From Rufibacter roseolus (GTDB lineage Bacteria; Bacteroidota; Bacteroidia; Cytophagales; Hymenobacteraceae), in the NCBI RefSeq assembly GCF_017916365.1, contig NZ_JAFMSU010000003.1, positions 992,001-1,056,000 of the forward strand: a stretch of 64,000 nt of DNA, given 5' to 3'. Below are positions 1 through 64,000 of the stretch, piece after piece. The first letter of the stretch is position 1. Every line of letters starts with the position of its first letter. The notes under the pieces are model-generated. The model made no database searches and was not told the origin of the DNA. It saw only the letters and a program-made list of their open reading frames with translations. Position numbers and translations under genes: made by a program.

Positions 1-863
1 ATGTCCGGGGCGTGTCCGCCGCCTGCGCCCTCAGTGTGGTACGCGTGGATGGTACGGCCCTTGAACGCGGCCGTAGACGTCTCCACGAAACCGCTCTCGT
101 TCAAAGTATCGGTATGGATGCAGACCTGCACGTCGTACTGCTCGGCAATGGAAAGGCACGTGTCGATGGCCGCGGGCGTGGTGCCCCAGTCCTCGTGGAG
201 CTTAAAACCTAGGGCGCCGGCTTCCACCTGTTCAATCAGCCCCTCGGGCTTGGACGAGTTGCCTTTGCCCAGAAACCCGAAGTTCAGCGGATAGGCTTCC
301 GTGGCCTGCATCATCATCTTGATATAGAACTCGCCGGGCGTACAGGTAGTGGCCGTCGTGCCCGCTGCCGGTCCCGTGCCGCCGCCCACCATGGTGGTCA
401 CCCCCGAGGCCAGCGCCTCGTTGATCTGCTGCGGACTGATGAAGTGGATGTGGCAGTCAATACCGCCTGCCGTCAGAATCAGGCCTTCCCCAGCTACCAC
501 TTCAGTCGTCACCCCCACCACCATGCCCGGCGTGACACCTGGCATGATGTGCGGATTACCGCCTTTCCCGATGCCGGAGATGCGCCCGTTCTTCACCCCG
601 ATATCGGCTTTGTAGATGCCGGTGTAATCCAGGACCAGCGCGTTGGTGATGATAAGGTCCAGCGCCTCGGCCTGCCCGATCCCGGCTGCCTGTCCCATTC
701 CGTCGCGGAGCACCTTCCCGCCCCCGAACTTGCATTCCTCGCCGTAGACGGCATAGTCCTTTTCTACCTGGATCACCAGATCGGTGTCTCCGAGGCGAAC
801 GCGGTCGCCCACGGTGGGTCCGTACATCTCGGCGTAAGCGCGGCGGTCAAGGGGAAGGCTCAT
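1..863 (-). CDS. ureC: urease subunit alpha, N-terminal 287 residues (cut by window edge)
   Basis: Catalytic subunit of urease, a cytoplasmic nickel enzyme that hydrolyses urea to ammonia and carbamate. The minus-strand reading frame opens with ATG at 861-863 and runs off the window start. The translation begins [20 protein letters not shown], typical of UreC. The nickel ligands are in place: HIH at residues 138-140, the lysine to be carbamylated at 221 (FKLHEDWG), His250 (CIHTD) and His276 ([12 protein letters not shown]). These are offset by +4 from the classic Klebsiella numbering. It lies about 200 bp downstream of the fused gamma/beta gene, and that gap holds repeat sequences. The catalytic C-terminal half and the accessory genes would lie beyond the window. 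Confidence 0.97.
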
Positions 864-885
864 AGGTTTGGTTGTTAGTTATTGG

Positions 886-924
886 TTGTTTTTAGGGCGA
901 TTTAGGGGAAACGGGCTTGAAACA
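886..924. repeat. degenerate copy of the 36-bp intergenic palindrome
   Basis: The outer GTTTTTAGGGC and the inner GGGCTTGAAAC arms are recognisable, but the centre no longer pairs. It sits just upstream of ureC, between the urease subunit genes. Confidence 0.5.
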
Positions 925-935
925 GCTTGGTGCAA

Positions 936-1019
936 GACGCTCGCAGGTCCTCCGGACGCTACGAGGTCTTTGGGCTTTTCAAGCTTAAACCTGTGAGGTC
1001 TTGAAGACTTTACAGGTTT
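936..1019. repeat. fragment of the composite intergenic repeat
   Basis: Positions 936-968 (GACGCTCGCAGG...GAGGTC) match 59691-59723 at about 30 of 33 bases. The following AAACCTGTGAGGTCTT (988-1003) recurs at 56294-56309. Both matching sites lie inside the large inverted repeat pair, so this is a partial copy of the same modules. Confidence 0.65.
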
Positions 1020-1021
1020 TT

Positions 1022-1061
1022 CCGTTTTAGGGCTGTTTTTTAAGAAACAGGCCTGAAACGG
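1022..1061. repeat. 36-bp intergenic palindrome, near the ureAB stop
   Basis: Arms CCGTTTTAGGGCTGTTTT and AAACAGGCCTGAAACGG flank a short AT loop. It begins 3 bp after the stop codon of the minus-strand ureAB gene, so it may form a hairpin in the ureAB-ureC transcript. Confidence 0.75.
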
Positions 1062-1064
1062 GTT

Positions 1065-1820
1065 CTACTCCGTACTCAGGAACTTCTGCGCTTTGGCTTT
1101 CTCCAGTGCCTCGCCTTTTTGTTCTTCACCTAAGGTGCCGTCTACCAGGTTATTGCCGCCGTAGCTGATTCTTTCGCCTGAGAGTTCCACCAAGGTCACC
1201 CGTTTCCGCTCGCCGGGCTCAAAGCGCACGGCCGTACCGGCCGGAATGTTGAGGCGGAATCCGTAGGCTTTCTCACGGTCAAACTGCAGAAGGGCGTTGG
1301 TTTCGAAGAACGGGTAATGGGAACCCACCTGTACTGGCCGGTCGCCCATGTTGGTTACTTCCACCTCTACCGTAGTGCGGTCTTGGTTGAGTGTGAGTTT
1401 GTCTTCTCCCAGCAGGTACTCTCCGGGATTGGGTTGAATGAGGGTGTCTGGCGAGGCGGTTTGCGCGGTTTTGGTGAGCCCGGAGCCGTACAGGGCCAGT
1501 TCAGGAGCGCCTTGCTCGCGGCAGATGGGATGGTGCACGGTCACCAGTTTGGTGCCATCGGGGAAAGTGCCTTCCACCTGCACCTCGTGGATCAGCTCGG
1601 CCACGCCCTCCATGACATCGGCGAAGCCCAAGAGCTTTTTGCCTTTGTCCATGAGCGTGGCCACGCGCTCGCCGTCCCGGATAAACTCCAGCAACTGCGT
1701 GGCTATGAGGGCCACCGCCTCGGGGTAATTGAGCCGCAGGCCGCGGGCGTAGCGTTTCTGGGCCACGAAACCGGCGTTGTGCAGCACCAATTTGTCTATG
1801 TCTTTGGGCGAAAGATGCAT
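1065..1820 (-). CDS. ureAB: fused urease subunit gamma/beta
   Basis: Structural non-catalytic part of urease. Residues 1-100 are the gamma subunit ([51 protein letters not shown]). Residues 130-235 are the beta subunit ([52 protein letters not shown]). A linker of about 30 residues joins them, so one 251-residue chain replaces the usual two. Such gamma-beta fusions are known, for example in Helicobacter UreA. It lies between the SelW-like pseudogene and ureC on the same strand. The separate subunits of about 100 residues each are the commoner arrangement in other bacteria. Confidence 0.96.
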
Positions 1821-1861
1821 TTGCGGTAGTTCTGAGTCTTGGGTTCTGAGTCCTGAGTTTA

Positions 1862-2127
1862 TTATTTTTTATCTGAGTGGCCGAGGCTTTTCTCTGGGTT
1901 CACCTGATCGCGGACCAGTTGCTTGAGTTCTTTGATCTCGGGAAATTCCGGTCGAAGATCACCTGGTCATTGACCCGGATGATGTAGGAGCCACTGGTTT
2001 CGCTGGGTTCTAGGAGCACGCCTTTCACATCGTCGGTAAAGGTGGTGAGCAGTTCCTGGGCCATGTAGGCGGCACGCAGCATCCAGCCGCATTTGGGGCA
2101 ATATTCTATGCTGACGGTAGGCTTCAT
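1862..2127 (-). pseudogene. SelT/SelW/SelH-family (Rdx) protein, frameshifted
   Basis: The first 62 or so residues are a good Rdx-family protein with a thioredoxin-like CPKCGW motif (residues 10-15) carrying Cys where SelW has Sec. After VNDQVIFDR the frame breaks at about 1949-1951, and the annotated frame ends at 1900 with unrelated residues. Reading from the overlapping frame gives [28 protein letters not shown] ending at 1862, which is exactly the conserved C-terminus of this family. The family normally has about four residues (R-K-x-x-G) between these parts, so a loss near 13 nt fits. It may be a real mutation or an assembly error. It is placed between the nickel permease and urease genes, on the same strand. 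Confidence 0.82.
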
Positions 2128-2170
2128 TTATGGGGTAGAATTAAAAAAAGGGAAGAAAACGGCCATCGGG

Positions 2171-2797
2171 TTACTGGATCAGGTTTTCGTACATCATCCA
2201 GCCGCCGTAGGCCACGCACAGCACCGAGGAAACCACCACCATACCCATCCGTACGCTTCGGCCTATTTTCATGCGCTGGGTGAAGGGGATGTTCACCAGT
2301 CCGGCAGCCACAAACATGCCCAGGATGGAGCCCAGCCCAAACATAACCAAATAGGCCACGCCCAACCATGGATTCTCAATCTTGCCCATAATGGAAATCA
2401 CCAAGGCTCCGCTTCCGGCCAGGCCGTGGATCAGACCCACAGTGTACGCGTAGCTGTGTTGGTAGCGCGGGGTTCTGGATCGGGAGAAGTTCTGCTTGTT
2501 CGTCAGTCGGCTGATGCCCATGATCACCAGCATCAGCCCAACTCCGGCCTCGAAATACCCGAAACCGGCTTCATAGTTGGTGGAGTGCAGGAAAATAACC
2601 TGGCTCAGGATGATAAGGGAGCCCAGCAGCACAATGGTGGTGGTATGGCCCAGGCCCCAGAACAAGCCGTCTTTCATGGCCAAGAGCCAGCTGTCGCGCT
2701 TGGAGACAATGTTGCCCACCGCAATGAGGTGGTCTGCCTCAAAGGCGTGGCCCATTCCCACCAGGGAGGCAAACATCAGGGGCATCAAGGTTTGCAT
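2171..2797 (-). CDS. NiCoT/UreH-like nickel permease
   Basis: Polytopic membrane protein of 208 residues with about six hydrophobic segments. Residues 17-23 read HAFEADH, the metal-binding signature of the NiCoT and UreH/HupE-type nickel or cobalt transporters. A second conserved patch, VGLIHGLAGSGAL, follows at about 121-133. It is first in the leftward urease gene series, so it most likely imports nickel for urease. Many databases call such proteins urease accessory protein UreH. Substrate choice (Ni or Co) cannot be read from sequence alone, but the context favours Ni. The start is ATG at 2795-2797. Confidence 0.85.
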   Translation of the reverse strand: MQTLMPLMFASLVGMGHAFEADHLIAVGNIVSKRDSWLLAMKDGLFWGLGHTTTIVLLGSLIILSQVIFLHSTNYEAGFGYFEAGVGLMLVIMGISRLTNKQNFSRSRTPRYQHSYAYTVGLIHGLAGSGALVISIMGKIENPWLGVAYLVMFGLGSILGMFVAAGLVNIPFTQRMKIGRSVRMGMVVVSSVLCVAYGGWMMYENLIQ

Positions 2798-3151
2798 GGA
2801 TTCTTAAACTATTTACTTCCTAAAATTTTATGGAAAACAATTTAAGAATCACAGCCCAAGAAACAAAGACCGGCATTTTCCGCAAAGAAGAACAGTAATA
2901 TTCAAATTTTCCTTAATGAGAAAATTCTATCTAGATTTCAGAGGTTCTTTCTTCTTTTTTGGAGAATGCATTTCATACCTTGCCCTTATTCAAGCTTTGA
3001 AGGCAAGAATCTACGCCAATTCATCCAGTAAAAAGAAATTACAAAAAGAGGGAAAATGATGCGAAAGGCTGAAGGGGAAACGGGTATTTCGGGCCTGTTT
3101 TAAGAGAAACAGGCCCGAAACAGAAATCAGCAGTACCTACAAACGGAGAGG
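2798..3151. other. intergenic region with one palindrome
   Basis: This stretch of about 350 bp is AT-rich near the permease start and probably carries its promoter. No convincing -33/-7 pair was identified. The only clear element is the palindrome at 3087-3120. Confidence 0.5.
3087..3120. repeat. 36-bp intergenic palindrome, good copy
   Basis: Arms TTTCGGGCCTGTTT and AAACAGGCCCGAAA pair perfectly around a short loop. It lies about 30 bp downstream of the LacI-family gene stop. Confidence 0.85.
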
Positions 3152-4222
3152 TTATAGATCTGCCTCTATATAATAGTGTAGGTTCTCTTTGGTGATGATG
3201 TCCAGGGGCAGGTACTTGATGGGGTTCACTTTTTTCTTGAACACCAGCTGGTCGGCGAGTCCGTAGATGCCCCAGTAGCCCTGGCCTTTGGGGTTCTGGT
3301 TTATGAGGAACTCAATGAGGCCTTTGTTCAGGAAATGCAGGTTCCGCTCCATGAGGTCATAGCCCACCAGCTTAATATGGGTGATGCTCCGCATCTGTAG
3401 GTAGTTGGCCACGGTATGCGCTTTGGAATTGGTCACGAAGATGCCCCTGATCCCGGGATTATCCTGCAACAATTTATCCAGCTGCTCATGGAAGGCCGCC
3501 GAGGAGGAGTTGTGCAGATCAGCGTGTAACAGGGAGTACGGCGTTTTTGGGCTGATTTGGCTAAAATAATCGAAAAACCCCTGCTCTTTGTTTACCAGGT
3601 GCGAGGAGTTGGACAGGTCCACGTCAATATGGGCCACCAAAAAAGTGGCGCCCTGCGGATGGCCGTAGTGCAGCAGCTTCGCGGCCAGATACCCGCTCTG
3701 GTACGAGTCCTGCCCAATGTAGATGAGCGGTTCATAGTCGGGGATGTGGGTATTGAACAACGCAAACGGAATTTCCAGGGCTTTCCATTTTTTGAAGAAC
3801 GTCAGGGACTCGCGGTAGAAAATAGGCGCCACCAGAATGGCATCGGGTCCCATAGCTACCACTTCCCCTGCCCTCTCCTTGAAGGACCCGGCATCATAAG
3901 GATCAAAGATGAATTGTGTTACCCGCACACCAAATTGCGCCAATTCATTTTGGGCTTTCTCAATGCCAATTTTGGGTGCTTGCCAGTAGATATCCTGCGC
4001 CGGATCAGGGATGAGCGCCGCTATCTCGTACACACGGTTGTTTACCAGGGTACGAGCCAGCATATTGGGTTGGTAATTGAGTTCCTGCGCAATCTCCAGC
4101 ACTTTCTGGCGCACCTCCTCGGCCACCCGCCCCCTGTCATGCAGCACCCGGTCTACCGTGCCGGTAGAAACTCCCGCTTTCTCCGCAATATCCTTGATCC
4201 GTACAATGCCTTTCTTTACCAT
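3152..4222 (-). CDS. LacI-family transcriptional regulator
   Basis: DNA-binding regulator of 356 residues from the ATG at 4220-4222; a TTG one codon upstream is less likely. The N-terminal helix-turn-helix reads IRIKDIAEKAGVS with recognition helix TGTVDRVLHDRGRV, then the hinge helix LNYQPNMLARTL. The rest resembles a periplasmic sugar-binding (type 1/4) domain with YIGQDSYQSGYLAAKLL. It is the only LacI-type gene in the window and sits at the edge of the glycan locus. It is therefore the best candidate to bind the CG-centred palindromes in front of susC (5801-5846) and nagB (22069-22115). The effector is unknown; a hexosamine or its phosphate is inferred from the target genes. Confidence 0.9.
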   Translation of the reverse strand: MVKKGIVRIKDIAEKAGVSTGTVDRVLHDRGRVAEEVRQKVLEIAQELNYQPNMLARTLVNNRVYEIAALIPDPAQDIYWQAPKIGIEKAQNELAQFGVRVTQFIFDPYDAGSFKERAGEVVAMGPDAILVAPIFYRESLTFFKKWKALEIPFALFNTHIPDYEPLIYIGQDSYQSGYLAAKLLHYGHPQGATFLVAHIDVDLSNSSHLVNKEQGFFDYFSQISPKTPYSLLHADLHNSSSAAFHEQLDKLLQDNPGIRGIFVTNSKAHTVANYLQMRSITHIKLVGYDLMERNLHFLNKGLIEFLINQNPKGQGYWGIYGLADQLVFKKKVNPIKYLPLDIITKENLHYYIEADL

Positions 4223-4449
4223 CAATCCAAAATCTGGTAGCCTGGAATAAATTACTTCGATTTGCTTTGATTCAAATGTTTATACAGCCTTAAAGAAGCA
4301 TGCATAAGAGTGTAACAAGCAGAAAACCTTACTTTCTAATACCTTGAAATACCCCCGTTCGGCCAAATATACTAATAACCACTGACTCGCTTCCTTTATC
4401 TAGACACCCACGGCTTCGGTAAACCAGTTGCGGTCCATTCATTACTTTT

Positions 4450-5550
4450 TTACAGCCTGAAGAAGATGCGCCTTTGGTATAGCCAGTAACAGATGGCCCA
4501 TTCACAGGCTAACGTCACCAAAGACGCAAGAACAGCCTGGAAACCTGCAGGTATTTGAATCCAATCAGTAAGTCCGTTGGTGAAGATAGCTACGGTACTG
4601 TTGAGCCACTGTAAGCCCACGGTTTCAAAAAACAGATAGATGAAGATGGGATTCATGCCCACCAGCGTGAAAAACAGAACCCAGGGGCCGGTTCTCTTCA
4701 CGTCAATAAACCAATAGCAGAAAGCCAGGATCAGGAACACCCAGCCACCAGAAGCCAGGATAAAAGAAGCGGTGCAGGTTCTCTTTATAATAGGATCTAC
4801 CCCGGCTATATCCAGCAAATGCCCCACGGCAACTCCAATGAACCCCGCCACCAGAAAAACTCTGAGTTTAGCCTGCGCTGTTCTGTTGGAAGCCAGCACT
4901 TGCCCTGCCAAGGCGCCCCAGATGGTATGGGCTGCCGAGGGCAGGAAGTTCATGGCAATCCAGTGGTCGCTGTTCAGTTTTCCCATCAACTGCAGGTCCA
5001 TCCAGGACCCGAAATTCTTGTCTGGGGTAAAAGGCTGGTCAAACCCCAGAATGTTGGCATAGCGGTACAGTACCTCGGTGAGGCCTATACATAATAGAGA
5101 CACCAAAAATTGGGTCCGGGCTTTAAAGGGCAGGAGGAAATAGGCCACCAGCAATGTTACCGATAATTGCGAGAGCACATTCCACAGTTCCCAGACCAAT
5201 TTGCCCGCGTACACGCAATGGAGTACCACCCCAAAGAATAACAGCTTAAGGCTTCTTTTTAAGACATGGCCGGTGATGGTGGCCTGGGCATCGCCCTTCT
5301 GCAACCGGTTCTGAGTGGAGAAGTACAACGAGGTACCGGCAATGGTCATGAAAGCCGGTTGTACTAAGTCCCAGAAATGGAGCCCGCGCCAGGGTACGTG
5401 AAAGAACTGCTGCACCAAATCACCGGCCACTCCTCCTTCTGTGGTTACCCCTGCGAGCCGCGCATATAATAAGGTGCTTTCCGCAGCCAGCAAGAGCATG
5501 ATTACACCACGCATAAAGTCCAGGGAGAGGAGTCGGTTGCTTGTTTTCAT
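4450..5550 (-). CDS. NagX/DUF5009-like membrane protein (HGSNAT-related)
   Basis: Integral membrane protein of 366 residues with about ten hydrophobic segments. The N-terminus (RLLSLDFMRGVIMLLLAAEST) and the HFWDLVQPAFMTIAGTSLYFS patch are typical of the DUF5009/NagX proteins, relatives of the heparan-alpha-glucosaminide N-acetyltransferase HGSNAT. NagX-like genes usually sit in amino-sugar loci. The protein may acetylate glucosamine or galactosamine units across the inner membrane, or move amino sugars, but neither role is proven for this group. It lies between the LacI gene and susC, diverging from susC, consistent with membership in the hexosamine locus. Confidence 0.8.
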   Translation of the reverse strand: MKTSNRLLSLDFMRGVIMLLLAAESTLLYARLAGVTTEGGVAGDLVQQFFHVPWRGLHFWDLVQPAFMTIAGTSLYFSTQNRLQKGDAQATITGHVLKRSLKLLFFGVVLHCVYAGKLVWELWNVLSQLSVTLLVAYFLLPFKARTQFLVSLLCIGLTEVLYRYANILGFDQPFTPDKNFGSWMDLQLMGKLNSDHWIAMNFLPSAAHTIWGALAGQVLASNRTAQAKLRVFLVAGFIGVAVGHLLDIAGVDPIIKRTCTASFILASGGWVFLILAFCYWFIDVKRTGPWVLFFTLVGMNPIFIYLFFETVGLQWLNSTVAIFTNGLTDWIQIPAGFQAVLASLVTLACEWAICYWLYQRRIFFRL

Positions 5551-5800
5551 AGGGCCGCCTTTTCCGAGCGCTTATTGGTGATAATTCTTCAATTAGTTAT
5601 CATGAAAGAGTAATGCCCTCCTCCTGCCTTATGATTCTTTAAGGTCGCTCTCATCATCTAGCCAAGCGCCTGAACGCTTATGAACAAAAAGGATTACCTG
5701 TATCTGCCAAGTTCACCCTACTTGAACCTCCTTGCCTCTGGGCAATTTTACATCAAATTGATAAATTAAAATTACAAAGCAAGCTTTTTACCTTTATTTC

Positions 5801-5846
5801 ATGTGTACGAGCACATATATGATAAAACTCTGCGTTTTCGTACACA
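5801..5846. promoter_or_regulatory. tandem LacI-type operators upstream of susC
   Basis: Site 1 (5801-5816) is ATGTGTACGAGCACAT, a near-perfect palindrome with a central CG, the hallmark of LacI/GalR operators. Site 2 (5831-5846) is TGCGTTTTCGTACACA, the same pattern with a weaker half. The central CGs (5808-5809 and 5839-5840) are exactly 31 bp apart, close to three helical turns. The nagB promoter has the same pair with the same spacing. Confidence 0.8.
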
Positions 5847-5862
5847 TTTTACCTTAAAGGGC

Positions 5863-5893
5863 TTGCTTATCTAAATTATAGTAGCTATGTTTA
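5863..5893 (+). promoter_or_regulatory. Bacteroidota-type promoter for the susC operon
   Basis: TTG at 5863-5865 (-33) is followed after 20 bp by TATGTTTA at 5886-5893 (-7), matching the Bacteroidota consensus of TTTG, 19-21 bp, TAnnTTTG. The nagB promoter has the identical -7 octamer and spacing. Confidence 0.7.
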
Positions 5894-6393
5894 AAACACC
5901 GAGACAAGAAAATCTCCATAAATAAGAGGTAGCTGCCCAGTTCATGTGTTCTCCTTTAAACCCATGGCGCAGCAAATTTCAGAACGGCTGGTTTGGAGAT
6001 GGAAAAGACGGTTTCAAAGCTGAGCCCTATGGGTGGCACGGCTTCTTTACTGGATTCCTGAGACAGGTATCAACAGCCATTCAACGGCGGTTGACCATTG
6101 ATCTGAATTATTCCCTGCGCATATAACAGAACTGACCTATACCAAACAGCAAGCCTTTATGGAACCGAACTACAAACCTTTGTCTCTCTCTTCATAGCCC
6201 AGGAAACCCTTAACAGGGTTAAAACACGGGACTTGAAAGTACCTACGCCCCTTTGCATTTCCCGCAAACCTGAAAACCGAAACAGATCAGGTTGATTGAC
6301 TTGGTATCAAACACTGGTTCCGCAGCCCATCACCCCCACCCATTCCTTATTGCTCTTTTAGTTGATCCTATCTCACCCATAAAATGTAATTAC

Positions 6394-9300
6394 ATGAAAA
6401 AAATGGTACAAAGATTTTTGAAGCTAACGTTCCTGATGCTGCTGCCTGTTTTGCAGGTAATGGCCCAGGGGCGGACCGTGACAGGAACCGTAACGGCCAA
6501 AGAAGACGGCCAGGCCTTGGCCGGGGTTAGCGTAGTGGTAAAAGGTACCACTACCGGTACCACCACTGACCCAAACGGTACCTACAGCATTCAAGTACCC
6601 GACCAGGGAGCCACGCTGGTTTTCTCTTTCATAGGGCTTCTCTCGCAGGAAGTAGCAGTACAAAACCAATCCACCCTGAACATACAGATGGCCCAGGACC
6701 GCAAAGCCCTGGATGAGGTAGTGGTGGTAGGCTACGGCACCCAGAAGAAAAGGGATTTAACGGGTGCCATCAGCTCAGTGAAAGCCGAGGACCTGGTGGT
6801 GAACTCCGGGGCCGCCTCCATCGGGCACATGCTCAAAGGCAAGGCCGCTGGTCTGATGATCCGGGAAAACAGTGCCCAGCCTGGCGGCGGATTGGACATT
6901 CTCATCAGGGGAGCCGGTTCCATCAACGCCAGTAACGCCCCATTGATTGTGGTAGACGGTTTCCCTATCTCAGACCTGCAGCAACCTGGCAGCGGCGGAC
7001 GCTACCAGGCCGGTACCCAAAGCATCCTGAACTCCTTCAACCCCAATGATATTGAGTCGGTGGAGGTATTGAAAGACGCCAGCGCCACCTCAATCTATGG
7101 GGCCCGGGCAGCCAATGGGGTTATCCTCATCACCACCAAACGCGGAAAATCCGGCAAAGCCGAGGTTCAGTACTCCAACACCTTTTCCCTTCAGCAATAC
7201 AACAATCCTTTTGAGGTGCTGCCCCTGAACGAGTGGATGCAGGTGCGTAATGAGGCCGCCTGGGAGCGCTGGAACTTTGACAACAACGTGATCCCTTACG
7301 GCACCAGAACCCTGGAAGAAGCGCAGGCAGATCCTGTTAATGGGCCATTTCGCCGATTATACACCCAAAACGCCATCAACAATGTAGGAAGAGGCACCGA
7401 CTGGATAGGTCTGGTTACCCGTGACGGATCAGTCCAGCAGCACAACCTCTCCTTAACCGGAGGTACAGAGTCTACCCGGTTCCTGCTGTCTGGCAACTAC
7501 TACAAGCACAACGGGGTCATTAAGAACTCAGGCATTGAGCGCTTCACGGTGAGAGCCAACGTAGACCAGGACGTAAACAAGTACATCAAGTTTGGCCTGA
7601 ACCTGACTGCCAGCCGTATCAACAATGACAACAGCCAGTTGGGCGGCGACCAATACGAGAACTCCGGAATCATCAGGGCGGCCATGCAGATGGGGCCTCA
7701 CATCAAACCCATTGACGAGAACGGCAATTACCCAATAAACCCGCTCCTGGCTCTGCAGCCCAACCCTTATTCTCTGCTCACCATTTCAGACGAGGGCCGC
7801 ATTGAGCGCATGTTGCTCAATTCCTTCGTAGACATCATCCCTATCCCAGACCTTACAATTCGGTTAAAAGGCGGCATGGACCGGGGCCTTACCAAGCGCT
7901 GGAATTACCTTCCCAAAACCACCATCCATGGCGCGCTTGAGTTCGGGCGGGCTTCTATCGCCGAGATCGACAAGAACGAGTACTTGATGGAGGCCACAGC
8001 TTCCTACGCCAAAACTTTTGCCACAGACCACCGAATCACCTTACTGGCAGGGGTTTCCCAGCAGAACTTCTACAATGATTACAACAACGTAGGCAACACC
8101 AACTTCATCTCAGACGCTTTCCTCTGGAATAACCTGGGTGCCGGAACCAGCACTAAAACCGTTGGTTCTTCCCGCTCAGAAAACGTTTTGGCTTCTTACT
8201 TTGGAAGACTGAACTACACGTTAAAAGACCGCTACCTGCTTACCCTAACCGTAAGGACAGATGGGGCCAGCGTGTTTGCCCGGAACAACAAATGGGGTAC
8301 CTTCCCATCGGTAGCGGTGGGTTGGAACGTGGCCGAAGAGCCTTTCTTCGGCAGCCTGGCCAATGTGGTTTCGCAGTTCAAACTCAGAGCCAGCTACGGC
8401 CAAACCGGGAATGCCTCCATAGGCAGCAACGCCTTTGCCGCGTATTACGCCTACCCTGCCTGGTTATCAGGTGAAGACGCCCAGTTGATTGGGGTATCCC
8501 TTTCCAGATTGGAGAACCCAGACCTGAAATGGGAAACCACCACAGAGGCCAACTTCGGCTTGGATTTCTCGCTCTTCAATGGCCGCATAGACGGTTCCCT
8601 GGAAGTGTACAACCGGGTTATCTCAGACCTGCTTTTCGCCAAACCTATCAACTCCTACCATCCTATCAACACCGTGATGGCTAACGTTGGCGAGACGCAG
8701 AGCAAAGGCTTTGAACTGACCGTGAGCACCCGCAATTTTCAGCGCAATGACTTTGAGTGGAGATCTATCTTCACCTTCTCCAAATTCAAAAACAACTGGA
8801 AAGAAAGAACACCAGACTGGAAACCTGCCGTGTATGAGAGCGCCGATGACCCCATCCGAGCCATTTACGCCCGGTTATCAGACGGCATCATGCAGGTGGG
8901 CGAAGAGGTGCCTTCCCAGCCGGAGTTGAAGCCTGGCATGATCAAAATTAAGGACATTGACGGGTATGTGCGCGATGCCAACGGCAACCCGGTGGTGGAT
9001 GAGAACGGCCGTTTCCTGCGCACCGGGGCACCAGACGGCAGAATTGACGATGCAGACACCAAGCTGCTCGGCACCTCAGACCCCAGCCTGATTGTGGGCA
9101 TGACCAACATCTTCACCTACAAAGGATTCAGCCTGAACTTTGATTTCAACGGCATGTTCGGCCGCAAAATGGCCGACCCTAACTTCACTACCTATGGCGT
9201 AAGCGCAGACGGCGTTTACACCTTCGGGTACAACGCCTTGAGCAGCGTGAAAAACCGTTGGACTCCGGAGAATCCATCCACTACCCAACCTAGTTCTTTC

Positions 9301-9558
9301 TATGGCTGGTCTCCTTACGGCGTAGGTGATTTCTTCCTGCAAGACGCCTGGTTTATCCGGTTACAGAACGTATCGCTGGCCTACACCCTGCCCTCTAAAT
9401 GGACCGGAAAAGTATTCTCCAGAGCCTCTATCCACGTGGCGGCGCAGAACCTGTTCGTGATCACGCCTTATGACGGCGTAGACCCAGAGACCGATGCCTA
9501 CACCGCGGCTTACCCTAACGTGAAAACCTTCACCACCGGTATCAACCTGACTTTCTAA
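6394..9558 (+). CDS. susC: SusC/RagA-family TonB-dependent glycan transporter
   Basis: Outer-membrane 22-stranded barrel that imports oligosaccharides with TonB energy, of 1054 residues. The chosen ATG at 6394 gives MKKMVQRFLKLTFLMLLPVL, a normal signal peptide; the upstream frame lacks one. Order: signal peptide (1-24), carboxypeptidase D-like regulatory domain (RTVTGTVTAKEDGQALAGVSV to about 100), SusC signature and plug (DEVVVVGYGTQKKRDLTGAIS at about 108-127), then the barrel ending in GINLTF with a terminal aromatic residue. It is first in the rightward operon and its stop overlaps an upstream in-frame ATG of susD. The partner genes and the adjacent amino-sugar enzymes suggest a hexosamine-containing ligand. 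Confidence 0.96.
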   Translation: MKKMVQRFLKLTFLMLLPVLQVMAQGRTVTGTVTAKEDGQALAGVSVVVKGTTTGTTTDPNGTYSIQVPDQGATLVFSFIGLLSQEVAVQNQSTLNIQMAQDRKALDEVVVVGYGTQKKRDLTGAISSVKAEDLVVNSGAASIGHMLKGKAAGLMIRENSAQPGGGLDILIRGAGSINASNAPLIVVDGFPISDLQQPGSGGRYQAGTQSILNSFNPNDIESVEVLKDASATSIYGARAANGVILITTKRGKSGKAEVQYSNTFSLQQYNNPFEVLPLNEWMQVRNEAAWERWNFDNNVIPYGTRTLEEAQADPVNGPFRRLYTQNAINNVGRGTDWIGLVTRDGSVQQHNLSLTGGTESTRFLLSGNYYKHNGVIKNSGIERFTVRANVDQDVNKYIKFGLNLTASRINNDNSQLGGDQYENSGIIRAAMQMGPHIKPIDENGNYPINPLLALQPNPYSLLTISDEGRIERMLLNSFVDIIPIPDLTIRLKGGMDRGLTKRWNYLPKTTIHGALEFGRASIAEIDKNEYLMEATASYAKTFATDHRITLLAGVSQQNFYNDYNNVGNTNFISDAFLWNNLGAGTSTKTVGSSRSENVLASYFGRLNYTLKDRYLLTLTVRTDGASVFARNNKWGTFPSVAVGWNVAEEPFFGSLANVVSQFKLRASYGQTGNASIGSNAFAAYYAYPAWLSGEDAQLIGVSLSRLENPDLKWETTTEANFGLDFSLFNGRIDGSLEVYNRVISDLLFAKPINSYHPINTVMANVGETQSKGFELTVSTRNFQRNDFEWRSIFTFSKFKNNWKERTPDWKPAVYESADDPIRAIYARLSDGIMQVGEEVPSQPELKPGMIKIKDIDGYVRDANGNPVVDENGRFLRTGAPDGRIDDADTKLLGTSDPSLIVGMTNIFTYKGFSLNFDFNGMFGRKMADPNFTTYGVSADGVYTFGYNALSSVKNRWTPENPSTTQPSSFYGWSPYGVGDFFLQDAWFIRLQNVSLAYTLPSKWTGKVFSRASIHVAAQNLFVITPYDGVDPETDAYTAAYPNVKTFTTGINLTF

Positions 9559-9587
9559 TGAACCTGCATCACTTAACATATAAGACC

Positions 9588-11051
9588 ATGCGCAAAGTAT
9601 TCCTGTCTCTTGCATTTCTCCTCCTGCTGGGCAGTTGCACAGATGATCTAGAGTCCATTGATTATTCTGAGATAAACCCCAGCATTTTCCCGCAGTCTGA
9701 GGCTGACGTGGAAGCCATGGTGATGGCCTGCTATTATCCCTTGCGGGGCTCCTGGGGCAACGGTATCCATACCACCTCAGAGAACGGCATCATGTTCATC
9801 AACGACGCCACCACTGAGATCCTCAACGGAAACTTCGGCTCGCAGATGTTGGCCTCCCTCCACAACTACAAACCCACCGACGAAGGTATTACCCGCTTCT
9901 ACGATCTCTTCTACAACAAAATCAGTCTGATGACCTTGACCATTGATCTGATCAGCAAGGCCCAGGTGAGCGAGTCGGTGAAGAAAAAAGCGATTGCTGA
10001 AATCCGGGCTGCCAGGGGCTTGTTGGCCTACGAGCTTTTTGACATGTACGGTCCGTTGGTGATTGCGCCGCTGGAGGTACTGCAAAGCCCATTGACAGAA
10101 ACCCCATTGGCCCGTTTGTCACACCAGGAAACCGTAGCCTTCATTGAAGCCGACCTGGTAGCCGCCGCCGAAGACCTGCCCCACCCGGCCCAAGCCGAGT
10201 ACGGCCGTTTTAGCAAGGGTTTGGCAAAAATGGTGCAAATACGCCTGAACCTGCACGAGAAAAACTGGAGCAAGGTGGTAGAGTTATCCAATGAGATCAT
10301 CAATTACGGCTACTACACCCTTACTCAGGATTACGAGAGCATGTGGGATCTGGAAGGCGCCAAAAACAGCAAGGAAGTGATCTGGGCCATTCCCTGCGAT
10401 TACGAAGGCACTAGCGAAAACCAGTGGCAACTGATGGTACTGCCCTCCAACTACCCGGTAAAAGGCGGCTGGGGCACCATCCAGAGCACCTGGTGGTTCT
10501 ATGACACCTTTGAGGAAGGCGATGAGCGTAAAACCATGCTGATTTCCGAGTACACCGGCACCGATGGCAACACCTATAACCGCGCCAACCCAGGTACGGT
10601 CATGAACATGGGCCCTATCCCGCTGAAGATTAACCCAGACAACGCCAGAACCACCGCCCTTACTACCGTGGATATCATCGTCTACCGCTACGCGGATGTG
10701 CTCTTGTCTAAAGCCGAGGCCCTGGCCAATGCCGCTGGAACTCCTTCTGCTGAGGCCATGGAGCTGGTGAACGTCATCCGGAGAAGAGCCGATCTGCAAG
10801 ACAAAAACCTGGCCGACTACAGCTCCTTGGCCGCTTTCAATGATCTTATCCTTACCGAGAGAAGCCACGAATACTGGTGCGAAAACGGCCAGTACCGCTC
10901 TGATCTTATCCGCCACGGCAAGTTCGTGGAGCGGGCCCGGGAGGTGAAAGGCTCAACCTATACAGATGAAAACAAAGCTCTCTATCCCTTCTCTCTCAGA
11001 ACTGTGAGCGAAGGAAAAGGGAAATTCATCCAGAACCCTGGCTACTTCTAA
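9588..11051 (+). CDS. susD: SusD/RagB-family glycan-binding lipoprotein
   Basis: Surface lipoprotein of 487 residues that caps the SusC barrel and binds glycan. The ATG at 9588 gives MRKVFLSLAFLLLLGSC, a lipoprotein signal with Cys17 as the lipidated residue followed by acidic residues (TDDLE), which fits surface export. Family features include KKAIAEIRAARGLLAYELFDMYGPLVIAPLEV and the C-terminal SusD domain with VDIIVYRYADVLLSKAEALA and ending NPGYF. An in-frame ATG at 9558 overlaps the susC stop but would put ten residues before the signal peptide. It lies 29 bp after susC. Confidence 0.95.
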   Translation: MRKVFLSLAFLLLLGSCTDDLESIDYSEINPSIFPQSEADVEAMVMACYYPLRGSWGNGIHTTSENGIMFINDATTEILNGNFGSQMLASLHNYKPTDEGITRFYDLFYNKISLMTLTIDLISKAQVSESVKKKAIAEIRAARGLLAYELFDMYGPLVIAPLEVLQSPLTETPLARLSHQETVAFIEADLVAAAEDLPHPAQAEYGRFSKGLAKMVQIRLNLHEKNWSKVVELSNEIINYGYYTLTQDYESMWDLEGAKNSKEVIWAIPCDYEGTSENQWQLMVLPSNYPVKGGWGTIQSTWWFYDTFEEGDERKTMLISEYTGTDGNTYNRANPGTVMNMGPIPLKINPDNARTTALTTVDIIVYRYADVLLSKAEALANAAGTPSAEAMELVNVIRRRADLQDKNLADYSSLAAFNDLILTERSHEYWCENGQYRSDLIRHGKFVERAREVKGSTYTDENKALYPFSLRTVSEGKGKFIQNPGYF

Positions 11052-11183
11052 TAGCTCCGGCGGGAGCGGCAAATAATTGGTTGCTGCTCCCGCCAACAGG
11101 GTTTCCTTTTGCCGGAAATCCTCCACCGCATGTAAGAAGTAACCTACCATCACTACAAGTTTCAACCGAGAGAATTGCCTCCA

Positions 11184-12557
11184 ATGAAAGGAAAGCTGCT
11201 TACCGTCATCATCCTGAACCTGTTGCTCACCTGTATCTCCGCCTGCTCAGGTAGCGGCGAGGAACCGGGGCCGGAGCCCGAGGTAAAGCCTAATCTCACC
11301 TATGCCCTGTCTAATGAGATTTTCTCCAACCCAGAACGGGGCTTCATGCGGCTGTTCCCGGTTTACGCCGAAGGCAATCCGCTGAACTCCAGCACGCTCA
11401 GTTCTCTCAGAAACAACCACATCACGCTCATCCAAAGGGTCTATTACCTGGAGAAGTTCAAAGCCGCCCCGCTCAGTCCAGCCCAGCTCTCTTTGATCCA
11501 AACCGATATGAACCTGATCAGGCAAGCCGGGTTGAAGTGCGTGCTTCGGTTTGCCTACACAGACCAGATGAACGGCACAGATGCCCCATTGGCCACCATT
11601 GAACAGCACCTGGACCAGCTGAAACCCGCGTTTGAGGCCAACAAAGACGTGATTGCGTTTGTACAGGCGGGTTTCATAGGTCCCTGGGGCGAGTGGCACA
11701 ACTCCACCAATGGCCTGAACACCACCGAAAACGAAAAAAAGGTCCTCTTCAAGTTACTGGATGTGCTGCCCACCGCATTGATGGTGCAAGTAAGGACCCC
11801 GGCCAAAAAACAGCAGATCTTCGGGACCACCAACCCTTTGAGCAAAGAGGTGGCTTACACAACTGAGAAGATTGCCCGGGTGGGCCATCACAACGACTGC
11901 TTTATGTCTGGTGGCACAAACTACGGCACCTACACCAACATCCAGACGGAGAAAACCTACATCAGCAACGAGGCTTTGTACGTGCCCACCGGAGGCGAAA
12001 CCTGCCCTCCGCAGGCCGGCTACAACCCTAACTGCACCGAAGGCCGCACCGAGATGCAGCTTCTGAAATGGACTTACCTGAACCTGGACTATTACCAACC
12101 CACCCTCAACGCGTGGCGGAATTCGGGCTGTTTTGATGAATTCCAGCGCAATCTGGGTTACCGGCTGGCCCTGGTAGATGCCACTTTGGCGGCCCAGGTG
12201 GGCACCAACCAAGCCTACAAACTAGAAATTAACCTCACAAACAAAGGATACGCCCCGCTCTATAGCCAGAAGAACACCTGGCTGGTGCTCATAAACAAAG
12301 CCTCGGGCGCGCTTCATCAGGTACCGGTGCCTGTGGACCTTCGCGAAGTAAAACCCGGCACTACCTACAAGATGAACCAAAATGTGAGCCTGACGGGTAT
12401 TCCGGCCGGCGACTATGACCTGTTCCTCAAGATCACGGATAAGGCGGATGCCCTGAAAGACCGTCCGGAATACAGCGTGAGACTAGCCAATACCGATGTC
12501 TGGGTTCCGGATTCCGGCCTGAATAGCTTGAAACACCAATTGAAAGTAGGGAACTAA
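11184..12557 (+). CDS. DUF4874/DUF4832 lipoprotein, first paralogue
   Basis: Predicted surface or periplasmic lipoprotein of 457 residues; the ATG at 11184 gives MKGKLLTVIILNLLLTCISAC with a lipobox Cys. The N-terminal part matches DUF4874 (FSNPERGFMR, LKCVLRFAYTDQ, FVQAGFIGPWGEWHNS, LMVQVRTPAKKQ) and the C-terminal part DUF4832 (RVGHHNDCFMSGG, GGETC, NLGYRLALVDATL, YSVRLANTDVW). The first part looks like a TIM-barrel glycosidase core and the second like a beta-sandwich. The Glu in GPWGEWH, also present in the paralogue, is a plausible catalytic residue; that is inference. It is third in the susC operon. A polysaccharide-cleaving role fits, but the activity is not established here. Confidence 0.85.
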   Translation: MKGKLLTVIILNLLLTCISACSGSGEEPGPEPEVKPNLTYALSNEIFSNPERGFMRLFPVYAEGNPLNSSTLSSLRNNHITLIQRVYYLEKFKAAPLSPAQLSLIQTDMNLIRQAGLKCVLRFAYTDQMNGTDAPLATIEQHLDQLKPAFEANKDVIAFVQAGFIGPWGEWHNSTNGLNTTENEKKVLFKLLDVLPTALMVQVRTPAKKQQIFGTTNPLSKEVAYTTEKIARVGHHNDCFMSGGTNYGTYTNIQTEKTYISNEALYVPTGGETCPPQAGYNPNCTEGRTEMQLLKWTYLNLDYYQPTLNAWRNSGCFDEFQRNLGYRLALVDATLAAQVGTNQAYKLEINLTNKGYAPLYSQKNTWLVLINKASGALHQVPVPVDLREVKPGTTYKMNQNVSLTGIPAGDYDLFLKITDKADALKDRPEYSVRLANTDVWVPDSGLNSLKHQLKVGN

Positions 12558-12596
12558 CCCCTGCGCAGAACAGAACTTACTTAAAGCTCCAGAGAC

Positions 12597-13466
12597 ATGA
12601 AAAACAAACTCTTACTTTTCTTTGGCTTAAGCTTCCTGCTGGTGGCCACCTTTTCCTGCGAGGAAGACGATGAAGGTTCCGGCACCAAGGCCGTCTTCAG
12701 CTACGTAACCGATGGTTTCGTGGTCAATTTCACCGATTTCTCCCAGAACGCCGCTGAATATCTCTGGGATTTCGGGGATGACAGTGAGACCTCTACCCAG
12801 TCAAACCCCACGCACGTTTACGGCAAGAAAGGCGACTACCTGGTGACTTTGACCGTTAAAAACAACGGCGAGACCAGCACCTTCCAGGACTCGGTGTACG
12901 TTTTAGGGCCGAATATTAAAATAGACGGCGATTTCACCGATTGGGAGCACGTTCCCTACACCCACACCAATGACGAAGGCACCGGCGGTACGCTGCTGGC
13001 CGTGAAAACCTTCGCCTCCGCCGGCGCCCTGAACTTCTACCTGGAAGGCACCCAGGACTTCAACCTGGCCGTGATAGACCTGTACCTTGATGCTGACAAC
13101 AACCCCGAAACCGGCTTGAAATCCTGGATGTATCCTGCCGGCTCCGGCGCCGATTTCCTTCTGGAAGGCAATTACAATCCGGGCACTCCGGCAGAGTCGG
13201 CAGGCAGCATGTTTGCCCACGTGGGGCCTGGCAATGACTGGGCCTGGAACGAAGTAGCCTCCTTTGGCCAGGCCGTGCAGTTCTCGGCCATGAAAACCGT
13301 GGGTGGCAAGAAAGTACTGGAGTTCGCCGTCAAGCGCGAAGGCCTGGGCAACATGAAAAAATTCGTCAACTTCGCCATTGTGGAGAGCACCGCAGGCTGG
13401 GCCGAGATCGGTAACCTGCCTTACAACAAGCAGCCTACCTCCAAGTTCGCCACCATAGAACTGTAG
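12597..13466 (+). CDS. PKD-domain lipoprotein with CBM9/DOMON-like C-terminus
   Basis: Lipoprotein of 289 residues: the signal MKNKLLLFFGLSFLLVATFSC has a lipobox Cys followed by EEDDE, a surface-export type signal. Residues 30-100 form a PKD domain (AEYLWDFGDDSETSTQSNPTHVYGKKGDYLVTLTVKN). Residues 105-285 begin IKIDGDFTDWEHVPY and contain LYLDADNNPETGLKSW, as in CBM9/DOMON-like sugar-binding domains. It has the layout of a SusE/F-like or other surface glycan-binding protein. It lies 39 bp after the first DUF4832 gene and is very probably cotranscribed with it. Ligand unknown; a hexosamine glycan is inferred from the locus. Confidence 0.8.
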   Translation: MKNKLLLFFGLSFLLVATFSCEEDDEGSGTKAVFSYVTDGFVVNFTDFSQNAAEYLWDFGDDSETSTQSNPTHVYGKKGDYLVTLTVKNNGETSTFQDSVYVLGPNIKIDGDFTDWEHVPYTHTNDEGTGGTLLAVKTFASAGALNFYLEGTQDFNLAVIDLYLDADNNPETGLKSWMYPAGSGADFLLEGNYNPGTPAESAGSMFAHVGPGNDWAWNEVASFGQAVQFSAMKTVGGKKVLEFAVKREGLGNMKKFVNFAIVESTAGWAEIGNLPYNKQPTSKFATIEL

Positions 13467-13472
13467 ACCTCC

Positions 13473-13514
13473 AGTGTTTGGGGCCTGTTTTGCGGAAAAC
13501 AGGCCCCAAACACT
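13473..13514. repeat. 36-bp intergenic palindrome, perfect copy
   Basis: Two 19-bp arms (AGTGTTTGGGGCCTGTTTT and its complement) pair perfectly around the loop GCGG. It starts 6 bp after the stop of the PKD lipoprotein, so it can act as a hairpin within the operon before the second DUF4832 gene. Confidence 0.92.
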
Positions 13515-13614
13515 TTGAAGTAATTCAACACTTATTTGCTTCCATTGGACCAGAACAAAAAATTGAGTTACTGTTTCAGCGCCTCTATCCGTTCCACCCA
13601 GTCTCCCCTACTTC

Positions 13615-15150
13615 ATGCCAAACAAACAAACGATCCTTCCTATCCGGAAAACCAGTTGTATTTTGGGCCTTCTCCTCGCGCAGCTGTTTATTGCGACTTT
13701 CGGCCAGGCCCAGACCAAAATTACCTATACAGAGAGTACCGAGGATTTCGCTAATCCGGAACGGGGCTTTTACCTGGCCTCCGGTGGAAAGCCAGGCTCT
13801 TTATCTGCCGAGGAACTGACCAAACTAAGAAACTTGCCGGCCAATCAGAACATCACGCCCAGCGCCAAGTACTCGGCTAGAGTAACATTGTTGTACCGCG
13901 GCTACCTACTCTCAGATTTCAAGACCAAGCCCATCAGCGAAGAATTTCTGCAGTTGATCCGACGGGATATGGACGCCACCCGGAAAGCCGGCCTTAAAAT
14001 GATTTTGCGGTTTGCCTACACTAATGACACCAAAGCCGGCGACTGCAAAGATGACTACAAGATTTGTCCGCCCTACGGCGATGCTTCCAAGCCCATCGTC
14101 CTGCAACACATCTCGCAGCTAAAGCCCATTCTCCAGGAGAACGCCGATGTGATTGCCGTCATGCAGCAGGGTTTCATTGGCATCTGGGGCGAGAACTACT
14201 TCACCGATTATTTCGGGGACGCTTCCAACAACGGCCAAGGCGTCATCAATGACAGCAGCTGGCTCAACCGCAATGAAGTGACCAAAGCCCTCCTAAACGC
14301 ATTGCCCAAAAACCGGATGGTGCAGGTGAGAACGCCCCAGATGAAGCAGCGGTTTGTCTACGGCCCTCAAGCGCCGGTAACCTCTAGCCCCACCTCTGAG
14401 CAGGAAGCCTTCACCCACGAGGACCGCGCCCGCGTAGGGCTGCACAATGATTGTTTCCTGGCCAGTGAAGACGATTACGGCACCTTTGCTGACTACGGCA
14501 ACTCTTCCACCAAGCGGGGCCCGGCCAATGAAGTCATGCGCAAATACTTTGAGGCCGAGAGCAAGTACGTAGCCGTGGGTGGTGAAACCTGCGACAATGC
14601 CTTCAGCCCGCAGAACGACTGCGCCCCCGCCGGACACGCCGAGCAGGAAATGGCCGCCATGCACTACAGCTACCTCAACAGCTCCTACAACAACCAGGTG
14701 AACAATGACTGGGTCACCGGCGGCTGCATGGACAACATCAAACGCCGGCTAGGCTATAGGTTCACCCTGAGATCAGCCACCTTGCCCGTGAAAGTCAAGA
14801 AAGGGAAAGCCCTGTCCATCGCGTTGAACCTGGAGAACACCGGCTTCGCCTCCCCTTACAACCCGCGCCCGGTACAACTGGTCCTCCGGAACAAAAAGTC
14901 CGGTCAACTGCATGTTCTGCCCCTCACCACCGAAATCCGGAAATGGTTTCCCGGCCAGGTCACTGTCTCCCAGGAACTGACCCTTCCTGCTTCCTTAGCT
15001 AAAGGCGAGTATGACGTGCTGCTCAACTTCCCGGATTCCTACGAAAGCCTCTCCAAACGCCCGGAATACAGCATCCGGCTCGCCAACAACGATGTCTGGG
15101 AAGAGACCACCGGCTTCAACCGTTTGAACCACACCATCAAGGTGAATTAG
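13615..15150 (+). CDS. DUF4874/DUF4832 exported protein, second paralogue
   Basis: Exported protein of 511 residues with a signal peptide ending near FGQAQ and no lipobox, so probably periplasmic or secreted. It shares with the first paralogue the blocks NPERGFY, LKMILRFAYT, MQQGFIGIWGENYF, MVQVRTPQMKQ, RVGLHNDCF, GGETC, RLGYRFTLRSATL and RPEYSIRLANNDVW. It has insertions of about 10-30 residues, including a Cys-containing loop (AGDCKDDYKICPPYGD). It lies 148 bp after the PKD gene with a palindrome between. Two paralogues with different export signals suggest cleavage at the surface and then inside the periplasm. This is inference from layout only. Confidence 0.85.
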   Translation: MPNKQTILPIRKTSCILGLLLAQLFIATFGQAQTKITYTESTEDFANPERGFYLASGGKPGSLSAEELTKLRNLPANQNITPSAKYSARVTLLYRGYLLSDFKTKPISEEFLQLIRRDMDATRKAGLKMILRFAYTNDTKAGDCKDDYKICPPYGDASKPIVLQHISQLKPILQENADVIAVMQQGFIGIWGENYFTDYFGDASNNGQGVINDSSWLNRNEVTKALLNALPKNRMVQVRTPQMKQRFVYGPQAPVTSSPTSEQEAFTHEDRARVGLHNDCFLASEDDYGTFADYGNSSTKRGPANEVMRKYFEAESKYVAVGGETCDNAFSPQNDCAPAGHAEQEMAAMHYSYLNSSYNNQVNNDWVTGGCMDNIKRRLGYRFTLRSATLPVKVKKGKALSIALNLENTGFASPYNPRPVQLVLRNKKSGQLHVLPLTTEIRKWFPGQVTVSQELTLPASLAKGEYDVLLNFPDSYESLSKRPEYSIRLANNDVWEETTGFNRLNHTIKVN

Positions 15151-15166
15151 CCTTCTCCTTTTAACT

Positions 15167-15212
15167 AAAACGTTTGGGGCCTGTTTTCCACAAAACAGGC
15201 CCCAAACGTTTT
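15167..15212. repeat. 36-bp intergenic palindrome, perfect copy
   Basis: Two 21-bp arms (AAAACGTTTGGGGCCTGTTT...) pair perfectly around loop CCAC. It ends in GTTTT and lies 16 bp after the second DUF4832 gene, where it could terminate the susC operon. Confidence 0.92.
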
Positions 15213-15317
15213 ATGTAGTTTTATAAGTGCTTGTTGATTCAGATTCCCAGGAAGTGATCCTTGACACCTTCCGATGGCAATAATGCTTCCCTCTTTCCAA
15301 CTGCGCCCGCTAAAAGC

Positions 15318-15488
15318 AGATTCTCCCCTTGAGGGGAGATAAAGAGGGGTGTTTACGCAGGAGAGCACGCATTCACGCTGTAAAAATCAAGCCTTATACC
15401 CTCCAATGAAGTACCAAAAGACGATCAACAATGCATGGATCGGCAGGTGTAAACACCCCTCTCCGCTCCCCTCAAGGGGAGAATCCAC
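15318..15488. repeat. MITE-like inverted pair built on CTCCCCTTGAGGGGAG
   Basis: The left arm (about 15322-15357) reads ATTCTCCCCTTGAGGGGAG, then GAGGGGTGTTTAC. The right arm (about 15448-15485) is its near complement, about 90 bp away. Each arm also holds its own small palindrome. The outer GTGTTTACACCTGCC module recurs at 56380-56395 next to another CCCCTTGAGGGG. Confidence 0.7.
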
Positions 15489-15549
15489 AATGGTAGGCGC
15501 AGTTGGCTGAATAGAAAAGTACTCTTCAATTTTAGAGTTCACGATCAAC

Positions 15550-15616
15550 AAAAATCCCAGTTCCGTTTCAAGGATGATTTTCTAAAAGCATCCTTGAAAC
15601 GGAACTGGGATTTTTT
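15550..15616. terminator. bidirectional terminator between the susC operon and the GH109 gene
   Basis: A 27-bp stem (left arm 15550-15576, right arm 15589-15616) with a 12-nt AT loop is bounded by A-rich and T-rich ends (TTTTTT at 15611-15616). It lies 15 bp from the GH109 stop and can stop transcription from both sides. Confidence 0.9.
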
Positions 15617-15631
15617 ACCAGATGGTATTTG

Positions 15632-17068
15632 CTAAGCTCTCACATTCGTGGTTCCGCCACCCTGCAGGGTTAATTCCACCGGTTTGTTTTTCTGCCAGGC
15701 GCCAACGGTGAAATCAGGCACGTCGATGGAGTTGGAGCGGTTGGCTACGGACCATTCGCTCAGCGGCGCGACGGAGCTCCAAAGGGCGGCATCGTAAACA
15801 TCTTGGTCCAGTGGCAGGCCGTTGCGGAGGCAATCTACTAAACGCCATTCCATCAGGAAGTCCATGCCGCCGTGGCCGCCAATCTTTTTGGCCATCTCAC
15901 CCAGTTTCTTGATGAGCGGAGGTGTGTACTGTTCTTCCACTTTCTTGAACTGTTCCGGGGAGAGCCAATCTTCGTGGCTGGAAGCGATGCGGGCGGGGTC
16001 AGGCCATTTCTGGGCGATGCCTTTGGTGCCGCTCACCAGATGGATGCGGGAGTATGGGCGCATAGAGGACACATCGTGCTGGATCATGATGGTACGGCCG
16101 CGTTTGGTCCTGATGGTGGTGGTGTTCATGTTGCCCCGGAAATTCATCTTCGCGAACTCCTGGAAGAAACTATCTTTGGCGGCCAACTCCTTCGCTTTAG
16201 GGCCCATGCTGAAATCATTGGAGGACACGGAAGTGAGGTAATCCATTTGGTCGCCGCGATTTATATCCATGACCTGACAGATGGGACCTAGGCCGTGGGT
16301 TGGGTAAAGGCTGCCGTTGCGGCCGTTTTCCCTCAGGCGCCACATGTTATAATAAGCCTCCTCGGTATCGCTGGTTTTAGCGAAGTTCAGATCAATGAGG
16401 TTGTGGATGTAGGCGCCCTCGCCGTGTACCAGCTCCCCGAAGAATCCCTGCCGGGCCATGTTCAAGGTGAGCATCTCGAAGAAGTCATAGCAGCAGTTCT
16501 CCAGCATCATGCAGTGTTTCTTTGTGCGCTCAGAGGTCTCCACCAGTTGCCAGCACTCCTCTAGGGTCTTAGCGGCGGGCACTTCCACAGCCACGTGTTT
16601 GCCGTGTTCCATGGCGTAAACGGCCATGGGCGTGTGCAGGTGCCAGGGCGTGGCGATGTATACCAGATCAATATCGTCGCGGTTACACAGTTCTTTCCAG
16701 GCATCTTCCTTGCCAGAATAGGTCACAGGTTTGTGGATGGAGCCTTCCAGTTTCTTCTGAACGGCGGAAATCCGCTCCGGACGGATGTCACAGAGGGCAT
16801 TGATCTCCACGCCTTCAATGTGGTTCATGCGTACCACCGAGGCCGGTCCGCGCATGCCCAACCCAATGTAGCCCACCCGCACTTTGTCCATTCTGGGCGC
16901 GGCGTACCCGCTCATATTGAAAAGCTGCCGATGGGGTTTCTTAGCTTGGCTTTGGATCTGGGAAAGTGCCCCGGCCGTGGAAGCACAGCCACTGATGAAA
17001 CCGGAACTCACCAGGCCAACGCCGGCCAAACCAGCCAGCTTAAGGAAATCTCTCCTATCATTACTCAT
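15632..17068 (-). CDS. GH109-family NAD-dependent alpha-N-acetylgalactosaminidase
   Basis: Gfo/Idh/MocA-fold glycosidase of 478 residues that cleaves terminal alpha-GalNAc by a redox mechanism with bound NAD. The N-terminus (NDRRDFLKLAGLAGVGLVSSGFISGC) is a twin-arginine signal with a lipobox Cys, so the protein is exported already folded. The Rossmann motif is KVRVGYIGLGMRG. The family signatures are HVAVEVPAAKTLEECW, MLENCCYDFFEMLTLNMARQGFFGELVHGEG and YPTHGLGPICQVMDINRGDQMDYLTSVSS. The last is closely typical of GH109 rather than of other oxidoreductases. It is the last gene of the nagB operon and points to GalNAc in the substrate. Confidence 0.88.
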   Translation of the reverse strand: MSNDRRDFLKLAGLAGVGLVSSGFISGCASTAGALSQIQSQAKKPHRQLFNMSGYAAPRMDKVRVGYIGLGMRGPASVVRMNHIEGVEINALCDIRPERISAVQKKLEGSIHKPVTYSGKEDAWKELCNRDDIDLVYIATPWHLHTPMAVYAMEHGKHVAVEVPAAKTLEECWQLVETSERTKKHCMMLENCCYDFFEMLTLNMARQGFFGELVHGEGAYIHNLIDLNFAKTSDTEEAYYNMWRLRENGRNGSLYPTHGLGPICQVMDINRGDQMDYLTSVSSNDFSMGPKAKELAAKDSFFQEFAKMNFRGNMNTTTIRTKRGRTIMIQHDVSSMRPYSRIHLVSGTKGIAQKWPDPARIASSHEDWLSPEQFKKVEEQYTPPLIKKLGEMAKKIGGHGGMDFLMEWRLVDCLRNGLPLDQDVYDAALWSSVAPLSEWSVANRSNSIDVPDFTVGAWQKNKPVELTLQGGGTTNVRA

Positions 17069-17173
17069 AGATGTTGCTTTATGGGGTTAAAGAGCTAAGC
17101 TTCGTTCAGAGAAAATCAGGGCACCCAAGGCGCCCGAGGAAAGGTTAAATCCGTTTTGGGCGGCCTCAGGATC

Positions 17174-17206
17174 TTAGGGCTGTTTACTCAAAATCAGGTT
17201 AAAAAT
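17174..17206. repeat. degenerate 36-bp palindrome
   Basis: TTAGGGCTGTTT and AAATCAGGTTAAAAAT retain the family pattern with mismatched arms. It lies in the 183-bp gap between the CBM9-like and GH109 genes. Confidence 0.45.
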
Positions 17207-17251
17207 GAGTGAGCATCTCGCCTGCTCAAGGACCAGTTTCTCCATAGGTGC

Positions 17252-17896
17252 CTACAGAAACTGCAGTTCCCCGAAGTACTCGGGCAGGTGGAAGTTGGGC
17301 GAGGCAGCCTTAATGGTGTTCCAGGTCAGGTAATGGGGCTTGGGCAAGTCATCGCCACACTTGTAGAAGTTCACTTTACAGGTCTGCTCGTTTAAAGAAG
17401 TAAACCCATGGAAGCAGAAAACCTCCACCGGTATCACCAGCGTCAATTCCCACTTCACGGCAGCATTGGGCAGCTCTCCCACTGAGAGCTGCGCGTAGCG
17501 TTTTATTTCCCTGATGACGGCCTCGGAAAGGAACCGGCGGTTTTCCTTGCCGGCCCCATAGGCCATGAGGCAGGAACCTAGGCTGTTGAATTCCAAGTTG
17601 TAATAGGCTCTCTCGTCATTGAAGGCGATGAACAGCTCCACGCAGCTGTCGCGGTACACGGGGTCGTTGGTTTTGCGGAACACCGCCCTGATGGCGTCCT
17701 CCTCCACGTAGAACTTCACAAAAAAGCAGTCGTTGCTATGGGCCACCGCGAAAGACACCGATGGTTTATAGGGGTAATCGGGCCAGGGCGCAGTATTAAT
17801 GGCATGCTTCTCCAGCTGGTCCAGTTGTTCTGAGACTTCCTCCAAAGGAGATTCCCGGTCTAACCGGAACAATAGCGGCACGTCTAATTGCTTCAT
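17252..17896 (-). CDS. CBM9-like domain protein
   Basis: Protein of 214 residues from the ATG at 17894-17896; a longer frame would overlap the preceding gene. There is no signal peptide, so it is probably cytoplasmic. It resembles single-domain carbohydrate-binding family 9-like proteins: INTAPWPDYPYKPSVSFAVAHSNDCFFVKFYVEED, DPVYRDSCVELFIAF, YNLEFNSLGSCLMAYG. Many such proteins in Bacteroidota sit in glycan loci without a known role. It begins 7 bp after the NahK-like gene, so it is coexpressed with the kinase. A sugar-sensing or sugar-binding role is inference. Confidence 0.75.
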   Translation of the reverse strand: MKQLDVPLLFRLDRESPLEEVSEQLDQLEKHAINTAPWPDYPYKPSVSFAVAHSNDCFFVKFYVEEDAIRAVFRKTNDPVYRDSCVELFIAFNDERAYYNLEFNSLGSCLMAYGAGKENRRFLSEAVIREIKRYAQLSVGELPNAAVKWELTLVIPVEVFCFHGFTSLNEQTCKVNFYKCGDDLPKPHYLTWNTIKAASPNFHLPEYFGELQFL

Positions 17897-17903
17897 AAGG
17901 GCT

Positions 17904-19052
17904 TCAGGCTTTGGTGGTGACTTCGGCAAGGCGGGTTTCCTGCACTACTTTCTCTAAAATGCCTTGCAGCGCCGACTGCAGCGACTCCACTTGCTTCACC
18001 AACTGAAACTGCGCCCGGCATCGCTGCAGGTTATGCACTGGGAAATGGATCTTGTAATAATGGTCGCCGTCTATGTAATCGGTGAGGAAGCGCAAGCCCA
18101 TGATGAAAGGCAGCAACAGCACCCCGTGCAAGAGGGAGGCGATTTCATGGTCAGAAAGGGCGTTGCTAGTCTCCTCCAGAAAGCCTTTGGCAAAGGCCTC
18201 AAAAAGGGCAAGGTTCACCTGAATCTTCTCCAATTGCGGCTCGTCTTCGGGCGCGGTGTTGACGGTGGTCCGGATAGCATCCCCAAAATCGTAGGCCACG
18301 TACCCGGGCATGACGGTATCCAGATCGATGACGCACTGCGCCTTGCCGTCTTTGTCCAGGAGCACGTTGTTGAACTTGGTGTCATTGTGGGTAATGCGCA
18401 GCGGCAGTTCTCCCCGCTGGCCCATGTGGTAAATGGTGCTCATGGCCTCGGCTCGCTCCTCTACAAACGCAATCTCCGCTTCCACTTCCGCTACCCTCCC
18501 TACCGGATCGGCGGCCACAGTTTCCCTGAACAGCCGCAGACGGTTCACCACGTTATGGAAATCGGGTATGGTGTCATGCAGGAGTTCCACGGGCAGATCG
18601 GCCAGTAGGGCCTGGAACTTCCCAAAGGCTTTGCCGCCTTCGTAGGCCTGCGCTGGGGAAGTCACCATATCATAACCCAGAGTTTCATCCAGGAAATAAT
18701 ACATGCGCCAGTAGTTGCCCTCCGCGTCATGGTAGAACCATTTCTGGTGGACCGTTGGGATAAGCGTCAGTACCTCTTTCTGGGGCTGTGCGCCCGGCGT
18801 ATTCTCTAGCTTTTGGCGCAGGTGCGTGGTCACCACCTGGATATTGTCCATGAGGGCGGGCACGTTCTTGAAGACATGGTGGTTCACGCGCTGCAGCAGG
18901 TAATCTGGGCTGCCCGGCTGGGAGTTCATGACGTGGTAGGTGTCATGGATGTGACCGGAGCCATGCGGCACCACCTGCGCCACACCGCCTTTTATGCTGA
19001 ATTGCGAGAGTATGGGGGACAATTGTCCGGCCGGCGCTGTTGAATTTGTCAT
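17904..19052 (-). CDS. NahK-like N-acetylhexosamine 1-kinase (APH family)
   Basis: Cytoplasmic kinase of 382 residues in the aminoglycoside phosphotransferase fold. The ATG at 19050-19052 starts 1 nt after the previous stop codon. The catalytic loop is RITHNDTKFNNVLLD with Asp and Asn in place, followed by the metal-binding IDLDTVMPGYVAYDFGDAIR. The N-terminal HGSGHIHDTYHV and LLQRVNHHVF patches match the N-acetylhexosamine 1-kinase group. It would convert GlcNAc or GalNAc to the 1-phosphate, the substrate for the pyrophosphorylase encoded just upstream. The alternative is another sugar 1-kinase, but the neighbours argue for HexNAc. Confidence 0.82.
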   Translation of the reverse strand: MTNSTAPAGQLSPILSQFSIKGGVAQVVPHGSGHIHDTYHVMNSQPGSPDYLLQRVNHHVFKNVPALMDNIQVVTTHLRQKLENTPGAQPQKEVLTLIPTVHQKWFYHDAEGNYWRMYYFLDETLGYDMVTSPAQAYEGGKAFGKFQALLADLPVELLHDTIPDFHNVVNRLRLFRETVAADPVGRVAEVEAEIAFVEERAEAMSTIYHMGQRGELPLRITHNDTKFNNVLLDKDGKAQCVIDLDTVMPGYVAYDFGDAIRTTVNTAPEDEPQLEKIQVNLALFEAFAKGFLEETSNALSDHEIASLLHGVLLLPFIMGLRFLTDYIDGDHYYKIHFPVHNLQRCRAQFQLVKQVESLQSALQGILEKVVQETRLAEVTTKA

Positions 19053-19053
19053 C

Positions 19054-19974
19054 TTATCTGATCGTTTCTGTATTCCTGGCCCAAAGATTCTCTGGGTACA
19101 CACCTGCCCTCACCAACTCCCGAAGCGCCTCTACGGCTACCGGCTTGTCCTCCGGGTACGTCACCCCGAACCATTTCTCGGGGGTGGGCAAAAGCTTCAC
19201 GCGGGTGACGCCGTCTTTCACCAATTTATCCAGCACCAGAGGCAGGAAGAACTCCGCTTTGGGGTTCTGGGCACTCTGCTGGAGGAATTCCTTCAGGTAT
19301 TGCTCAAAGTAGGGCAGCAGGTCAGGGGAAAAACCCATCAGGTTCATGGAAACCATCTGGTCTTGGGCCAGCGGAACCTGCTCCTGGGTAGGGGTAATTG
19401 CCATGATACCGTTGGCCGTCCGTTCAATGTGCGTCTGTTCCGTGATGCTGATCAGGTTGCCGCCCGCATCCACCTCGCAGATGCCTCGGGAAACCGCCCC
19501 GTGCTCAGACAGAGTGTTGGCCAGCAGATACCCCACCAGGCCGCATTTCTGGCCCGTTTTCAGGAAATCGGCCATAATCCTGAAAGACTCGTAGCCGTAA
19601 AAATCGTCGCCGTTGATGACCGCGAAAGGCCCTGTGAGTTTAGAACTCGCCACCCACACGGCATGCGCCGTTCCCCAGGGCTTCACCCGGTTCTCCGGCA
19701 CGGTGAAGCCATCGGGCAGGAGGTCCAGTTCCTGCAGCACGAAATCCACTTCCACGGTCTGGCTGAACTTATCCTGCATGGCGGCCCGGAACTCCTTTTC
19801 AATGGACTGCCGGATAATGAACACCACCTTCCCGAAACCGGCTTTGATGGCATCGTAAATGGAGTACTCAATGATGGTCTCGCCGTTGGGGCCGAAAGCC
19901 TCCAGTTGTTTCAGGCTCCCGTAGCGGGTAGCCATGCCAGCCGCCAGGACCAGCAAGGTTGGTTTATCGTTCAT
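19054..19974 (-). CDS. sugar-nucleotide pyrophosphorylase (nucleotidyltransferase)
   Basis: Cytoplasmic nucleotidyltransferase of 306 residues. The N-terminal nucleotide-binding loop is LLVLAAGMATRYGSLKQ. The metal and sugar sites include KPWGTAHAVW and FAVINGDDFYG. The arrangement resembles the uridylyltransferases paired with NahK in hexosamine salvage. It would join HexNAc-1-phosphate and UTP to UDP-HexNAc. It lies 72 bp after nagB and 1 nt before the kinase gene, so the three are one transcript. The exact nucleotide (UTP or another) is inferred from pathway logic. Confidence 0.82.
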   Translation of the reverse strand: MNDKPTLLVLAAGMATRYGSLKQLEAFGPNGETIIEYSIYDAIKAGFGKVVFIIRQSIEKEFRAAMQDKFSQTVEVDFVLQELDLLPDGFTVPENRVKPWGTAHAVWVASSKLTGPFAVINGDDFYGYESFRIMADFLKTGQKCGLVGYLLANTLSEHGAVSRGICEVDAGGNLISITEQTHIERTANGIMAITPTQEQVPLAQDQMVSMNLMGFSPDLLPYFEQYLKEFLQQSAQNPKAEFFLPLVLDKLVKDGVTRVKLLPTPEKWFGVTYPEDKPVAVEALRELVRAGVYPENLWARNTETIR

Positions 19975-19989
19975 CTCTAGCCTTGTGGG

Positions 19990-20026
19990 GTTTAAGGTCG
20001 TTTTTCAAAAAATGGCCTCTAAACGG
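19990..20026. repeat. degenerate 36-bp palindrome
   Basis: GGTTTAAGGTCGTTTTT and AATGGCCTCTAAAC keep the pattern. It lies in the gap between nagB and the pyrophosphorylase gene. Confidence 0.55.
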
Positions 20027-20046
20027 AATTTGCTTCTGGTATCAAC

Positions 20047-21960
20047 TTAGAAGTGGTAGCGCTTGAAGGCCTCCATGGCCTCGTACTCGGTTAAGCCCAG
20101 TTGGTCGTAGATGCGGGCCGTGGCACGGTTCCGGTCCTCGGCGCGTTGCCAGAATTCCCGTTTGTCGTTGCCGGGGAAAACCGGACTGTCTTTCTGCGAC
20201 TGGTGCTTGAAGATGGCCTTGCGTTTCCGGAGCAACTCCTCGGGGCTGATGGGCACCGCCATCTCAATGTCCTCAATGTCCCACTCCTGCCAGGCGCCGC
20301 GGTACAGCCACACATAGCAGTCCTGCATCCAGGGTTCGTGTTTCAGGCGGTTGATAGCTTCCAGAATGGCATCTAGGCACACCCGGTGGGTTCCGTGCGG
20401 GTCCCTCAGATCGCCGGCGGCGAAGATCTGCTGAGGCTTTACTTTGCTTAGCAGATCGGCGACCGCCTGGATGTCTTCCTCGCCCAATGGTTTTTTCTTT
20501 ACCTGGCCGGTTTCATAGAAAGGCAGGTTCATGAAATGCACGTTCTCTTTCTTTACGCCGCAAAAGCGGCACGCTGCCAGCGCCTCCCCTTGCCGGATGA
20601 GGCTTTTGATGCATTGCACAATCTCTGTATCCTCGGCACCCAGTTTCTTCTGCTCCAGGAAATCCTCTACTTCAGTATGCAGGCCTTGGAACTCCGCCGT
20701 AGCAATGCCCAGCTTTCTGGAGAGCCCCAGGGCGAAATCCGCGAACCGGTGCGCATCATCATCAAATACGGCGATGTTCCCCGAGGTCTGGTAGGCAACG
20801 TGCACGTTGTGGCCCTGATCGGCGAGGCGCAGCAGGGTGCCACCCATGGAGATGACGTCATCATCTGGGTGCGGGCTGAAGATGAGGGACGTTTTGGGGA
20901 AGGGGTTAGCGCGCTCGGGCCGATGGCTGTCGTCTGAGCCGGGTTTGCCGCCAGGCCAGCCGGTGATGGTATTCTGGATGGCGTTATGCACCTGTATGTT
21001 CAGGCTGTAGGCCGAGCCTACACGTACCAGCAAATCGGTGAGGCCCCAGTGACGGTAATCTTCATCGGTGAGTTTCAGGAGCGGTTTTTTGGCCTGCAGG
21101 CTTAACCAGATCACGGCCCGGCGCATGAGGTTCTGATCCCAATCCACCAGCCCCACAAGCCACGGCGTTTTAATGCGGGACAGCTCAGAGGCCGCCCATT
21201 GGTCCAGGATTACGGTGACGCGCTCATGCTGCTGCAGAAAAGAAGCCGGTACCTCCTCTGAGATCTTGCCTTCCACCATCTGCCGCACAATAGGCGCCTT
21301 GCCCTCGCCCCAGGCCATCATTATGATTTTGCGGGCTTTCATGATGGTGCCCACGCCCATGGTAATGGCCCGCAGCGGCACAAATTCCTCCTTGATGAAA
21401 TCCTTGGTGGCATCGACGATGGTAAGCGGATCCAGTTTCACCAGACGAGTATGGGAAGTGAGGCCCGAGCCCGGTTCATTGAACCCAATATGCCCCGTAC
21501 GGCCAATGCCCAGCAACTGCACATCTATGCCGCCCGCTTCTTCTATGAGCTGCTCGTAGGCCGCGCAAAACTCCGACACTTTTTCAATGGGCAGGGAGCC
21601 GTCTGGGATGTGCACGTTCTCCGGCAGGATATCTACGTGTTTGAACAAGTGCTCCTGCATGAAATGCACATAACTCTGCAAGGCATCGGGCTGCATGGGG
21701 TAGTATTCATCCAGGTTGAAGGTGATTACGTTACGGAAGCTCAGGTTCTCGTCTTTGTGCAGGCGCACCAACTCCTGGTAGACTCCTATGGGCGAAGAAC
21801 CAGTGGCCAAACCCAGGACTACATTCTCCCCGGTTTTCTGTTTCTCCCTGATGTTAGCGGCAATGGAGTGGGCAATACGTCGGCAGCCCTCCTCAGGAGT
21901 GTCAAAGATGGTGACGGGAAGCTTCTCAAGGGCAGTGGCAGAATAGGTTAATGTTTCCAT
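20047..21960 (-). CDS. nagB: glucosamine-6-phosphate deaminase fused to a PIG-L/LmbE deacetylase
   Basis: Two-domain cytoplasmic protein of 637 residues. Residues 1-280 are NagB, which turns glucosamine-6-phosphate into fructose-6-phosphate and ammonia: LGLATGSSPIGVYQEL (49-64), FNLDEYYPM (81-89), GIGRTGHIGFNEPGS (151-165). Residues 355-600 are a PIG-L/LmbE zinc deacetylase: SPHPDDDVISMGG (362-374) carries the metal-binding His-Pro-Asp-Asp. Stand-alone NagB is about 260 residues. Such fusions are known in Bacteroidota; the deacetylase could free the amino group before deamination. It is first in the leftward operon and has its own operator pair. Confidence 0.93.
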   Translation of the reverse strand: METLTYSATALEKLPVTIFDTPEEGCRRIAHSIAANIREKQKTGENVVLGLATGSSPIGVYQELVRLHKDENLSFRNVITFNLDEYYPMQPDALQSYVHFMQEHLFKHVDILPENVHIPDGSLPIEKVSEFCAAYEQLIEEAGGIDVQLLGIGRTGHIGFNEPGSGLTSHTRLVKLDPLTIVDATKDFIKEEFVPLRAITMGVGTIMKARKIIMMAWGEGKAPIVRQMVEGKISEEVPASFLQQHERVTVILDQWAASELSRIKTPWLVGLVDWDQNLMRRAVIWLSLQAKKPLLKLTDEDYRHWGLTDLLVRVGSAYSLNIQVHNAIQNTITGWPGGKPGSDDSHRPERANPFPKTSLIFSPHPDDDVISMGGTLLRLADQGHNVHVAYQTSGNIAVFDDDAHRFADFALGLSRKLGIATAEFQGLHTEVEDFLEQKKLGAEDTEIVQCIKSLIRQGEALAACRFCGVKKENVHFMNLPFYETGQVKKKPLGEEDIQAVADLLSKVKPQQIFAAGDLRDPHGTHRVCLDAILEAINRLKHEPWMQDCYVWLYRGAWQEWDIEDIEMAVPISPEELLRKRKAIFKHQSQKDSPVFPGNDKREFWQRAEDRNRATARIYDQLGLTEYEAMEAFKRYHF

Positions 21961-22022
21961 AGACGGGCAGATTTAGAAAAGCGTAACCAATGGGGAAAGA
22001 CCAGAAATGTTGATTCCTTATC

Positions 22023-22054
22023 TAAACATAGAAACATAAAACAAGAATAACAAA
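22023..22054 (-). promoter_or_regulatory. Bacteroidota-type promoter for the nagB operon
   Basis: On the minus strand TTTG (22051-22054) is followed after 20 bp by TATGTTTA (22023-22030). The transcript would start near 22016, about 55 nt before the nagB ATG. Confidence 0.75.
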
Positions 22055-22068
22055 GGAATCCGTTAAAA

Positions 22069-22115
22069 ATGTGTTCGAGCACACTTAAAAAAGTTTCATT
22101 TGTGCACGAACACGG
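22069..22115. promoter_or_regulatory. tandem LacI-type operators upstream of nagB
   Basis: Sites ATGTGTTCGAGCACAC (22069-22084) and TTGTGCACGAACACGG (22100-22115) share the TGTGnnCGnnCACA pattern. The central CGs (22076-22077 and 22107-22108) are 31 bp apart. The nearest CG lies 22.5 bp from the edge of the -33 box, exactly as at susC. Confidence 0.82.
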
Positions 22116-22361
22116 CTTCTTACATTTATATACAGCAGAACACCTACTTTTATCTGAAGCAAGCCATTGGATTTTGTTCTTCAAGGCTGAGAACCGGATA
22201 AAATGCTGCCATGGAATTTACAACTTCCGCGCCTAGACAAACCAAGTCAAAAAAGATGCACTTCCTCTATTACCGCCTCTTCCCTTTCCGGTAATCCAAG
22301 CAAAGACAACATTTACCCATAAGCCATAGTATCTGATAAGGCACAACTCAAAAACTCTGCT

Positions 22362-23171
22362 ATGGAAGAAACAAGTCAGAATCGTTTACAGAACCAGGTT
22401 GCGATAGTTACCGGGGCCAGTTCCGGAATTGGACAGGGCATTGCCATCAGGTTGGGTCAGCACGGCGCCAGCGTGGTGGTGAACTATCACTCAGACGAGG
22501 AAGGTGCCCAGGCCACCAAAGACCAGATTGACGCCGTGGGAGGAAAAGCGATCCTGGTGAAAGCCGATGTCTCGCAGGAGCAGGAGGTGGAAGCCATGTT
22601 CAAGACTGCTAAAGACACCTTCGGGACCATAGATATCCTGGTGAACAATGCCGGTATCCAGAAAGACGCCGCCTTGGTGGAAATGACCATAGAGGAGTGG
22701 CACAAGGTGATTGGCACTAACCTAACGGGGCCTTTTCTCTGCGCCCGCGCCGCCGCCCGTGAATTCATCGCTCAGGGCATCAGAAAAGAGGTTTCCAAGG
22801 CAGCCGGTAAAATCATCTTCGTGAGCTCAGTGCATGACATTATCCCGTGGGCGGGCCACGTGAATTACGCTACCTCTAAAGGGGGCGTGGCCATGATGAT
22901 GAAAACACTGGCTCAGGAACTGGCACCGCAACAGATTAGAGTGAACAGCATCTCGCCGGGAGCCATTAAAACCGATATTAACCGAGAGGAATGGGAAAGC
23001 AAGGAAGGCGAACAGAAAATGCTCTCACAGATCCCATATGGCCGCATTGGCGAGCCGGACGATATTGCGCGGGTAGCGGCCTGGCTGGTGTCTGATGAGG
23101 CAGATTACATCACCGGCGCCACCTTGTACGTAGACGGCGGCATGACCCTCTATCCCTCTTTCGCCGACTAA
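22362..23171 (+). CDS. short-chain dehydrogenase (glucose 1-dehydrogenase-like)
   Basis: Classical NAD(P)-dependent SDR of 269 residues. The cofactor loop is VTGASSGIGQGIAI, with NNAG (LVNNAGIQKDAAL) and the catalytic Ser in FVSSVHDIIPWAGHVNYATSKGG, which also holds the Tyr and Lys of YxxxK. The C-terminal GATLYVDGGMTLYPSF is typical of the glucose 1-dehydrogenase group. It diverges from the nagB operon. Substrate is not determined by sequence; it could be a sugar or polyol. A strong hairpin follows 25 bp after the stop. Confidence 0.9.
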   Translation: MEETSQNRLQNQVAIVTGASSGIGQGIAIRLGQHGASVVVNYHSDEEGAQATKDQIDAVGGKAILVKADVSQEQEVEAMFKTAKDTFGTIDILVNNAGIQKDAALVEMTIEEWHKVIGTNLTGPFLCARAAAREFIAQGIRKEVSKAAGKIIFVSSVHDIIPWAGHVNYATSKGGVAMMMKTLAQELAPQQIRVNSISPGAIKTDINREEWESKEGEQKMLSQIPYGRIGEPDDIARVAAWLVSDEADYITGATLYVDGGMTLYPSFAD

Positions 23172-23195
23172 TTAAAAAGTCAGAATTAGTGGTGA

Positions 23196-23251
23196 AATAA
23201 GATGTGTCCAGGAGACTTCTGCCCGCAGAAATCTCCTGGACACATCTTATT
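23196..23251 (+). terminator. rho-independent terminator of the SDR gene
   Basis: Long near-perfect hairpin: AATAAGATGTGTCCAGGAGA pairs with TCTCCTGGACACATCTTATT around a CCCGCAG-type loop. Confidence 0.88.
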
Positions 23252-23353
23252 AGAGAAGGCTTAAACGTATAGCCCAGCCACAGGCAGAAATATCCATATT
23301 TCCTTGGGGAAAGAGTAAGATTTTCAAGAAACCGCCCCTAAATGAGGAAATCC

Positions 23354-23794
23354 TTACTGCCGGGGATGATTGCGGTGCACCATCTGGGCCACTGATTCTT
23401 CCAGCCATTTCACGGCCTCGTTCTCGGTGAGGAAGGCTTTCCGGCAAACATCAGAGGAGTCTGAGGTGATCGCTGACAAGGCGGCCCCTTCCTGCAGGCG
23501 CTGCATCTGGCGCGGGGCTAAAAGCCAGGCCACCAACACGTGGGAGGAGACCTGTTCCAATACCTTGGGGTAAAACTCAAAACTGAGCCAATCGCTTTCC
23601 TTCTGCGACATGTCGCCTTTGGAGCGGCAGTCAAGCAGCCAGGAGCATGCCTCATGCTCTTTGGCCGTGGAGAGAATGGCCAGGCAATTCATTTTGAACT
23701 CAGTGAAAGTGACAGGCTGCTGCCAACGGATAATGACCGTTTGCATATCCGCCCGATAGGAGATCTTGATATGTTTGCTGAATCCTATCTTCAT
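23354..23794 (-). CDS. hypothetical protein, possible SpoIIAA/STAS-like fold
   Basis: Protein of 146 residues without signal peptide or membrane segment, so cytoplasmic. The alternating pattern (VIIRWQQPVTFTEFKMNCLAILSTAKEHEACSWLLDCRSKGDMSQKESDWL) is like the short STAS/SpoIIAA-like proteins common in Hymenobacteraceae, but no decisive motif is visible. Related short proteins usually have no assigned function. It lies alone on the minus strand, pointing at the SDR terminator. The start is ATG at 23792-23794. Confidence 0.65.
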   Translation of the reverse strand: MKIGFSKHIKISYRADMQTVIIRWQQPVTFTEFKMNCLAILSTAKEHEACSWLLDCRSKGDMSQKESDWLSFEFYPKVLEQVSSHVLVAWLLAPRQMQRLQEGAALSAITSDSSDVCRKAFLTENEAVKWLEESVAQMVHRNHPRQ

Positions 23795-23964
23795 GGCGCA
23801 AGGGGGACTAAACGCTACTTAGTGGCGCTTGGGTTGAAAATCATACCTAAGTCGTTGTCTGTCTGTAATTGAATTTAGCGGAAGGGTTTGGTAAATGCAA
23901 ACTCTGCTACGCATTTTCCTTGGTTTCCGCTAAAAATAGCGTAGAAGTACGAAAAATATTCCAA

Positions 23965-24210
23965 TTATTCATGTCGGCGGCGGGCCTCATGCAGGTTCTT
24001 CCGCATGGAAAGGAATAATTCAATACTGCCTTGCAGGAAGGGCTCGTCTAACCAGGTTTTCACTTCCTCATCGCCGCCGGTCACCTCCATCTCACTTACT
24101 TTATAGGTTTGCTCAAAGGGGCCTAACTCCAGTTTAAGCAAGTACTTCCCGTTCCAGGCCAATAAGGTAATCTTGATGTCGGGGTGAGGAATATCAGCTA
24201 CTACACGCAT
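23965..24210 (-). CDS. conserved hypothetical protein, 81 residues
   Basis: Small cytoplasmic protein: MRVVADIPHPDIKITLLAWNGKYLLKLELGPFEQTYKVSEM, then EVTGGDEEVKTWLDEPFLQGSIELFLSMRKNLHEARRRHE. No known domain is recognised, but the composition and beta-then-alpha pattern look like a real protein, and similar short proteins occur in Cytophagales. It ends in a basic helix. Codon use resembles neighbouring genes. It has a separate upstream gap of about 190 bp. Confidence 0.65.
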   Translation of the reverse strand: MRVVADIPHPDIKITLLAWNGKYLLKLELGPFEQTYKVSEMEVTGGDEEVKTWLDEPFLQGSIELFLSMRKNLHEARRRHE

Positions 24211-24361
24211 GGGTAAAGAAAAAGAATGAGGGTTTCAGTTCAAAACTACTGTACGCAAAGGTAACCGGGAGGATTTCAAAACTGTTACCCCAAGTTTAAG
24301 AATTCTCCTTCCGGGCAGCCATCTGCGATTCCACTCTTCAGAAGCAGAAAAGCGCTTACTT

Positions 24362-24397
24362 GTTTTAGCCCTGATTTCCTCTAAATGGCCTGTAAAC
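24362..24397. repeat. 36-bp palindrome overlapping the mutS-like stop
   Basis: GTTTTAGCCCTGATTT and AAATGGCCTGTAAAC; exact length 36 bp with imperfect arms. Its right end touches the stop codon of the MutS-like gene. Confidence 0.65.
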
Positions 24398-26199
24398 TAT
24401 AACTCAATCCCCATCTGGCGCATGAGTTGGCTGGCGTTGAAGCTCTGGCAGATGCCAGGCCGCAGGGTGTAGTCGAACCGCAGTTGGCCGTCTTCAAAAT
24501 AGCTATTGAAACTGAAGTTCTGTACCGAGCCGGGCAGTTCCTGCTCCATATTACCCAGCTCCAGGTCATGGGTAGACACGAAGCCTGCCGCCTGCCGCTG
24601 GTGCAACTGCCTGATCAAGGCCATGGCTCCCTGATGGCGGTCATGGGAATTGGTGCCTTTCAGGATCTCGTCCAGGAAGAAGTACACCGGCTGGTTGGTG
24701 CGCGTGAGGTCCAGCAGGATTTTAAGGCGCTTGAGCTCGGCGTAGAAAGAAGAGGTGTTCTCCGCCAGGTTGTCCTCGGTGCGCATACTGGTGTACACCT
24801 GGCCGGGGAAAACGGTCACCTTTCTGGCGCAGACGGCCGCTCCGGTAAAGGCCAGCACCATGTTCACGCCCACCGCCCGCAGAAACGTACTCTTGCCAGA
24901 CATGTTGGAACCTGTGATCAGCACCGTGTTGCCGGCACCCTTGAAGGAAATGCTGTTGGCCCGGCGGCCCGGACTGAAGATAAGCGGATGGCTCAGTTCA
25001 TCGGCGCAGAACTCAAAAGGCTGGCCACTGATCTGGGGAACGGCGAAACCTGGGTTGGCATACTGGAAAGCAGCCAGGCTGGCGAGCGCCTCAAACTCAG
25101 CGGCAGCATCAAGCACCTGCCCAATGTTGCCCGACATGGTTTTCTTCCAGCGTTCCAGGCGCCACATCCAAATGAAATCCCACATAAGCATGTGGTTCAG
25201 GATAAAGTTAAGGTAGGTGTTAAGCCGCGCTGAGAGAAACTGGATAATGGAAGCCAGCTTGCGCACGTGCTCCGAGGCCTGCTGTTCGCCAATCTTGAGT
25301 TGCTGCTGCAGAGCTTGGGCCTTTTTGCTTTGGAAACTGCGGCCTTCAATATGCACCAACAGGTCTGTATAGCTGCGCAGGGTCTCATACATGCCGGTGC
25401 TCTCCTCATAGTACTCATCGCGCTGGCGCTGGAACCGGTAGGCCACCAGAAACTGAATCACTACCAGGGCTATGAATGGATAATGTGAGTGGTCCTGAGC
25501 CCAGTAAATGGCGGCGGCAATGGTGAGCAAGGGCAACAGGAACGTCAAGACCACCAGCCAGGGTTTACCGGAGAAAAAATCGGAGCTCTTGAGCCACTGC
25601 AGGAAAGGTTGGGGCAATTGCTGGGTTTTGCGATGGTGGTGCATGGCCCGGGCCTGCAGGTTCTGGCGCCACTCCAGATCAGGCTGGAGCTCGGCCACTG
25701 CTTCCTGCCGCGCTTTGATCTCCTCGGCCGAGGCCGGCGCTTTGAGCCACTCGGCCAGGCGTTGCTGCCCCAAACGCGTCACGGCCCTGTTCAAAAGCTG
25801 AAAAAGCGAATTTCCTCCGAAAACGTCCAGGTCGGCGGTGTAGAAATGGTTGGGTTCCTGAAACTCCTCACCCGCCGGAAAATCTGTGAGTTCGCCGCGC
25901 AGGCGCTCGTTTTCCTTTCTGTTGATGAGGCCCAGGTAAAGTTGGTGCTTGCGGGCGTACTCAATTTTGTTGTGCCAATAAATGAGCGCCGCGAAGATGA
26001 AGTACCCGCCAATGAGCAGGCTAAGCCCGGCCCCGTTGTGCCCGTAGTAAAACAACACTACGCAGCCCAGCACTGAGCCTACGAAAAAAGACAGCCTGAG
26101 CCACCCAACCCATCGGTATTTGGTAGCCTGCCGCTCCTCGGCGGCTAAAAAGTGTTGCTCACGCTGGGTGAACAACGCTTCTGGGGAATTTTGTATCAT
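24397..26199 (-). CDS. membrane-anchored MutS-family ATPase
   Basis: MutS-like protein of 600 residues from the ATG at 26197-26199; a TTG one codon earlier is possible. Only the core (helical lever region) and the C-terminal ATPase domain are present; the mismatch-binding N-terminal domain is missing. Hydrophobic segments at about 33-53, 58-75, 214-233 and 241-256 predict membrane anchoring. The Walker A motif is TGSNMSGKST (about 429-438) and Walker B is YFFLDEILKGT, followed by FVSTHDLEL. Soluble MutS is about 850 residues. Similar TM-bearing MutS paralogues occur in Bacteroidota without known function, so classical mismatch repair is unlikely. Confidence 0.9.
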   Translation of the reverse strand: MIQNSPEALFTQREQHFLAAEERQATKYRWVGWLRLSFFVGSVLGCVVLFYYGHNGAGLSLLIGGYFIFAALIYWHNKIEYARKHQLYLGLINRKENERLRGELTDFPAGEEFQEPNHFYTADLDVFGGNSLFQLLNRAVTRLGQQRLAEWLKAPASAEEIKARQEAVAELQPDLEWRQNLQARAMHHHRKTQQLPQPFLQWLKSSDFFSGKPWLVVLTFLLPLLTIAAAIYWAQDHSHYPFIALVVIQFLVAYRFQRQRDEYYEESTGMYETLRSYTDLLVHIEGRSFQSKKAQALQQQLKIGEQQASEHVRKLASIIQFLSARLNTYLNFILNHMLMWDFIWMWRLERWKKTMSGNIGQVLDAAAEFEALASLAAFQYANPGFAVPQISGQPFEFCADELSHPLIFSPGRRANSISFKGAGNTVLITGSNMSGKSTFLRAVGVNMVLAFTGAAVCARKVTVFPGQVYTSMRTEDNLAENTSSFYAELKRLKILLDLTRTNQPVYFFLDEILKGTNSHDRHQGAMALIRQLHQRQAAGFVSTHDLELGNMEQELPGSVQNFSFNSYFEDGQLRFDYTLRPGICQSFNASQLMRQMGIEL

Positions 26200-26305
26200 C
26201 AAGAACTACTTCAAATCATCAAAGAACCCGCTAGAGGTTCTGTCCTGCGGTTAGACCCGCGCCTAACTACCCAGGCAAAATAGGAAACTGCTTCCAGTAT
26301 TTATT

Positions 26306-26341
26306 GTTTCAAGGTTGTTTTTTGGAAACTGGCTTGAAAAC
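26306..26341. repeat. 36-bp palindrome, degenerate
   Basis: GTTTCAAGGTTGTTTT and GGAAACTGGCTTGAAAAC, exactly 36 bp. Confidence 0.6.
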
Positions 26342-26400
26342 GAGAAACCTTCTTCTAGAAAGGTAAAACTGCCGAGTTATTGCCTGCCGAAAGCCATCTT

Positions 26401-26511
26401 TCACCTTCTCTTCTGTCATCTTGGAAAGATCTTGTGGGCAAACTGGAAATACAGGAATGTACCACCTCTACCGTTCTCCCACAAGATCCCTTTCAGGATG
26501 ACAAAAGGTGA
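26401..26511. repeat. long imperfect inverted repeat (GTCATCTTGGAAAGATCTTGTGGG type)
   Basis: The left arm 26401-26438 and right arm 26478-26511 are near complements: GATCTTGTGGG versus CCCACAAGATC, and GTCATCTTGGAAAG versus CTTTCAGGATGAC. The loop is about 40 nt. Similar hairpins with this core are dispersed in relatives, from general memory only. Confidence 0.65.
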
Positions 26512-26561
26512 GTATACGTGGACACGAGCCGGAGGCTCGCGCCAGCGTTAGCAGTGTTATT

Positions 26562-26597
26562 GCTTCAGGGCTGTTTTCCTGAAATCGAACCGAAAAC
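26562..26597. repeat. 36-bp palindrome, degenerate
   Basis: GCTTCAGGGCTGTTTTCCTG with right part ATCGAACCGAAAAC; length 36 bp but arms poorly paired. It lies 9 bp from the RidA stop. Confidence 0.55.
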
Positions 26598-26605
26598 ACA
26601 AAGCC

Positions 26606-27031
26606 TTAAATGGTGGCGATGCACTTGAGTTCTATGGCAATGGGCGTGGGCAGCGCGTTTACCTCTACCGTAGTGCGGCAGGGCTGGCAGTCTTGGAAAT
26701 ACTGGGCGTAAATGCGGTTGTAGGTCTGGAAATCAGCTTTCATGTTGGTGAGGAACACCGTTACGTCCACCAGGTTCTCCCAGGCAGAGCCGGCCTCTTC
26801 CAGAATGGTGCGCACGTTCTTGAACACCGAGTGGCATTGGGCCTCTATGTCATAGCTGGTGATGTTGCCAGCCTCGTCCAGGGTCACACCCGGGATCTGT
26901 TTCACGCCTTTCTCGCGGGGTCCCACACCCGAGAGGAACAGCAGGTTGCCTACTTTACGCGCGTGCGGGTAAAGGCCTACCGGTTCGGGGGCCTGTGAAG
27001 CGTTTACTATTGCGGGCGGTGTCTTGTCCAT
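26606..27031 (-). CDS. RidA/YjgF-family enamine deaminase
   Basis: Small cytoplasmic protein of 141 residues that forms trimers and hydrolyses reactive imines and enamines. The signatures LFLSGVGP, ITSYDIEAQCHSVFKNVRTILEEAGSAWENLVDVTVFLTNM and CRTTVEVNALPTPIAIEL are clear; the Arg in CRTTVEV is the substrate-binding residue of the family. It is slightly longer than E. coli RidA (128). It could also be an aminomuconate deaminase-like member. It is separated from its neighbours by palindromes on both sides. Confidence 0.9.
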   Translation of the reverse strand: MDKTPPAIVNASQAPEPVGLYPHARKVGNLLFLSGVGPREKGVKQIPGVTLDEAGNITSYDIEAQCHSVFKNVRTILEEAGSAWENLVDVTVFLTNMKADFQTYNRIYAQYFQDCQPCRTTVEVNALPTPIAIELKCIATI

Positions 27032-27041
27032 GGTCTTTCTG

Positions 27042-27077
27042 TTTTGAGGCCAGTTTTCCTAAAATAAGCTAAAAACA
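27042..27077. repeat. 36-bp palindrome, degenerate
   Basis: GTTTTGAGGCCAGTTTTCCT and AAAATAAGCTAAAAAC; length 36 bp, arms imperfect. Upstream of the RidA gene. Confidence 0.55.
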
Positions 27078-27081
27078 GGGC

Positions 27082-27111
27082 AAAAAAGAAGCGGACCTTG
27101 GTAGGTCCGCT
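27082..27111 (-). terminator. terminator of the sigma/anti-sigma/DUF4097 operon
   Basis: On the minus strand AGCGGACC...GGTCCGCT (27090-27097 and 27104-27111) is followed by a T run (27083-27088). It lies 27 bp past the stop at 27138. Confidence 0.85.
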
Positions 27112-27137
27112 CTCCCCATGATAAAATGCTGGTGCTT

Positions 27138-28481
27138 TTAGTTGAAGGCAATGCTGCCGTATCTGCTGGTGACGCTCACCGTGCCTTTGGGCGAGGCCGA
27201 CTTCCCGTATTTGCCTTTGTAGGTGCTAGAGGTGTTGCGCACCTCCTTGAGACTGAAGTTGGCCAGATCCTGGTCTACCTTGAAGTTGCCGTATTGGGTG
27301 TCTACCTCAAAGTTGAAGGCCGAGTTATCGGCGAAGCCCAGGGCCATGCCGGTGTAGCCACCCGTCAACTCCAGTTTCCGGAAGTTAGACGACACGTTGT
27401 TGATCTCGAAGCCCGAGCAGTACTTCACGTTGAGGCTGGCAGATTCCCGAAGGCTCCCTATTTTGATGCCCGAGTAGCTGCCCGTACCGGTGATCTGCCC
27501 GGCGCTGCCAATGTGGAAGCGGGAATCATAGCGGCTGGCCATGGTAAGCATGTCTACCTTGTCAATGGTGATGCTGCTGTAAGCGGTGACGGTGTTGATG
27601 TCATCGGCGCCCATTAAGCGCATGTGAGAGTACTTGAACAGCAGGTCGCCGCCTTTCACGTAGCCTAGCATACACTCGCCCCCGCTGTAGGTCACCGTGA
27701 TCCGGTTCTTGGGGTTGTTAAGGCTACCGGTGGTGAGTTTGCCGTACTGCACCTCCAGATCAGTGGGGCCGTCAAAGTCGGGCATCTGCACCAGGCCGTA
27801 TTTATTGGCGATGCGCAGTGGGTTGGCTCTGGGCATTTTCACCAGGTAATTGATCTCAAAGGCTTTCTCGCTGCTGGTCCTGATCTGCATGGGCTCCCGC
27901 TCCGTCACAAAGGACACCAGGTTGTTGCCTAAATCCTCGTTCACCCTGATGTTGATCTTGTTCAGGATTTCCTGGGCTTTCTCCTCGGTCATGGCGCGGG
28001 CCACCACAGTCACTTCCACGGCAATCTCGTTTCTGTTCCAGGTCTGCACATCTACCCGGCCAAACTGGTTCTCAATGTTGAGCTTGTCTGAGCGGTCTAC
28101 CTTGAAGGAGCGTTCCACTTTCTTGATCTTGGTGTGGGCATAGGCTCCCTGCAAGTCTGGGGTGGGCTGTTCTGGCCCAGGCTGCTCGGTTGGGATCTGC
28201 GGCGTGTCTATGAGCACCTGGTTCAGGTGGATGGAAGGCAGCGACAGGTGCTCAAGCTCTAACTTCATCTCACAGGGAGAAACCTGGGCTAGTTCTGCCA
28301 ACGCATCGGGGGTTGGCAGGGCGGCCAGGGCATGCTGCACCTGCGGGACCACCTCTACCCTTATCTCATCTTTCAAAACTTCTTTGCAGGACGCAGACAC
28401 ACGCGGGGTCTGCCCCTGGGCGGTCCCAAGCGCGAAGCAAAAGCAAGTAAGCAGTACTAGTTTAGATATTGGTTGTTTCAT
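27138..28481 (-). CDS. exported DUF4097-like repeat protein
   Basis: Exported protein of 447 residues with signal peptide MKQPISKLVLLTCFCFALGTAQG. From about residue 120 it shows repeated short beta elements (LNIENQFGRVDVQTWNRNEIAVEV, IANKYGLVQMPDFDGPTDLEVQYGKLTTG, VTAYSSITIDK, VTSRYGSIAFN), like the beta-helical DUF4097/DUF2807 adhesin-like family. It overlaps the preceding gene by 20 bp and is third in the ECF sigma operon. It may be the envelope effector or sensor of that system; this is inferred from position. Confidence 0.8.
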   Translation of the reverse strand: MKQPISKLVLLTCFCFALGTAQGQTPRVSASCKEVLKDEIRVEVVPQVQHALAALPTPDALAELAQVSPCEMKLELEHLSLPSIHLNQVLIDTPQIPTEQPGPEQPTPDLQGAYAHTKIKKVERSFKVDRSDKLNIENQFGRVDVQTWNRNEIAVEVTVVARAMTEEKAQEILNKINIRVNEDLGNNLVSFVTEREPMQIRTSSEKAFEINYLVKMPRANPLRIANKYGLVQMPDFDGPTDLEVQYGKLTTGSLNNPKNRITVTYSGGECMLGYVKGGDLLFKYSHMRLMGADDINTVTAYSSITIDKVDMLTMASRYDSRFHIGSAGQITGTGSYSGIKIGSLRESASLNVKYCSGFEINNVSSNFRKLELTGGYTGMALGFADNSAFNFEVDTQYGNFKVDQDLANFSLKEVRNTSSTYKGKYGKSASPKGTVSVTSRYGSIAFN

Positions 28482-29049
28482 GACGCGCTGGGGTTTTTAC
28501 GTTACTTCTGCTTTCAAGCACTTCCAGTTGTTGGTTCAGCAGCGCGATTCTCATTTTGAGGTTATCGCTCATGGCCTGCAGAAGCACTTCTTTGTTAGGC
28601 GTGGTGTAGAGTTCTTTTTTGAGTTCGTTATAAGCCGAGTCCAGCTCTGCGAACCTTACCTGGCCGGCGCCCATGGCTTTGAGCTCAGACTTCTTCTTCT
28701 CAATCACCCGCACGTACTTGGTTTCTATCTGGCGCAGCTCTGGGGCTATTTTCTCCAGCGGCACCGGCTGGGTGGTAGCAACGGCATCTGTGGATTCCTG
28801 GGTATTCATGTAGTAGCGGGCCGAGAAGGCCACCATCACCAGCAGGGCTATGGCGGCGGCGTAGCGCCAGGCGGTGTGCCAGTTGATGGAAATTACTTTG
28901 GCCTCCTGTTCTGTCTCAATGGGAATGACGGGCTTTTTCTCCTCCTGCTGTAGTTCTGCGGCAATGTCCTGCCACAGATCCGGTCGGGGGGCAAAAGAGT
29001 CAAACTCCTCTCGGTGGGCCTGTACAAAATCTTTTAATCTATCTTTCAT
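28462..29049 (-). CDS. anti-sigma-like single-pass membrane protein
   Basis: Protein of 195 residues. The cytoplasmic N-terminus (about 60 residues: FVQAHREEFDSFAPRPDLWQDIAAEL) is followed by one transmembrane helix (RYAAAIALLVMVAFSARYYM), then a periplasmic helical, coiled-coil-like domain. No zinc-finger Cys/His motif is present, so it differs from ZAS-type anti-sigma factors. It is encoded 60 bp after the ECF sigma gene, and its end overlaps the next gene. Its position and topology suggest that it holds the sigma factor at the membrane. Confidence 0.75.
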   Translation of the reverse strand: MKDRLKDFVQAHREEFDSFAPRPDLWQDIAAELQQEEKKPVIPIETEQEAKVISINWHTAWRYAAAIALLVMVAFSARYYMNTQESTDAVATTQPVPLEKIAPELRQIETKYVRVIEKKKSELKAMGAGQVRFAELDSAYNELKKELYTTPNKEVLLQAMSDNLKMRIALLNQQLEVLESRSNVKTPARHETTNI

Positions 29050-29085
29050 GGCTGTTGCGCTTTGTACTCGTATTTAAATGCTGCC

Positions 29086-29123
29086 CGTTTAGGTGCTGTT
29101 TTTACTTTTTCAGCTAAAAAACG
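29086..29123. repeat. 36-bp palindrome overlapping the sigma gene 3' end
   Basis: CGTTTAGGTGCTGTTTTT and TTCAGCTAAAAAACG. It covers the last four codons and stop (FFS and TGA at 29110-29112) of the sigma gene, so the repeat supplies the protein's C-terminus. Confidence 0.65.
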
Positions 29124-29670
29124 ACTGCTCCTGAATCAAGCCTAGCAGTTTCTTGCGGGCCCGGCTGTACTGCGATTTAGACGTGGCCTCGCTGATACTC
29201 AGGATGTCGGCAATCTCGCCATGGTCATATCCCTCCAGGAGATACAGCGTGAGCACCACGCGGTAGCCGTCAGGCAGAGACTGAATGGCTTTCTTGATGC
29301 TTTCCACTTTGTACTCCAGGTCTTCCTGGTCTACCTCGGGGCCTTCGTCGGCGAAGTCCTGATGGTCTTCCATGGGCACCACCTGCAGGCGCCGGCTGCG
29401 CACTTTGGTGATGGACTTGTTGATGACAATGCGCTTTAACCAGCTGCCAAAAGTAGAGTCTCCCTTGAAGGTATGCAGTTCCCTGAACGCGCTCAGAAAC
29501 GATTCCTGCAAGACATCCTCTGCCTCGGTATAGTCATTAGTAATGCGCATGGCCACGTTGAACATGGACTTACTGTAGAGTTTGTACAGTTCATACTGCG
29601 CCTTCCGATCGCCCTCCTTACAGCGGGCCACCACGTGCGCGTTAACGTCGGTGTATTCCAGCGTCTCCAA
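29110..29670 (-). CDS. ECF sigma-70 family RNA polymerase sigma factor
   Basis: Sigma factor of 186 residues. Region 2 is YSKSMFNVAMRITNDYTEAEDVLQESFLSAFREL with FGSWLKRIVINKSI; region 4 is QSLPDGYRVVLTLYLLEGYDHGEIADILSISEATSKSQYSRARKKL. The only usable start is TTG at 29668-29670; no in-frame ATG lies upstream before a stop. It leads the operon with the anti-sigma-like and DUF4097-like genes, a common Bacteroidota layout, and diverges from a hydrolase gene. It probably answers an envelope signal. Confidence 0.9.
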   Translation of the reverse strand: METLEYTDVNAHVVARCKEGDRKAQYELYKLYSKSMFNVAMRITNDYTEAEDVLQESFLSAFRELHTFKGDSTFGSWLKRIVINKSITKVRSRRLQVVPMEDHQDFADEGPEVDQEDLEYKVESIKKAIQSLPDGYRVVLTLYLLEGYDHGEIADILSISEATSKSQYSRARKKLLGLIQEQSFFS

Positions 29671-29895
29671 ATTGTTACCTTTTAATGCTCATCATGACGG
29701 TAATTTCAGTAACAGCAACCCGGAACAACACCAACACTTTTCATTGAGCCTATCGGCTCTCTCCTGTTCCAAACTTCTACTCTAAAGACTAGGCAAAAGC
29801 CTAAGGGTTGCACCACGCTCCAAAAAAATCCTGTTTATGAAATAACCTTTAATTTTTCATTTTATTTCTCAATTTTGCCCAAAAAACAGAAAACA

Positions 29896-30852
29896 ATGAA
29901 ACAATTGCGCCCCTTTTTACTCCTTCTACTGCTGTTTAGCCCTGGTTTTTCCGTTTTCGCCCAGAAAACGCCCGCAGCCTCCCAATCTTCCGCGCCGCGC
30001 GAAATGCGCCTGACCATGAGCGACGGCACCGAACTCTATGTAAAGGTATCAGGCAAGGGACGGCCCTGCCTTTTCATCCACGGCGGCCCCGGCGCCTGGA
30101 GCCATTCCTTTGAAGTGCTGGGCGTGAATACCCTGGAAGACTCCCTGCAGATGGTGTATGTAGACCAGCGCGGCAGCGGCCGGTCTGGGAAAGCGCCCGA
30201 GGGCAATTACAGCCTGCGGCGCACGGTCCAGGACTTTGACGAGGTACGTCAGCAACTGGGCTTTAAGCAGTGGACGGTGCTGGCCCATTCCTTCGGGGGA
30301 ATCCTGGCCACCGAATACGCCTACTACTTCCCGCAGACCATCTCCCGCATGATTCTCCTGAATGGCACCCTTAACCTGAACTACTCGGCGCAGGTGCAGA
30401 TAGACAAAGGCCTGGAGATTCTGAAGCCTGAGAACCCCGCCCCGTTCCTGGACCAGAACAGACCGGTGATTGACCGTTTCATGATGATCATCCAGGCCCT
30501 GAACGAAAAAGACAAGTACCACCAGCTCATGTACACCACGACTGAGGGTCTCCGGAAAATGAACGAAGAAGACGCCAAGCGCCCGCCTAACTACAGCTTC
30601 GGGCAGGCCTGGATGAACTACCCAGAGTACTTCCAGGATTTCACCGAGGTAACCCGCCACCTGAAAATGCCGGTGCTGGTGATCTCTGGGCAGCAGGATT
30701 TCTCCATCGGGCCAGACCATTACAAGAGCTTCAAATTCCCGAACCAAACGACAGCCTCTATGCCGGGCGGCCACGTGATTTACCTGGAGCAGAACGCCCA
30801 GTTCCAGAAGGCCATCAAAGAATTCCTGAAGAAAACGAGCAAGAAAAGCTAG
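29896..30852 (+). CDS. exported alpha/beta hydrolase (proline iminopeptidase-like)
   Basis: Hydrolase of 318 residues from the ATG at 29896; an upstream TTG frame adds seven residues. Signal peptide MKQLRPFLLLLLLFSPGFSVFAQ. It has HGGPGAWSHSF (oxyanion region), VDQRGSGRSGK and the nucleophile elbow AHSFGG; the catalytic His is likely in PGGHVIYLEQ. The layout is like prolyl iminopeptidase and related peptidases. It is probably periplasmic; substrate unknown. Its stop codon shares the CTAG palindrome with the convergent gene. Confidence 0.88.
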   Translation: MKQLRPFLLLLLLFSPGFSVFAQKTPAASQSSAPREMRLTMSDGTELYVKVSGKGRPCLFIHGGPGAWSHSFEVLGVNTLEDSLQMVYVDQRGSGRSGKAPEGNYSLRRTVQDFDEVRQQLGFKQWTVLAHSFGGILATEYAYYFPQTISRMILLNGTLNLNYSAQVQIDKGLEILKPENPAPFLDQNRPVIDRFMMIIQALNEKDKYHQLMYTTTEGLRKMNEEDAKRPPNYSFGQAWMNYPEYFQDFTEVTRHLKMPVLVISGQQDFSIGPDHYKSFKFPNQTTASMPGGHVIYLEQNAQFQKAIKEFLKKTSKKS

Positions 30853-31346
30853 GCCCTGGGGCTTCTGGCTTTGTAGGACCAGGTGATCCGGAAACGGGCC
30901 ACCTCCTCGCCCTGCTCATTACGGCCAATGCTCAGTGCCTGCACATTGTGGCTCTGCCCGGTGGCTTGGGCGGCCCTTACGGCCGCGGCAATGGCTTCCC
31001 CATCTGAACAGGTGAAGGTAATGGTACCCACCGCTTTCTTGCTGAAATTGGCCTCCATGCCTACCACCAGCATAGACACCGAGGGCTGGGCCCCGTGCAG
31101 ATACATCATGCTCAACACCCCGGAGGCCATCTCTGCAGCCATGCTCAGACAGGCAAAGTAAATGGACCTGAACGGATTTTTGGTCAGGTACTTGTACCCG
31201 ATGGTTACCTGCGCTTCCTCCTCCGTGAGCCGTTTGATCTTGATACCCGCCAGGTACGCCATGGGCAGGTTCCTGAGCAGGAACAGCTTCAGCTTCACAG
31301 GATTGGTGATCAGGTTGCGGAAAGGAGCGGTAGAGGCGGTTGTCAT
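30849..31346 (-). CDS. DUF4442 hot-dog-fold protein (thioesterase-like)
   Basis: Cytoplasmic protein of 165 residues matching the DUF4442 group of hot-dog-fold proteins: LRNLPMAYLAGIKIKRLTEEEAQVTIGYKYLTKNPFRSIYFACLSMAAEMASGVL. A role as acyl-CoA thioesterase is possible but not shown. It converges with the hydrolase gene; the two stop codons overlap in the single sequence CTAG (30849-30852). Confidence 0.8.
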   Translation of the reverse strand: MTTASTAPFRNLITNPVKLKLFLLRNLPMAYLAGIKIKRLTEEEAQVTIGYKYLTKNPFRSIYFACLSMAAEMASGVLSMMYLHGAQPSVSMLVVGMEANFSKKAVGTITFTCSDGEAIAAAVRAAQATGQSHNVQALSIGRNEQGEEVARFRITWSYKARSPRA

Positions 31347-31407
31347 AAGCCAGCGGTTGGTGCCTGAGAAAAGATAGGCATTCTGCCCGAGGTTTGAAAA
31401 CCCCGCC

Positions 31408-31446
31408 CATCCGTTTCCCAGCTGGATTCTGGAAAACGGCCCTAAA
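31408..31446. repeat. 36-bp palindrome, very degenerate
   Basis: GTTTCCCAGCTGG at the left and AAAACGGCCCTAAAAC at the right keep only the outer pattern. It adjoins the terminator hairpin. Confidence 0.35.
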
Positions 31447-31493
31447 ACAGAAAGGCCCGAACCATATTAGAATGGTTCGGGCCTTTCTGTTTT
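31444..31493. terminator. bidirectional terminator hairpin
   Basis: AAAACAGAAAGGCCCGAACCAT (31444-31465) pairs perfectly with its complement at 31472-31493 around a 6-nt loop; A and T runs lie at both ends. It sits between the SMP-30 and DUF4442 genes. Confidence 0.85.
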
Positions 31494-31535
31494 CACCTAG
31501 GTTTTAGCTGCCTGATAGGCCTCTACTAAAAGCTT

Positions 31536-31573
31536 CGTTTTAGGGCCATTTAAGCCAAAACAGACCTAAAACA
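31536..31573. repeat. 36-bp palindrome
   Basis: CGTTTTAGGGCCATTT and AAAACAGACCTAAAAC; mismatches in the inner arms. It lies 25 bp past the SMP-30 gene stop. Confidence 0.65.
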
Positions 31574-31597
31574 GCCGTTTGCATTTGAGGCATACGA

Positions 31598-32515
31598 CTA
31601 AATGCCTTTCACCTTCATCTTCAACCCGTACACCGATCCCATAGCTGTTATAAACAGCGTGGACCGGTCTTTGCCGCCGAATACCACGTTGGCGGTCCAG
31701 TTCTCCTGGATGGGAATCTGGGCAATCTGCCGGCCTTCCTTGTCAAACACGGTCACGCCCTTGCCGGTGAGGTACAAGTTCCCCTGGCTATCTATGGTCA
31801 TGCCGTCAGAGCCCATGTCTGCGAACAGCTTTTTGCCGGAGAGGGAGCCGTCTTTGTTGATGGTATAGACGTAGGTTTTGTTGGCTTCAATGTCGGCTAC
31901 GTAGAGCTTCTTCCCATCGGGGGTGCCTACAATTCCGTTTGGTTTCACCAAGGTCTCGTCTACTGGGTAGAATTTGGTTCTATCGGGGCTCAGGTAGTAG
32001 AGGTGCTCGCCCTCCTGCTGGCGCTCTGGGTTACGGGTCCAGTAATCTCTTTTGTACAGGGGATCTGTGATGTACATGGCACCTGAGGGGGCAACCCAGA
32101 GATCGTTGGGACCATTGAGCAGTTTGCCTTTGTAATCCTTCACCAACACCGTATGCTTCCCGGCCTGGTCAAAGGACCAAAGCTGGTTGTCCATATCGGC
32201 AGCGGCAATGAGGTTGCCTTTCCGGTCAAAATACATGCCGTTGGCCCGTCCCGCCTGGTCCTTGAACAGGCTGATCTTCCCCGTACTCGCTGACCATTTG
32301 TAGATCTTGTTATTGGGCTGATCTGTGAAGTACACGTTGCCCTCTTGGTCTGCCGCTGGCCCCTCAGTGAAGGAGTAGCCATCGCCCAGTTTCTCCACTT
32401 TGGCGCCTTTGGCAACAATACCGTTTTTGTCTGTGATCTGGGCAGACAGCAGTTTGGGGATAAGAAAAAGAAGGGCAGCGCTCGCCGCCAGAATCAGGAC
32501 TTTGGGTTTGGTCAT
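31598..32515 (-). CDS. SMP-30/gluconolactonase family protein, exported
   Basis: Six-bladed beta-propeller lactonase of 305 residues with signal peptide MTKPKVLILAASAALLFLIPKLLSAQ. It carries YSFTEGPAADQEGNVYFTDQPNNKIYKW (the metal-binding Glu lies in the EGPA patch), GKLLNGPNDLWVAPSGAMYITDP and KPNGIVGTPDGKKLYVADI, all typical of the family. It would hydrolyse sugar lactones in the periplasm. It follows a small membrane protein gene by 5 bp, so the two are likely cotranscribed. Confidence 0.88.
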   Translation of the reverse strand: MTKPKVLILAASAALLFLIPKLLSAQITDKNGIVAKGAKVEKLGDGYSFTEGPAADQEGNVYFTDQPNNKIYKWSASTGKISLFKDQAGRANGMYFDRKGNLIAAADMDNQLWSFDQAGKHTVLVKDYKGKLLNGPNDLWVAPSGAMYITDPLYKRDYWTRNPERQQEGEHLYYLSPDRTKFYPVDETLVKPNGIVGTPDGKKLYVADIEANKTYVYTINKDGSLSGKKLFADMGSDGMTIDSQGNLYLTGKGVTVFDKEGRQIAQIPIQENWTANVVFGGKDRSTLFITAMGSVYGLKMKVKGI

Positions 32516-32520
32516 TACAA

Positions 32521-32997
32521 TTACAGTTTACTTTTCAGTTTGTAGCCGTACCACAGCCCGGCCACGGAAACCGGGATAAGGCACAATACGGCCACCCAGG
32601 CAAAAGGCTTCATGATGTAGTTCAAGAGCCAGCCTCTTTCTACCGGACCCGCGGCCGCCTGCAAAAGCAACGCGGCCAGGCAGCAGATCAACGTGGAGAA
32701 CAGCACCACCTTTAGGCTGGAGAAGACTCCCACCCAGGCGTACTTCTTTTTACGCAGCATGATTTTCACGCCGGCCTTTCTGCCCACCAAAAAAGCGAAC
32801 AGCAGGCTGGAGAAGACAAAGATGGTCACGTTGGCTGCTCCCAGGTACGTGACGATGTCCCAAAACATCTGGGCGGAGCTGGTCACGGCCAGCATAAAGG
32901 TGAAGAAGAGCACGGCAATGGCCACCTCGGTGACCAGCGTTGCCCTGATTGCGTAGGCAATCCCTTGTCTTCGCGCTCTTTTAAGGGTGGTATCCAT
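32521..32997 (-). CDS. small four-helix membrane protein, hypothetical
   Basis: Protein of 158 residues with four predicted membrane helices (ATLVTEVAIAVLFFTFMLAV; NVTIFVFSSLLFAFLVG; VVLFSTLICCLAALLL; FAWVAVLCLIPVSVAGLWYG) and basic loops. No known family was recognised. It is 5 bp upstream of the SMP-30 gene on the same strand. Function unknown. Confidence 0.75.
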   Translation of the reverse strand: MDTTLKRARRQGIAYAIRATLVTEVAIAVLFFTFMLAVTSSAQMFWDIVTYLGAANVTIFVFSSLLFAFLVGRKAGVKIMLRKKKYAWVGVFSSLKVVLFSTLICCLAALLLQAAAGPVERGWLLNYIMKPFAWVAVLCLIPVSVAGLWYGYKLKSKL

Positions 32998-33150
32998 GAG
33001 GATTTTTGTTTCTTGCTGAGAATCAAACAGGTTAACTAATGAACAGTTTCACTTTCCCTCTTGAGAGGAAATCACCCTAAATACCTTGCCCTTCTCCATC
33101 AAAATGGTTGTGCTATAGCGTTGTAATGCGGTATAGTGTTGCAAAGTTAT

Positions 33151-33555
33151 TTATATGGGTTCGGGGTACTTTTCATAGACAGAAGCACATTCGTACTCTT
33201 TGCCATTCCAATCAACTATAATTGGTTTACACCGAATATCTACAACATCTTCTCTACTTCCTAAAAGGTCTATACTAATCTTAAAAGATTTTACCGCCTC
33301 AAAATGGATTTCTTCTTTATACAAGATTTCTAAAAACCTCACTTTAAGTTGACTCAAGGAGGTTTTTACGCCTGAGTGCTCTATGGAAGGATAAATGGTA
33401 TTGTTTAAAACATCCAACTCTAAATGAGTAAACCCCATTTTCAAGGCTAATCTATATAAAACAGTACTAGTGTATTTTCCACCTATAAGGCTTAATGTAC
33501 TCAAATAAGAAGCTGCTGTATTGTGACCAACTGATTTAAGCTTTTTTAACTTCAT
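33151..33555 (-). CDS. AT-rich hypothetical protein, 134 residues
   Basis: Predicted cytoplasmic protein (MKLKKLKSVGHNTAASYLSTLSLIGGKYTSTVL...). No domain recognised. The gene is much more AT-rich than the flanking genes, suggesting acquisition or weak codon adaptation. It stands alone, with about 40 bp to the ALDH gene. The start is ATG at 33553-33555. Confidence 0.65.
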   Translation of the reverse strand: MKLKKLKSVGHNTAASYLSTLSLIGGKYTSTVLYRLALKMGFTHLELDVLNNTIYPSIEHSGVKTSLSQLKVRFLEILYKEEIHFEAVKSFKISIDLLGSREDVVDIRCKPIIVDWNGKEYECASVYEKYPEPI

Positions 33556-33596
33556 AACTTTGCTTCAAGCCTCTGCTTCGTACTTTATTTGCCTTC

Positions 33597-35159
33597 TTAG
33601 AAGTCGAATTTGATGCCTTGGGCCAGCGGCAACTCCCGCCCGAAGTTGATGGTGTTGGTTTGTCTTCTCATGTAGAAGCGCCACGCATCCGAGCCCGACT
33701 CGCGCCCGCCCCCGGTGTCTTTCTCGCCCCCAAATGCCCCGCCAATCTCGGCCCCTGACGTCCCGATGTTCACGTTGGCGATGCCGCAGTCAGAACCCCA
33801 GTGGCTCAGGAAGGCCTCGGTCTCCAGCAGGTTAGAGGAGAATATGGAAGAGGAAAGTCCCTGGCGCACGCCGTTCTGGATGTCAATGGCATTGTTCACG
33901 TCGCCGCTGTACTTGATGAGGTACAGAATGGGCGCGAAGGTTTCTTCCTGCACGGTGTGGTAATGGTGCTCGGCTTCCACAATGGCCGGGGTAACGTAGG
34001 TACCGGTGGCGTATTCCTCCCCTTCCAGCACCTGGCCGCCTATGAGCAGGTTTCCGCCCTCGCCCTGCACCTTCTCCAGCGCGGCCAGGAAAGCCGTGGT
34101 GGCGTCCTTGTCAATAAGCGGCCCCACCAGAATACCGTCTTTCAGCGGATCCCCGATGGGCAGGTTAGGATATACTTTCAGGAGGCGTTCTTTCACCTCG
34201 TCATAGATGCTGTCATGGATGATGAGGCGCCGGGTAGACGTGCAGCGCTGGCCGCAGGTTCCTACCGCCCCAAACACCACCGCCCGGATAGCCATTTCCA
34301 GATCCGCGTTGGGCGTGATGATGATGGCGTTGTTTCCGCCTAATTCCAGCAAAGAACGCCCTAAACGCCGACCCACAGCCTCGCCTACTTTCTTACCCAT
34401 GCGGGTAGAACCAGTAGCCGAGATCAAAGGCAAACGCTCATCATGCGCCATTTTGCTGCCCACCATGGCATCGCCGATGATGATGTTGAACACCCCCTCG
34501 GGCACCTGGTTCTGCTCCAGCACCTCCCGGATAATATGCTGACAAGCCACGGCCGTCAACGGCGTTTTCTCAGATGGTTTCCAGACCACTACATCGCCGC
34601 AGATGGTTGCCAGCATGGCGTTCCAGCTCCAAACCGCCACCGGGAAGTTGAACGCCGAGATCACACCCACCACGCCCAGCGGGTGGTATTGCTCATACAT
34701 GCGGTGCGTAGGGCGCTCTGAGTGCATGGTGTACCCGTGCAGCTGCCTTGACAAGCCCACCGCGAAATCGCAGATGTCAATCATCTCCTGCACCTCGCCC
34801 AGGCCTTCCTGCAGGATCTTGCCCATTTCGTAGCTCACCAGTTTGCCCAAAGGCTCTTTGTACTCGCGCAGTTTGAGACCTATCTGGCGCACCACTTCGC
34901 CGCGCTTGGGCGAGGGCCAGGTACGCCACGCCAGAAACGCCTGCTGCGCCGTAGTCACCACTTGCTCATAGTCCGCCTCAGAGGCCATGTTCACCGTGGC
35001 AATGGGCTTGCCGTTGGTGGGTGAATGAATGGTGCGGGATTCTGCATTGTTCTCTCCGCCCCACTTCAGCCCGGTGCTGTAGGCGGGGTTAGTGTCCTGG
35101 ATACCCAGTTGGGCTAGAATATCCGTGATATCGGTTTGGAGCGTGGTCTCGGTCTGCAT
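33597..35159 (-). CDS. ALDH7-type aldehyde dehydrogenase (aminoadipate semialdehyde-like)
   Basis: NAD-dependent aldehyde dehydrogenase of 520 residues. Catalytic Cys in GAVGTCGQRCTSTRRL, catalytic Glu in LLELGGNNAIII, and N-terminal SPTNGKPIATV. The sequence is closest to the ALDH7/AmaB group that oxidises alpha-aminoadipate semialdehyde (piperideine-6-carboxylate) in lysine breakdown. Motifs FNFPVAVWSWNAMLA and WKPSEKTPLTA are also present. It is likely cytoplasmic. No lysine-pathway partner lies next to it, so the exact substrate is a family-based call. Confidence 0.88.
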   Translation of the reverse strand: MQTETTLQTDITDILAQLGIQDTNPAYSTGLKWGGENNAESRTIHSPTNGKPIATVNMASEADYEQVVTTAQQAFLAWRTWPSPKRGEVVRQIGLKLREYKEPLGKLVSYEMGKILQEGLGEVQEMIDICDFAVGLSRQLHGYTMHSERPTHRMYEQYHPLGVVGVISAFNFPVAVWSWNAMLATICGDVVVWKPSEKTPLTAVACQHIIREVLEQNQVPEGVFNIIIGDAMVGSKMAHDERLPLISATGSTRMGKKVGEAVGRRLGRSLLELGGNNAIIITPNADLEMAIRAVVFGAVGTCGQRCTSTRRLIIHDSIYDEVKERLLKVYPNLPIGDPLKDGILVGPLIDKDATTAFLAALEKVQGEGGNLLIGGQVLEGEEYATGTYVTPAIVEAEHHYHTVQEETFAPILYLIKYSGDVNNAIDIQNGVRQGLSSSIFSSNLLETEAFLSHWGSDCGIANVNIGTSGAEIGGAFGGEKDTGGGRESGSDAWRFYMRRQTNTINFGRELPLAQGIKFDF

Positions 35160-35232
35160 ATAGGTTCTGGTTAACTTCTGGTTTTTGGGGAATAAGGCAC
35201 TAGTATAGCCCTTTCTACCAACATAAAAAACA

Positions 35233-35263
35233 AAAAAGCTCCTGCCGCAGGGCAGGAGCTTTG
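35233..35263 (-). terminator. terminator of htrA
   Basis: GGAGC-rich hairpin: AAAGCTCCTGCC pairs with GGCAGGAGCTTT (35251-35262); on the minus strand it is followed by a T run. Confidence 0.88.
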
Positions 35264-35270
35264 CAAGAGC

Positions 35271-35306
35271 CGTTTAGGGCTTATATTTCTCAAAACAGGT
35301 CAAAAT
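35271..35306. repeat. 36-bp palindrome abutting the htrA stop
   Basis: CGTTTAGGGCTTATATTTC and AAAACAGGTCAAAAT with poor pairing; the right edge overlaps the htrA stop codon. Confidence 0.5.
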
Positions 35307-36805
35307 TAGCGACCCAGGGCGTAATAAGCACGACGACCATCTGGGTAAACCCCTTCAATGAGGAGTCCGCCGCGGCGGGTGCCTTTGAGCACTTTGTCTA
35401 CGTCCTGAGGCGCGTTGGTGGGCGCTTTGTCAATGCTGGTGATGATGAAACCATCTTTCATACCAGTCTCAGCGAAGGCACTTTCCTCTACCCCAGTGAT
35501 TTTCACACCACCCGGAATATCCAGTTTGTTCAGTTCCTGCTTGCTGGCAGCCTCAAACTTGGCCCCGTCAATGGTCATGGCCTTTTTGGAGTTAGGGTCA
35601 CGTTTCACGATCTCGGTGCTGCCGCTGGCGTTACGCAGGGTTACGTTGGCAGTTTTGTTGCTGCCTCCGCGCAGGTAAGTCACCTTGATCTTATCGCCAG
35701 GACGGTAGCGGGTCACCTGCTCCTGCAACTGGGCACCGGTGTTCACTTTCACCCCATTGATTTCAGTGATTACGTCACCTTGCTCAATACCGGCGTTTTT
35801 GGCGGCGCTGCTTTCAGAGAAACCGGCCACGTACACCCCGTTCAGGGTTTTCAGGTTTTTCTCTTTGGCCAGATCGGCGTCTACTTCCTGCATCTGCACC
35901 CCTAACAAGGCACGCTGTACTTCACCGTATTTCAGGAGGTCATCCACCACTTTGCTCACAATAGATGAAGGCACCGCAAAGGAATAACCCGCGAAAGAAC
36001 CAGTCTGCGACGCAATAGCGGTGTTGATCCCGATGAGGTCACCGTTCAGGTTCACCAAGGCACCCCCGCTGTTACCTGGGTTCACGGCGGCATCGGTCTG
36101 GATGAAAGACTCCACGCTCATGTTCCCGGCACCTTGCAGAATACCTACGTTACGGCCTTTGGCACTCACGATACCAGCGGTCACGGTTGAGTTCAGGTTG
36201 AAAGGGTTACCTACTGCCAGCACCCACTCGCCCACTTTCACATTGTCAGAGTTGCCGTAGCGCAGGGCAGGCAAATTGTCAGCGTTGATTTTCAGCAGCG
36301 CGATGTCTGTGTTAGGGTCAGTACCCACCAGAGTGGCCTCATACGTGCGTTTATCGTCCAGGATCACCTGTATTTTATCGGCACGGTCAATCACGTGGTT
36401 GTTAGTCACCACGTATCCGTTAGAGGCGATGATCACCCCAGAACCGGAGCCCATGGCCGGACCTTGCTGCTGGCGCTGATATCCTTCAAAATCATCACCG
36501 AAGAAATCACGAAAGAACGGATGAATTTCACCTGCACTTGGCCCACGGCGTGCCTGTACTTTATATTCTGTAGTCACGTGCACCACCGCCGGAGTCACCA
36601 ACTCAGCCGAGGTCACGAAATTGAGGCCTTCCGGCACCACCACATCTGAGGTGCGCATGGCACTGGTATACCTCACGTTGGTATTGGGCAACTGCTGCCC
36701 GCTCACAGGAGCATCATCGTCCAACAGTCTGTAACTCCCAACGGCTACGCCTCCACCTACCATTGCAGAGAGCATCAGCCCCAACATTAGCTGTTTAGTT
36801 TTCAT
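35306..36805 (-). CDS. htrA: Do-family serine endopeptidase (DegP/HtrA)
   Basis: Periplasmic heat-shock protease and chaperone of 499 residues with an N-terminal signal anchor (LMLGLMLSAMVGGGVAVG). Catalytic triad: His in YVVTNNHVID, Asp in VGTDPNTDIALLKI, Ser in AAVNPGNSGGALVNL. Two PDZ domains follow (from about 290 and 400: GVYVAGFSESSAAKNAGIEQGDVITEINGVKV; and ITGVEESAFAETGMKDGFIITSIDKAPTNAPQDV). The Hsp20 gene lies upstream on the same strand, but a terminator and a 180-bp gap separate them. Confidence 0.96.
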   Translation of the reverse strand: MKTKQLMLGLMLSAMVGGGVAVGSYRLLDDDAPVSGQQLPNTNVRYTSAMRTSDVVVPEGLNFVTSAELVTPAVVHVTTEYKVQARRGPSAGEIHPFFRDFFGDDFEGYQRQQQGPAMGSGSGVIIASNGYVVTNNHVIDRADKIQVILDDKRTYEATLVGTDPNTDIALLKINADNLPALRYGNSDNVKVGEWVLAVGNPFNLNSTVTAGIVSAKGRNVGILQGAGNMSVESFIQTDAAVNPGNSGGALVNLNGDLIGINTAIASQTGSFAGYSFAVPSSIVSKVVDDLLKYGEVQRALLGVQMQEVDADLAKEKNLKTLNGVYVAGFSESSAAKNAGIEQGDVITEINGVKVNTGAQLQEQVTRYRPGDKIKVTYLRGGSNKTANVTLRNASGSTEIVKRDPNSKKAMTIDGAKFEAASKQELNKLDIPGGVKITGVEESAFAETGMKDGFIITSIDKAPTNAPQDVDKVLKGTRRGGLLIEGVYPDGRRAYYALGR

Positions 36806-36942
36806 ATTGATTGGTCAGCTATATAGGTTAATAAATTGAAAAGTATCTCTTTTCTTAAGGTAATGGACAGTCTTGTTTCTTCTGTACGTGGGTAACGCTA
36901 AAATAGCAAAACTAGTATTATATCATACTCAAAGACTACGCC

Positions 36943-36968
36943 AAAAAGGCGCCCAAAAGCGCCTTTTT
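36943..36968 (-). terminator. terminator of hsp20
   Basis: AAAAAGGCGC (36943-36952) pairs with GCGCCTTTTT (36959-36968) around CCAAAA. On the minus strand it ends in TTTTT. It begins 21 bp past the Hsp20 stop. Confidence 0.88.
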
Positions 36969-36988
36969 AACATATTCTTAACTTTTGG

Positions 36989-37423
36989 TTACTTTACAGA
37001 AATCTGGTGCTTCACCACTTTCTCTTCCACTTTAGGTACGGAAATATGCAGCACTCCGTTCTCGAATTGGGCATCAATTGCCGCGGCATCAATGTGCTCT
37101 GGCAGTTGGAAAGAGCGTCTGAACTTACCGTACAGGTTCTCTACGCGGTGGTATTTCTGATCCTGGTTTTCTTTCTTGAAAGTACGCTCGCCACTTACGC
37201 GCAACACGCCTTCCTCAAACTCCACGTTGATGTTTTCTTTGGTCACCCCTGGCAGGGCCAGTTCCACCTCATAGGTCTTCTCAGTTTCCCAAAGATCAAC
37301 GGCCGGCGTGAAACCCTGCACCCGACGGTTGTTCACAGTGTCCTGAAAAAAACTGTCCAAAAGGCTGCTGAAAGTCTGTGGCGCTCTGCCTTGCAATACC
37401 GGATGTTGTTTTACAGTTGTCAT
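36989..37423 (-). CDS. Hsp20 small heat-shock protein
   Basis: Alpha-crystallin-domain chaperone of 144 residues that holds unfolding proteins in large oligomers. The domain spans about 42-140: VDLWETEKTYEVELALPGVTKENINVEFEEGVLRVSGERTFK, NLYGKFRRSFQLPEHIDAAAIDAQFENGVLHISVPKVEE. The C-terminus HQISVK carries an IxV-like motif. Upstream are two AGACATnnnGTCT palindromes and a good -7 box, which suggest stress-controlled transcription separate from htrA. Confidence 0.95.
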   Translation of the reverse strand: MTTVKQHPVLQGRAPQTFSSLLDSFFQDTVNNRRVQGFTPAVDLWETEKTYEVELALPGVTKENINVEFEEGVLRVSGERTFKKENQDQKYHRVENLYGKFRRSFQLPEHIDAAAIDAQFENGVLHISVPKVEEKVVKHQISVK

Positions 37424-37484
37424 TGTCTTTATCTCTTAGGTTTTAATTTCTAGTTGGATATCTACCTATTAGTAAATTTTGTAC

Positions 37485-37492
37485 CAAACGTA
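37485..37492 (-). promoter_or_regulatory. candidate -7 box of hsp20
   Basis: TACGTTTG on the minus strand matches TAnnTTTG exactly. The -33 region is weak and lies under the first palindrome. Confidence 0.5.
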
Positions 37493-37508
37493 TAAACAGA
37501 GCATATAC

Positions 37509-37564
37509 AGACATTAAGTCTTGCTTTATAGATTTAACTAGAATTAGTTAAGACATTTTGTCTT
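37509..37564. promoter_or_regulatory. paired AGACATnnnGTCT palindromes upstream of hsp20
   Basis: AGACATTAAGTCT (37509-37521) and AAGACATTTTGTCTT (37550-37564) have centres 42 bp apart, near four helical turns. A third palindrome, TTAACTAGAATTAGTTAA, lies between them. The first covers the expected -33 region, as a repressor site would. Confidence 0.55.
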
Positions 37565-37682
37565 AAAAATATTATTCAGAGTGGAAATTTGGTCATCCCG
37601 CATGGTTGATTTCTGAAAAGCATTACCCTATGCCGCAATGATAAGCATTGGTAAGCATTGGTAAGCCCCAGTTGCTACTAGT

Positions 37683-37718
37683 GGTTTCTGGCTTATTTTC
37701 TGAAAAGCGGCCTGAAAC
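37683..37718. repeat. 36-bp palindrome, degenerate
   Basis: GGTTTCTGGCTTATTTT with AAAGCGGCCTGAAAC; 36 bp. Confidence 0.55.
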
Positions 37719-37940
37719 TCAAACCCACCCCTGCCTCTCAGAGGATAGAATTCCACAATGCCTCAGAAGATAGTTGAGCCGCAGGTTTGGTTGTTGGTGA
37801 TAACACCAACAACGGCAGGCATGACGGGTGAGGTTAGGAGGAGAATGTAAGGGCACCTCTTGTGGGTGCCCTTTCAGGTAGCGTCTGTCCTTTGCGGAGG
37901 AGACCCGTTGGAGACAAGGCCTGCCTTGTCTCTACATGAT

Positions 37941-37965
37941 AACCTAACCTAACCTAACCTAACCT
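37941..37965. repeat. AACCT pentamer tandem repeat, five units
   Basis: Five perfect AACCT copies in an otherwise non-coding stretch; preceded by GAGACAAGGCCTGCCTTGTCTC, a small hairpin. Confidence 0.9.
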
Positions 37966-38117
37966 AATGCCACAAACACCTGTTTTCCTGCGGCAGGCCG
38001 GGGCGAAGGCCTACAGTGAGGCCGAGACACGGGCTGCCGCAAGCAGTAACAGTTCAAGCCGTGATGGCCTACGTCAGCTATGAAAAAGATTGCTTTAGCC
38101 AAGTGGTACCTTTACTG

Positions 38118-38365
38118 AAGCCTCACTGTCCGAGCGTCAGCGAGTTTGAGGCTTCTTGATTCTTTTGGTTACTTTTCTCATCAAGGAGAAAAGTGACAAA
38201 CGCCGGCAGACCGCTGTTGCAGTTCTGAGGCTTGGTAAGGAAAAATTTGAAAGTAATATCTCCAAAGTGGTTTTGAGGCTGACACCTCACTGCAGTTGCA
38301 AACTGCAGACCATGGTAGGTCCAAGTTGAAAACTTGAACCAGGAAAGAGGGGCTAGAGAAGGAAA
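38118..38365. repeat. chain of hairpins, probable dispersed structured repeat
   Basis: Successive palindromes: GCCTCACTGTCCGAGCG/GAGTTTGAGGC, GTTACTTTTCT/AGAAAAGTGAC, CTGCAGTTGCAAACTGCAG, CAAGTTGAAAACTTG. The sequence resembles a multi-hairpin repeat seen in related genomes, from memory only. It does not encode a clear protein. Confidence 0.5.
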
Positions 38366-38468
38366 CAATTACATTCCTTTTCAACCTGCCCTATTCAAAA
38401 AGATATCTGCATATGACAAGGGCAGTTTATAAGATTAGCTTAAAAACCAAAACCGCGAAAAAACCATA

Positions 38469-38518
38469 GCCTTCTGCTTAGAGCCTCTTTTCTCAAAAAA
38501 GGGCTCCAAACAGAAGGC
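38469..38518. repeat. 36-bp palindrome with extended GCCTTCTG arms
   Basis: The palindrome core (TTAGAGCCTCTTTT / AAAAAAGGGCTCCAAA) is extended outward by GCCTTCTG and CAGAAGGC. It lies 43 bp past the M20 gene stop and may terminate that gene. Confidence 0.75.
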
Positions 38519-38560
38519 TTTCTATATCTAGAAAAAAAGGTTTCTACAAAGAAAATCAGC

Positions 38561-39766
38561 TTACAACTGAGCGGTCAGTGCGTGAAGCTCACTGATGGCC
38601 AGCCAAGCCATAAGGCCACTACCAACTTCCAGGGCTGCTTCGTCAATGTTGAAGGTGGGGGTGTGTACGCCGGACGTGATGCCCTGTTCCTCGTTGCGGG
38701 TACCCAGGCGGTAGAAGCAGGCAGCGGTTTGCTGGGAGTAGTAGGCGAAATCCTCGGCGGCCATCCACATGTCCAGGTCTTCTACGTTCTCCGGGCCAAG
38801 ATAGGCTTCGGCGGCGGCGCGGGCGCGGGCTACCAGCGTGGGGTCGTTCTTAAGGAAAGGATAGCCGTCCATGATGTTGATGTCGCAGGAACCGCCCATG
38901 CTTTCGCATAGCCCTTCGGCCAGTTTCTTGATTTTTTGCTTGGCCTCGACGCGCCAGGTTTCGTCCATGGTACGGAAGGTGCCTTCTATGTGTACCTCCC
39001 CCGGAATCACGTTGGTGGCGCCGTTGGCAATGACTTTCCCGAAGGACAGCACCGATGGTACCTTAGGATTGGCCCGCCGGCTGACGATCTGCTGCAAGGC
39101 CACCAGCAAGTGCGCCGAGATCAGGACAGGGTCCACCAGTTGCTCGGGCAAGCCGCCGTGGCCGCCTTTACCTTTCACGGTGATGTAGATTTCATCGGCG
39201 GAAGCCATGTACATACCGGAACGGAACCCGACTTTGCCCGAGGGAAGAAACGGAAACACGTGTTGCCCCATGATGCTTTGCGGCGTTGGGTTCTGCAGCA
39301 CGCCTTCCTTGATCATCAAAGACGCGCCTCCCGGAAATTTCTCCTCGCCGGGCTGGAAAATAAGCTTCACGGTGCCTTCAAATTCTTGGCGCAGCTCCTG
39401 CAGAATGCGGGCTGTGGTCAGCAACGAGGAGGTGTGTACGTCATGGCCGCAGGCATGCATCACACCTTCGTTACGGCTCTTATAATCCACCTCGTTCGTC
39501 TCCAGAATGGGCAGGGCGTCTAAATCGGCGCGGAGGGCGGTAGTGGCTTTCTCGGGGTTGCGGCCTTTGACCAGCGCCACTACCCCGGTTTCGGTGACAC
39601 GCTCCGGCTCCAGCCCGTACTCCTGCAGTTTCCGGAACACGTAAGCTGAGGTCTCAAATTCCTGGAAAGACAGTTCGGGGTTCTGGTGCAGGTGATGGCG
39701 GGTAGATACCGTGTCTGACGCGTATTTCCGGGCGAGGTCTTGTATATGGTGGGTTAGTTCTTGCAT
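38561..39766 (-). CDS. M20-family metallo-amidohydrolase
   Basis: Zinc amidohydrolase of 401 residues, probably cytoplasmic. Metal-binding sites HACGHDVHTS, QPGEEKFPGG (catalytic Glu region) and MWMAAEDFAYYSQ (with Asp, Ser, Tyr), plus a dimerisation domain with KGKGGHGGLPEQLVDPVL. This group includes N-acyl-L-amino-acid and hippurate amidohydrolases; the substrate is not set. It is isolated between palindromes. The start is ATG at 39764-39766. Confidence 0.92.
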   Translation of the reverse strand: MQELTHHIQDLARKYASDTVSTRHHLHQNPELSFQEFETSAYVFRKLQEYGLEPERVTETGVVALVKGRNPEKATTALRADLDALPILETNEVDYKSRNEGVMHACGHDVHTSSLLTTARILQELRQEFEGTVKLIFQPGEEKFPGGASLMIKEGVLQNPTPQSIMGQHVFPFLPSGKVGFRSGMYMASADEIYITVKGKGGHGGLPEQLVDPVLISAHLLVALQQIVSRRANPKVPSVLSFGKVIANGATNVIPGEVHIEGTFRTMDETWRVEAKQKIKKLAEGLCESMGGSCDINIMDGYPFLKNDPTLVARARAAAEAYLGPENVEDLDMWMAAEDFAYYSQQTAACFYRLGTRNEEQGITSGVHTPTFNIDEAALEVGSGLMAWLAISELHALTAQL

Positions 39767-39816
39767 AGTAGAAAGGCAAACGAATAGGGCAAAGGTACGG
39801 CTATAAACCGAAAATG

Positions 39817-39855
39817 CCGTTTAGAGCCTGTTTACAGAAAACAGCCTCTAAACGG
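39817..39855. repeat. 36-bp palindrome
   Basis: CCGTTTAGAGCCTGTTT and AAACAGCCTCTAAACGG pair well around CAG. It sits upstream of the M20 gene and downstream of the small 92-residue gene. Confidence 0.8.
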
Positions 39856-40021
39856 TACATTATCCATTCACCAATATTTGCTGAGATGTAGAATTCTGAA
39901 GCGGAAAATGGTTCATTCCCTATTCCGCTCCTATCCTACATGCAGGCTCAATGCCAAGAAATGATAAGCGTGTCAGATTATTAGTTAAGGGAAGTTTTTT
40001 TTTGAAAAAGATTGCCGAAGG

Positions 40022-40300
40022 CTAGGAAGCCGATTTCTGCCGCAAGAAGCCGAAGGTGGCTTCCATTCTCCGGGCCCTGGCTAGGCCTGTCAAGGTAAGG
40101 TAAACCAAAGGCGGGTTGTTCAAGGGGCTAATGGCTACAAAACCTTCCTGTACAAGGTCATTGCAAAAAGAAAACGTTTGCTCCATAGACAGGTGATTGT
40201 CCAGGGCTATCTCTGCGGAAGATACGGGATGGTCTTCAGGCTCCAGATACCCGCGTACTCTAGCAAAAAGATTAAGTAAGATCAGGTCCTGTTTATCCAT
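40022..40300 (-). CDS. small hypothetical protein, winged-helix-like
   Basis: Cytoplasmic protein of 92 residues. Helical pattern with QEGFVAISPLNNPPLVYLTLTGLARARRM, which looks like the wing and last helix of a winged helix-turn-helix domain. No family was recognised. It is AT-balanced, with ATG at 40298-40300, and stands alone. DNA binding is inference. Confidence 0.6.
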   Translation of the reverse strand: MDKQDLILLNLFARVRGYLEPEDHPVSSAEIALDNHLSMEQTFSFCNDLVQEGFVAISPLNNPPLVYLTLTGLARARRMEATFGFLRQKSAS

Positions 40301-40702
40301 TACACAATGCTCTTACCTAAAACTACGAAGCGCTTTTCTATTCTTGAACCGCCTCTTTGCTAATTAAGTAGTCTCCACTTCATTTTCAGTAATTCTCCTC
40401 CCCCCCCCCCGTCAAATCCTAGTGCTGCCATCCGTATTTTTCCAGACTGATTTTACCTGCCCTACAAAGACAATCACCAGCTTTCCACTTAGCTAAAGCC
40501 GAGCTATTCTACAGGCAAAATGTTTCTTTGAAGCATCAGCGGCACCTTTCATTCCTGTAAATCCATAACAGCCCACACTTCTCAGAAGACTAAATAGGAA
40601 TGGATGATTCAGCAGAATAACACAAAAAATCCGCCGTTCAGCGCCTGTTTTCTGAAAAACAAGCCCTGAACGGCGGATGGTAAAACCAGACGGTTTAACG
40701 TC
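40301..40702. other. intergenic region with C11 tract and palindrome
   Basis: Holds a homopolymer of 11 C (40400-40410) and the palindrome 40629-40678. No gene was seen. Confidence 0.6.
40629..40678. repeat. 36-bp palindrome with extended ATCCGCCG arms
   Basis: ATCCGCCGTTCAGCGCCTG and its complement, with AAGCCCTGAACGGCGGAT at the right. It lies 25 bp past the SPOR lipoprotein stop and may terminate secA-deoC transcription. Confidence 0.8.
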
Positions 40703-41266
40703 TTATTTAGGAATGTTGATGGTTTCCTGCACCAGCAGGGCGTTTGGCAACAGATCCTGAATTTTGTTCAGGGCAGCCTGTGCCTCTACCCGGGTAAAGA
40801 AATCACCAATCTTGAGCACGTAGGTGGGCTGCTTATAAGTGAGGTAATCTTTCTCCTCGGGCAGTCTTCTCACAATGTTATTGCGCAGGTCCATGGCGAC
40901 TTTCCGCTCAATGCCGGTGTAGGCCAGAATACGGTAACCCGCGGCGTATTTGATGTTACGGTTTACCTGCGCCACGCTGTCCATGAGCAAGGTCACCTGC
41001 GGACCTACGTGGTTTGTGGGAGCGGGCGGGGCCATGGGTTCCGAGCCACCTTCAGGGGCTGCCGGAAAAGTGGGCCGGTACTTTTTGGTGTCTACCAGGG
41101 TAGCCGTGCCTTCTCCCTTTTTCCCATCAGAACGGCCGCTACCTGTAGAGGCAGAACCGTTACCGTTGTTCGTGGAAGAGGAAGTACTACCGGTGGCAGC
41201 ACAGCTCATCATAAGGGCCAGGCAAAGGAAGGTAAAAAGTCTATAGGTCATGTCTCTCCAAATCAT
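40703..41266 (-). CDS. lipoprotein with SPOR domain
   Basis: Lipoprotein of 187 residues with lipobox LALMMSC, a Ser/Gly/Asn-rich linker (TGSTSSSTNNGNGSASTGSG) and a SPOR-like C-terminal domain (YAAGYRILAYTGIERKVAMDLRNNIVRRL, VLKIGDFFTRVEAQAALNKIQDLLPNALLVQETI). SPOR domains bind denuded peptidoglycan at division sites. The start ATG at 41264-41266 overlaps the deoC stop as ATGA, supporting coupling. A second ATG at 41249-41251 follows a GGAGAG ribosome-binding-like site and is an alternative start. Confidence 0.8.
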   Translation of the reverse strand: MIWRDMTYRLFTFLCLALMMSCAATGSTSSSTNNGNGSASTGSGRSDGKKGEGTATLVDTKKYRPTFPAAPEGGSEPMAPPAPTNHVGPQVTLLMDSVAQVNRNIKYAAGYRILAYTGIERKVAMDLRNNIVRRLPEEKDYLTYKQPTYVLKIGDFFTRVEAQAALNKIQDLLPNALLVQETINIPK

Positions 41267-41934
41267 AGCAATGAAACGCCGGAGGATGTTCCAATCCGGT
41301 CTGCTCCCGCTTTCACCAACGCAAGGGCGGCTTCCTTTGTTTTGATCCCGCCCGAGGCTTTGATCTTTATGTGTTCAGGCAGATTGGCACGCATGAGCAG
41401 CACGTCTTCAATCTGAGCACCAGAAGCGGCGTAACCCGTAGACGTTTTCACGAAATCGGCCTCGGCCTCCACGCATATCTGACACACCTGCACAATCTCC
41501 TCCGGAGACAAGAGCGCCGTCTCTATGATCACCTTCAGGATAGAATTCTTGAAGTGGCACAGCGTGCTGAGCTCCTGCAACTCTGACATAACTTCCTCAT
41601 GTTTCCCCGATTTGAAAGCCGCGATGTTCATCACCACGTCAATCTCAGTGGCTCCCTCAGACAGGGCCTGATGCGCCTCAAAGAACTTCACCTTGGCCAA
41701 TTGGTACCCAAAAGGGAAACCCACCACGGTGGCTACTTTTACGCCCGTGTCCTGCAGGGCAGCCACGGCCTGGCGCACAAAGCAAGGTGGCACGCACACT
41801 GCCGCGAAGCGGTACTGGACCGCTTCCTGACAGAGTTGTGCCACCATATCTTTAGTTGTATCAGGCTTTAGCACCGTATGGTCTATATACGGTGCCAAGC
41901 TCTGTTCCGGGGAAATCAGTGATTTAGTCTTCAA
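41263..41934 (-). CDS. deoC: deoxyribose-phosphate aldolase
   Basis: Class I aldolase of 223 residues that splits 2-deoxyribose-5-phosphate into acetaldehyde and glyceraldehyde-3-phosphate. Signatures: YIDHTVLKPDTT, VGFPFGYQLAKVKFFE, EIDVVMNIAAFKSGK, the Schiff-base Lys in DFVKTSTGYAASGA, and KASGGIKTKEAALALVKAGADRIGTSSG. The frame opens with TTG at 41932-41934, overlapping the last codons of secA; no nearby ATG fits. It is coupled to secA upstream and the SPOR gene downstream. Confidence 0.95.
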   Translation of the reverse strand: MKTKSLISPEQSLAPYIDHTVLKPDTTKDMVAQLCQEAVQYRFAAVCVPPCFVRQAVAALQDTGVKVATVVGFPFGYQLAKVKFFEAHQALSEGATEIDVVMNIAAFKSGKHEEVMSELQELSTLCHFKNSILKVIIETALLSPEEIVQVCQICVEAEADFVKTSTGYAASGAQIEDVLLMRANLPEHIKIKASGGIKTKEAALALVKAGADRIGTSSGVSLL

Positions 41935-44900
41935 GGAGTACGCAACGGTTGTTGAGCAAATCGTTTTCTACGTTTTTGAACTTAACGTCTTTCATAACCC
42001 GTCCGTCTGAGTACATCACGTTGACGCGGTCATTTCGGCCAGCGTGCTTCTCTACCCTGATTGGCGCATGCTTTGGAGCGGCGGCCTGCGGCATAGAAGG
42101 CATCCCTTGCGTAGGCTCTTCTAAGGTAGAATGCACCTCCTCTTTCTGCTCCTGCAATCGCGGCGCTTTCGGGGCTTTGGGCTGGCGCGCTTCCTGTACG
42201 GGAACCGGCGCCTCCTGCTGTACCGGAAGATCGGCTTTGAACAGGAAGGAAACGGTTTCTTCGTTCACCTTACTGATCATGCGCTTGAACAGCTCAAATG
42301 ACTCAAACTTGTAGATCAACAACGGGTCTTTCTGCTCATACACCGCGTTCTGCACACTCTGCTTCAGGTCGTCCATCTCGCGCAGGTGCTGGGTCCAGGC
42401 CTGGTCAATGGTGGCCAGGGTGATCACTTTCTCCACGGTCTTGATGAGCTCACGGCCGTGGGTGTTCACCACTTTCTCCAGGTTGGCAATGGCAGTGATC
42501 TGCTTGCGTCCATCAGAGAAAGGTACGGCGATGTTCTCAATCAACGGACCACGGTTCTCATAGATATCGGCCATGATAGGTGCCGACTGATCCATGATCT
42601 GGTGGTTTTTAGCCAGGTAGAAATCAAGGGCCTCATTGTACAGGCGATCCATCAACACGTCTACAGACTGACCGGCCAACTCAGACGCGGTAATAGCGGA
42701 GTTGAAACCAAACACCCTGATGATGTGCAGCAGGAAGTCCTCGTGGTTACCGGTGGCCTTGTAGGTCTGCACAATGTCCTCGGCGGTATCATAGATCATG
42801 TTCCAGATATCCAGCTCCAGACGCTCGCCATACAGGGCATTGCGGCGGCGCTTGTACACCACTTCACGCTGGGCGTTCATCACGTCATCGTACTCCAACA
42901 GGCGCTTCCGCGTCCCGAAGTTGTTTTCCTCTACTTTCTTCTGCGCACGCTCAATGGAGTTGGTGATCATGGAGTGCTGAATCACTTCGCCTTCTTCCAG
43001 ACCCATACGGTCCATCAGGCGGGCAATGCGGTCAGAACCGAACAGACGCATCAAGCTGTCTTCCAATGACACGAAGAATTGGGAAGATCCCGGGTCACCC
43101 TGGCGGCCTGAACGACCACGCAGCTGACGGTCAACGCGACGGGATTCGTGACGCTCGGTACCGATGATGGCCAATCCGCCCGCAGCTTTAGATTCCGGGG
43201 TAAGTTTGATATCCGTACCACGTCCCGCCATGTTCGTAGCGATGGTTACGGTGCTTGGCTTACCGGCTTCGGCCACAATCTCGGCCTCGCGCTGGTGCTG
43301 CTTCGCGTTCAATACCTGGTGAGGCACGCCGCGCAGTTTGAGCATTCGGCTTACCAGCTCAGAGATCTCCACTGAGGTAGTACCCACCAGTACCGGGCGT
43401 CCGGCCTGGGTCAGAGACTGAATCTCTTCTACAACAGCGTTGTATTTCTCACGCATGGTCTTGTAAACCTTGTCGTGCTCGTCTTTGCGCTGGGCTACGC
43501 GGTTCGTAGGAATCACCACTACGTCAAGCTTGTAGATCTCCCAGAACTCACCGGCTTCGGTCTCAGCGGTACCGGTCATACCGGCCAGCTTGTGGTACAT
43601 CCGGAAATAGTTCTGTAGCGTAACCGTAGCGTAAGTCTGCGTGGCGTCTTCTACGCGCACGTTCTCTTTCGCCTCAATGGCCTGGTGCAAGCCGTCTGAA
43701 TAACGACGACCTTCCATTACCCGGCCGGTCTGCTCATCCACGATCTTCACCTTGTGGTCATCGGTCACGATGTACTCGGTGTCTTTCTCAAACAGGGTGT
43801 AGGCTTTGAGCAATTGGTTGATGGTGTGCACGCGCTGCGACTTCTCCTGGTATTCCTGAATCAGGCGCTCCTTCTCGTGCAGTTTCTCATCGGCAGACAG
43901 TTCTTTGTGGCTCTCGATGTTGGCCAACTCAGTCCCGATGTCTGGCAGAATGAACAGGTGCGGATCTTCGCCCTGACCGGTAATCAAGTCAATGCCTTTC
44001 TCGGTGAGCTCAATCTGGTTATGTTTCTCGTCAATGGTGAAGAACAAAGGCTTGTCGGCCTCCGGCATCTGACGGGCATGGTCTTGCAGGTAATATGCCT
44101 CAGTTTTCAGCAAGATCTGGCGCACACCGGTCTCGCTCAGGAATTTGATCAACGGCTTGTTTTTAGGCAGACCTCTGAAAGCGCGGAACAAGGCCAGACC
44201 GCCTTCTTTGTCGTTTCCTTCTTTGATGAGGCGCTTGGCTTCTACCAGGTAGTTGCTCACCAATTTACGCTGGGCTTCTACCAGGGCGGCTACGCGGGGC
44301 TTCAGCACGTAGAACTCGTGCTCATCGCCGCGCGGCACCGGACCAGAAATGATCAATGGCGTACGGGCATCGTCAATCAACACGGAGTCCACCTCATCCA
44401 CCATGGCATAGTGGTGCTTGCGCTGTACCAGTTCACCGGGCTCGCGGGACATGTTGTCGCGCAGATAATCAAACCCGAACTCGTTGTTGGTACCGTAGGT
44501 GATGTCCGCCAGATAGGCGTTGCGGCGGGCATCAGTATTTGGTTGGTGTTTGTCAATACAGTCAATGGTGATGCCGTGGAATTCAAACAACGGCGCCATC
44601 CACTCAGAGTCACGCTTGGCCAGGTAGTCGTTCACGGTTACTACGTGCACGCCGCGTTTAGCCAGGGCGTTCAGGAAGGCTGGCAAGGTAGCCACCAAGG
44701 TTTTACCTTCACCCGTCGCCATCTCGGCAATTTTACCCTGGTGCAAGACAATACCGCCAATGAGCTGCACGTCATAGTGGAGCATGTCCCAGGTTACCTC
44801 GTTGCCGGCGGCAATCCATTTATTTAACCAAACGGCCTGGTCACCGTTGATCTGCACGTTGGGTTTGCGTGAGGCGAAGTTGCGGTCAAGGTCGGTAGCG

Positions 44901-45304
44901 GTAACCGTCAGTTGGCCGTTTTCTTTGAACCTGCGGGCGGTCTCTTTTACAATGGCAAAGGCCTGCGGCAGCACTTCCATGAGCACAACTTCCAGGTCTT
45001 TGTTGCGGTCTTTTTCCAGAGAGTCAATCTCAGTGAAGATCTCTTCTTTCTGGGCAATGTCAAGCTCCGGCTCGTTCTCTATGCGTTGGTAAAGAACCGT
45101 TACTTTATCATCAATGGGCTTAAGACGATCTGCGATCACGGCCTGTACCTCCAGGGTGCGGGCGCGCAGTTGGTCATCAGAAAGGGAATTGAGCTTGGCG
45201 AACTCCTGGTTGATGAGCGCTACGTACGGCAATACCCCCTTGATATCCCGCTCCGATTTGGTACCGAAAATCTTAGCGACCGTCTTCCCAACAAAATCAA
45301 ACAT
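41924..45304 (-). CDS. secA: preprotein translocase ATPase SecA
   Basis: Motor of the Sec secretion pathway, 1126 residues. Walker A MATGEGKTLVATLPAFL, Walker B/DEAD-like MVDEVDSVLIDDAR, helicase motif NMAGRGTDI and QLRGRSGRQGDPGSSQFFVSLEDSL. It is longer than the E. coli protein (901), as usual in Bacteroidota, with an inserted helical part. It lacks the C-terminal zinc finger; the end reads YSDGRVMKDVKFKNVENDLLNNRCVLLED. The 3' end overlaps deoC by 11 bp. ATG at 45302-45304. Confidence 0.97.
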   Translation of the reverse strand: MFDFVGKTVAKIFGTKSERDIKGVLPYVALINQEFAKLNSLSDDQLRARTLEVQAVIADRLKPIDDKVTVLYQRIENEPELDIAQKEEIFTEIDSLEKDRNKDLEVVLMEVLPQAFAIVKETARRFKENGQLTVTATDLDRNFASRKPNVQINGDQAVWLNKWIAAGNEVTWDMLHYDVQLIGGIVLHQGKIAEMATGEGKTLVATLPAFLNALAKRGVHVVTVNDYLAKRDSEWMAPLFEFHGITIDCIDKHQPNTDARRNAYLADITYGTNNEFGFDYLRDNMSREPGELVQRKHHYAMVDEVDSVLIDDARTPLIISGPVPRGDEHEFYVLKPRVAALVEAQRKLVSNYLVEAKRLIKEGNDKEGGLALFRAFRGLPKNKPLIKFLSETGVRQILLKTEAYYLQDHARQMPEADKPLFFTIDEKHNQIELTEKGIDLITGQGEDPHLFILPDIGTELANIESHKELSADEKLHEKERLIQEYQEKSQRVHTINQLLKAYTLFEKDTEYIVTDDHKVKIVDEQTGRVMEGRRYSDGLHQAIEAKENVRVEDATQTYATVTLQNYFRMYHKLAGMTGTAETEAGEFWEIYKLDVVVIPTNRVAQRKDEHDKVYKTMREKYNAVVEEIQSLTQAGRPVLVGTTSVEISELVSRMLKLRGVPHQVLNAKQHQREAEIVAEAGKPSTVTIATNMAGRGTDIKLTPESKAAGGLAIIGTERHESRRVDRQLRGRSGRQGDPGSSQFFVSLEDSLMRLFGSDRIARLMDRMGLEEGEVIQHSMITNSIERAQKKVEENNFGTRKRLLEYDDVMNAQREVVYKRRRNALYGERLELDIWNMIYDTAEDIVQTYKATGNHEDFLLHIIRVFGFNSAITASELAGQSVDVLMDRLYNEALDFYLAKNHQIMDQSAPIMADIYENRGPLIENIAVPFSDGRKQITAIANLEKVVNTHGRELIKTVEKVITLATIDQAWTQHLREMDDLKQSVQNAVYEQKDPLLIYKFESFELFKRMISKVNEETVSFLFKADLPVQQEAPVPVQEARQPKAPKAPRLQEQKEEVHSTLEEPTQGMPSMPQAAAPKHAPIRVEKHAGRNDRVNVMYSDGRVMKDVKFKNVENDLLNNRCVLLED

Positions 45305-45477
45305 ATATAACTAATTAAGATGTACTTGAATCAATTTCAAAAATACGCGGTTTTTCCGACAATTTTCTATCTAGCTAAAACAATACCACTTACACAATAG
45401 TGCCCTTGGTATGACGGTATGTCATAGAAAGTGAAAATTGGATGAAAATTGCCCTGGGTCAGAAAAAAGCAACGGTA

Positions 45478-45511
45478 TTTCAAGGCTACTTTTGCAAAAA
45501 CAGCCTTAAAC
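45478..45511. repeat. 36-bp palindrome, degenerate
   Basis: TTTCAAGGCTACTTTTG and AAAAACAGCCTTAAAC. Confidence 0.6.
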
Positions 45512-45910
45512 CAAGGTCCGTCTAAAATTAACCTGATTTCTGCCCTTTGTCAACCCACCGGGCAAGCGCTTTCCTCTCTTGCCCGGTTGAACAGACAGAA
45601 CTTTCAAGCCGTTCACCAAGCAGATGGAAACCAGCCCTGCTTCCCTTGGGAGCAGATTTTCCCCAAGATTTCATCCGGAGGAGAATGGATTAAGCTTTTT
45701 CAGGAATAGCACATCGGCTCCTATTCACTTAGAGACTTGGATCAGGAATTGTATTCTGAAATCAAAAGCCAAAGCCAAAGTTTTAGCAGGCCTTTTACCC
45801 CTGTTTGAGGTGTTCAGTTCTGCCTGACGGAATTGCCTGTTCAATTAGTTGCTGGGGTTTTCCGGCGCCGTGTGAGAAGGTTACACCCTTTCAACCTTGG
45901 GCAAAAAGAA

Positions 45911-45958
45911 AAGTCCGTTTGGGGCCTGTTTTATCATAAACAGGCCCCAAACGGACTT
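45911..45958. repeat. 36-bp palindrome with extended AAGTCC arms
   Basis: AAGTCCGTTTGGGGCCTGTT pairs with the complement; the outer AAGTCC/GGACTT are part of the stem. It lies 20 bp past the GH1-RmlD stop. Confidence 0.9.
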
Positions 45959-45978
45959 AATGGAAATAGCACAGATTC

Positions 45979-48228
45979 TTACGCCTGCGCGGCAAACTGC
46001 ATCTCATCTTCGGGGTTATGCAACTGACGATCAGATGGTCTGAAGTTGAATTCACACATGTGCAGGAATCTACGCAGGGCATCTTCTACCGACGGCAGGA
46101 TGGCTCTTTTTTCTGTCCCCAACGCCGAAGAGGCGGGCCGGGCAGCTGGCAGGTTGAATGTTTCATGCGGTACCGGCTGAAGCCAGGGACTGGGCTCCAG
46201 GCCCGCCAAATTGGCCGCTAGTTCCGCTAATTGGGCCCAGCTGAGGGCGCCTTGGTTGGCCAGGTGCCAGATGCCGCTTTCCCCGTCAATCAACAGGTCA
46301 AGGGCGGCGTTCACCAAATCCGGCACGTAAGTAGGTGTGACAATACTGTCCTCGGCGGCAAGGAACGTCTCCTGGTGGGCAATGGCTTTCAAGGCCTTGT
46401 ACACAAAGTTATGCTCATCCCAGGGCCCAAAGAAGGCACTGGTCCTGATGACCAGGGCACCAGACATAGCGGCCTGCACCTGCTCCTCGGCCAGGGCCTT
46501 GCTGGAGCCGTATACATTCAGCGGATTAGCCTCGTCTTTCTCTGCATACAGGGTTGGCTTGTTCCCGTCAAAAACTAGGTCTGAGGAGAAAGTCACAAAC
46601 CCGATGTTCTGCGCCTGGCACACTTTGGCCAGCACGGCCGGCCCCAGGGTGTTTTCGCGGTAGCAGGCTTCAGGTTCACTTTCGGCGTCATCAACGCGAA
46701 CGTAGCCGGCCGTATTCACCAAAGCCCAGGGTTGGAATTTACGCAGCGTCTCCTCCACCGAGGCTTCATCTGCAATGTCCATGTCCTGCCTGGAGAGCAG
46801 CACGTACGGGATTCCCCTTACATCACAGACTTTGGCAAAGGCCCGGCCCAGGGTACCGGTGGCACCCGTAATGAGCAGCGGCTGAACGGTAAGGTTATTC
46901 AGTTGCCGCAAAGGTCCGGCAGCCATGTTCCAAGACTCAGGGCATTCTGCCAAAGGTGGGTAGACACTGCGGCAGGCGCGTTTCCACCAACCGTCAATCT
47001 GCAGCACCGGGTGGCGCTCTTCCTGTTTGGTCAGGCCACTCAGGAATTTGGAGACGGCCGTATGGGCCGGTTCCCCGCTGCGCAGGTCATAGACGCCAAT
47101 CTCGTAATGGCCGTTGTTCTGCGTAAGCAGGGTGTTCCAATCATAGGCACCCAGCAATGTCCAGGCGGTGACCCCCAGGATGTTTTTGCCCTGATTTCTC
47201 AAAAACGAGGCAGAATCCCAGACCTCGGCAAACCAGCGCATCTGCTCCTCACGGGTGCAGCAGAGATGGGCCTCGGTAATGGCCACCGGAATGTCATAGC
47301 GGTCGCAGACCTGCTCCAGGATTTTCTGCACGCCCAGCGGATTGGCGGCCTGCACGCGCACGGCCTCCACATCGGCGTAGCGCTGGTAATGGTTGCTGCC
47401 GTGGGTGTGCCATGGATAGTCAATGATGCGCTCGTCCAGGTACCGCTCGCTGGTAACGTAGTAGTTCACCCCGATCACGTTAGGCGGACAAGGGTTCTGC
47501 ACCAGGTCATCCAAGGTTTCCTCGGGCACGTTTACCTCGCGCAGGTAGTTCCACATGGCGTGCTGCCGGTCTACCTTGCCGCAGAGCAGGTCCCAGGAAA
47601 GCCACCGGCGGTGGTTCTCAAAGTTTGCCTGATACTGCAAGGCCGGAGTGCTGTGGGAGTACCCCAGGTCATCTGTCTGCACCAATTGGGCATTGGGGTT
47701 TATTTCCCTTATCGCCTGCATGGCCAGCCGGGTACCGTTGATTTGGTTTAGTAAAGCTTTGGCAAAGGAGGAATCGTCTTTGGCGTGAGGGTACCAGAAA
47801 CCGTATAATGCGCTGAACCGGGCGGTGGTAAGTGGTTCGTTGATGGGGGTGTAATAGGTGACCCAGGGGAACTGTTTGGCCACGGAGCGCGCGTACTGCG
47901 CAAATTTCCGGGGAAAATCGTCGTCCAGAAGGTCTGTATATCGGGGGCCGCTGCCATGATGCAGCAGCCCCACGATAGGGTCAATGTTCAGTTCCCGGAG
48001 GCGGTTGAGCCGCTGGGTGGCCCAACTCCAATCCTGTTTTTCCGGGTGCTCTGGGGCCACGCTCTCCCACAGTACCGGGTATCGCAATTTGGTGATACCC
48101 AATTCCGCAAACAGATCAAGGTCCGTTAGACGTTGCGCGTGCCCGCTTTTGGCTAGCTGGTCAAAGTACTGCTCACCAACGCGGTTAATGGTACACTCAA
48201 CGCCCCCCCAAAGCTCAATGTTTCCCAT
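45979..48228 (-). CDS. GH1-like glycosidase fused to RmlD-like reductase
   Basis: Cytoplasmic two-domain protein of 749 residues. Residues 1-430 form a GH1-like TIM barrel: acid/base Glu131 in YYTPINEP and a probable nucleophile Glu319 in VAITEAH, so both catalytic carboxylates are present. Residues 448-735 are an extended SDR like RmlD (dTDP-4-dehydrorhamnose reductase): LLITGATGTLGRAFAKV, NTAGYVRVDDAE, FSSDLVFDG, NVYGSSKALAEE. Its start overlaps the end of the glf gene by 14 bp. The fusion is likely to make or trim a sugar nucleotide or glycan with the partner genes; the actual reaction is unknown. Confidence 0.88.
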   Translation of the reverse strand: MGNIELWGGVECTINRVGEQYFDQLAKSGHAQRLTDLDLFAELGITKLRYPVLWESVAPEHPEKQDWSWATQRLNRLRELNIDPIVGLLHHGSGPRYTDLLDDDFPRKFAQYARSVAKQFPWVTYYTPINEPLTTARFSALYGFWYPHAKDDSSFAKALLNQINGTRLAMQAIREINPNAQLVQTDDLGYSHSTPALQYQANFENHRRWLSWDLLCGKVDRQHAMWNYLREVNVPEETLDDLVQNPCPPNVIGVNYYVTSERYLDERIIDYPWHTHGSNHYQRYADVEAVRVQAANPLGVQKILEQVCDRYDIPVAITEAHLCCTREEQMRWFAEVWDSASFLRNQGKNILGVTAWTLLGAYDWNTLLTQNNGHYEIGVYDLRSGEPAHTAVSKFLSGLTKQEERHPVLQIDGWWKRACRSVYPPLAECPESWNMAAGPLRQLNNLTVQPLLITGATGTLGRAFAKVCDVRGIPYVLLSRQDMDIADEASVEETLRKFQPWALVNTAGYVRVDDAESEPEACYRENTLGPAVLAKVCQAQNIGFVTFSSDLVFDGNKPTLYAEKDEANPLNVYGSSKALAEEQVQAAMSGALVIRTSAFFGPWDEHNFVYKALKAIAHQETFLAAEDSIVTPTYVPDLVNAALDLLIDGESGIWHLANQGALSWAQLAELAANLAGLEPSPWLQPVPHETFNLPAARPASSALGTEKRAILPSVEDALRRFLHMCEFNFRPSDRQLHNPEDEMQFAAQA

Positions 48229-49432
48229 TCGGAGTAACTTTGGTGGAACTTCCGTTTACGGTGCTGGCACCTCCAGTCAGGGCTTCGCGCACCACTTTGG
48301 GCAATACGTCCATGCCGTCCACAACAGGCTGTTTGGTCACTTTGTCGCCTGTCAGTTTCTTGTGCAGGGTAAGCGCCTGGGCTACAACCTGGTCCATGTT
48401 ATAGTACTTGTAGGTAGCCAGACGGCCCACGAAGTGAACGCCTGGGGTGGCATCGGCCAGTTTTTTGTACTTGTTGTACAGCTCGGCGTTCTCTGGTTTA
48501 GGTACTGGGTAGTAAGGATCTCCCTCTGCGCGGGGAAACTCATACACCAGGCTGGTTTTAGGGTGCTGCTGACCGGTAAGGTATTTGAACTCCGTTACGC
48601 GGGTGTACAGTTGCTCATTAGGGTAGTTCACCACGGCCACCGGCTGAAACACTTCTTTGTTCACGGTCTCGTGCTTGAACTCCAGCGAGCGGTACGGCAG
48701 TTTCCCGTATTTGAAATCGAAGTACTCATCTACCGGACCGGTATAGATCATCTCTTTGAAAGGAATGAAGTCTATGATGTCATGGTAGTCTGTGTTGAGC
48801 ATGATCTTGATGTTGGGATGGTCCAGCATCTTCTCAAACATCTTGGTGAAGCCGTGCAACGGCATGGCCTGGTAGGTGTCTGTGAAGTAGCGGTCATCGC
48901 GGTTGGTGCGGGTAGGCACGCGCGAGGTCACCGACTTGTCCAGTTCAGAAGGGTCCATACCCCACTGCTTGCGGGTGTAGTTCTTGAAGAATTTCTCGTA
49001 GAGCTCACGGCCCACCTTGCTAACCACCACATCTTCAGACGTACGGATGTTGTCCACCTTCTCGGCTACTGACTCAAAGAACTTGTCCAGCTCAAAGGAA
49101 GTAAGGTTGAGGCCGTACAGCTTGTTGATGGTGTCCAGGTTGATTGGCATGGGTACCTGCTGCCCGTCTACGCTGGCCAGCACGCGGTGCTCATACGGAC
49201 GCCATTCAGTGAACTGACCCAGGTATTCAAATACCTCTTTAGAGTTGGTGTGGAAGATGTGCGGACCGTACTTGTGTACCAGAATCCCGTCTTCGTTATA
49301 ATGGTCATAGGCATTGCCGCCAATGTGCGAGCGTTTGTCTATAATTAATACTTTTTTATTGGAATACGTAGCTAAACGCTCGGCTAGTACGCTCCCGGCA
49401 AAGCCTGCCCCTACAATCAGATAGTCGAACAT
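48215..49432 (-). CDS. glf: UDP-galactopyranose mutase
   Basis: Flavoenzyme of 405 residues that converts UDP-galactopyranose to UDP-galactofuranose for surface glycans. FAD-binding N-terminus FDYLIVGAGFAGSVLAERLA, with KRSHIGGNAYDHYNEDGILVHKYGPHIFHTNS, and the substrate-binding RVLASVDGQQVPMPINLDTINKLYG and NYPNEQLYTRVTEFKYLTGQ. It is the middle gene of the glycosyltransferase-glf-GH1/RmlD group. Product galactofuranose may be used by the neighbouring glycosyltransferases. Confidence 0.95.
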   Translation of the reverse strand: MFDYLIVGAGFAGSVLAERLATYSNKKVLIIDKRSHIGGNAYDHYNEDGILVHKYGPHIFHTNSKEVFEYLGQFTEWRPYEHRVLASVDGQQVPMPINLDTINKLYGLNLTSFELDKFFESVAEKVDNIRTSEDVVVSKVGRELYEKFFKNYTRKQWGMDPSELDKSVTSRVPTRTNRDDRYFTDTYQAMPLHGFTKMFEKMLDHPNIKIMLNTDYHDIIDFIPFKEMIYTGPVDEYFDFKYGKLPYRSLEFKHETVNKEVFQPVAVVNYPNEQLYTRVTEFKYLTGQQHPKTSLVYEFPRAEGDPYYPVPKPENAELYNKYKKLADATPGVHFVGRLATYKYYNMDQVVAQALTLHKKLTGDKVTKQPVVDGMDVLPKVVREALTGGASTVNGSSTKVTPNGKH

Positions 49433-49541
49433 ATTGTCTTTTGGCTAAAAGTTAGATCAAATTTAATTTTGCTTATTTTACACGGATACTAATGGCGTAT
49501 CTCCTCACACTCTCCTCCAGGGAGAGAGAATCTTGTTTCCT

Positions 49542-49577
49542 GCTTTGGGGCTGTTTTCTTTAAAATTAGCTTGAAAC
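49542..49577. repeat. 36-bp palindrome, degenerate
   Basis: GCTTTGGGGCTGTTTTCTTT with AAATTAGCTTGAAAC; 36 bp. In the gap between the glycosyltransferase and glf. Confidence 0.6.
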
Positions 49578-49608
49578 GGCCGGGCTTTTCTTTCCCAGAA
49601 GTGAAGCC

Positions 49609-50907
49609 CTATTTTGCGGCTGAACTCTGCCTGCCCTTTTTCTCCGTGCTTACGCACTGCATCAGGCGCACCATGTTCTGCCAGGTCTTGTCCCATGAGA
49701 TACCAGCTAGGTATTCATCGGCGCGCTGCCTCCATTTGGCATCGTCTTTCTGGGCCAGCGCTTTCTCCAGGGCTGCTTCAAAATTCTTAGTCCCATCGGC
49801 TATTTGCACCAGGTTCAGCTCGCCATACGGGCGCACCACATCTCTGATAGAGGTAGACACCACGGGTTTACCAGCAGCCAGGTACTCTGGGGTTTTGGTT
49901 GGGCTGATGTATTTAGTGGAATCATTGAGGGCGAACAGCAGCATGGCTACGTCCCAGCCGGCCAGGTAAGAAGGAAGTTCCTGGTATGATTTTCCGCCCA
50001 GGTAATGGATATTATCGGCGTGCGGCAACACGGCTGCATCTATCTTCACCACCGGCCCGATAATAACAAACTGCCACTCCGGGCGTGCTGCGGAAAGTTC
50101 GCGGAGTAGCTCAATGTCAAAGCGCTCATCTACCACCCCGAAGAAGCCCATACGCGGGTGCGGGATATTGGCTTGGTCAGCAGGATCTACCTGGTTCTGG
50201 CGGGCCTGCGCGAAATGAACTTTATCTATGCTGCTGGGGAAGGCATACACTTCTTTGTGACGATCTTTTTTGGCTTCGTACAGGCTCTGGCCACCGGTGA
50301 AAACCACGTCTGCCTTCTGCAGCAACTCAGCCTCCAGTTCCAGCAGGCGCGGAGGGGCAAACTTGAACGCAGAAAGCTCATCCATCACGTCAAACACGGT
50401 AAGGGCCGGCGTGAACTGACGGGTTATCTCTAACGCCATAGGCGTATAGTACCAGAAAACGGTTTTGCTCAGGTCATGGTCGGCCATGAAGGCGTTGAGC
50501 AGTTCTATTTGCTTGGCGTCTGATTCTTCTGGGGTAAGGCCATTGGGCAAATGCGCAATGACTTTGGTTACCCGGCCTTCTTCGCGCTCCTCCATTTCCA
50601 GACGGGGCTGCGCATTGTCATAGAAGTAAGGCTCCTCAAAGAAGAACAAGCGGGTGTGTTTGGCAAAACGCGAGAGCAAGTGCTGCGGGCGCTGGTACAC
50701 AAAATCCCATCTCAGGTGCGATAAGCAGATAATGGCAGAAACAGAAGTAAGATAGGCCTCCAGACTTGTGTCGTTGGCTAATTTTGGGGCGGTTTTTGGG
50801 GTATTATTTACAGACGATGTGTGCGTACTGGTTGAGGTTACTTCTGGTTCTGGCGTAAGGGAGCTACTCCCCCCGCCGGGGATAAAATCTAAGTCTAGGT
50901 CAAACAT
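49609..50907 (-). CDS. GT4-like glycosyltransferase
   Basis: Glycosyltransferase of 432 residues with a GT-B fold. A Ser/Thr/Pro-rich leader of about 50 residues (FIPGGGSSSLTPEPEVTSTST) precedes CLSHLRWDFVYQRPQHLLSRFAK. The donor-binding C-terminal part has HPRMGFFGVVDERFDIELLREL and ISPTKTPEYLAAGKPVVSTSIRDV. Clustering with glf suggests a galactofuranose or other surface-glycan transferase; the acceptor is unknown. The leader is unusual and may be a disordered tail. Confidence 0.85.
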   Translation of the reverse strand: MFDLDLDFIPGGGSSSLTPEPEVTSTSTHTSSVNNTPKTAPKLANDTSLEAYLTSVSAIICLSHLRWDFVYQRPQHLLSRFAKHTRLFFFEEPYFYDNAQPRLEMEEREEGRVTKVIAHLPNGLTPEESDAKQIELLNAFMADHDLSKTVFWYYTPMALEITRQFTPALTVFDVMDELSAFKFAPPRLLELEAELLQKADVVFTGGQSLYEAKKDRHKEVYAFPSSIDKVHFAQARQNQVDPADQANIPHPRMGFFGVVDERFDIELLRELSAARPEWQFVIIGPVVKIDAAVLPHADNIHYLGGKSYQELPSYLAGWDVAMLLFALNDSTKYISPTKTPEYLAAGKPVVSTSIRDVVRPYGELNLVQIADGTKNFEAALEKALAQKDDAKWRQRADEYLAGISWDKTWQNMVRLMQCVSTEKKGRQSSAAK

Positions 50908-51138
50908 ATCAAAAGCGAGTTAAGAAGTGAGGGTCCTGAAAAAGAGCGCGATAATGGGTGCCTTTTCCTTTTACAAACCTAGCTTACGCACTTTTGGAAA
51001 AAAGGCTGCATTTCAATAGGATTTACCCTTGATTACCCTACAAAAACCGCCAAAATTCAGTATAAACCCATCTATTGGGAATGCGATTTATTCCACCCAG
51101 ATACACATTGGCACCCTTAGAAATACTTTATCCTTTTT

Positions 51139-51663
51139 TTAAGATAAGCCTAGTATTTTCTGAAGTTCCACCACTGCCTGCCACCCCTTTGGGGTCCTGA
51201 GCCAGTCTTTGCGAACGCCCACTTCCTGGAATCCGGCCTGCCTGAAAAGCTGTAAACTGGTGGTATTCTCTTGGCTTACGGAGGCGTAAAGCTGGTGCAG
51301 TTGCAACACCTGGGTGGCGTATTCTTCCAGAAGCTGGAGCGTCTCTTTGCCATAGCCTTGCCCCCGTTGGTCAGAGGCCAGCGCAATGCCTACCCCCGCC
51401 CGCTGATGGAGCGGCTCAAAGTCAAAAAGGTCAACCGTGCCAATGGCACTGCGGTCCTGCTGCAGGCAAACCATGAGCCTGAGCTGCCGGGCCGCATAGA
51501 TGTCCAGGCTGGCGCTTTCCAGGTACTGATGCAGGGCCTCCTGCGAGTAAGGGGCTACGGACAGACTTACCGGCCAAAGGTCTGGGTCATTCTCCAGTCT
51601 GTAGAGAAACGCCAGGTCTGTGGGCTCTGGCGCGCGCAGAAAAATACGGTCTGTTTGAAGCAT
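51139..51663 (-). CDS. GNAT-family N-acetyltransferase
   Basis: Acetyltransferase of 174 residues. LRAPEPTDLAFLYRLENDPDLWPVS at the N-terminus and the acetyl-CoA loop VGIALASDQRGQGYGKETLQLL, followed by YASVSQENTTSLQLFRQAGFQEVG, are like RimJ/RimL and SpeG-type GNATs. Substrate is unknown; amine or peptide amino-terminus are both possible. It lies alone with ATG at 51661-51663. Confidence 0.88.
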   Translation of the reverse strand: MLQTDRIFLRAPEPTDLAFLYRLENDPDLWPVSLSVAPYSQEALHQYLESASLDIYAARQLRLMVCLQQDRSAIGTVDLFDFEPLHQRAGVGIALASDQRGQGYGKETLQLLEEYATQVLQLHQLYASVSQENTTSLQLFRQAGFQEVGVRKDWLRTPKGWQAVVELQKILGLS

Positions 51664-51788
51664 GGGCAGCTACAGGTGTAAATGGCTTCTCAAAGGCAGG
51701 CGCAGACACCACGCCCGGGACCTAAAGGTACAGTCAAAAGTAAATAAACCAGCCTCACATAAAGCCACAACCCTGCTCCTGTTCAACT

Positions 51789-51825
51789 GTTTTTTGTCTT
51801 ATTTTAAGAAAACAGGCGCGAAAAC
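51789..51825. repeat. 36-bp palindrome, degenerate
   Basis: GTTTTTTGTCTTATTTTAAG with AAAACAGGCGCGAAAAC. Between the GNAT and GT2 genes. Confidence 0.55.
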
Positions 51826-51905
51826 CAAAAACCGCTTTTTTTCAGATTTTCCAGACCGTGCAAATGGCATAATACCTTTGGTTACCGTCAGTGGATTTTG
51901 GACTG

Positions 51906-52721
51906 TTACTTCTGCAGGTATTGGTCCACCCCTTTTTGGCAGTAAGTGATGTTGGTCTGGATGGTGGTGCGCAGCAGTTCCTCGTTGATGGCTTTGCGGC
52001 TGGTGTCAACATACGTGTGGTGCAGATGGTACTGAACTCCGCCCATTTTCAAAGATTTTTTCCTGATGCCGGCATTCATGAGACGAGCCGCTATCTCACT
52101 GTCTTCGGGGCCCCACCCCACGTAATTTTCATTATAGCCATTCACCGCCAGAAGGTCCTTACGCCAGAAAGACATGTTGCAGCCTTTCACGTAGTATTTG
52201 TTTTTGCCTGTAAGTTTGTAACGGTCCGCCAGAACCCGGCGCAGGAAACCACTGCGTAGCCCATTGAACAGGTTACTGGTCTTTACGATATCGATTAGAC
52301 CGAATTGCGTTATTTGTTTCTCCAGTACCTCTTGTGAAATTTCCGGGGAGAGATTAATTCTGCCGCCTGCCAAAAAGCGGCCAGGCGCTGCTATTGAAAG
52401 ATGGTCTTGAATAAAATTAGGATGCAGAATAATATCACCGTCTACCTGCACTATGTAAGGCTCTTTGGTTTGGGCAATAGTTCTGTTCAGGATCATAGAC
52501 CGTTGGAACCCGTTATCCGGATGCCAGACATGGATCAACGGAACCGGGAAATGCTTCTGAAAACGCGCGATCAAATCCTTGGTCTCCGGGCCTGATCCAT
52601 CATCGGCAATTAAAACCTCTTTGGGCATCACTACCTGCTGGGCCACACTCTGCAGACACAGGTTGAGGGCCGCGGGCCAGTTGTAAGTTGAAACAATGAG
52701 CGAGCACGTGGGTGATGCCAT
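51906..52721 (-). CDS. GT2-family glycosyltransferase
   Basis: GT-A glycosyltransferase of 271 residues. SLIVSTYNWPAALNLCLQSVAQQVVMPKEVLIADDGSG at the N-terminus, metal-binding DGDI in VQVDGDIILHP, and a C-terminal galactosyltransferase-like part (GCNMSFWRKDLLAVNGYNENYVGWGPEDSEIAARLMNAG). It is probably part of lipopolysaccharide or capsule assembly. It shares a strand with the glf group but is separated by the GNAT gene. Confidence 0.9.
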   Translation of the reverse strand: MASPTCSLIVSTYNWPAALNLCLQSVAQQVVMPKEVLIADDGSGPETKDLIARFQKHFPVPLIHVWHPDNGFQRSMILNRTIAQTKEPYIVQVDGDIILHPNFIQDHLSIAAPGRFLAGGRINLSPEISQEVLEKQITQFGLIDIVKTSNLFNGLRSGFLRRVLADRYKLTGKNKYYVKGCNMSFWRKDLLAVNGYNENYVGWGPEDSEIAARLMNAGIRKKSLKMGGVQYHLHHTYVDTSRKAINEELLRTTIQTNITYCQKGVDQYLQK

Positions 52722-52803
52722 TCAATAAGGGCTTAGGGTTATGTTCTTCTTTGCAAAGTTTTAAACGGGGGAATATTGATTGGGGGAATTAAAGTAAACG
52801 GAA

Positions 52804-53574
52804 TTACAGGCTGATTTCTCCTTTGAAAACCTGCAGGGCCGGACCAATGAGGAACACGTTTCTGAAACCGTTGCCTTCCTTCTCAAAGCTTACCTGCAGT
52901 TCTCCGCCCAGCACCTGGATGTGGACAGGACTCTCATACCCGGCCCGGCTGGCAGCCAGGGCGCAGGCGGTTACGCCGGTTCCGCAGGAGAAGGTCTCAT
53001 CCTCCACGCCGCGTTCATACGTACGCACAAACAACTTGTTATGGTGCAGGTGCTCCACGAAGTTCACGTTGGTACCTTCGGCCTTGAACCGGTCTGAGTA
53101 ACGGATGGCCCGTCCCTCTGCAAACACGTTCAAATCCTGCAACGCCTCAACCTGCTTCACGTAATGCGGCGAACCGGTGTTCATGAAAGTAGCGGTATCC
53201 AGGTCTTCTACTTCGTCCACATCTTTCATCTGCAGATGCACCAACCCGTCTTTCAGAAATGCCTGGTGCGGACCGTCAGAGGCGATGAAATACGCCTGGT
53301 CTTCTACCACACCCAGGAACTGGGCAAAAGCCACCAGGCAGCGTCCGCCGTTTCCGCACATAGAACCCACACGGCCATCGGCGTTGTAGTAGACCATCTC
53401 AAAGTCATAGCCTTCTTTCTCCTGCAACAGCATAAGGCCATCGGCCCCAATTCCCTTGCGGCGGTCGCATAGGAAAGCCACCTGCTCCTGGCTCAGTTGA
53501 ATGTTCTGCTCCCGGTTGTCCAGCACCACAAAGTCATTGCCGGTGCCCTGGTATTTATAGAAAGTCAAATTCAT
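52804..53574 (-). CDS. dapF: diaminopimelate epimerase
   Basis: Cofactor-independent epimerase of 256 residues that turns LL-DAP into meso-DAP for lysine and peptidoglycan. Both catalytic cysteines are present: GSMCGNGGRCLVAFAQ and FSCGTGVTACALAAS. The N-terminus LTFYKYQGTGNDFVVLDNREQ is typical. The length is normal (about 260-280). Confidence 0.96.
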   Translation of the reverse strand: MNLTFYKYQGTGNDFVVLDNREQNIQLSQEQVAFLCDRRKGIGADGLMLLQEKEGYDFEMVYYNADGRVGSMCGNGGRCLVAFAQFLGVVEDQAYFIASDGPHQAFLKDGLVHLQMKDVDEVEDLDTATFMNTGSPHYVKQVEALQDLNVFAEGRAIRYSDRFKAEGTNVNFVEHLHHNKLFVRTYERGVEDETFSCGTGVTACALAASRAGYESPVHIQVLGGELQVSFEKEGNGFRNVFLIGPALQVFKGEISL

Positions 53575-53964
53575 GATGTAAGTAAAGGAGCTTTTCCTGC
53601 TTATAGGTGTGGTCTCCTGCTAGTAAGAACCTTGAAAATTAAGAAAAAAAGAAACGCCGCGCTATCTCCTCACTTTATAACCTGATGCTTCTGGTAAAGA
53701 TTCACTAAGGTCGTCGCCGGTTGCGCCTCCAGCCTGAGGTTAGAGAAACCTGTTTTTGGTTTAGGGCCTGATTTCCTGAAAACAACTCCTAAACGGTTCT
53801 CCTTGCATCCTGAACCGGAAAACAGCCTTGTTTTGGTTTACAGGTGTTTTCTTAAGAACGAGGTGAATACGTAGGCTCTATTAGCACAGCAAAGCACCCT
53901 ACAAGAAGAACAGCACTGCAACCCACAAAACCGTACCTTTGCACCTTTACCACCCCAAAAACCT
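53575..53964. other. divergent intergenic region with palindromes
   Basis: 390 bp; a 36-bp palindrome at 53759-53794 and a faint one at about 53835-53866. It is the only divergent gap in the window in which the repeat was seen. No promoter was assigned. Confidence 0.55.
53759..53794. repeat. 36-bp palindrome, degenerate
   Basis: GTTTAGGGCCTGATTTCCTG and AAAACAACTCCTAAAC, exactly 36 bp. Confidence 0.6.
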
Positions 53965-54852
53965 ATGTACACTTTCCTGACCACCAGCGCCTGGACCGAT
54001 TACGAACTGATTGACTGCGGCAACTTCGAGAAACTGGAGCGCTTTGGAGACTATGTGCTGGCCCGACCCGAGCCTCAGGCCGCCTGGGACAAACACCTCT
54101 CCGAGGGTGAGTGGCAAAGGCTGGCGCAGGCTACCTTCAAACGCGAGAAAGGCAACCAGGAGAAAGGACAGTGGCAACTCAAGAAAGGCATGGCCGAGCA
54201 GTGGTTCATCAACTACCGTTACAATGATCTCAAACTGCGGTTCCGGTTGGGCTTGTCTTCTTTTAAACACGTGGGTTTGTTCCCTGAGCAGGACCCTAAC
54301 TGGCAGTTCATCTTTGACCGCACCCGCGCGCTGCCCGGCAAGCCGAAGGTGTTGAACATGTTCGCCTACACCGGCGGTGCTTCCTTAGCAGCCAATGCCG
54401 CTGGCGCCGATGTCACCCACCTGGACAGCGTGAAGCAGGTGAACTTCTGGGCCCGCCAGAACATGGAGGCCAGCAACCTGGACAACATCCGGTGGCTCGT
54501 GGAAGACGCTATGAAATACGCCCGTCGTGAGGTGAAACGCGGAAATAAATACCAGGGCATTATCCTGGATCCTCCCGCATACGGCCGCGGCCCAGACGGT
54601 GAGAAATGGCTCCTGGAGGAACAGATCAATGAGCTCATCAAACTCTGCGCTGAGTTGCTGGACACGGAAAACAATTTCTTCGTGATCAACCTGTACTCCC
54701 TCGGGTTTTCAGCCTTGATTTTGGATAACCTTATCAAAGCATCGTTCGGCAACACCGTGCGCAACGAGGAACTGGGCGAGCTGTATTTAGAGGATCAGGC
54801 CAAACGCAAACTGCCGCTAGGCACGTTCTTCCGGTTCAGCTCTGTGAAATAG
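53965..54852 (+). CDS. class I SAM-dependent methyltransferase (RlmI-like)
   Basis: Methyltransferase of 295 residues with SAM-binding VLNMFAYTGGASLAANAAGADVTHLDSV and the base-binding IILDPPAYGRGPDGEKW. It has no PUA domain. It resembles the rRNA cytosine-C5 methyltransferases of the PF10672 group (RlmI/RlmK-related), but the N-terminal part differs. A rRNA or other RNA target is likely. ATG at 53965, monocistronic. Confidence 0.88.
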   Translation: MYTFLTTSAWTDYELIDCGNFEKLERFGDYVLARPEPQAAWDKHLSEGEWQRLAQATFKREKGNQEKGQWQLKKGMAEQWFINYRYNDLKLRFRLGLSSFKHVGLFPEQDPNWQFIFDRTRALPGKPKVLNMFAYTGGASLAANAAGADVTHLDSVKQVNFWARQNMEASNLDNIRWLVEDAMKYARREVKRGNKYQGIILDPPAYGRGPDGEKWLLEEQINELIKLCAELLDTENNFFVINLYSLGFSALILDNLIKASFGNTVRNEELGELYLEDQAKRKLPLGTFFRFSSVK

Positions 54853-54890
54853 ATTGTTAATTGTTGGTTGTTGATTGCCGTACCGCCAAG

Positions 54891-54932
54891 GCCGTTTTAA
54901 GCTTGATTTGTAAAAAATCGGCTTAAAACGGC
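54891..54932. repeat. 36-bp palindrome, long perfect-outer copy
   Basis: GCCGTTTTAAGCTTGATTT and AAATCGGCTTAAAACGGC; the outer stem is perfect. It lies 38 bp past the methyltransferase stop. Confidence 0.8.
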
Positions 54933-55083
54933 TTTCTTTGTTTAGAAGAAGAGTTTGCCTGGTCAAAGCACCGCCTTTTACCGTAGTGCCTTCTTAAAAC
55001 CTATTGACGTTCAATCCATCAGTAGAATAGAGTTATTTACTCGTACTGATCGATTCTTAATTCTAAATTCCTAATTCAAAAAC

Positions 55084-56022
55084 ATGTCGCGCCGATTTGC
55101 CCTTATAGACCTTGGAACCAATACTTTCCACCTGCTTATTGTTGAACTGGACGCCGATGGCGGGCAGCAGATCCTATACAAAACCAAAGTACCGGTGAAA
55201 CTGGGCGAGGGCGGCATCAGCAAAGGCGAGATCACGCCGGCGGCCCGGGAACGCGGCCTCAAAACGCTGACCGAGTTCAAAGAGATCATGGACCAGCACG
55301 GGGTGGAAACGGTAAAAGCCACCGCCACCAGCGCCCTGCGCAACGCCAGCAACGGTGCTGAGGTAGTGGCTGCCATCAAAGAACACACCGGCATTAACGT
55401 GGAGGTGATCTCAGGCGCCCGTGAAGCCGAACTCATTTTCAAAGGCGTGCAACTGGCCATGGAAGTGGGCCCCAAACCGGTGATGGTGATGGATATTGGC
55501 GGTGGCAGCATAGAATTTATCATTGGGACGGACAAAGGCATTCTCTGGAAGAAAAGCTTCGAGATTGGCGCCCAACGACTACTGGATAAGTTTTACCCAG
55601 AGCAAGAACAAGCCATTAAACCAGAACAGGTCAAAGCCCTTCGCCACTACCTGCAAGACCACCTGCAGAAACTTACCTCCGCCGTGCTGCAGCACCAACC
55701 CGAAGTCCTGATCGGTTCCTCGGGCACTTTTGACACGTTGGTAGACATGGACCTGGCTCCCCAGGGAATCACCCGCGACCCCAACGGCTCCCCCGATATG
55801 TCTTTAGCGCTGGCTACCTTTCACCGGCAGTACAAAGAACTCCTGCAAAAGACCCGCCCTGAGCGTCTGGCCATTCCCGGCATGCTGGCCATGCGGGTAG
55901 ACATGATTGTGGTGGCCTGCGTAGCCATTGACTGGGTGCTGGAGAAGTATAATCTGGAGAAGATCAGGGTTTCTGCTTATGCGCTGAAGGAAGGGATGTT
56001 AGCGGAGTTGTTACAGGGGTAG
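55084..56022 (+). CDS. Ppx/GppA-family exopolyphosphatase
   Basis: Actin-like-ATPase-fold phosphatase of 312 residues that removes phosphate from polyphosphate or converts pppGpp to ppGpp. Phosphate-1 loop LIDLGTNTFHLLIVEL, and IGGGS in VMDIGGGSIEFIIGTD. It is the short form (about 310) without the C-terminal HD domain. It follows the methyltransferase with a 231-bp gap. Confidence 0.92.
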   Translation: MSRRFALIDLGTNTFHLLIVELDADGGQQILYKTKVPVKLGEGGISKGEITPAARERGLKTLTEFKEIMDQHGVETVKATATSALRNASNGAEVVAAIKEHTGINVEVISGAREAELIFKGVQLAMEVGPKPVMVMDIGGGSIEFIIGTDKGILWKKSFEIGAQRLLDKFYPEQEQAIKPEQVKALRHYLQDHLQKLTSAVLQHQPEVLIGSSGTFDTLVDMDLAPQGITRDPNGSPDMSLALATFHRQYKELLQKTRPERLAIPGMLAMRVDMIVVACVAIDWVLEKYNLEKIRVSAYALKEGMLAELLQG

Positions 56023-56453
56023 GTCCTCTTCTTAGTTTCTATTTGATTGTACTCGTAGTCCGCTTTCGCTGGCGTGGCGCGGCAGTTTGCGTTAGCTCAT
56101 AAGCTGTGTTGTTGCATGGCTGGGCTCCGTGCGCTCACGGCCGCGAGGCCCCGCCTTCCGGCCTCGCGCTGCTGTTTTAGCCTTGGCCGGTTGGCCTGCC
56201 GCATCCGCGGCACCAGGTCTAAAACAAAGGCGCTCAACCGAAAGGCTGGAAAAAGGAATACAGTAGGAACGCCTCAGACCTCACAGGTTTTCAAAACCTG
56301 TGAGGTCTTCCTTTGTAGAGACGCAACACCTTGTGTCTTCACGCATTGCTGAGAGGAACTCCCCCTTGAGGGGTTAGGTATGTTTACACCTGCCAGATCA
56401 CAAATTTCGGTTTACAATTGTTGCTGTTAATCTAGCACCTATAAGCAGGCATA
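56023..56453. other. intergenic region filled by the composite repeat, copy A
   Basis: Nearly all of this stretch is the composite element (56054-56395). The 92-codon frame at 56074-56352 is made of this repeat and is not thought to be a gene. Confidence 0.75.
56054..56395 (+). repeat. composite intergenic repeat, copy A (inverted relative to copy B)
   Basis: Modules in order: CGTAGTCCGCT start, GTTAGCTCATAAGCTG, GCTCACGGCCGCGAGGCCCC, CGAAAGGCTGGAAAA, GAACGCCTCAGACCTC, an internal hairpin (CACAGGTTTT/AAAACCTGTG), GTAGAGACGCAA...GTCTTCAC, CCCCCTTGAGGGG and TTTACACCTGCC. Copy B at 59602-59948 has the same modules on the opposite strand, with a different internal hairpin. Confidence 0.88.
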
Positions 56454-56864
56454 ATGAAAAACCTGATTTTACCTTTTCTTTCTCTACTCTTCTGCTGTGG
56501 GTGCACTTCTGCAGAAGAAAACACTTCGGAAACAGCCAACCCACTAATTGCAGAGGAACAGAAACCGGAGCAAAACCAAAGAACGTCTGCTCCCATTGAT
56601 AAATCAAAGCTGCTTGGAATTTGGTGGGATAGCAATGACAAAGATGCTCCACATGCTGTGTTCCAAATTGATGATTCTACTGTTGTCTATCCAGAACCAG
56701 ACGATGAAGGGCAAACATCATTCAAATACCAACTGAAAGGCGATTCTTTGATTTTCGAATTTGGTGAAGAGCCTCTTTCTTCAAAAATAGATAAAGCAAC
56801 AGGAGATACGCTTGAATTGACAACTAGCAGTTCTAAATTAGTCTTGATAAAGGCCGAAAATTAG
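56454..56864 (+). CDS. AT-rich lipoprotein, hypothetical
   Basis: Lipoprotein of 136 residues with signal MKNLILPFLSLLFCCGC (lipobox CGC), then a Glu/Asn/Gln-rich stretch and a small beta-rich domain (LGIWWDSNDKDAPHAVFQIDDSTVVYPEPDDEGQTSFKYQLKGDSLIFEF), possibly lipocalin-like. It is more AT-rich than most genes here. It lies between the inverted composite repeats. Function unknown. Confidence 0.7.
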   Translation: MKNLILPFLSLLFCCGCTSAEENTSETANPLIAEEQKPEQNQRTSAPIDKSKLLGIWWDSNDKDAPHAVFQIDDSTVVYPEPDDEGQTSFKYQLKGDSLIFEFGEEPLSSKIDKATGDTLELTTSSSKLVLIKAEN

Positions 56865-56902
56865 ATAGACTTGATTCCTTGATTTACTTATCACTTGTTG
56901 CT

Positions 56903-56928
56903 TGCTTTCAGCCAAATGGCTCCAAAAC
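56903..56928. repeat. 36-bp palindrome, very degenerate or truncated
   Basis: GCTTTCAGCCAAATGGCTCC and AAAAC; only about 26 bp remain. Confidence 0.35.
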
Positions 56929-56945
56929 GAAAACGTGAACCCATC

Positions 56946-56985
56946 AACAGAACGGCCTCTCCTGATCAGGAGAGGCCGTTCTGTT
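56946..56985 (-). terminator. terminator of the 787-residue gene
   Basis: Perfect palindrome: AACAGAACGGCCTCTCCTGA and its complement (56946-56985). It lies 6 bp past the stop codon. Confidence 0.88.
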
Positions 56986-56991
56986 ACTAGC

Positions 56992-59355
56992 TTACGTCAG
57001 TTTCTTGAATTGCTTTTGGTAGGCCTTATTCAAGGTTTTAAGGTCTTTGTTGCCGCCGGTGTAGGTGTTGGCGAGTTGCTTGTAGTCTCCTTTGGGATTA
57101 GCCTGGGCATCGCGGGTGGCGAGGAGCTGGCCTATCTGTTCCTGCAGTTGGTTCAGGTTGTATTTGGTATACTTCAAGGTAACTAAGCGTTTCACTAATT
57201 CCAGGGCACCGGTGGCGTCCCCGTTGGCGGCGGCGTGCCGGGCAACCTCGGCCACGAAGGTTTTGTTTTCGTGGGTCACGGCAAAAGCGAGCAAAGATGC
57301 ATGCTCCAAGCCAAACCGAGCGACGGCGGCAGTTTCATAATGCCGGCTGGCTTCCTGGTACACCTTCACGGCCTCGGGCATATTGTTCTGGCCGATGAGC
57401 GCATTGGCTTTCTGCAGCAGTTCCTGGTAGTGGGCCGGGGCATCAATCCGGGCCAGTTCCACTTCGGCGGTAGCCGATGGGATGGCGCATCCGCCGTTGT
57501 CTTTGGCGGCCGCAATGGCCTGGTCCAACTCAGCGGCGGCCTGGGCAAACTTGCGCTCGGCGCTTAGCTGCAGGGAGCGCTGGTAGTGCTGGTCATAGGA
57601 AGCCTGGGCGTTGGCGCACTCCTGGGAGAAGATTCCCTGGTTCAAAGCCCGGAACTTGCCGTCCAGTTCTTTGTCGTTCACCAAGCCGTAGCGGATCTGC
57701 AGGTTAGTAACCTCGGCGGAGATAGACCGCGCCTGGGGCAATTTGTTGGCGTTGGCCTGTAATTGGCCTTGGGCAATCTTCTCCAGGATCACCGGACGGG
57801 CCGCCTGCCGAAGCAGTTTCTCGGCATCAGGTTGGGTCGCTAAGCCAAAGTCACTGACCAGGCTTTTTCCTTTTTCAAACGCCATCAACGCTGCAGCGTA
57901 CTGTTTGGTCTGGAGGGCTTTACGGCCATCGGCCATGTAGCCGGCATACACCTGTTGCTGTACATCGCGGAGCAAGTTGGTAGCGGCGGCATCTGAGTCT
58001 ATGGCGGTTTTGTTGTTACGGGCGTACTGCTGCGCTTCCCGGGCCAGCTTTTCGGCCTGGTTTAGGTTTTTCTGGTCCAGGGCTTGGCGTCCATCCTGCA
58101 GCAAGTCGTCATAGATGCCGTTTTTGGCGAACTCAACGCCTTTCTCCCACAGCTCTGGGCGGCAACGCAGGCTGGAGATGCCTCGGCAGAAATCCTGGGC
58201 TTCTTCAAACTGCTCCAGCGCCTGGCGGTACTTGCCCTGGTTGTTCAGCTGCTCTCCGTTGAACACGTATTCATTCTGGATATCCAGCGCCAACTCCTGC
58301 CCAAACCGGTAGGTCTCTGGATCAACCTGCATGCGGTTGAGGAGATCGCGGGTGCGTTTTGAGGCTTCTTTCAGGTAACCGGCCTTAAAATCGAGCCGGG
58401 CCAGTTGCAGGTGCGCCGGCGCGAAGGCGGGGTTAGCCTGCAGCGAGCGCTCAAAGAACTCGCGGCCAGCCCGAGCGTTGCCGTTCATGGCCATCTCCAA
58501 GCCGCGGTTATAGAAAATCTCGGGGAGCCGGGCCCACATCTGATCCAGGGCTATCCGGCGCTCTCTCATGCGCAATTCCAGATCCTGCATGCGGCGCTGC
58601 AGCTGTACGGGATCATGCCGGCGCAGGCCCAGTTCGCGCTCCATGCGGTTGTCATCCAGCAAGGCCAGGTCCCGCTCCAGCAGTTTCAACCGATCGCCGT
58701 GTAAGGCCAAATGGTCAATATCATTGGGGTTCACGGCCTGCAGATCGCGGGAAAGCTGGGCTAAACGGGCATCGGCTTCATAATAGCGGTTCACCAAATT
58801 CAACCGGTTGCGCACAGCACCATCGTTACTGGCGGAGAAACCCAGTTTCTTCTCTACTACCTTCAACTTGTAGCCCGCGAAATCAGAAGTGTCTTTCACG
58901 GAAGTCTGCACCAGCACGGTAGACCCGTCTTCGCTGATGCTCTTGTTTGAAATATCGAAGGTCTGCAGCACTTTGTCTTCGCGGCCCAGCAACTGCACCT
59001 TGGCCGTGATCACGGTTGGGGTTAAGGCATCAGAGAAGTCAAACTCCCGGAAAAGCACCTGCTCGCGCACCCGCACGTGGCGAACCGAGACGTTTACCGC
59101 AACCTGGTCTCCGGTGCGGGTAATCTTCTCCTGCTGCTCAAACTCAACCGGCAGCACCAGTTTCCCCGACCGATGATGGTTGTCTCTCCCCAATTGCTGC
59201 GCCAGGGCGTTCAGATCAGGGTTGGCGAAGCTGGAAATGGAGATAGTCTCCTGCTTGGTCTGCTCATACAGTACTTTGGAAGATGACTGCGCTCCAGCCT
59301 GCCCGCCCCAGAAGAGCAGCGAAACGATGAAAAAGGAGAGTAAATGAGCTTTCAT
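56992..59355 (-). CDS. exported TPR-like repeat protein, hypothetical
   Basis: Exported protein of 787 residues with signal peptide KAHLLSFFIVSLLFWGGQAGAQ. Residues about 60-200 form beta-rich parts; from about 270 on there are helical repeats rich in Ala, Gln and Leu (AREFFERSLQANPAFAPAHLQLARLDFKAGYLKEASKRTRDLL, ALEQFEEAQDFCRG, KALQTKQYAAALMAFEKGKSLV, AVKVYQEASRHYETAA), as in TPR-like proteins. No enzyme motif is seen. It may act as a periplasmic scaffold. It stands alone between the inverted repeats. Confidence 0.75.
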   Translation of the reverse strand: MKAHLLSFFIVSLLFWGGQAGAQSSSKVLYEQTKQETISISSFANPDLNALAQQLGRDNHHRSGKLVLPVEFEQQEKITRTGDQVAVNVSVRHVRVREQVLFREFDFSDALTPTVITAKVQLLGREDKVLQTFDISNKSISEDGSTVLVQTSVKDTSDFAGYKLKVVEKKLGFSASNDGAVRNRLNLVNRYYEADARLAQLSRDLQAVNPNDIDHLALHGDRLKLLERDLALLDDNRMERELGLRRHDPVQLQRRMQDLELRMRERRIALDQMWARLPEIFYNRGLEMAMNGNARAGREFFERSLQANPAFAPAHLQLARLDFKAGYLKEASKRTRDLLNRMQVDPETYRFGQELALDIQNEYVFNGEQLNNQGKYRQALEQFEEAQDFCRGISSLRCRPELWEKGVEFAKNGIYDDLLQDGRQALDQKNLNQAEKLAREAQQYARNNKTAIDSDAAATNLLRDVQQQVYAGYMADGRKALQTKQYAAALMAFEKGKSLVSDFGLATQPDAEKLLRQAARPVILEKIAQGQLQANANKLPQARSISAEVTNLQIRYGLVNDKELDGKFRALNQGIFSQECANAQASYDQHYQRSLQLSAERKFAQAAAELDQAIAAAKDNGGCAIPSATAEVELARIDAPAHYQELLQKANALIGQNNMPEAVKVYQEASRHYETAAVARFGLEHASLLAFAVTHENKTFVAEVARHAAANGDATGALELVKRLVTLKYTKYNLNQLQEQIGQLLATRDAQANPKGDYKQLANTYTGGNKDLKTLNKAYQKQFKKLT

Positions 59356-59494
59356 AATATTAGCAATATCTTATATTCAGCAAAAGGCAAAATCCGTTCC
59401 AGAAAAAGAGCCATGGAAAGTTATTTACCTGGAAGATGCAACACCGCGCTTCCAGGTTGCTTGATCCCCTGAAATTAGTTCGGTGAATACAGGA

Positions 59495-59529
59495 GCTTTA
59501 AGGGTGTTTTGCGGAAAACAGGGCCAAAC
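59495..59529. repeat. 36-bp palindrome
   Basis: GCTTTAAGGGTGTTTTGCGG and AAAACAGGGCCAAAC; same GCGG loop as the 13473 copy. Confidence 0.65.
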
Positions 59530-59601
59530 CCATAAACAGGACACGTAAGTCCTTGGGCTCCCCTATTTGCAGTAGGATTGAAGATTTGGGAATGTTTGGC
59601 C

Positions 59602-59948
59602 GGAAGGTGTAAAAATTCTTCTACCCCTTCAGAGGGGGAGTCTTATCAGCAATGTGTGAAGACGCAAGGTATTGCGTCTCTACAGAGAAAGACGCTCGCA
59701 GGACCTGCGGACGCTGCGAGGTCTGAGGCGTTCTTGCTGGCGTATTTCTTTTCCAGCCTTTCGGTGGAGCGCCTTGTCAGGTTCCGGTGCCGCTAGGCAT
59801 TGCGACTGAAAGGAGCAAAGGAAGCTGGCGCAGCGCGAGGCCAGAAGGCGGGGCCTCGCGGCCGTGAGCGCTCGGAGCCCAGCGATGCAACAACCCAGCT
59901 TATGAGCTAACGCAAACAACGGTGCCACGCCAGCACCAGCGGACTACG
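59602..59948 (-). repeat. composite intergenic repeat, copy B (inverted relative to copy A)
   Basis: Reading on the minus strand from 59948: CGTAGTCCGCT, GTTAGCTCATAAGCTG, GCTCACGGCCGCGAGGCCCC, CGAAAGGCTGGAAAA, GAACGCCTCAGACCTC, then the GCAGCGTCCGCAGGTCCTGC hairpin, GTAGAGACGCAA, GTCTTCAC and TTTACACC. It is strongly similar to copy A with local changes, mainly in the internal hairpin. Confidence 0.88.
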
Positions 59949-60025
59949 TAAGCAAAAAAGACCACTGAAAGACAAACAAACGCCAAGCAAACAGCACTTC
60001 AGCTCAAGAGAACCAAAGAAGCCCC

Positions 60026-61669
60026 TTACAACCCACTCACCTGCTTATTCTTCGGATACTTCACCACGTACCGTAAAGTGCGCTTCACCGTCTCATTCGG
60101 CTTAAGAGAGATCTGCCAGGTTACCTTCCCGGAATCTTTATCCAGTTTGCCGCCATTCAGGTCCACATCTTCCACCTCAATCTCCGAGGTTGTACTCATG
60201 GGAATCTGGTCTTCCACCGTAATGGTTACCGGTTGCGCTTTGGTATTCCGAAGGCTGATCTCGTAGCCAAACTGTTCTTTGATATTGCTGCCCAAGGTGG
60301 AGCGTTTCTGGTAGTCTTTTAGGCGCTCGCGCTGCACCACCACGTTCTGGTCACGGCCTAAGGAAAGCGTGAGCGTGTCACGGGTTTGCTCCGGGTTGAG
60401 AAACGACTTACCGGTGAAGGTGCCCGCCAGAAAAACGTTAGCCTCACCGGGCAGCAGTTTCAGGTTCTCCCAGTTGGTTAGATAGGCTACCAGAAAAGCC
60501 GTAGGATCAAGCTTAGGAACGGTAGTGTGCGCATAAGTGGTGGAGAGGCTATGCTGCTGGATGTCTACGGTGTGTGGTTCCCCATCGGAAGGTACGCTGA
60601 ACGGAATGCCAATCTTGAACTCGGCGGCCAGAGTGGTGGCCACGGCTTCGGTGTAGTCTGAGGTAGTGGTGGACACGGACATCCCTGCAACTCTATTTTC
60701 AAGGGCTGTTACTACCACTTCGTTTAATGCATCACCTTCTTCATCTTTTTTTATCACCGGAGAAGTGAATTTCACTTTACTCCGGATGGGTGGAGAAGGA
60801 AGTTGAATACTCAACTGCTGAGGAAACAAATCAGGCTTCTGCGCGCCTTCAGCCGGGTTGGTAGTTGCCAAGGTCAGTTGCACGTTGTCCCAGTTTACGC
60901 CGGTGTTCTGCCGCACGTTGGCCTTGTATTGCAGTTGCACCGGCCCCTGGCTGCCGCTGGCTCTGAGATCATAAATAGGTTCCCAAATGGCATTGATAAC
61001 AACATAAGACACCTCTAGTCCAACCTGCGCCCGGGCAGTCGCCTGCACTGACACAATCACGCGATTGTTCGCCTGCTGGTTCTGCCGGGTTTGGTTCACC
61101 TGGTTGTTGAACTGGTTCTGGCGCTCGCGCAGCAGGTTTAATTGCAGGTCTATCGTTTGTATTTCCTTCCGGATGGCCAGTAAACGGGTGCGGTAATAAT
61201 CGGCTACTTCTTTGAGGCGGGCGGCGGTGAGTCCGGTTTGAGAACCGCCAATGTTCTGGTTGGCCTGCAACAGCCCTTCCTCTTTCTGCAGGACTTCGCG
61301 CTGGTCTGAAAGCGTTCTGATGCGGCCGTTATAGCTTTGCAGGGAGTCTTCCAGCCGTTGCAACTCAGTGGGCTTGGTGGTATTCCGAAGGAAATTCTGC
61401 TCGTAACGTACCGAGAGCAGCGTTACGTTGCCCGTTGGGTTCACCTGCACGCTCCGCTCATCCAACTGCGCGGGAAGGCCTTCCAGCACCAACTCGGTCA
61501 CGCCCGGGTCTACCGTTGTTCTGCCAATGTTGGTTACCTGCGCGCGGTTCAGGAACACCGTGACGGCTTTCACCTGGGTATTCATAGCTTCCTGTTTTTG
61601 CGCCGAAACAGGAAAAACAAGCCAGAAACAGCTTAGCCATAGGCCCAGGCTCACGCGGAACAAATTCAT
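60026..61669 (-). CDS. DUF4140/DUF4139 exported protein (MuiA-like)
   Basis: Exported protein of 547 residues from ATG at 61667-61669, signal peptide ending near VSAQ. N-terminal DUF4140 (KAVTVFLNRAQVTNIGRTTV...LVLEGLP), a coiled coil at about 100-200 (LQRLEDSLQSYNGRIRTLSDQREVLQKEEG; QLNLLRERQNQFNNQVNQTRQNQQ), then DUF4139 (VSYVVINAIWEPIYDLRASG, GVNWDNVQLTLATTNPAE). An odd insert at about 314-331 reads ALNEVVVTALENRVAGMSV, like the TonB-receptor plug signature. The family is also called mucoidy inhibitor MuiA; its action is unknown. Confidence 0.88.
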   Translation of the reverse strand: MNLFRVSLGLWLSCFWLVFPVSAQKQEAMNTQVKAVTVFLNRAQVTNIGRTTVDPGVTELVLEGLPAQLDERSVQVNPTGNVTLLSVRYEQNFLRNTTKPTELQRLEDSLQSYNGRIRTLSDQREVLQKEEGLLQANQNIGGSQTGLTAARLKEVADYYRTRLLAIRKEIQTIDLQLNLLRERQNQFNNQVNQTRQNQQANNRVIVSVQATARAQVGLEVSYVVINAIWEPIYDLRASGSQGPVQLQYKANVRQNTGVNWDNVQLTLATTNPAEGAQKPDLFPQQLSIQLPSPPIRSKVKFTSPVIKKDEEGDALNEVVVTALENRVAGMSVSTTTSDYTEAVATTLAAEFKIGIPFSVPSDGEPHTVDIQQHSLSTTYAHTTVPKLDPTAFLVAYLTNWENLKLLPGEANVFLAGTFTGKSFLNPEQTRDTLTLSLGRDQNVVVQRERLKDYQKRSTLGSNIKEQFGYEISLRNTKAQPVTITVEDQIPMSTTSEIEVEDVDLNGGKLDKDSGKVTWQISLKPNETVKRTLRYVVKYPKNKQVSGL

Positions 61670-61785
61670 AAAGGGGAGGTTTAGGAGTAGATAGAACAAA
61701 TGAATGCTTTCACAAAGGAAGCATTTCTGCTGGAATGTTTTCTTCCGTTTGCCTTACCTTTGGCGCTTTCAATCTGAAATTGCGC

Positions 61786-62844
61786 ATGTACCCCTACGAA
61801 CGACTTTTCGATTTCTCCCGCAAGATATTCCTGGCCATCGGCTGCCCACCTGAGGATGCCCAAACCGCGACTGAAACCCTGCTCTCCGCCGATATCCGCG
61901 GTGTAGACTCTCACGGCGTAGCGCGCCTCATTGGCTATGTGCGCCTCTGGGAAGCGGGCCGCATCAATGCTACGCCTAACGTGCGCATCGTGCATGAGAC
62001 ACCCAGCACCGCCACCGTGGACGGCGACGGCGGCTTAGGTCTGGTAGTAGCACCCAAAGCCATGCAGATTGCGCTGGAGAAAGCCAAAGTAGCCGGCAGC
62101 GGCTGGGTGAGCGTGAAGAACTCCAACCACTTCGGGATAGCCGGTTACCACGCCATGAAAGCCCTGGAGCACGACATGATTGGCATGGCCATGACCAACG
62201 CCAGCCCGCTCGTAGCCCCTACTTATTCGCTGGAACGATTGCTGGGCACCAACCCCATCGCCGTAGCCATCCCGGCCAACGAGCAGCCGCCCTTCGTCGC
62301 TGATTTGGCCACAACCACCGCCGCCAACGGCAAACTGGAAATGCTGCAGCGTAAGAACCTGGAAGCACCCCTCGGCTGGATTCAGGCGGTAGACGGCTCC
62401 CCTTCCACCAACCCCAACGAACTGAAAGACGGTGGTGCCCTGCTCCCGCTTGGTGGTGATACCGGTAGCCACAAAGGCTATGCGCTAGGCGCCGTGGTAG
62501 ACATTTTCTCAGCGGTGTTGTCCGGCGCCAATTACGGGCCGTGGGTACCACCGTTCGTGAGTTTCCTGGCGCCGCCCGCAGATCCGGTGGGCGAAGGCAT
62601 CGGGCACTTCTTCGGGGCCATGCGGGTAGACGCGTTTCGCCCCGCCGAGGACTTCAAGCACCACATGGACAACTGGATTACCCGCTTCAGAAGCTCAAAA
62701 GCCAAAGAAGGTCACCAGGTCCTCATTCCAGGCGATCCGGAACGCATCTTCACCGAGCAACGGATGAAAGAAGGTATTCCGCTGCTACCCCCGGTAGTGA
62801 AAGATCTGGAAGGCTTGGGCGAGAAGTTTGGGGTGATTTTGTAA
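61786..62844 (+). CDS. Ldh-family malate/L-lactate-type dehydrogenase
   Basis: NAD(P)-dependent oxidoreductase of 352 residues from ATG at 61786; the longer frame lacks the usual start. It has LLSADIRGVDSHGVARLIGYVRLWEAG (substrate-binding His), VSVKNSNHFGIAGYHAM and GTNPIAVAIPANEQPPFVADLATT, all typical of the malate/lactate/ureidoglycolate dehydrogenase family. The true 2-hydroxyacid substrate is not clear. It diverges from the DUF4139 gene. Confidence 0.92.
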   Translation: MYPYERLFDFSRKIFLAIGCPPEDAQTATETLLSADIRGVDSHGVARLIGYVRLWEAGRINATPNVRIVHETPSTATVDGDGGLGLVVAPKAMQIALEKAKVAGSGWVSVKNSNHFGIAGYHAMKALEHDMIGMAMTNASPLVAPTYSLERLLGTNPIAVAIPANEQPPFVADLATTTAANGKLEMLQRKNLEAPLGWIQAVDGSPSTNPNELKDGGALLPLGGDTGSHKGYALGAVVDIFSAVLSGANYGPWVPPFVSFLAPPADPVGEGIGHFFGAMRVDAFRPAEDFKHHMDNWITRFRSSKAKEGHQVLIPGDPERIFTEQRMKEGIPLLPPVVKDLEGLGEKFGVIL

Positions 62845-62850
62845 GAAATA

Positions 62851-62886
62851 GTTTCGGGCCTGTTTTGCAGAAGATAGGCCCGAAAC
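62851..62886. repeat. 36-bp palindrome
   Basis: GTTTCGGGCCTGTTTTGCAG and GATAGGCCCGAAAC, exactly 36 bp. It lies 6 bp past the Ldh gene stop. Confidence 0.8.
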
Positions 62887-62994
62887 ACTTTCTTCAACTA
62901 TCTATTTCTGTAAACTATTCTTTTTACTTTTGATCTAATTCTCTAAATACTTTTGCCTCTTAGAAACTATTTACCCTTTAACATTTTAGCTTTA

Positions 62995-63609
62995 ATGAAA
63001 CACATTTTACTCCTATCTCTTTTTTATTTAATCTTTTTATCACCTTCATTAGCCCAAACCCAATCCGGGCCAGCAGAAAAGAAAATAACTGAGAATATCT
63101 GTGGCTGTATGACCAGCCTCGATTATGAAAAGATAACTGATAAACAAAGTGCGCAGCAAGCTTTTGTTGATTGCTTTTCTAAACAATCAGGTTTGTTAAT
63201 TCAATTAGCAGAAGAGAGAAATATAGAGTTTACTGACGGTCCAGCAATGAAGCAATTGGGCATTGATGTTGGAAAGAACCTCATGAAAGACAACTGTGAA
63301 GCTTTCATGAAATTATCAGTACTCATGGCAAAGGAAACAGAAGAAGGAGCTTCAACAGGATTTGCAGAAGGCAAACTAAAGCGGATTGACTCTAAAGACT
63401 TCAACTACTTTATCTTGACTGATGGTAGCAATAATGAAAAGTCTTTCATTTGGCTTAGACAGTTTACAGGATCAGATAAATTCACTTCTAATTCCAGCAA
63501 GTATATCAACAGTAAACTCAAAATCAAGTGGCAGGAAATTGAGGTATATATTCCTTCGGCCAAGAATTATTACAAAATAAAAGAAGTAGTGGGGATAGAA
63601 GTTTTGTAA
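62995..63609 (+). CDS. AT-rich exported protein, hypothetical
   Basis: Exported protein of 204 residues from ATG at 62995, signal peptide MKHILLLSLFYLIFLSPSLAQ. Two Cys lie in NICGCMTSL, with further Cys at VDCFSK and DNCEAF. The rest is mixed alpha/beta. No family was recognised. The gene is much more AT-rich than its neighbours. A strong terminator lies about 50 bp past the stop. Function unknown. Confidence 0.7.
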   Translation: MKHILLLSLFYLIFLSPSLAQTQSGPAEKKITENICGCMTSLDYEKITDKQSAQQAFVDCFSKQSGLLIQLAEERNIEFTDGPAMKQLGIDVGKNLMKDNCEAFMKLSVLMAKETEEGASTGFAEGKLKRIDSKDFNYFILTDGSNNEKSFIWLRQFTGSDKFTSNSSKYINSKLKIKWQEIEVYIPSAKNYYKIKEVVGIEVL

Positions 63610-63660
63610 AACGCCATATACTCTTTAAGCTATTTGAAGCATCTGCTTCACCCTATTACC

Positions 63661-63704
63661 AAAAAGCAACGGCCACTTTCCTGAGAAAGTGGCCGTTGCT
63701 TTTT
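63661..63704 (+). terminator. terminator after the AT-rich exported protein
   Basis: AAAAAGCAACGGCCACTTTC pairs with GAAAGTGGCCGTTGCTTTTT around CTGA; a perfect 20-bp stem ends in T5. Confidence 0.9.
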
Positions 63705-63734
63705 GGCTTATTTTCAACAAAACAGGCTAAAAAC
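63700..63734. repeat. 36-bp palindrome
   Basis: CTTTTTGGCTTATTTTCAAC and AAAACAGGCTAAAAAC. It overlaps the terminator's T-run. Confidence 0.6.
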
Positions 63735-63745
63735 ATTTTCGCTTT

Positions 63746-64000
63746 CTACCGCAGCCGAGAAGCTTTACTTATCCTTCTGCCCACCCAGTAATTTACCACT
63801 GCAAAAAGAAGAACAAAGATGGTCAGTTCCCAAAGGCCTGAAAAGGTGGAGGGTCCTTCTTTCACGGTAAGCACATCCTGCCCCAATCGGTAGACAATAT
63901 TACCGGCCCAGTGCGCGCCTACGGTGTACCACAGATTTTTGGTATAGACCAGCGGAGTCGCCAGCATGATGCCCAGCGCAAACAGATACGCCAACGCAGC
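63746..64000 (-). CDS. CPBP-family intramembrane metalloprotease, C-terminal part (cut by window edge)
   Basis: Membrane protein running in from the window end. The visible 85 residues include AYLFALGIMLATPLVYTKNLWYTVGAHWAGNIVYRLGQDVL, the last conserved His/Asn motif (HxxxN) of CPBP (CaaX protease and bacteriocin-processing) enzymes, and a final transmembrane helix ELTIFVLLFAVVNYWVGRR. The earlier EExxxR and FxxxH motifs would lie outside. Function unknown. Confidence 0.82.
   Translation of the reverse strand, partial: AALAYLFALGIMLATPLVYTKNLWYTVGAHWAGNIVYRLGQDVLTVKEGPSTFSGLWELTIFVLLFAVVNYWVGRRISKASRLR

Follow-up and report, generated by a model that had tools for sequence, protein, structure and literature searches.

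The locus considered here raises the question of whether one LacI-family regulator serves two promoters that lie 16 kb apart and face each other, and with which sign it would act on them. LacI proteins are usually assumed to be repressors unless shown otherwise. In the window (the whole analysed stretch of Rufibacter roseolus DNA, 64,000 nucleotides long), the earlier note had described the same operator-promoter layout in front of susC and nagB, and re-measurement on both sides again gave two CG-centred sites 31 bp apart at each promoter.

At the susC promoter, on the plus strand, the distal LacI-type site is found at 5802..5815 (TGTGTACGAGCACA, no mismatches) and the proximal site, 31 bp from it, at 5833..5846 (CGTTTTCGTACACA, two mismatches), the latter being kept in Rufibacter relatives. 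The TTG of the -33 box is located at 5863..5865 (CTTG at 5862-5865) and the -7 box TATGTTTA at 5886..5893, 46 bases past the G of the proximal centre, with a predicted transcription start at about 5897-5900. At the nagB promoter, on the minus strand, the proximal site (22070..22083, no mismatches) and the distal site (22101..22114, one mismatch) are likewise 31 bp apart, the TTG of the -33 box is at 22051..22053 (TTTG at 22054-22051), the -7 box TATGTTTA is at 22023..22030, and the start is predicted at about 22016-22019. The -7 and -33 boxes were called as consensus matches. At both promoters the edge of the four-base -33 box proved to lie 22.5 bp from the nearest CG centre, as the earlier note had it, and the 20-bp spacer and the common -7 octamer were likewise confirmed. 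The shared site word stood only in part: all four sites are palindromes with a central CG, as in LacI/GalR operators, but the word TGTGNNCGNNCACA is matched exactly at two of the four, and TGTGnnCGnnCACA also occurs without mismatch in only two. In a search for known RNAs, the susC leader gave a single match at the level of chance (E 0.56, 14.8 bits, cut-off 50).

Single sites with at most two mismatches were not above chance in the window (22 seen, 27.6 expected). The genome search for 31-bp pairs that had been proposed earlier, allowing up to three mismatches across 20 specified bases, matched only the susC and nagB places in the 5.5-Mb genome, and the reversed control pair pattern gave no matches in the genome. 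The pattern of one site plus promoter recovered the same two places at zero and one mismatch; an extra match at two mismatches was the nagB pair read on the opposite strand, and the 11 matches at three mismatches were at the level of the control pattern (12 in all). A chance origin of the pairs was set aside. Downstream of the two promoters no site word with at most one mismatch was detected, and the word with two mismatches that nagB itself contains, at 21756, is no more than chance predicts. At the other five LacI loci of the genome no such pair of like sites was seen. The palindromes there are single, so that LacI genes in this genome do not generally come with the pair; one palindrome adjoins the LacI gene of its locus. 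Where pair-like spacings did occur at these loci (four weak cases), the partners were unlike.

The plus-strand genes are susC (6292..9558; TIGR04056, 1.6e-260), whose ATG is probably at 6394, giving 1054 aa, susD (9558..11051; PF07980 and PF14322) and, at 11175..15150, a DUF4874+DUF4832 protein, a PKD protein and a second DUF4874+DUF4832 protein. On the minus strand, the first gene of the predicted second operon is nagB with a C-terminal PIG-L domain (20047..21960; TIGR00502, NF002557, PF01182 and PF02585). It precedes genes for a sugar-1-phosphate nucleotidyltransferase-like protein (19054..19974; PF00483; PDB 3pnn, 9.3e-94), a NahK-like N-acetylhexosamine 1-kinase (17904..19103; PDB 4wh1, 4.9e-76, and 4ocj, 7.1e-76), a CBM9_2 protein (17252..17929; PF16011) and a GH109 protein (15632..17068; PF21252; PDB 6t2b, and 2ixa, an alpha-N-acetylgalactosaminidase). 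The PDB entry 3pnn bears only the name 'conserved domain protein'. A linked gene at 4450..5550, also on the minus strand, encodes a NagX-like transmembrane acetyltransferase (NF046061, 1.6e-28; 99.9 bits, where the cut-off is 480), for which no Pfam match was obtained. The gene types of the two target clusters recur across genera, in agreement with the earlier proposal of a single regulon for import, glycan cleavage and the use of amino sugars. What is targeted besides susCD is the nucleotidyltransferase-NahK-CBM9-GH109 operon, of which nagB is the first gene in some genomes only. The LacI protein is likely to unite susCD/DUF4832 with nagB-nucleotidyltransferase-NahK-CBM9-GH109 in a predicted regulon.

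The regulator itself (3155..4222, minus strand) has an HTH with VSTGTVDRVL and a Peripla_BP_4 ligand domain. PF00356 (61.9 bits) and PF13407 (117.6 bits) were both above cut-off, which corresponds to the N-terminal HTH and periplasmic-binding-type ligand domain of the LacI/GalR family, and the LacI-family chains 3gbv and 3ctp were matched in PDB. Among the named NCBIfam LacI equivalogs (RbsR, CcpA, PurR, GalR and others), 17 families matched the protein, the best at 63.3 bits, below its cut-off of 382. The earlier note had pointed to this adjacent protein as the binder, and it is likely that it binds the four sites, since paired sites co-occur with it across genomes and the motif accompanies its orthologue into another family. 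Among 120 genomes of the family, pairs with at most two mismatches are present in 17 of the 47 with a LacI orthologue and in 1 of the 73 without (p = 1.9e-7, from a 2x2 table compiled by hand). The comparison was limited to two mismatches because the pair search at three gave false matches in LacI-free genomes; two of the three-mismatch loci were sampled, L036 and L041, and both fall within long reading frames. One of the 17 genomes, G080, carries its pair on another contig and with a different make-up. The pair of the sole LacI-free genome, G062, lies outside any reading frame longer than 200 aa, and a like pair occurs in G080 and G090, both with LacI. Within Hymenobacteraceae, where the HTH residue is V, 66 of 68 half-sites have a C beside the central CG, against 3 of 94 where it is T. 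Outside the family the link fails, T-bearing proteins having C in 53 of 136 half-sites, so that it supports binding only within Hymenobacteraceae.

The promoter geometry was analysed in Rufibacter, Pontibacter, Adhaeribacter and another genus of Hymenobacteraceae. From 63 regions (window 1-30000, L074, L080-L110 and L129-L158), the duplicate L074 was dropped; of the 62 scanned, 53 had sites, which formed 81 clusters, and 66 clusters had a gene-ward promoter scoring at least 15. The matrix scan covered intergenic DNA only and left out L062-L073 and L075-L079, while L001-L032 were scanned for 31-bp pairs only. Some regions lack the LacI gene (e.g., L101, L103, L104, L106 and L108, fetched for pairs). 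The -7 octamer starts 44-47 bp past the proximal centre in 50 of the 66 scorable promoters, compared with 3 of 135 in a control drawn from 810 random intergenic anchors, as would be expected for a class I-type activator bound at a fixed distance upstream. The spacer is 20 bp in 45 of the 50 fitting promoters, 38 of which are left once those at least 75% identical are removed. In the regions fetched for the LacI gene alone (L129-L157), the same distance was observed in 14 of 23 promoters. The misfits amount to 31 of the 81 clusters, 15 without a score-15 promoter and 16 with the promoter elsewhere; for the G008 and G010 susC pairs it stands at +37.

A second site lies 21 or 30-32 bp further upstream in 41 of the 50 fitting promoters and was not found in nine. 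As only these spacings were allowed in the cluster count, the spacing claims rest on a scan of 14-70 bp, which gave 51 matches against 0.32 in shuffles. At a score of at least 9, the spacings were 31 bp (34 cases, a count inflated by the choice of some regions partly for 31-bp pairs), 32 (8), 33 (4), 30 (2) and 21 (3), with no others, that is, the whole helical turns typical of tandem operators. The distance from proximal site to promoter is thus near-fixed, while the distal site stands two or three turns away or was not found. The central C and G are kept in 50 and 49 of the 50 proximal sites, and the bases past the site are T at +8 in all 50, at +9 in 48 and at +10 in 40, a run with no mirror outside the distal site. 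The promoters are sharply defined. TTTG with TAnnTTTA is also the commonest combination before other genes of the regions (11 against 0.5 expected, small counts). For an activator, weak core promoters would be expected; those of the pair-bearing genes are not clearly weak.

From the computed sites, their conservation and near-fixed geometry, the association with LacI and the recurring targets, we infer a mechanism of upstream activation, which we hold with modest confidence to be the correct reading: the LacI protein would act from about -58/-89 as a class I-type activator of two operons. A proximal dimer would occupy about -58 and a distal dimer about -89, the latter contributing cooperative binding. 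From -58 the regulator would most likely contact RNA polymerase, and the T-tract that separates the -33 box from the proximal site could serve as a dock for the polymerase alpha C-terminal domain. It would switch on two convergent operons, susCD+DUF4832 and nagB-nucleotidyltransferase-NahK-CBM9-GH109, whose products may take up, cleave and use an N-acetylhexosamine-rich glycan. The earlier remark that the unusual site position hints at activation was well taken and is stronger now, because the distance between site and promoter is near-fixed across genera. If true, this geometry would allow activating LacI sites in the phylum to be distinguished from repressing ones by a rule that needs the sequence alone.

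The main rival is contact repression of the GalR type, in which the sugar-free LacI protein would hold polymerase inactive from about -58 and leave when the sugar arrives. The same geometry could repress, because, according to the portion of PMC4693257 consulted, gal P1 is shut off through contact inhibition by GalR bound at -60.5 on the polymerase face. The evidence on binding, pairing and fixed distance fits this reading equally well. In Mucilaginibacter and Pedobacter, the motif near the LacI orthologues is mostly single and overlaps the -7 or the -33 box in front of genes of the same kinds, a geometry typical of a repressor. With repression in both clades the ligand logic would be unchanged, which is the simpler arrangement and counts against activation. 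However, any position over the core promoter would suit a repressor, whereas most Hymenobacteraceae sites are placed outside the core promoter and vary in their distance from it by no more than 4 bp. Moreover, in gal there is looping and another operator, at +53.5, as given in the same part of PMC4693257, and none was found downstream here at up to one mismatch. On balance, we regard contact repression as rather unlikely, although it is the contender to be taken most seriously.

The comparison with the sister family Sphingobacteriaceae (Mucilaginibacter, Pedobacter) raises the possibility that the sign of one regulator differs between the families. Tentatively, and at somewhat less than an even chance, a single orthologous LacI regulon would have inverted its sign, the regulator being a class I-type upstream activator in Hymenobacteraceae and a classical repressor in Sphingobacteriaceae. 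Hymenobacteraceae (Rufibacter, Pontibacter, Adhaeribacter and another genus) would use paired sites on the same face, and Sphingobacteriaceae an operator built into the -7 or -33 box, with a near-identical motif and the same kinds of targets. Such a change would have left the DNA word and gene set as they were, while displacing the site some 30-60 bp and reversing the logic. The motif scan behind this contrast took in 47 of 79 loci, the other 32 comprising one partial locus, seven distant matches and loci from the Rufibacter group, Pontibacter or Adhaeribacter; the labels 'core' and 'both' in Hymenobacteraceae include loose matches in T-rich DNA. Some residues part the two clades, for example at one HTH-domain position (R in 24 of 25, K/E in 22 of 22). 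Such residues were rejected as proof of a sign change, since the core-geometry set is one clade and they prove nothing.

It is improbable that another regulator, e.g., of the Crp type, binds the sites and that the LacI gene is a bystander. The TGTG/CACA half-sites look like Crp half-sites, -58/-89 is similar to class I Crp positions, and in Sphingobacteriaceae the link between residue and motif breaks down. The Crp motif is TGTGA-N6-TCACA; here, however, TGTG and CACA are separated by six bases, not eight, around a CG centre. The pairs also track the LacI gene across genomes, with none in the five g1 genomes that lack the orthologue (G006, G007, G009, G013 and G014), and the same word appears again beside orthologues in another family. 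Looping across the 16 kb, which the earlier note had allowed for and for which the presence of two operator pairs on one chromosome speaks, is very improbable: each promoter has its own close pair, the LacI protein shows by eye no C-terminal tail like the leucine heptad that makes the E. coli-type LacI a tetrameric, looping protein, the pairs of G008 are on contigs C1 and C12, and G001 has a single pair match. Equally remote is common descent alone, with promoters as copies that inherited a functionless geometry; many are related and the Rufibacter susC copies are alike, but 38 promoters less than 75% identical, before different genes, keep 44-47 bp while flanks and distal spacing vary.

The preferred reading, upstream activation by LacI, recalls class I Crp-type activation, where the site is centred near -61.5, or upstream of that by whole turns, and the polymerase alpha domain is contacted; protein family and motif differ from the LacI case. 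Within the LacI family, the consulted text of PMC4693257 describes GalR at the external gal operator, at about -60, as repressing one promoter and activating the other by polymerase contact. As proposed for Rufibacter, a dimer of the LacI family contacts polymerase there from about -60; the difference is a single operator at this place in gal, with the other at +53.5 and looping, against a close pair here with no downstream operator seen. Cra/FruR and PckR are activators, or predicted dual regulators from site position, in the part of PMC4052901 used, and concern central metabolism in Proteobacteria, whereas the Rufibacter case is a glycan-use regulon in Bacteroidota. For Bacteroidota, LacI regulators are predicted in Bacteroides and Algoriphagus, with KdgR, UxaR, UxmR and UxuR in the extracts of PMC3878776 and UxuR2 with a GH109 gene in those of PMC5507952; they too have predicted LacI regulons for sugar use, but for hexuronates, and such promoter geometry was not found in these extracts. 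N-acetylglucosamine in B. thetaiotaomicron is assigned there to the ROK protein NanR. No description of this upstream geometry or regulon was found in the sections of literature searched, nor in those of PMC12125979, PMC3870299, PMC7112168, PMC12345266 and PMC7480376. A close precedent is Ravcheev et al. 2014 (PMC4052901), whose available sections report tandem LacI-family operators before 1118 operons. The spacing of the sites peaks there at 22 and 32 bp, which the authors take as a sign that two dimers bind cooperatively; the introduction mentions Bacteroides thetaiotaomicron, and the word 'Bacteroidetes' is absent from the text. LacI family, palindromic sites and helical spacing are common to both, and paired LacI sites at helical spacing are thus already known from that source, but the Rufibacter pair differs from what those sections describe by its near-fixed place upstream of a Bacteroidota-type promoter. 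What is new is this fixed upstream geometry together with the contrast between families, which, with like motif and like targets, would constitute a natural experiment on the change of a regulator's sign.

The architecture that the earlier note had described for the susC and nagB promoters was recovered in both: two LacI-type sites, a -33 TTG, a 20-bp spacer and a -7 octamer. On the forward strand before susC, sequence matching places the sites at 5802-5815 and 5833-5846, the TTG at 5863-5865 and, 20 bp further, the octamer TATGTTTA at 5886-5893; on the reverse strand before nagB, the sites lie at 22101-22114 and 22070-22083, the TTG at 22053-22051 and, 20 bp further, the octamer TATGTTTA at 22030-22023. 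The word TGTGNNCGNNCACA, ascribed to all four sites, is exact in two of them, while the proximal susC site has two mismatches and the distal nagB site one. It has the same frame as the symmetric lac operator TGTGAGCGCTCACA. The genome search for 31-bp pairs that had been proposed (5.5 Mb, up to 3 mismatches in 20) returned two places, both in the window, and the reversed control pattern none. The susC leader (5897-6394) is about 500 nt long. Of six close Rufibacter-group loci, five have the susC start 438-570 nt past the proximal site and the sixth, with a longer predicted gene, has it at 363 nt; in most loci of a further genus, g16, the distance is 421-586 nt, despite an identity of just 27% or so between most of these SusC proteins and that of the window.

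A weight matrix from 20 pairs (40 sites) was run on the intergenic DNA of 63 regions, one duplicate then being dropped, and found sites in 53 regions, grouped in 81 clusters. Scanned over 14-70 bp at a score of at least 9, second sites occurred at 31 bp (34 clusters), 32 (8), 33 (4), 30 (2) and 21 bp (3) and at no other distance, against 0.32 in total in shuffled flanks; some of the 33-bp matches are GTGTGCGCACAC read in a shifted register. Lowering the score to 3 gave distances of 21 (8), 29 (4), 30 (4), 31 (34), 32 (9), 33 (6), 34 (2), 38 (1) and 63 bp (1). As some regions were partly chosen for 31-bp pairs, those fetched for the LacI gene (L129-L157) form the fairer set for spacing; here, 13 of 33 clusters have a second site (score at least 2.8), at 21 (7), 32 (4), 30 (1) and 63 bp (1). 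Almost all of these spacings correspond to two or three turns of the helix, which would place the two dimers on one face of the DNA.

The promoter search in Hymenobacteraceae (a gene-ward TTTG-like box, 18-21 bp and TAnnTTT, in a range that starts 45 bp ahead of the proximal site and ends 75 bp beyond it) gave a score of at least 15 in 66 of the 81 clusters and no good promoter in 15. The -7 octamer lies 44-47 bp past the proximal centre in 50 of the 66, versus 3 of 135 at random intergenic anchors (of 810), and 38 of the 50 are left once those at least 75% alike are removed. The genes behind the 50 encode SusC (18), NagB (12), nucleotidyltransferase (12), kinase or fused kinase (4), GH109 (1) and others (3); the distal site is at 31 bp in 29, 21 bp in 6, 32 bp in 4 and 30 bp in 2, and is absent in 9. 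A T-tract follows the proximal site, with T in 50, 48 and 40 of the 50 at +8, +9 and +10 (mean 4.2 T of 5); its mirror image was not found outside the distal site in 29 promoters (1.1 A of 5). The other 16 promoters lie elsewhere and include the susC pairs of genomes G008 and G010, at +37.

In the scan of named genomes, orthologues with 53-60% identity were present in Mucilaginibacter, Pedobacter, Dyadobacter and allied MAGs, along with more distant ones. Outside the four genera (Rufibacter, Pontibacter, Adhaeribacter and g16), 34 of 47 scanned regions have sites, and the genes behind them include CBM9, NahK-like kinase, SusC, NagX-like and GH109 genes. Pairs are rare there: 69 of 80 clusters are single, two have a second site at 32 bp and nine, in Mucilaginibacter and Pedobacter, at 56-58 bp (L205, L206, L231, L238, L240 and L248). 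The upstream geometry, with sites outside the core promoter and the -7 box at 44-47 bp, is not enriched outside the four genera (3 of 41 score-15 promoters versus 11 of 161 random anchors, of 642). One of the three, L255 from a Cytophagales MAG, combines a 32-bp pair with TTTG, a 20-bp spacer and TAAATTTG at +47, which shows that the layout is not confined to the four genera.

For Sphingobacteriaceae and allied MAGs, a strict TAnnTTTG count over 69 non-redundant site-orientations from 37 regions, with 0.23 expected in each 4-bp bin, gave 15 at -16 to -13, 21 at +16 to +23 and none at +44 to +47. The 151 site-orientations of Hymenobacteraceae (0.42 expected per bin) gave 19 at +44 to +47, 8 at -16 to -9 and 12 at +76 to +79, the last being the view from the distal site. 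In the first Sphingobacteriaceae class the -7 box TATATTTG is completed by the operator's TG, and in the second the operator lies over the would-be -33 box; each placing is that of a classical repressor. A tree of 90 LacI proteins unites 39 rows (Sphingobacteriaceae, allied MAGs and two Dyadobacter) in a single supported group, with this core geometry in 23 rows and the upstream geometry in none. Explaining the core label takes no fewer than four changes on the tree, of which this group accounts for one; depending on the root, the changes may run in either direction. Core-type sites also occur in L137 and L099 of the Rufibacter/Pontibacter group, the latter before an unrelated gene. In four g16 loci (L083, L084, L085 and L087), the word TATTTTTG directly abuts the proximal site, an arrangement shared with the Mucilaginibacter core geometry, and may be either a relic promoter or chance in T-rich DNA.

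The LacI-family protein encoded next to these promoters (3155..4222, reverse strand) is the likely binder, as the earlier note had proposed; its linkage, its co-occurrence with the pairs and the return of the word next to orthologues from another family point to it, short of proof. Matches at E 0.001 were found in 22 of 29 genomes, own included, and those with at least 58% identity in genus group g1, which includes Rufibacter and Sabulibacter ruber, and in G017. Among 120 genomes of Hymenobacteraceae, the family to which Rufibacter belongs, 47 have a match at E 1e-60; 17 of these 47 carry 31-bp pairs (up to 2 mismatches), versus 1 of 73 without LacI (Fisher p 1.9e-7, a guide only, because genomes of one family are not independent). 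In one of the 17, G080, the pair is unlike and on another contig, and no pair was found in the five g1 genomes lacking the orthologue. Outside long reading frames, the Pontibacter (g3) genomes G080, G062 and G090 (L059, L060 and L061) have in common a differently composed 31-bp pair; one of the three lacks the orthologue.

The variable helix-turn-helix residue of VSxGTVDRV was compared, per half-site, with the base adjoining the central CG; for five regions the residue was taken from the LacI gene in another part of the same genome or, in the case of L106, set to K. In Hymenobacteraceae, C adjoins the CG in 66 of 68 half-sites with V, 3/94 with T, 1/42 with K and R together, 0/6 with A, 0/8 with S, 0/2 with N and 1/4 with I. 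In a tree of 48 LacI proteins, those with V fall on two separate branches, so the link rests on about two events, and outside the family the rule fails (C in 53/136 half-sites with T, 11/18 with A, 3/4 with V and 3/4 with I). A second LacI-type gene (L129:3453, L134:16710, L138:16766 and L141:16784), whose helix-turn-helix reads STSTVSRAL in the last three, carries one lone copy of the operator word 111-122 bp ahead of its start, possibly for a cascade or autoregulation. At further LacI loci in the genome of the window, palindromes of the TAACGTAATCGATTACGT type adjoin a LacI gene and precede susC (L179:9675, 9893; L180:13809; L183:9845), and two of these loci share the palindrome TTATGCCAACGTTGGCATTT.

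If the -7 octamer is taken as -11 to -4 relative to the start, the site centres fall at about -58 and -89. From there, LacI would act as a class I-type activator, a reading that the upstream sites, near-fixed distance, helical steps and T-tract render somewhat probable. Contact repression is a rather unlikely alternative: GalR acts in this way on gal P1 from -60.5, the same placing, and the regulator would then follow the same ligand logic as its orthologues, which are presumed repressors. Activation is held likelier on account of the position of the sites, outside the core promoter and almost constant in distance from it, and of the helper site.

The promoters precede two convergent gene groups, each probably one operon given gene order and gaps: susC, susD, DUF4874/DUF4832, PKD and DUF4874/DUF4832, and nagB-PIG-L, nucleotidyltransferase, kinase, CBM9_2 and GH109. 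The kinase matches solved N-acetylhexosamine 1-kinases (4wh1, 4.9e-76), the GH109 protein matches a GH109 protein and an alpha-N-acetylgalactosaminidase, and the nucleotidyltransferase matches 3pnn, a structure without a protein name. In four Pontibacter-group genomes (L129, L134, L138 and L141), nucleotidyltransferase and NahK-like kinase apparently form a single fused reading frame of 691-695 aa, preceded by a promoter and a proximal-type site; in the Rufibacter-group genome G002 (L093:2304-2348), the nucleotidyltransferase is the first gene found behind the nagB-type promoter. A Streptococcus intermedius TIM-barrel protein with a DUF4832 domain disperses Pel-held aggregates (PMC12345266), and UDP-GalNAc is thought to be the building unit of Pel (PMC7112168). 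An N-acetylhexosamine-rich glycan, perhaps Pel-like, is a fair guess for the substrate.

The accessible literature, with subscription-journal papers mostly outside the reach of the searches, gave no account of the upstream LacI geometry or of the family contrast; LacI-family activators are already published there. Tandem LacI sites have published spacing peaks at 13, 22 and 32 bp, of which 22 and 32 are read as cooperative (PMC4052901). Like those, the sites described here are paired with helical spacing; what is new is that LacI sites in Bacteroidota keep a conserved upstream layout, in contrast to the core geometry found next to orthologues.
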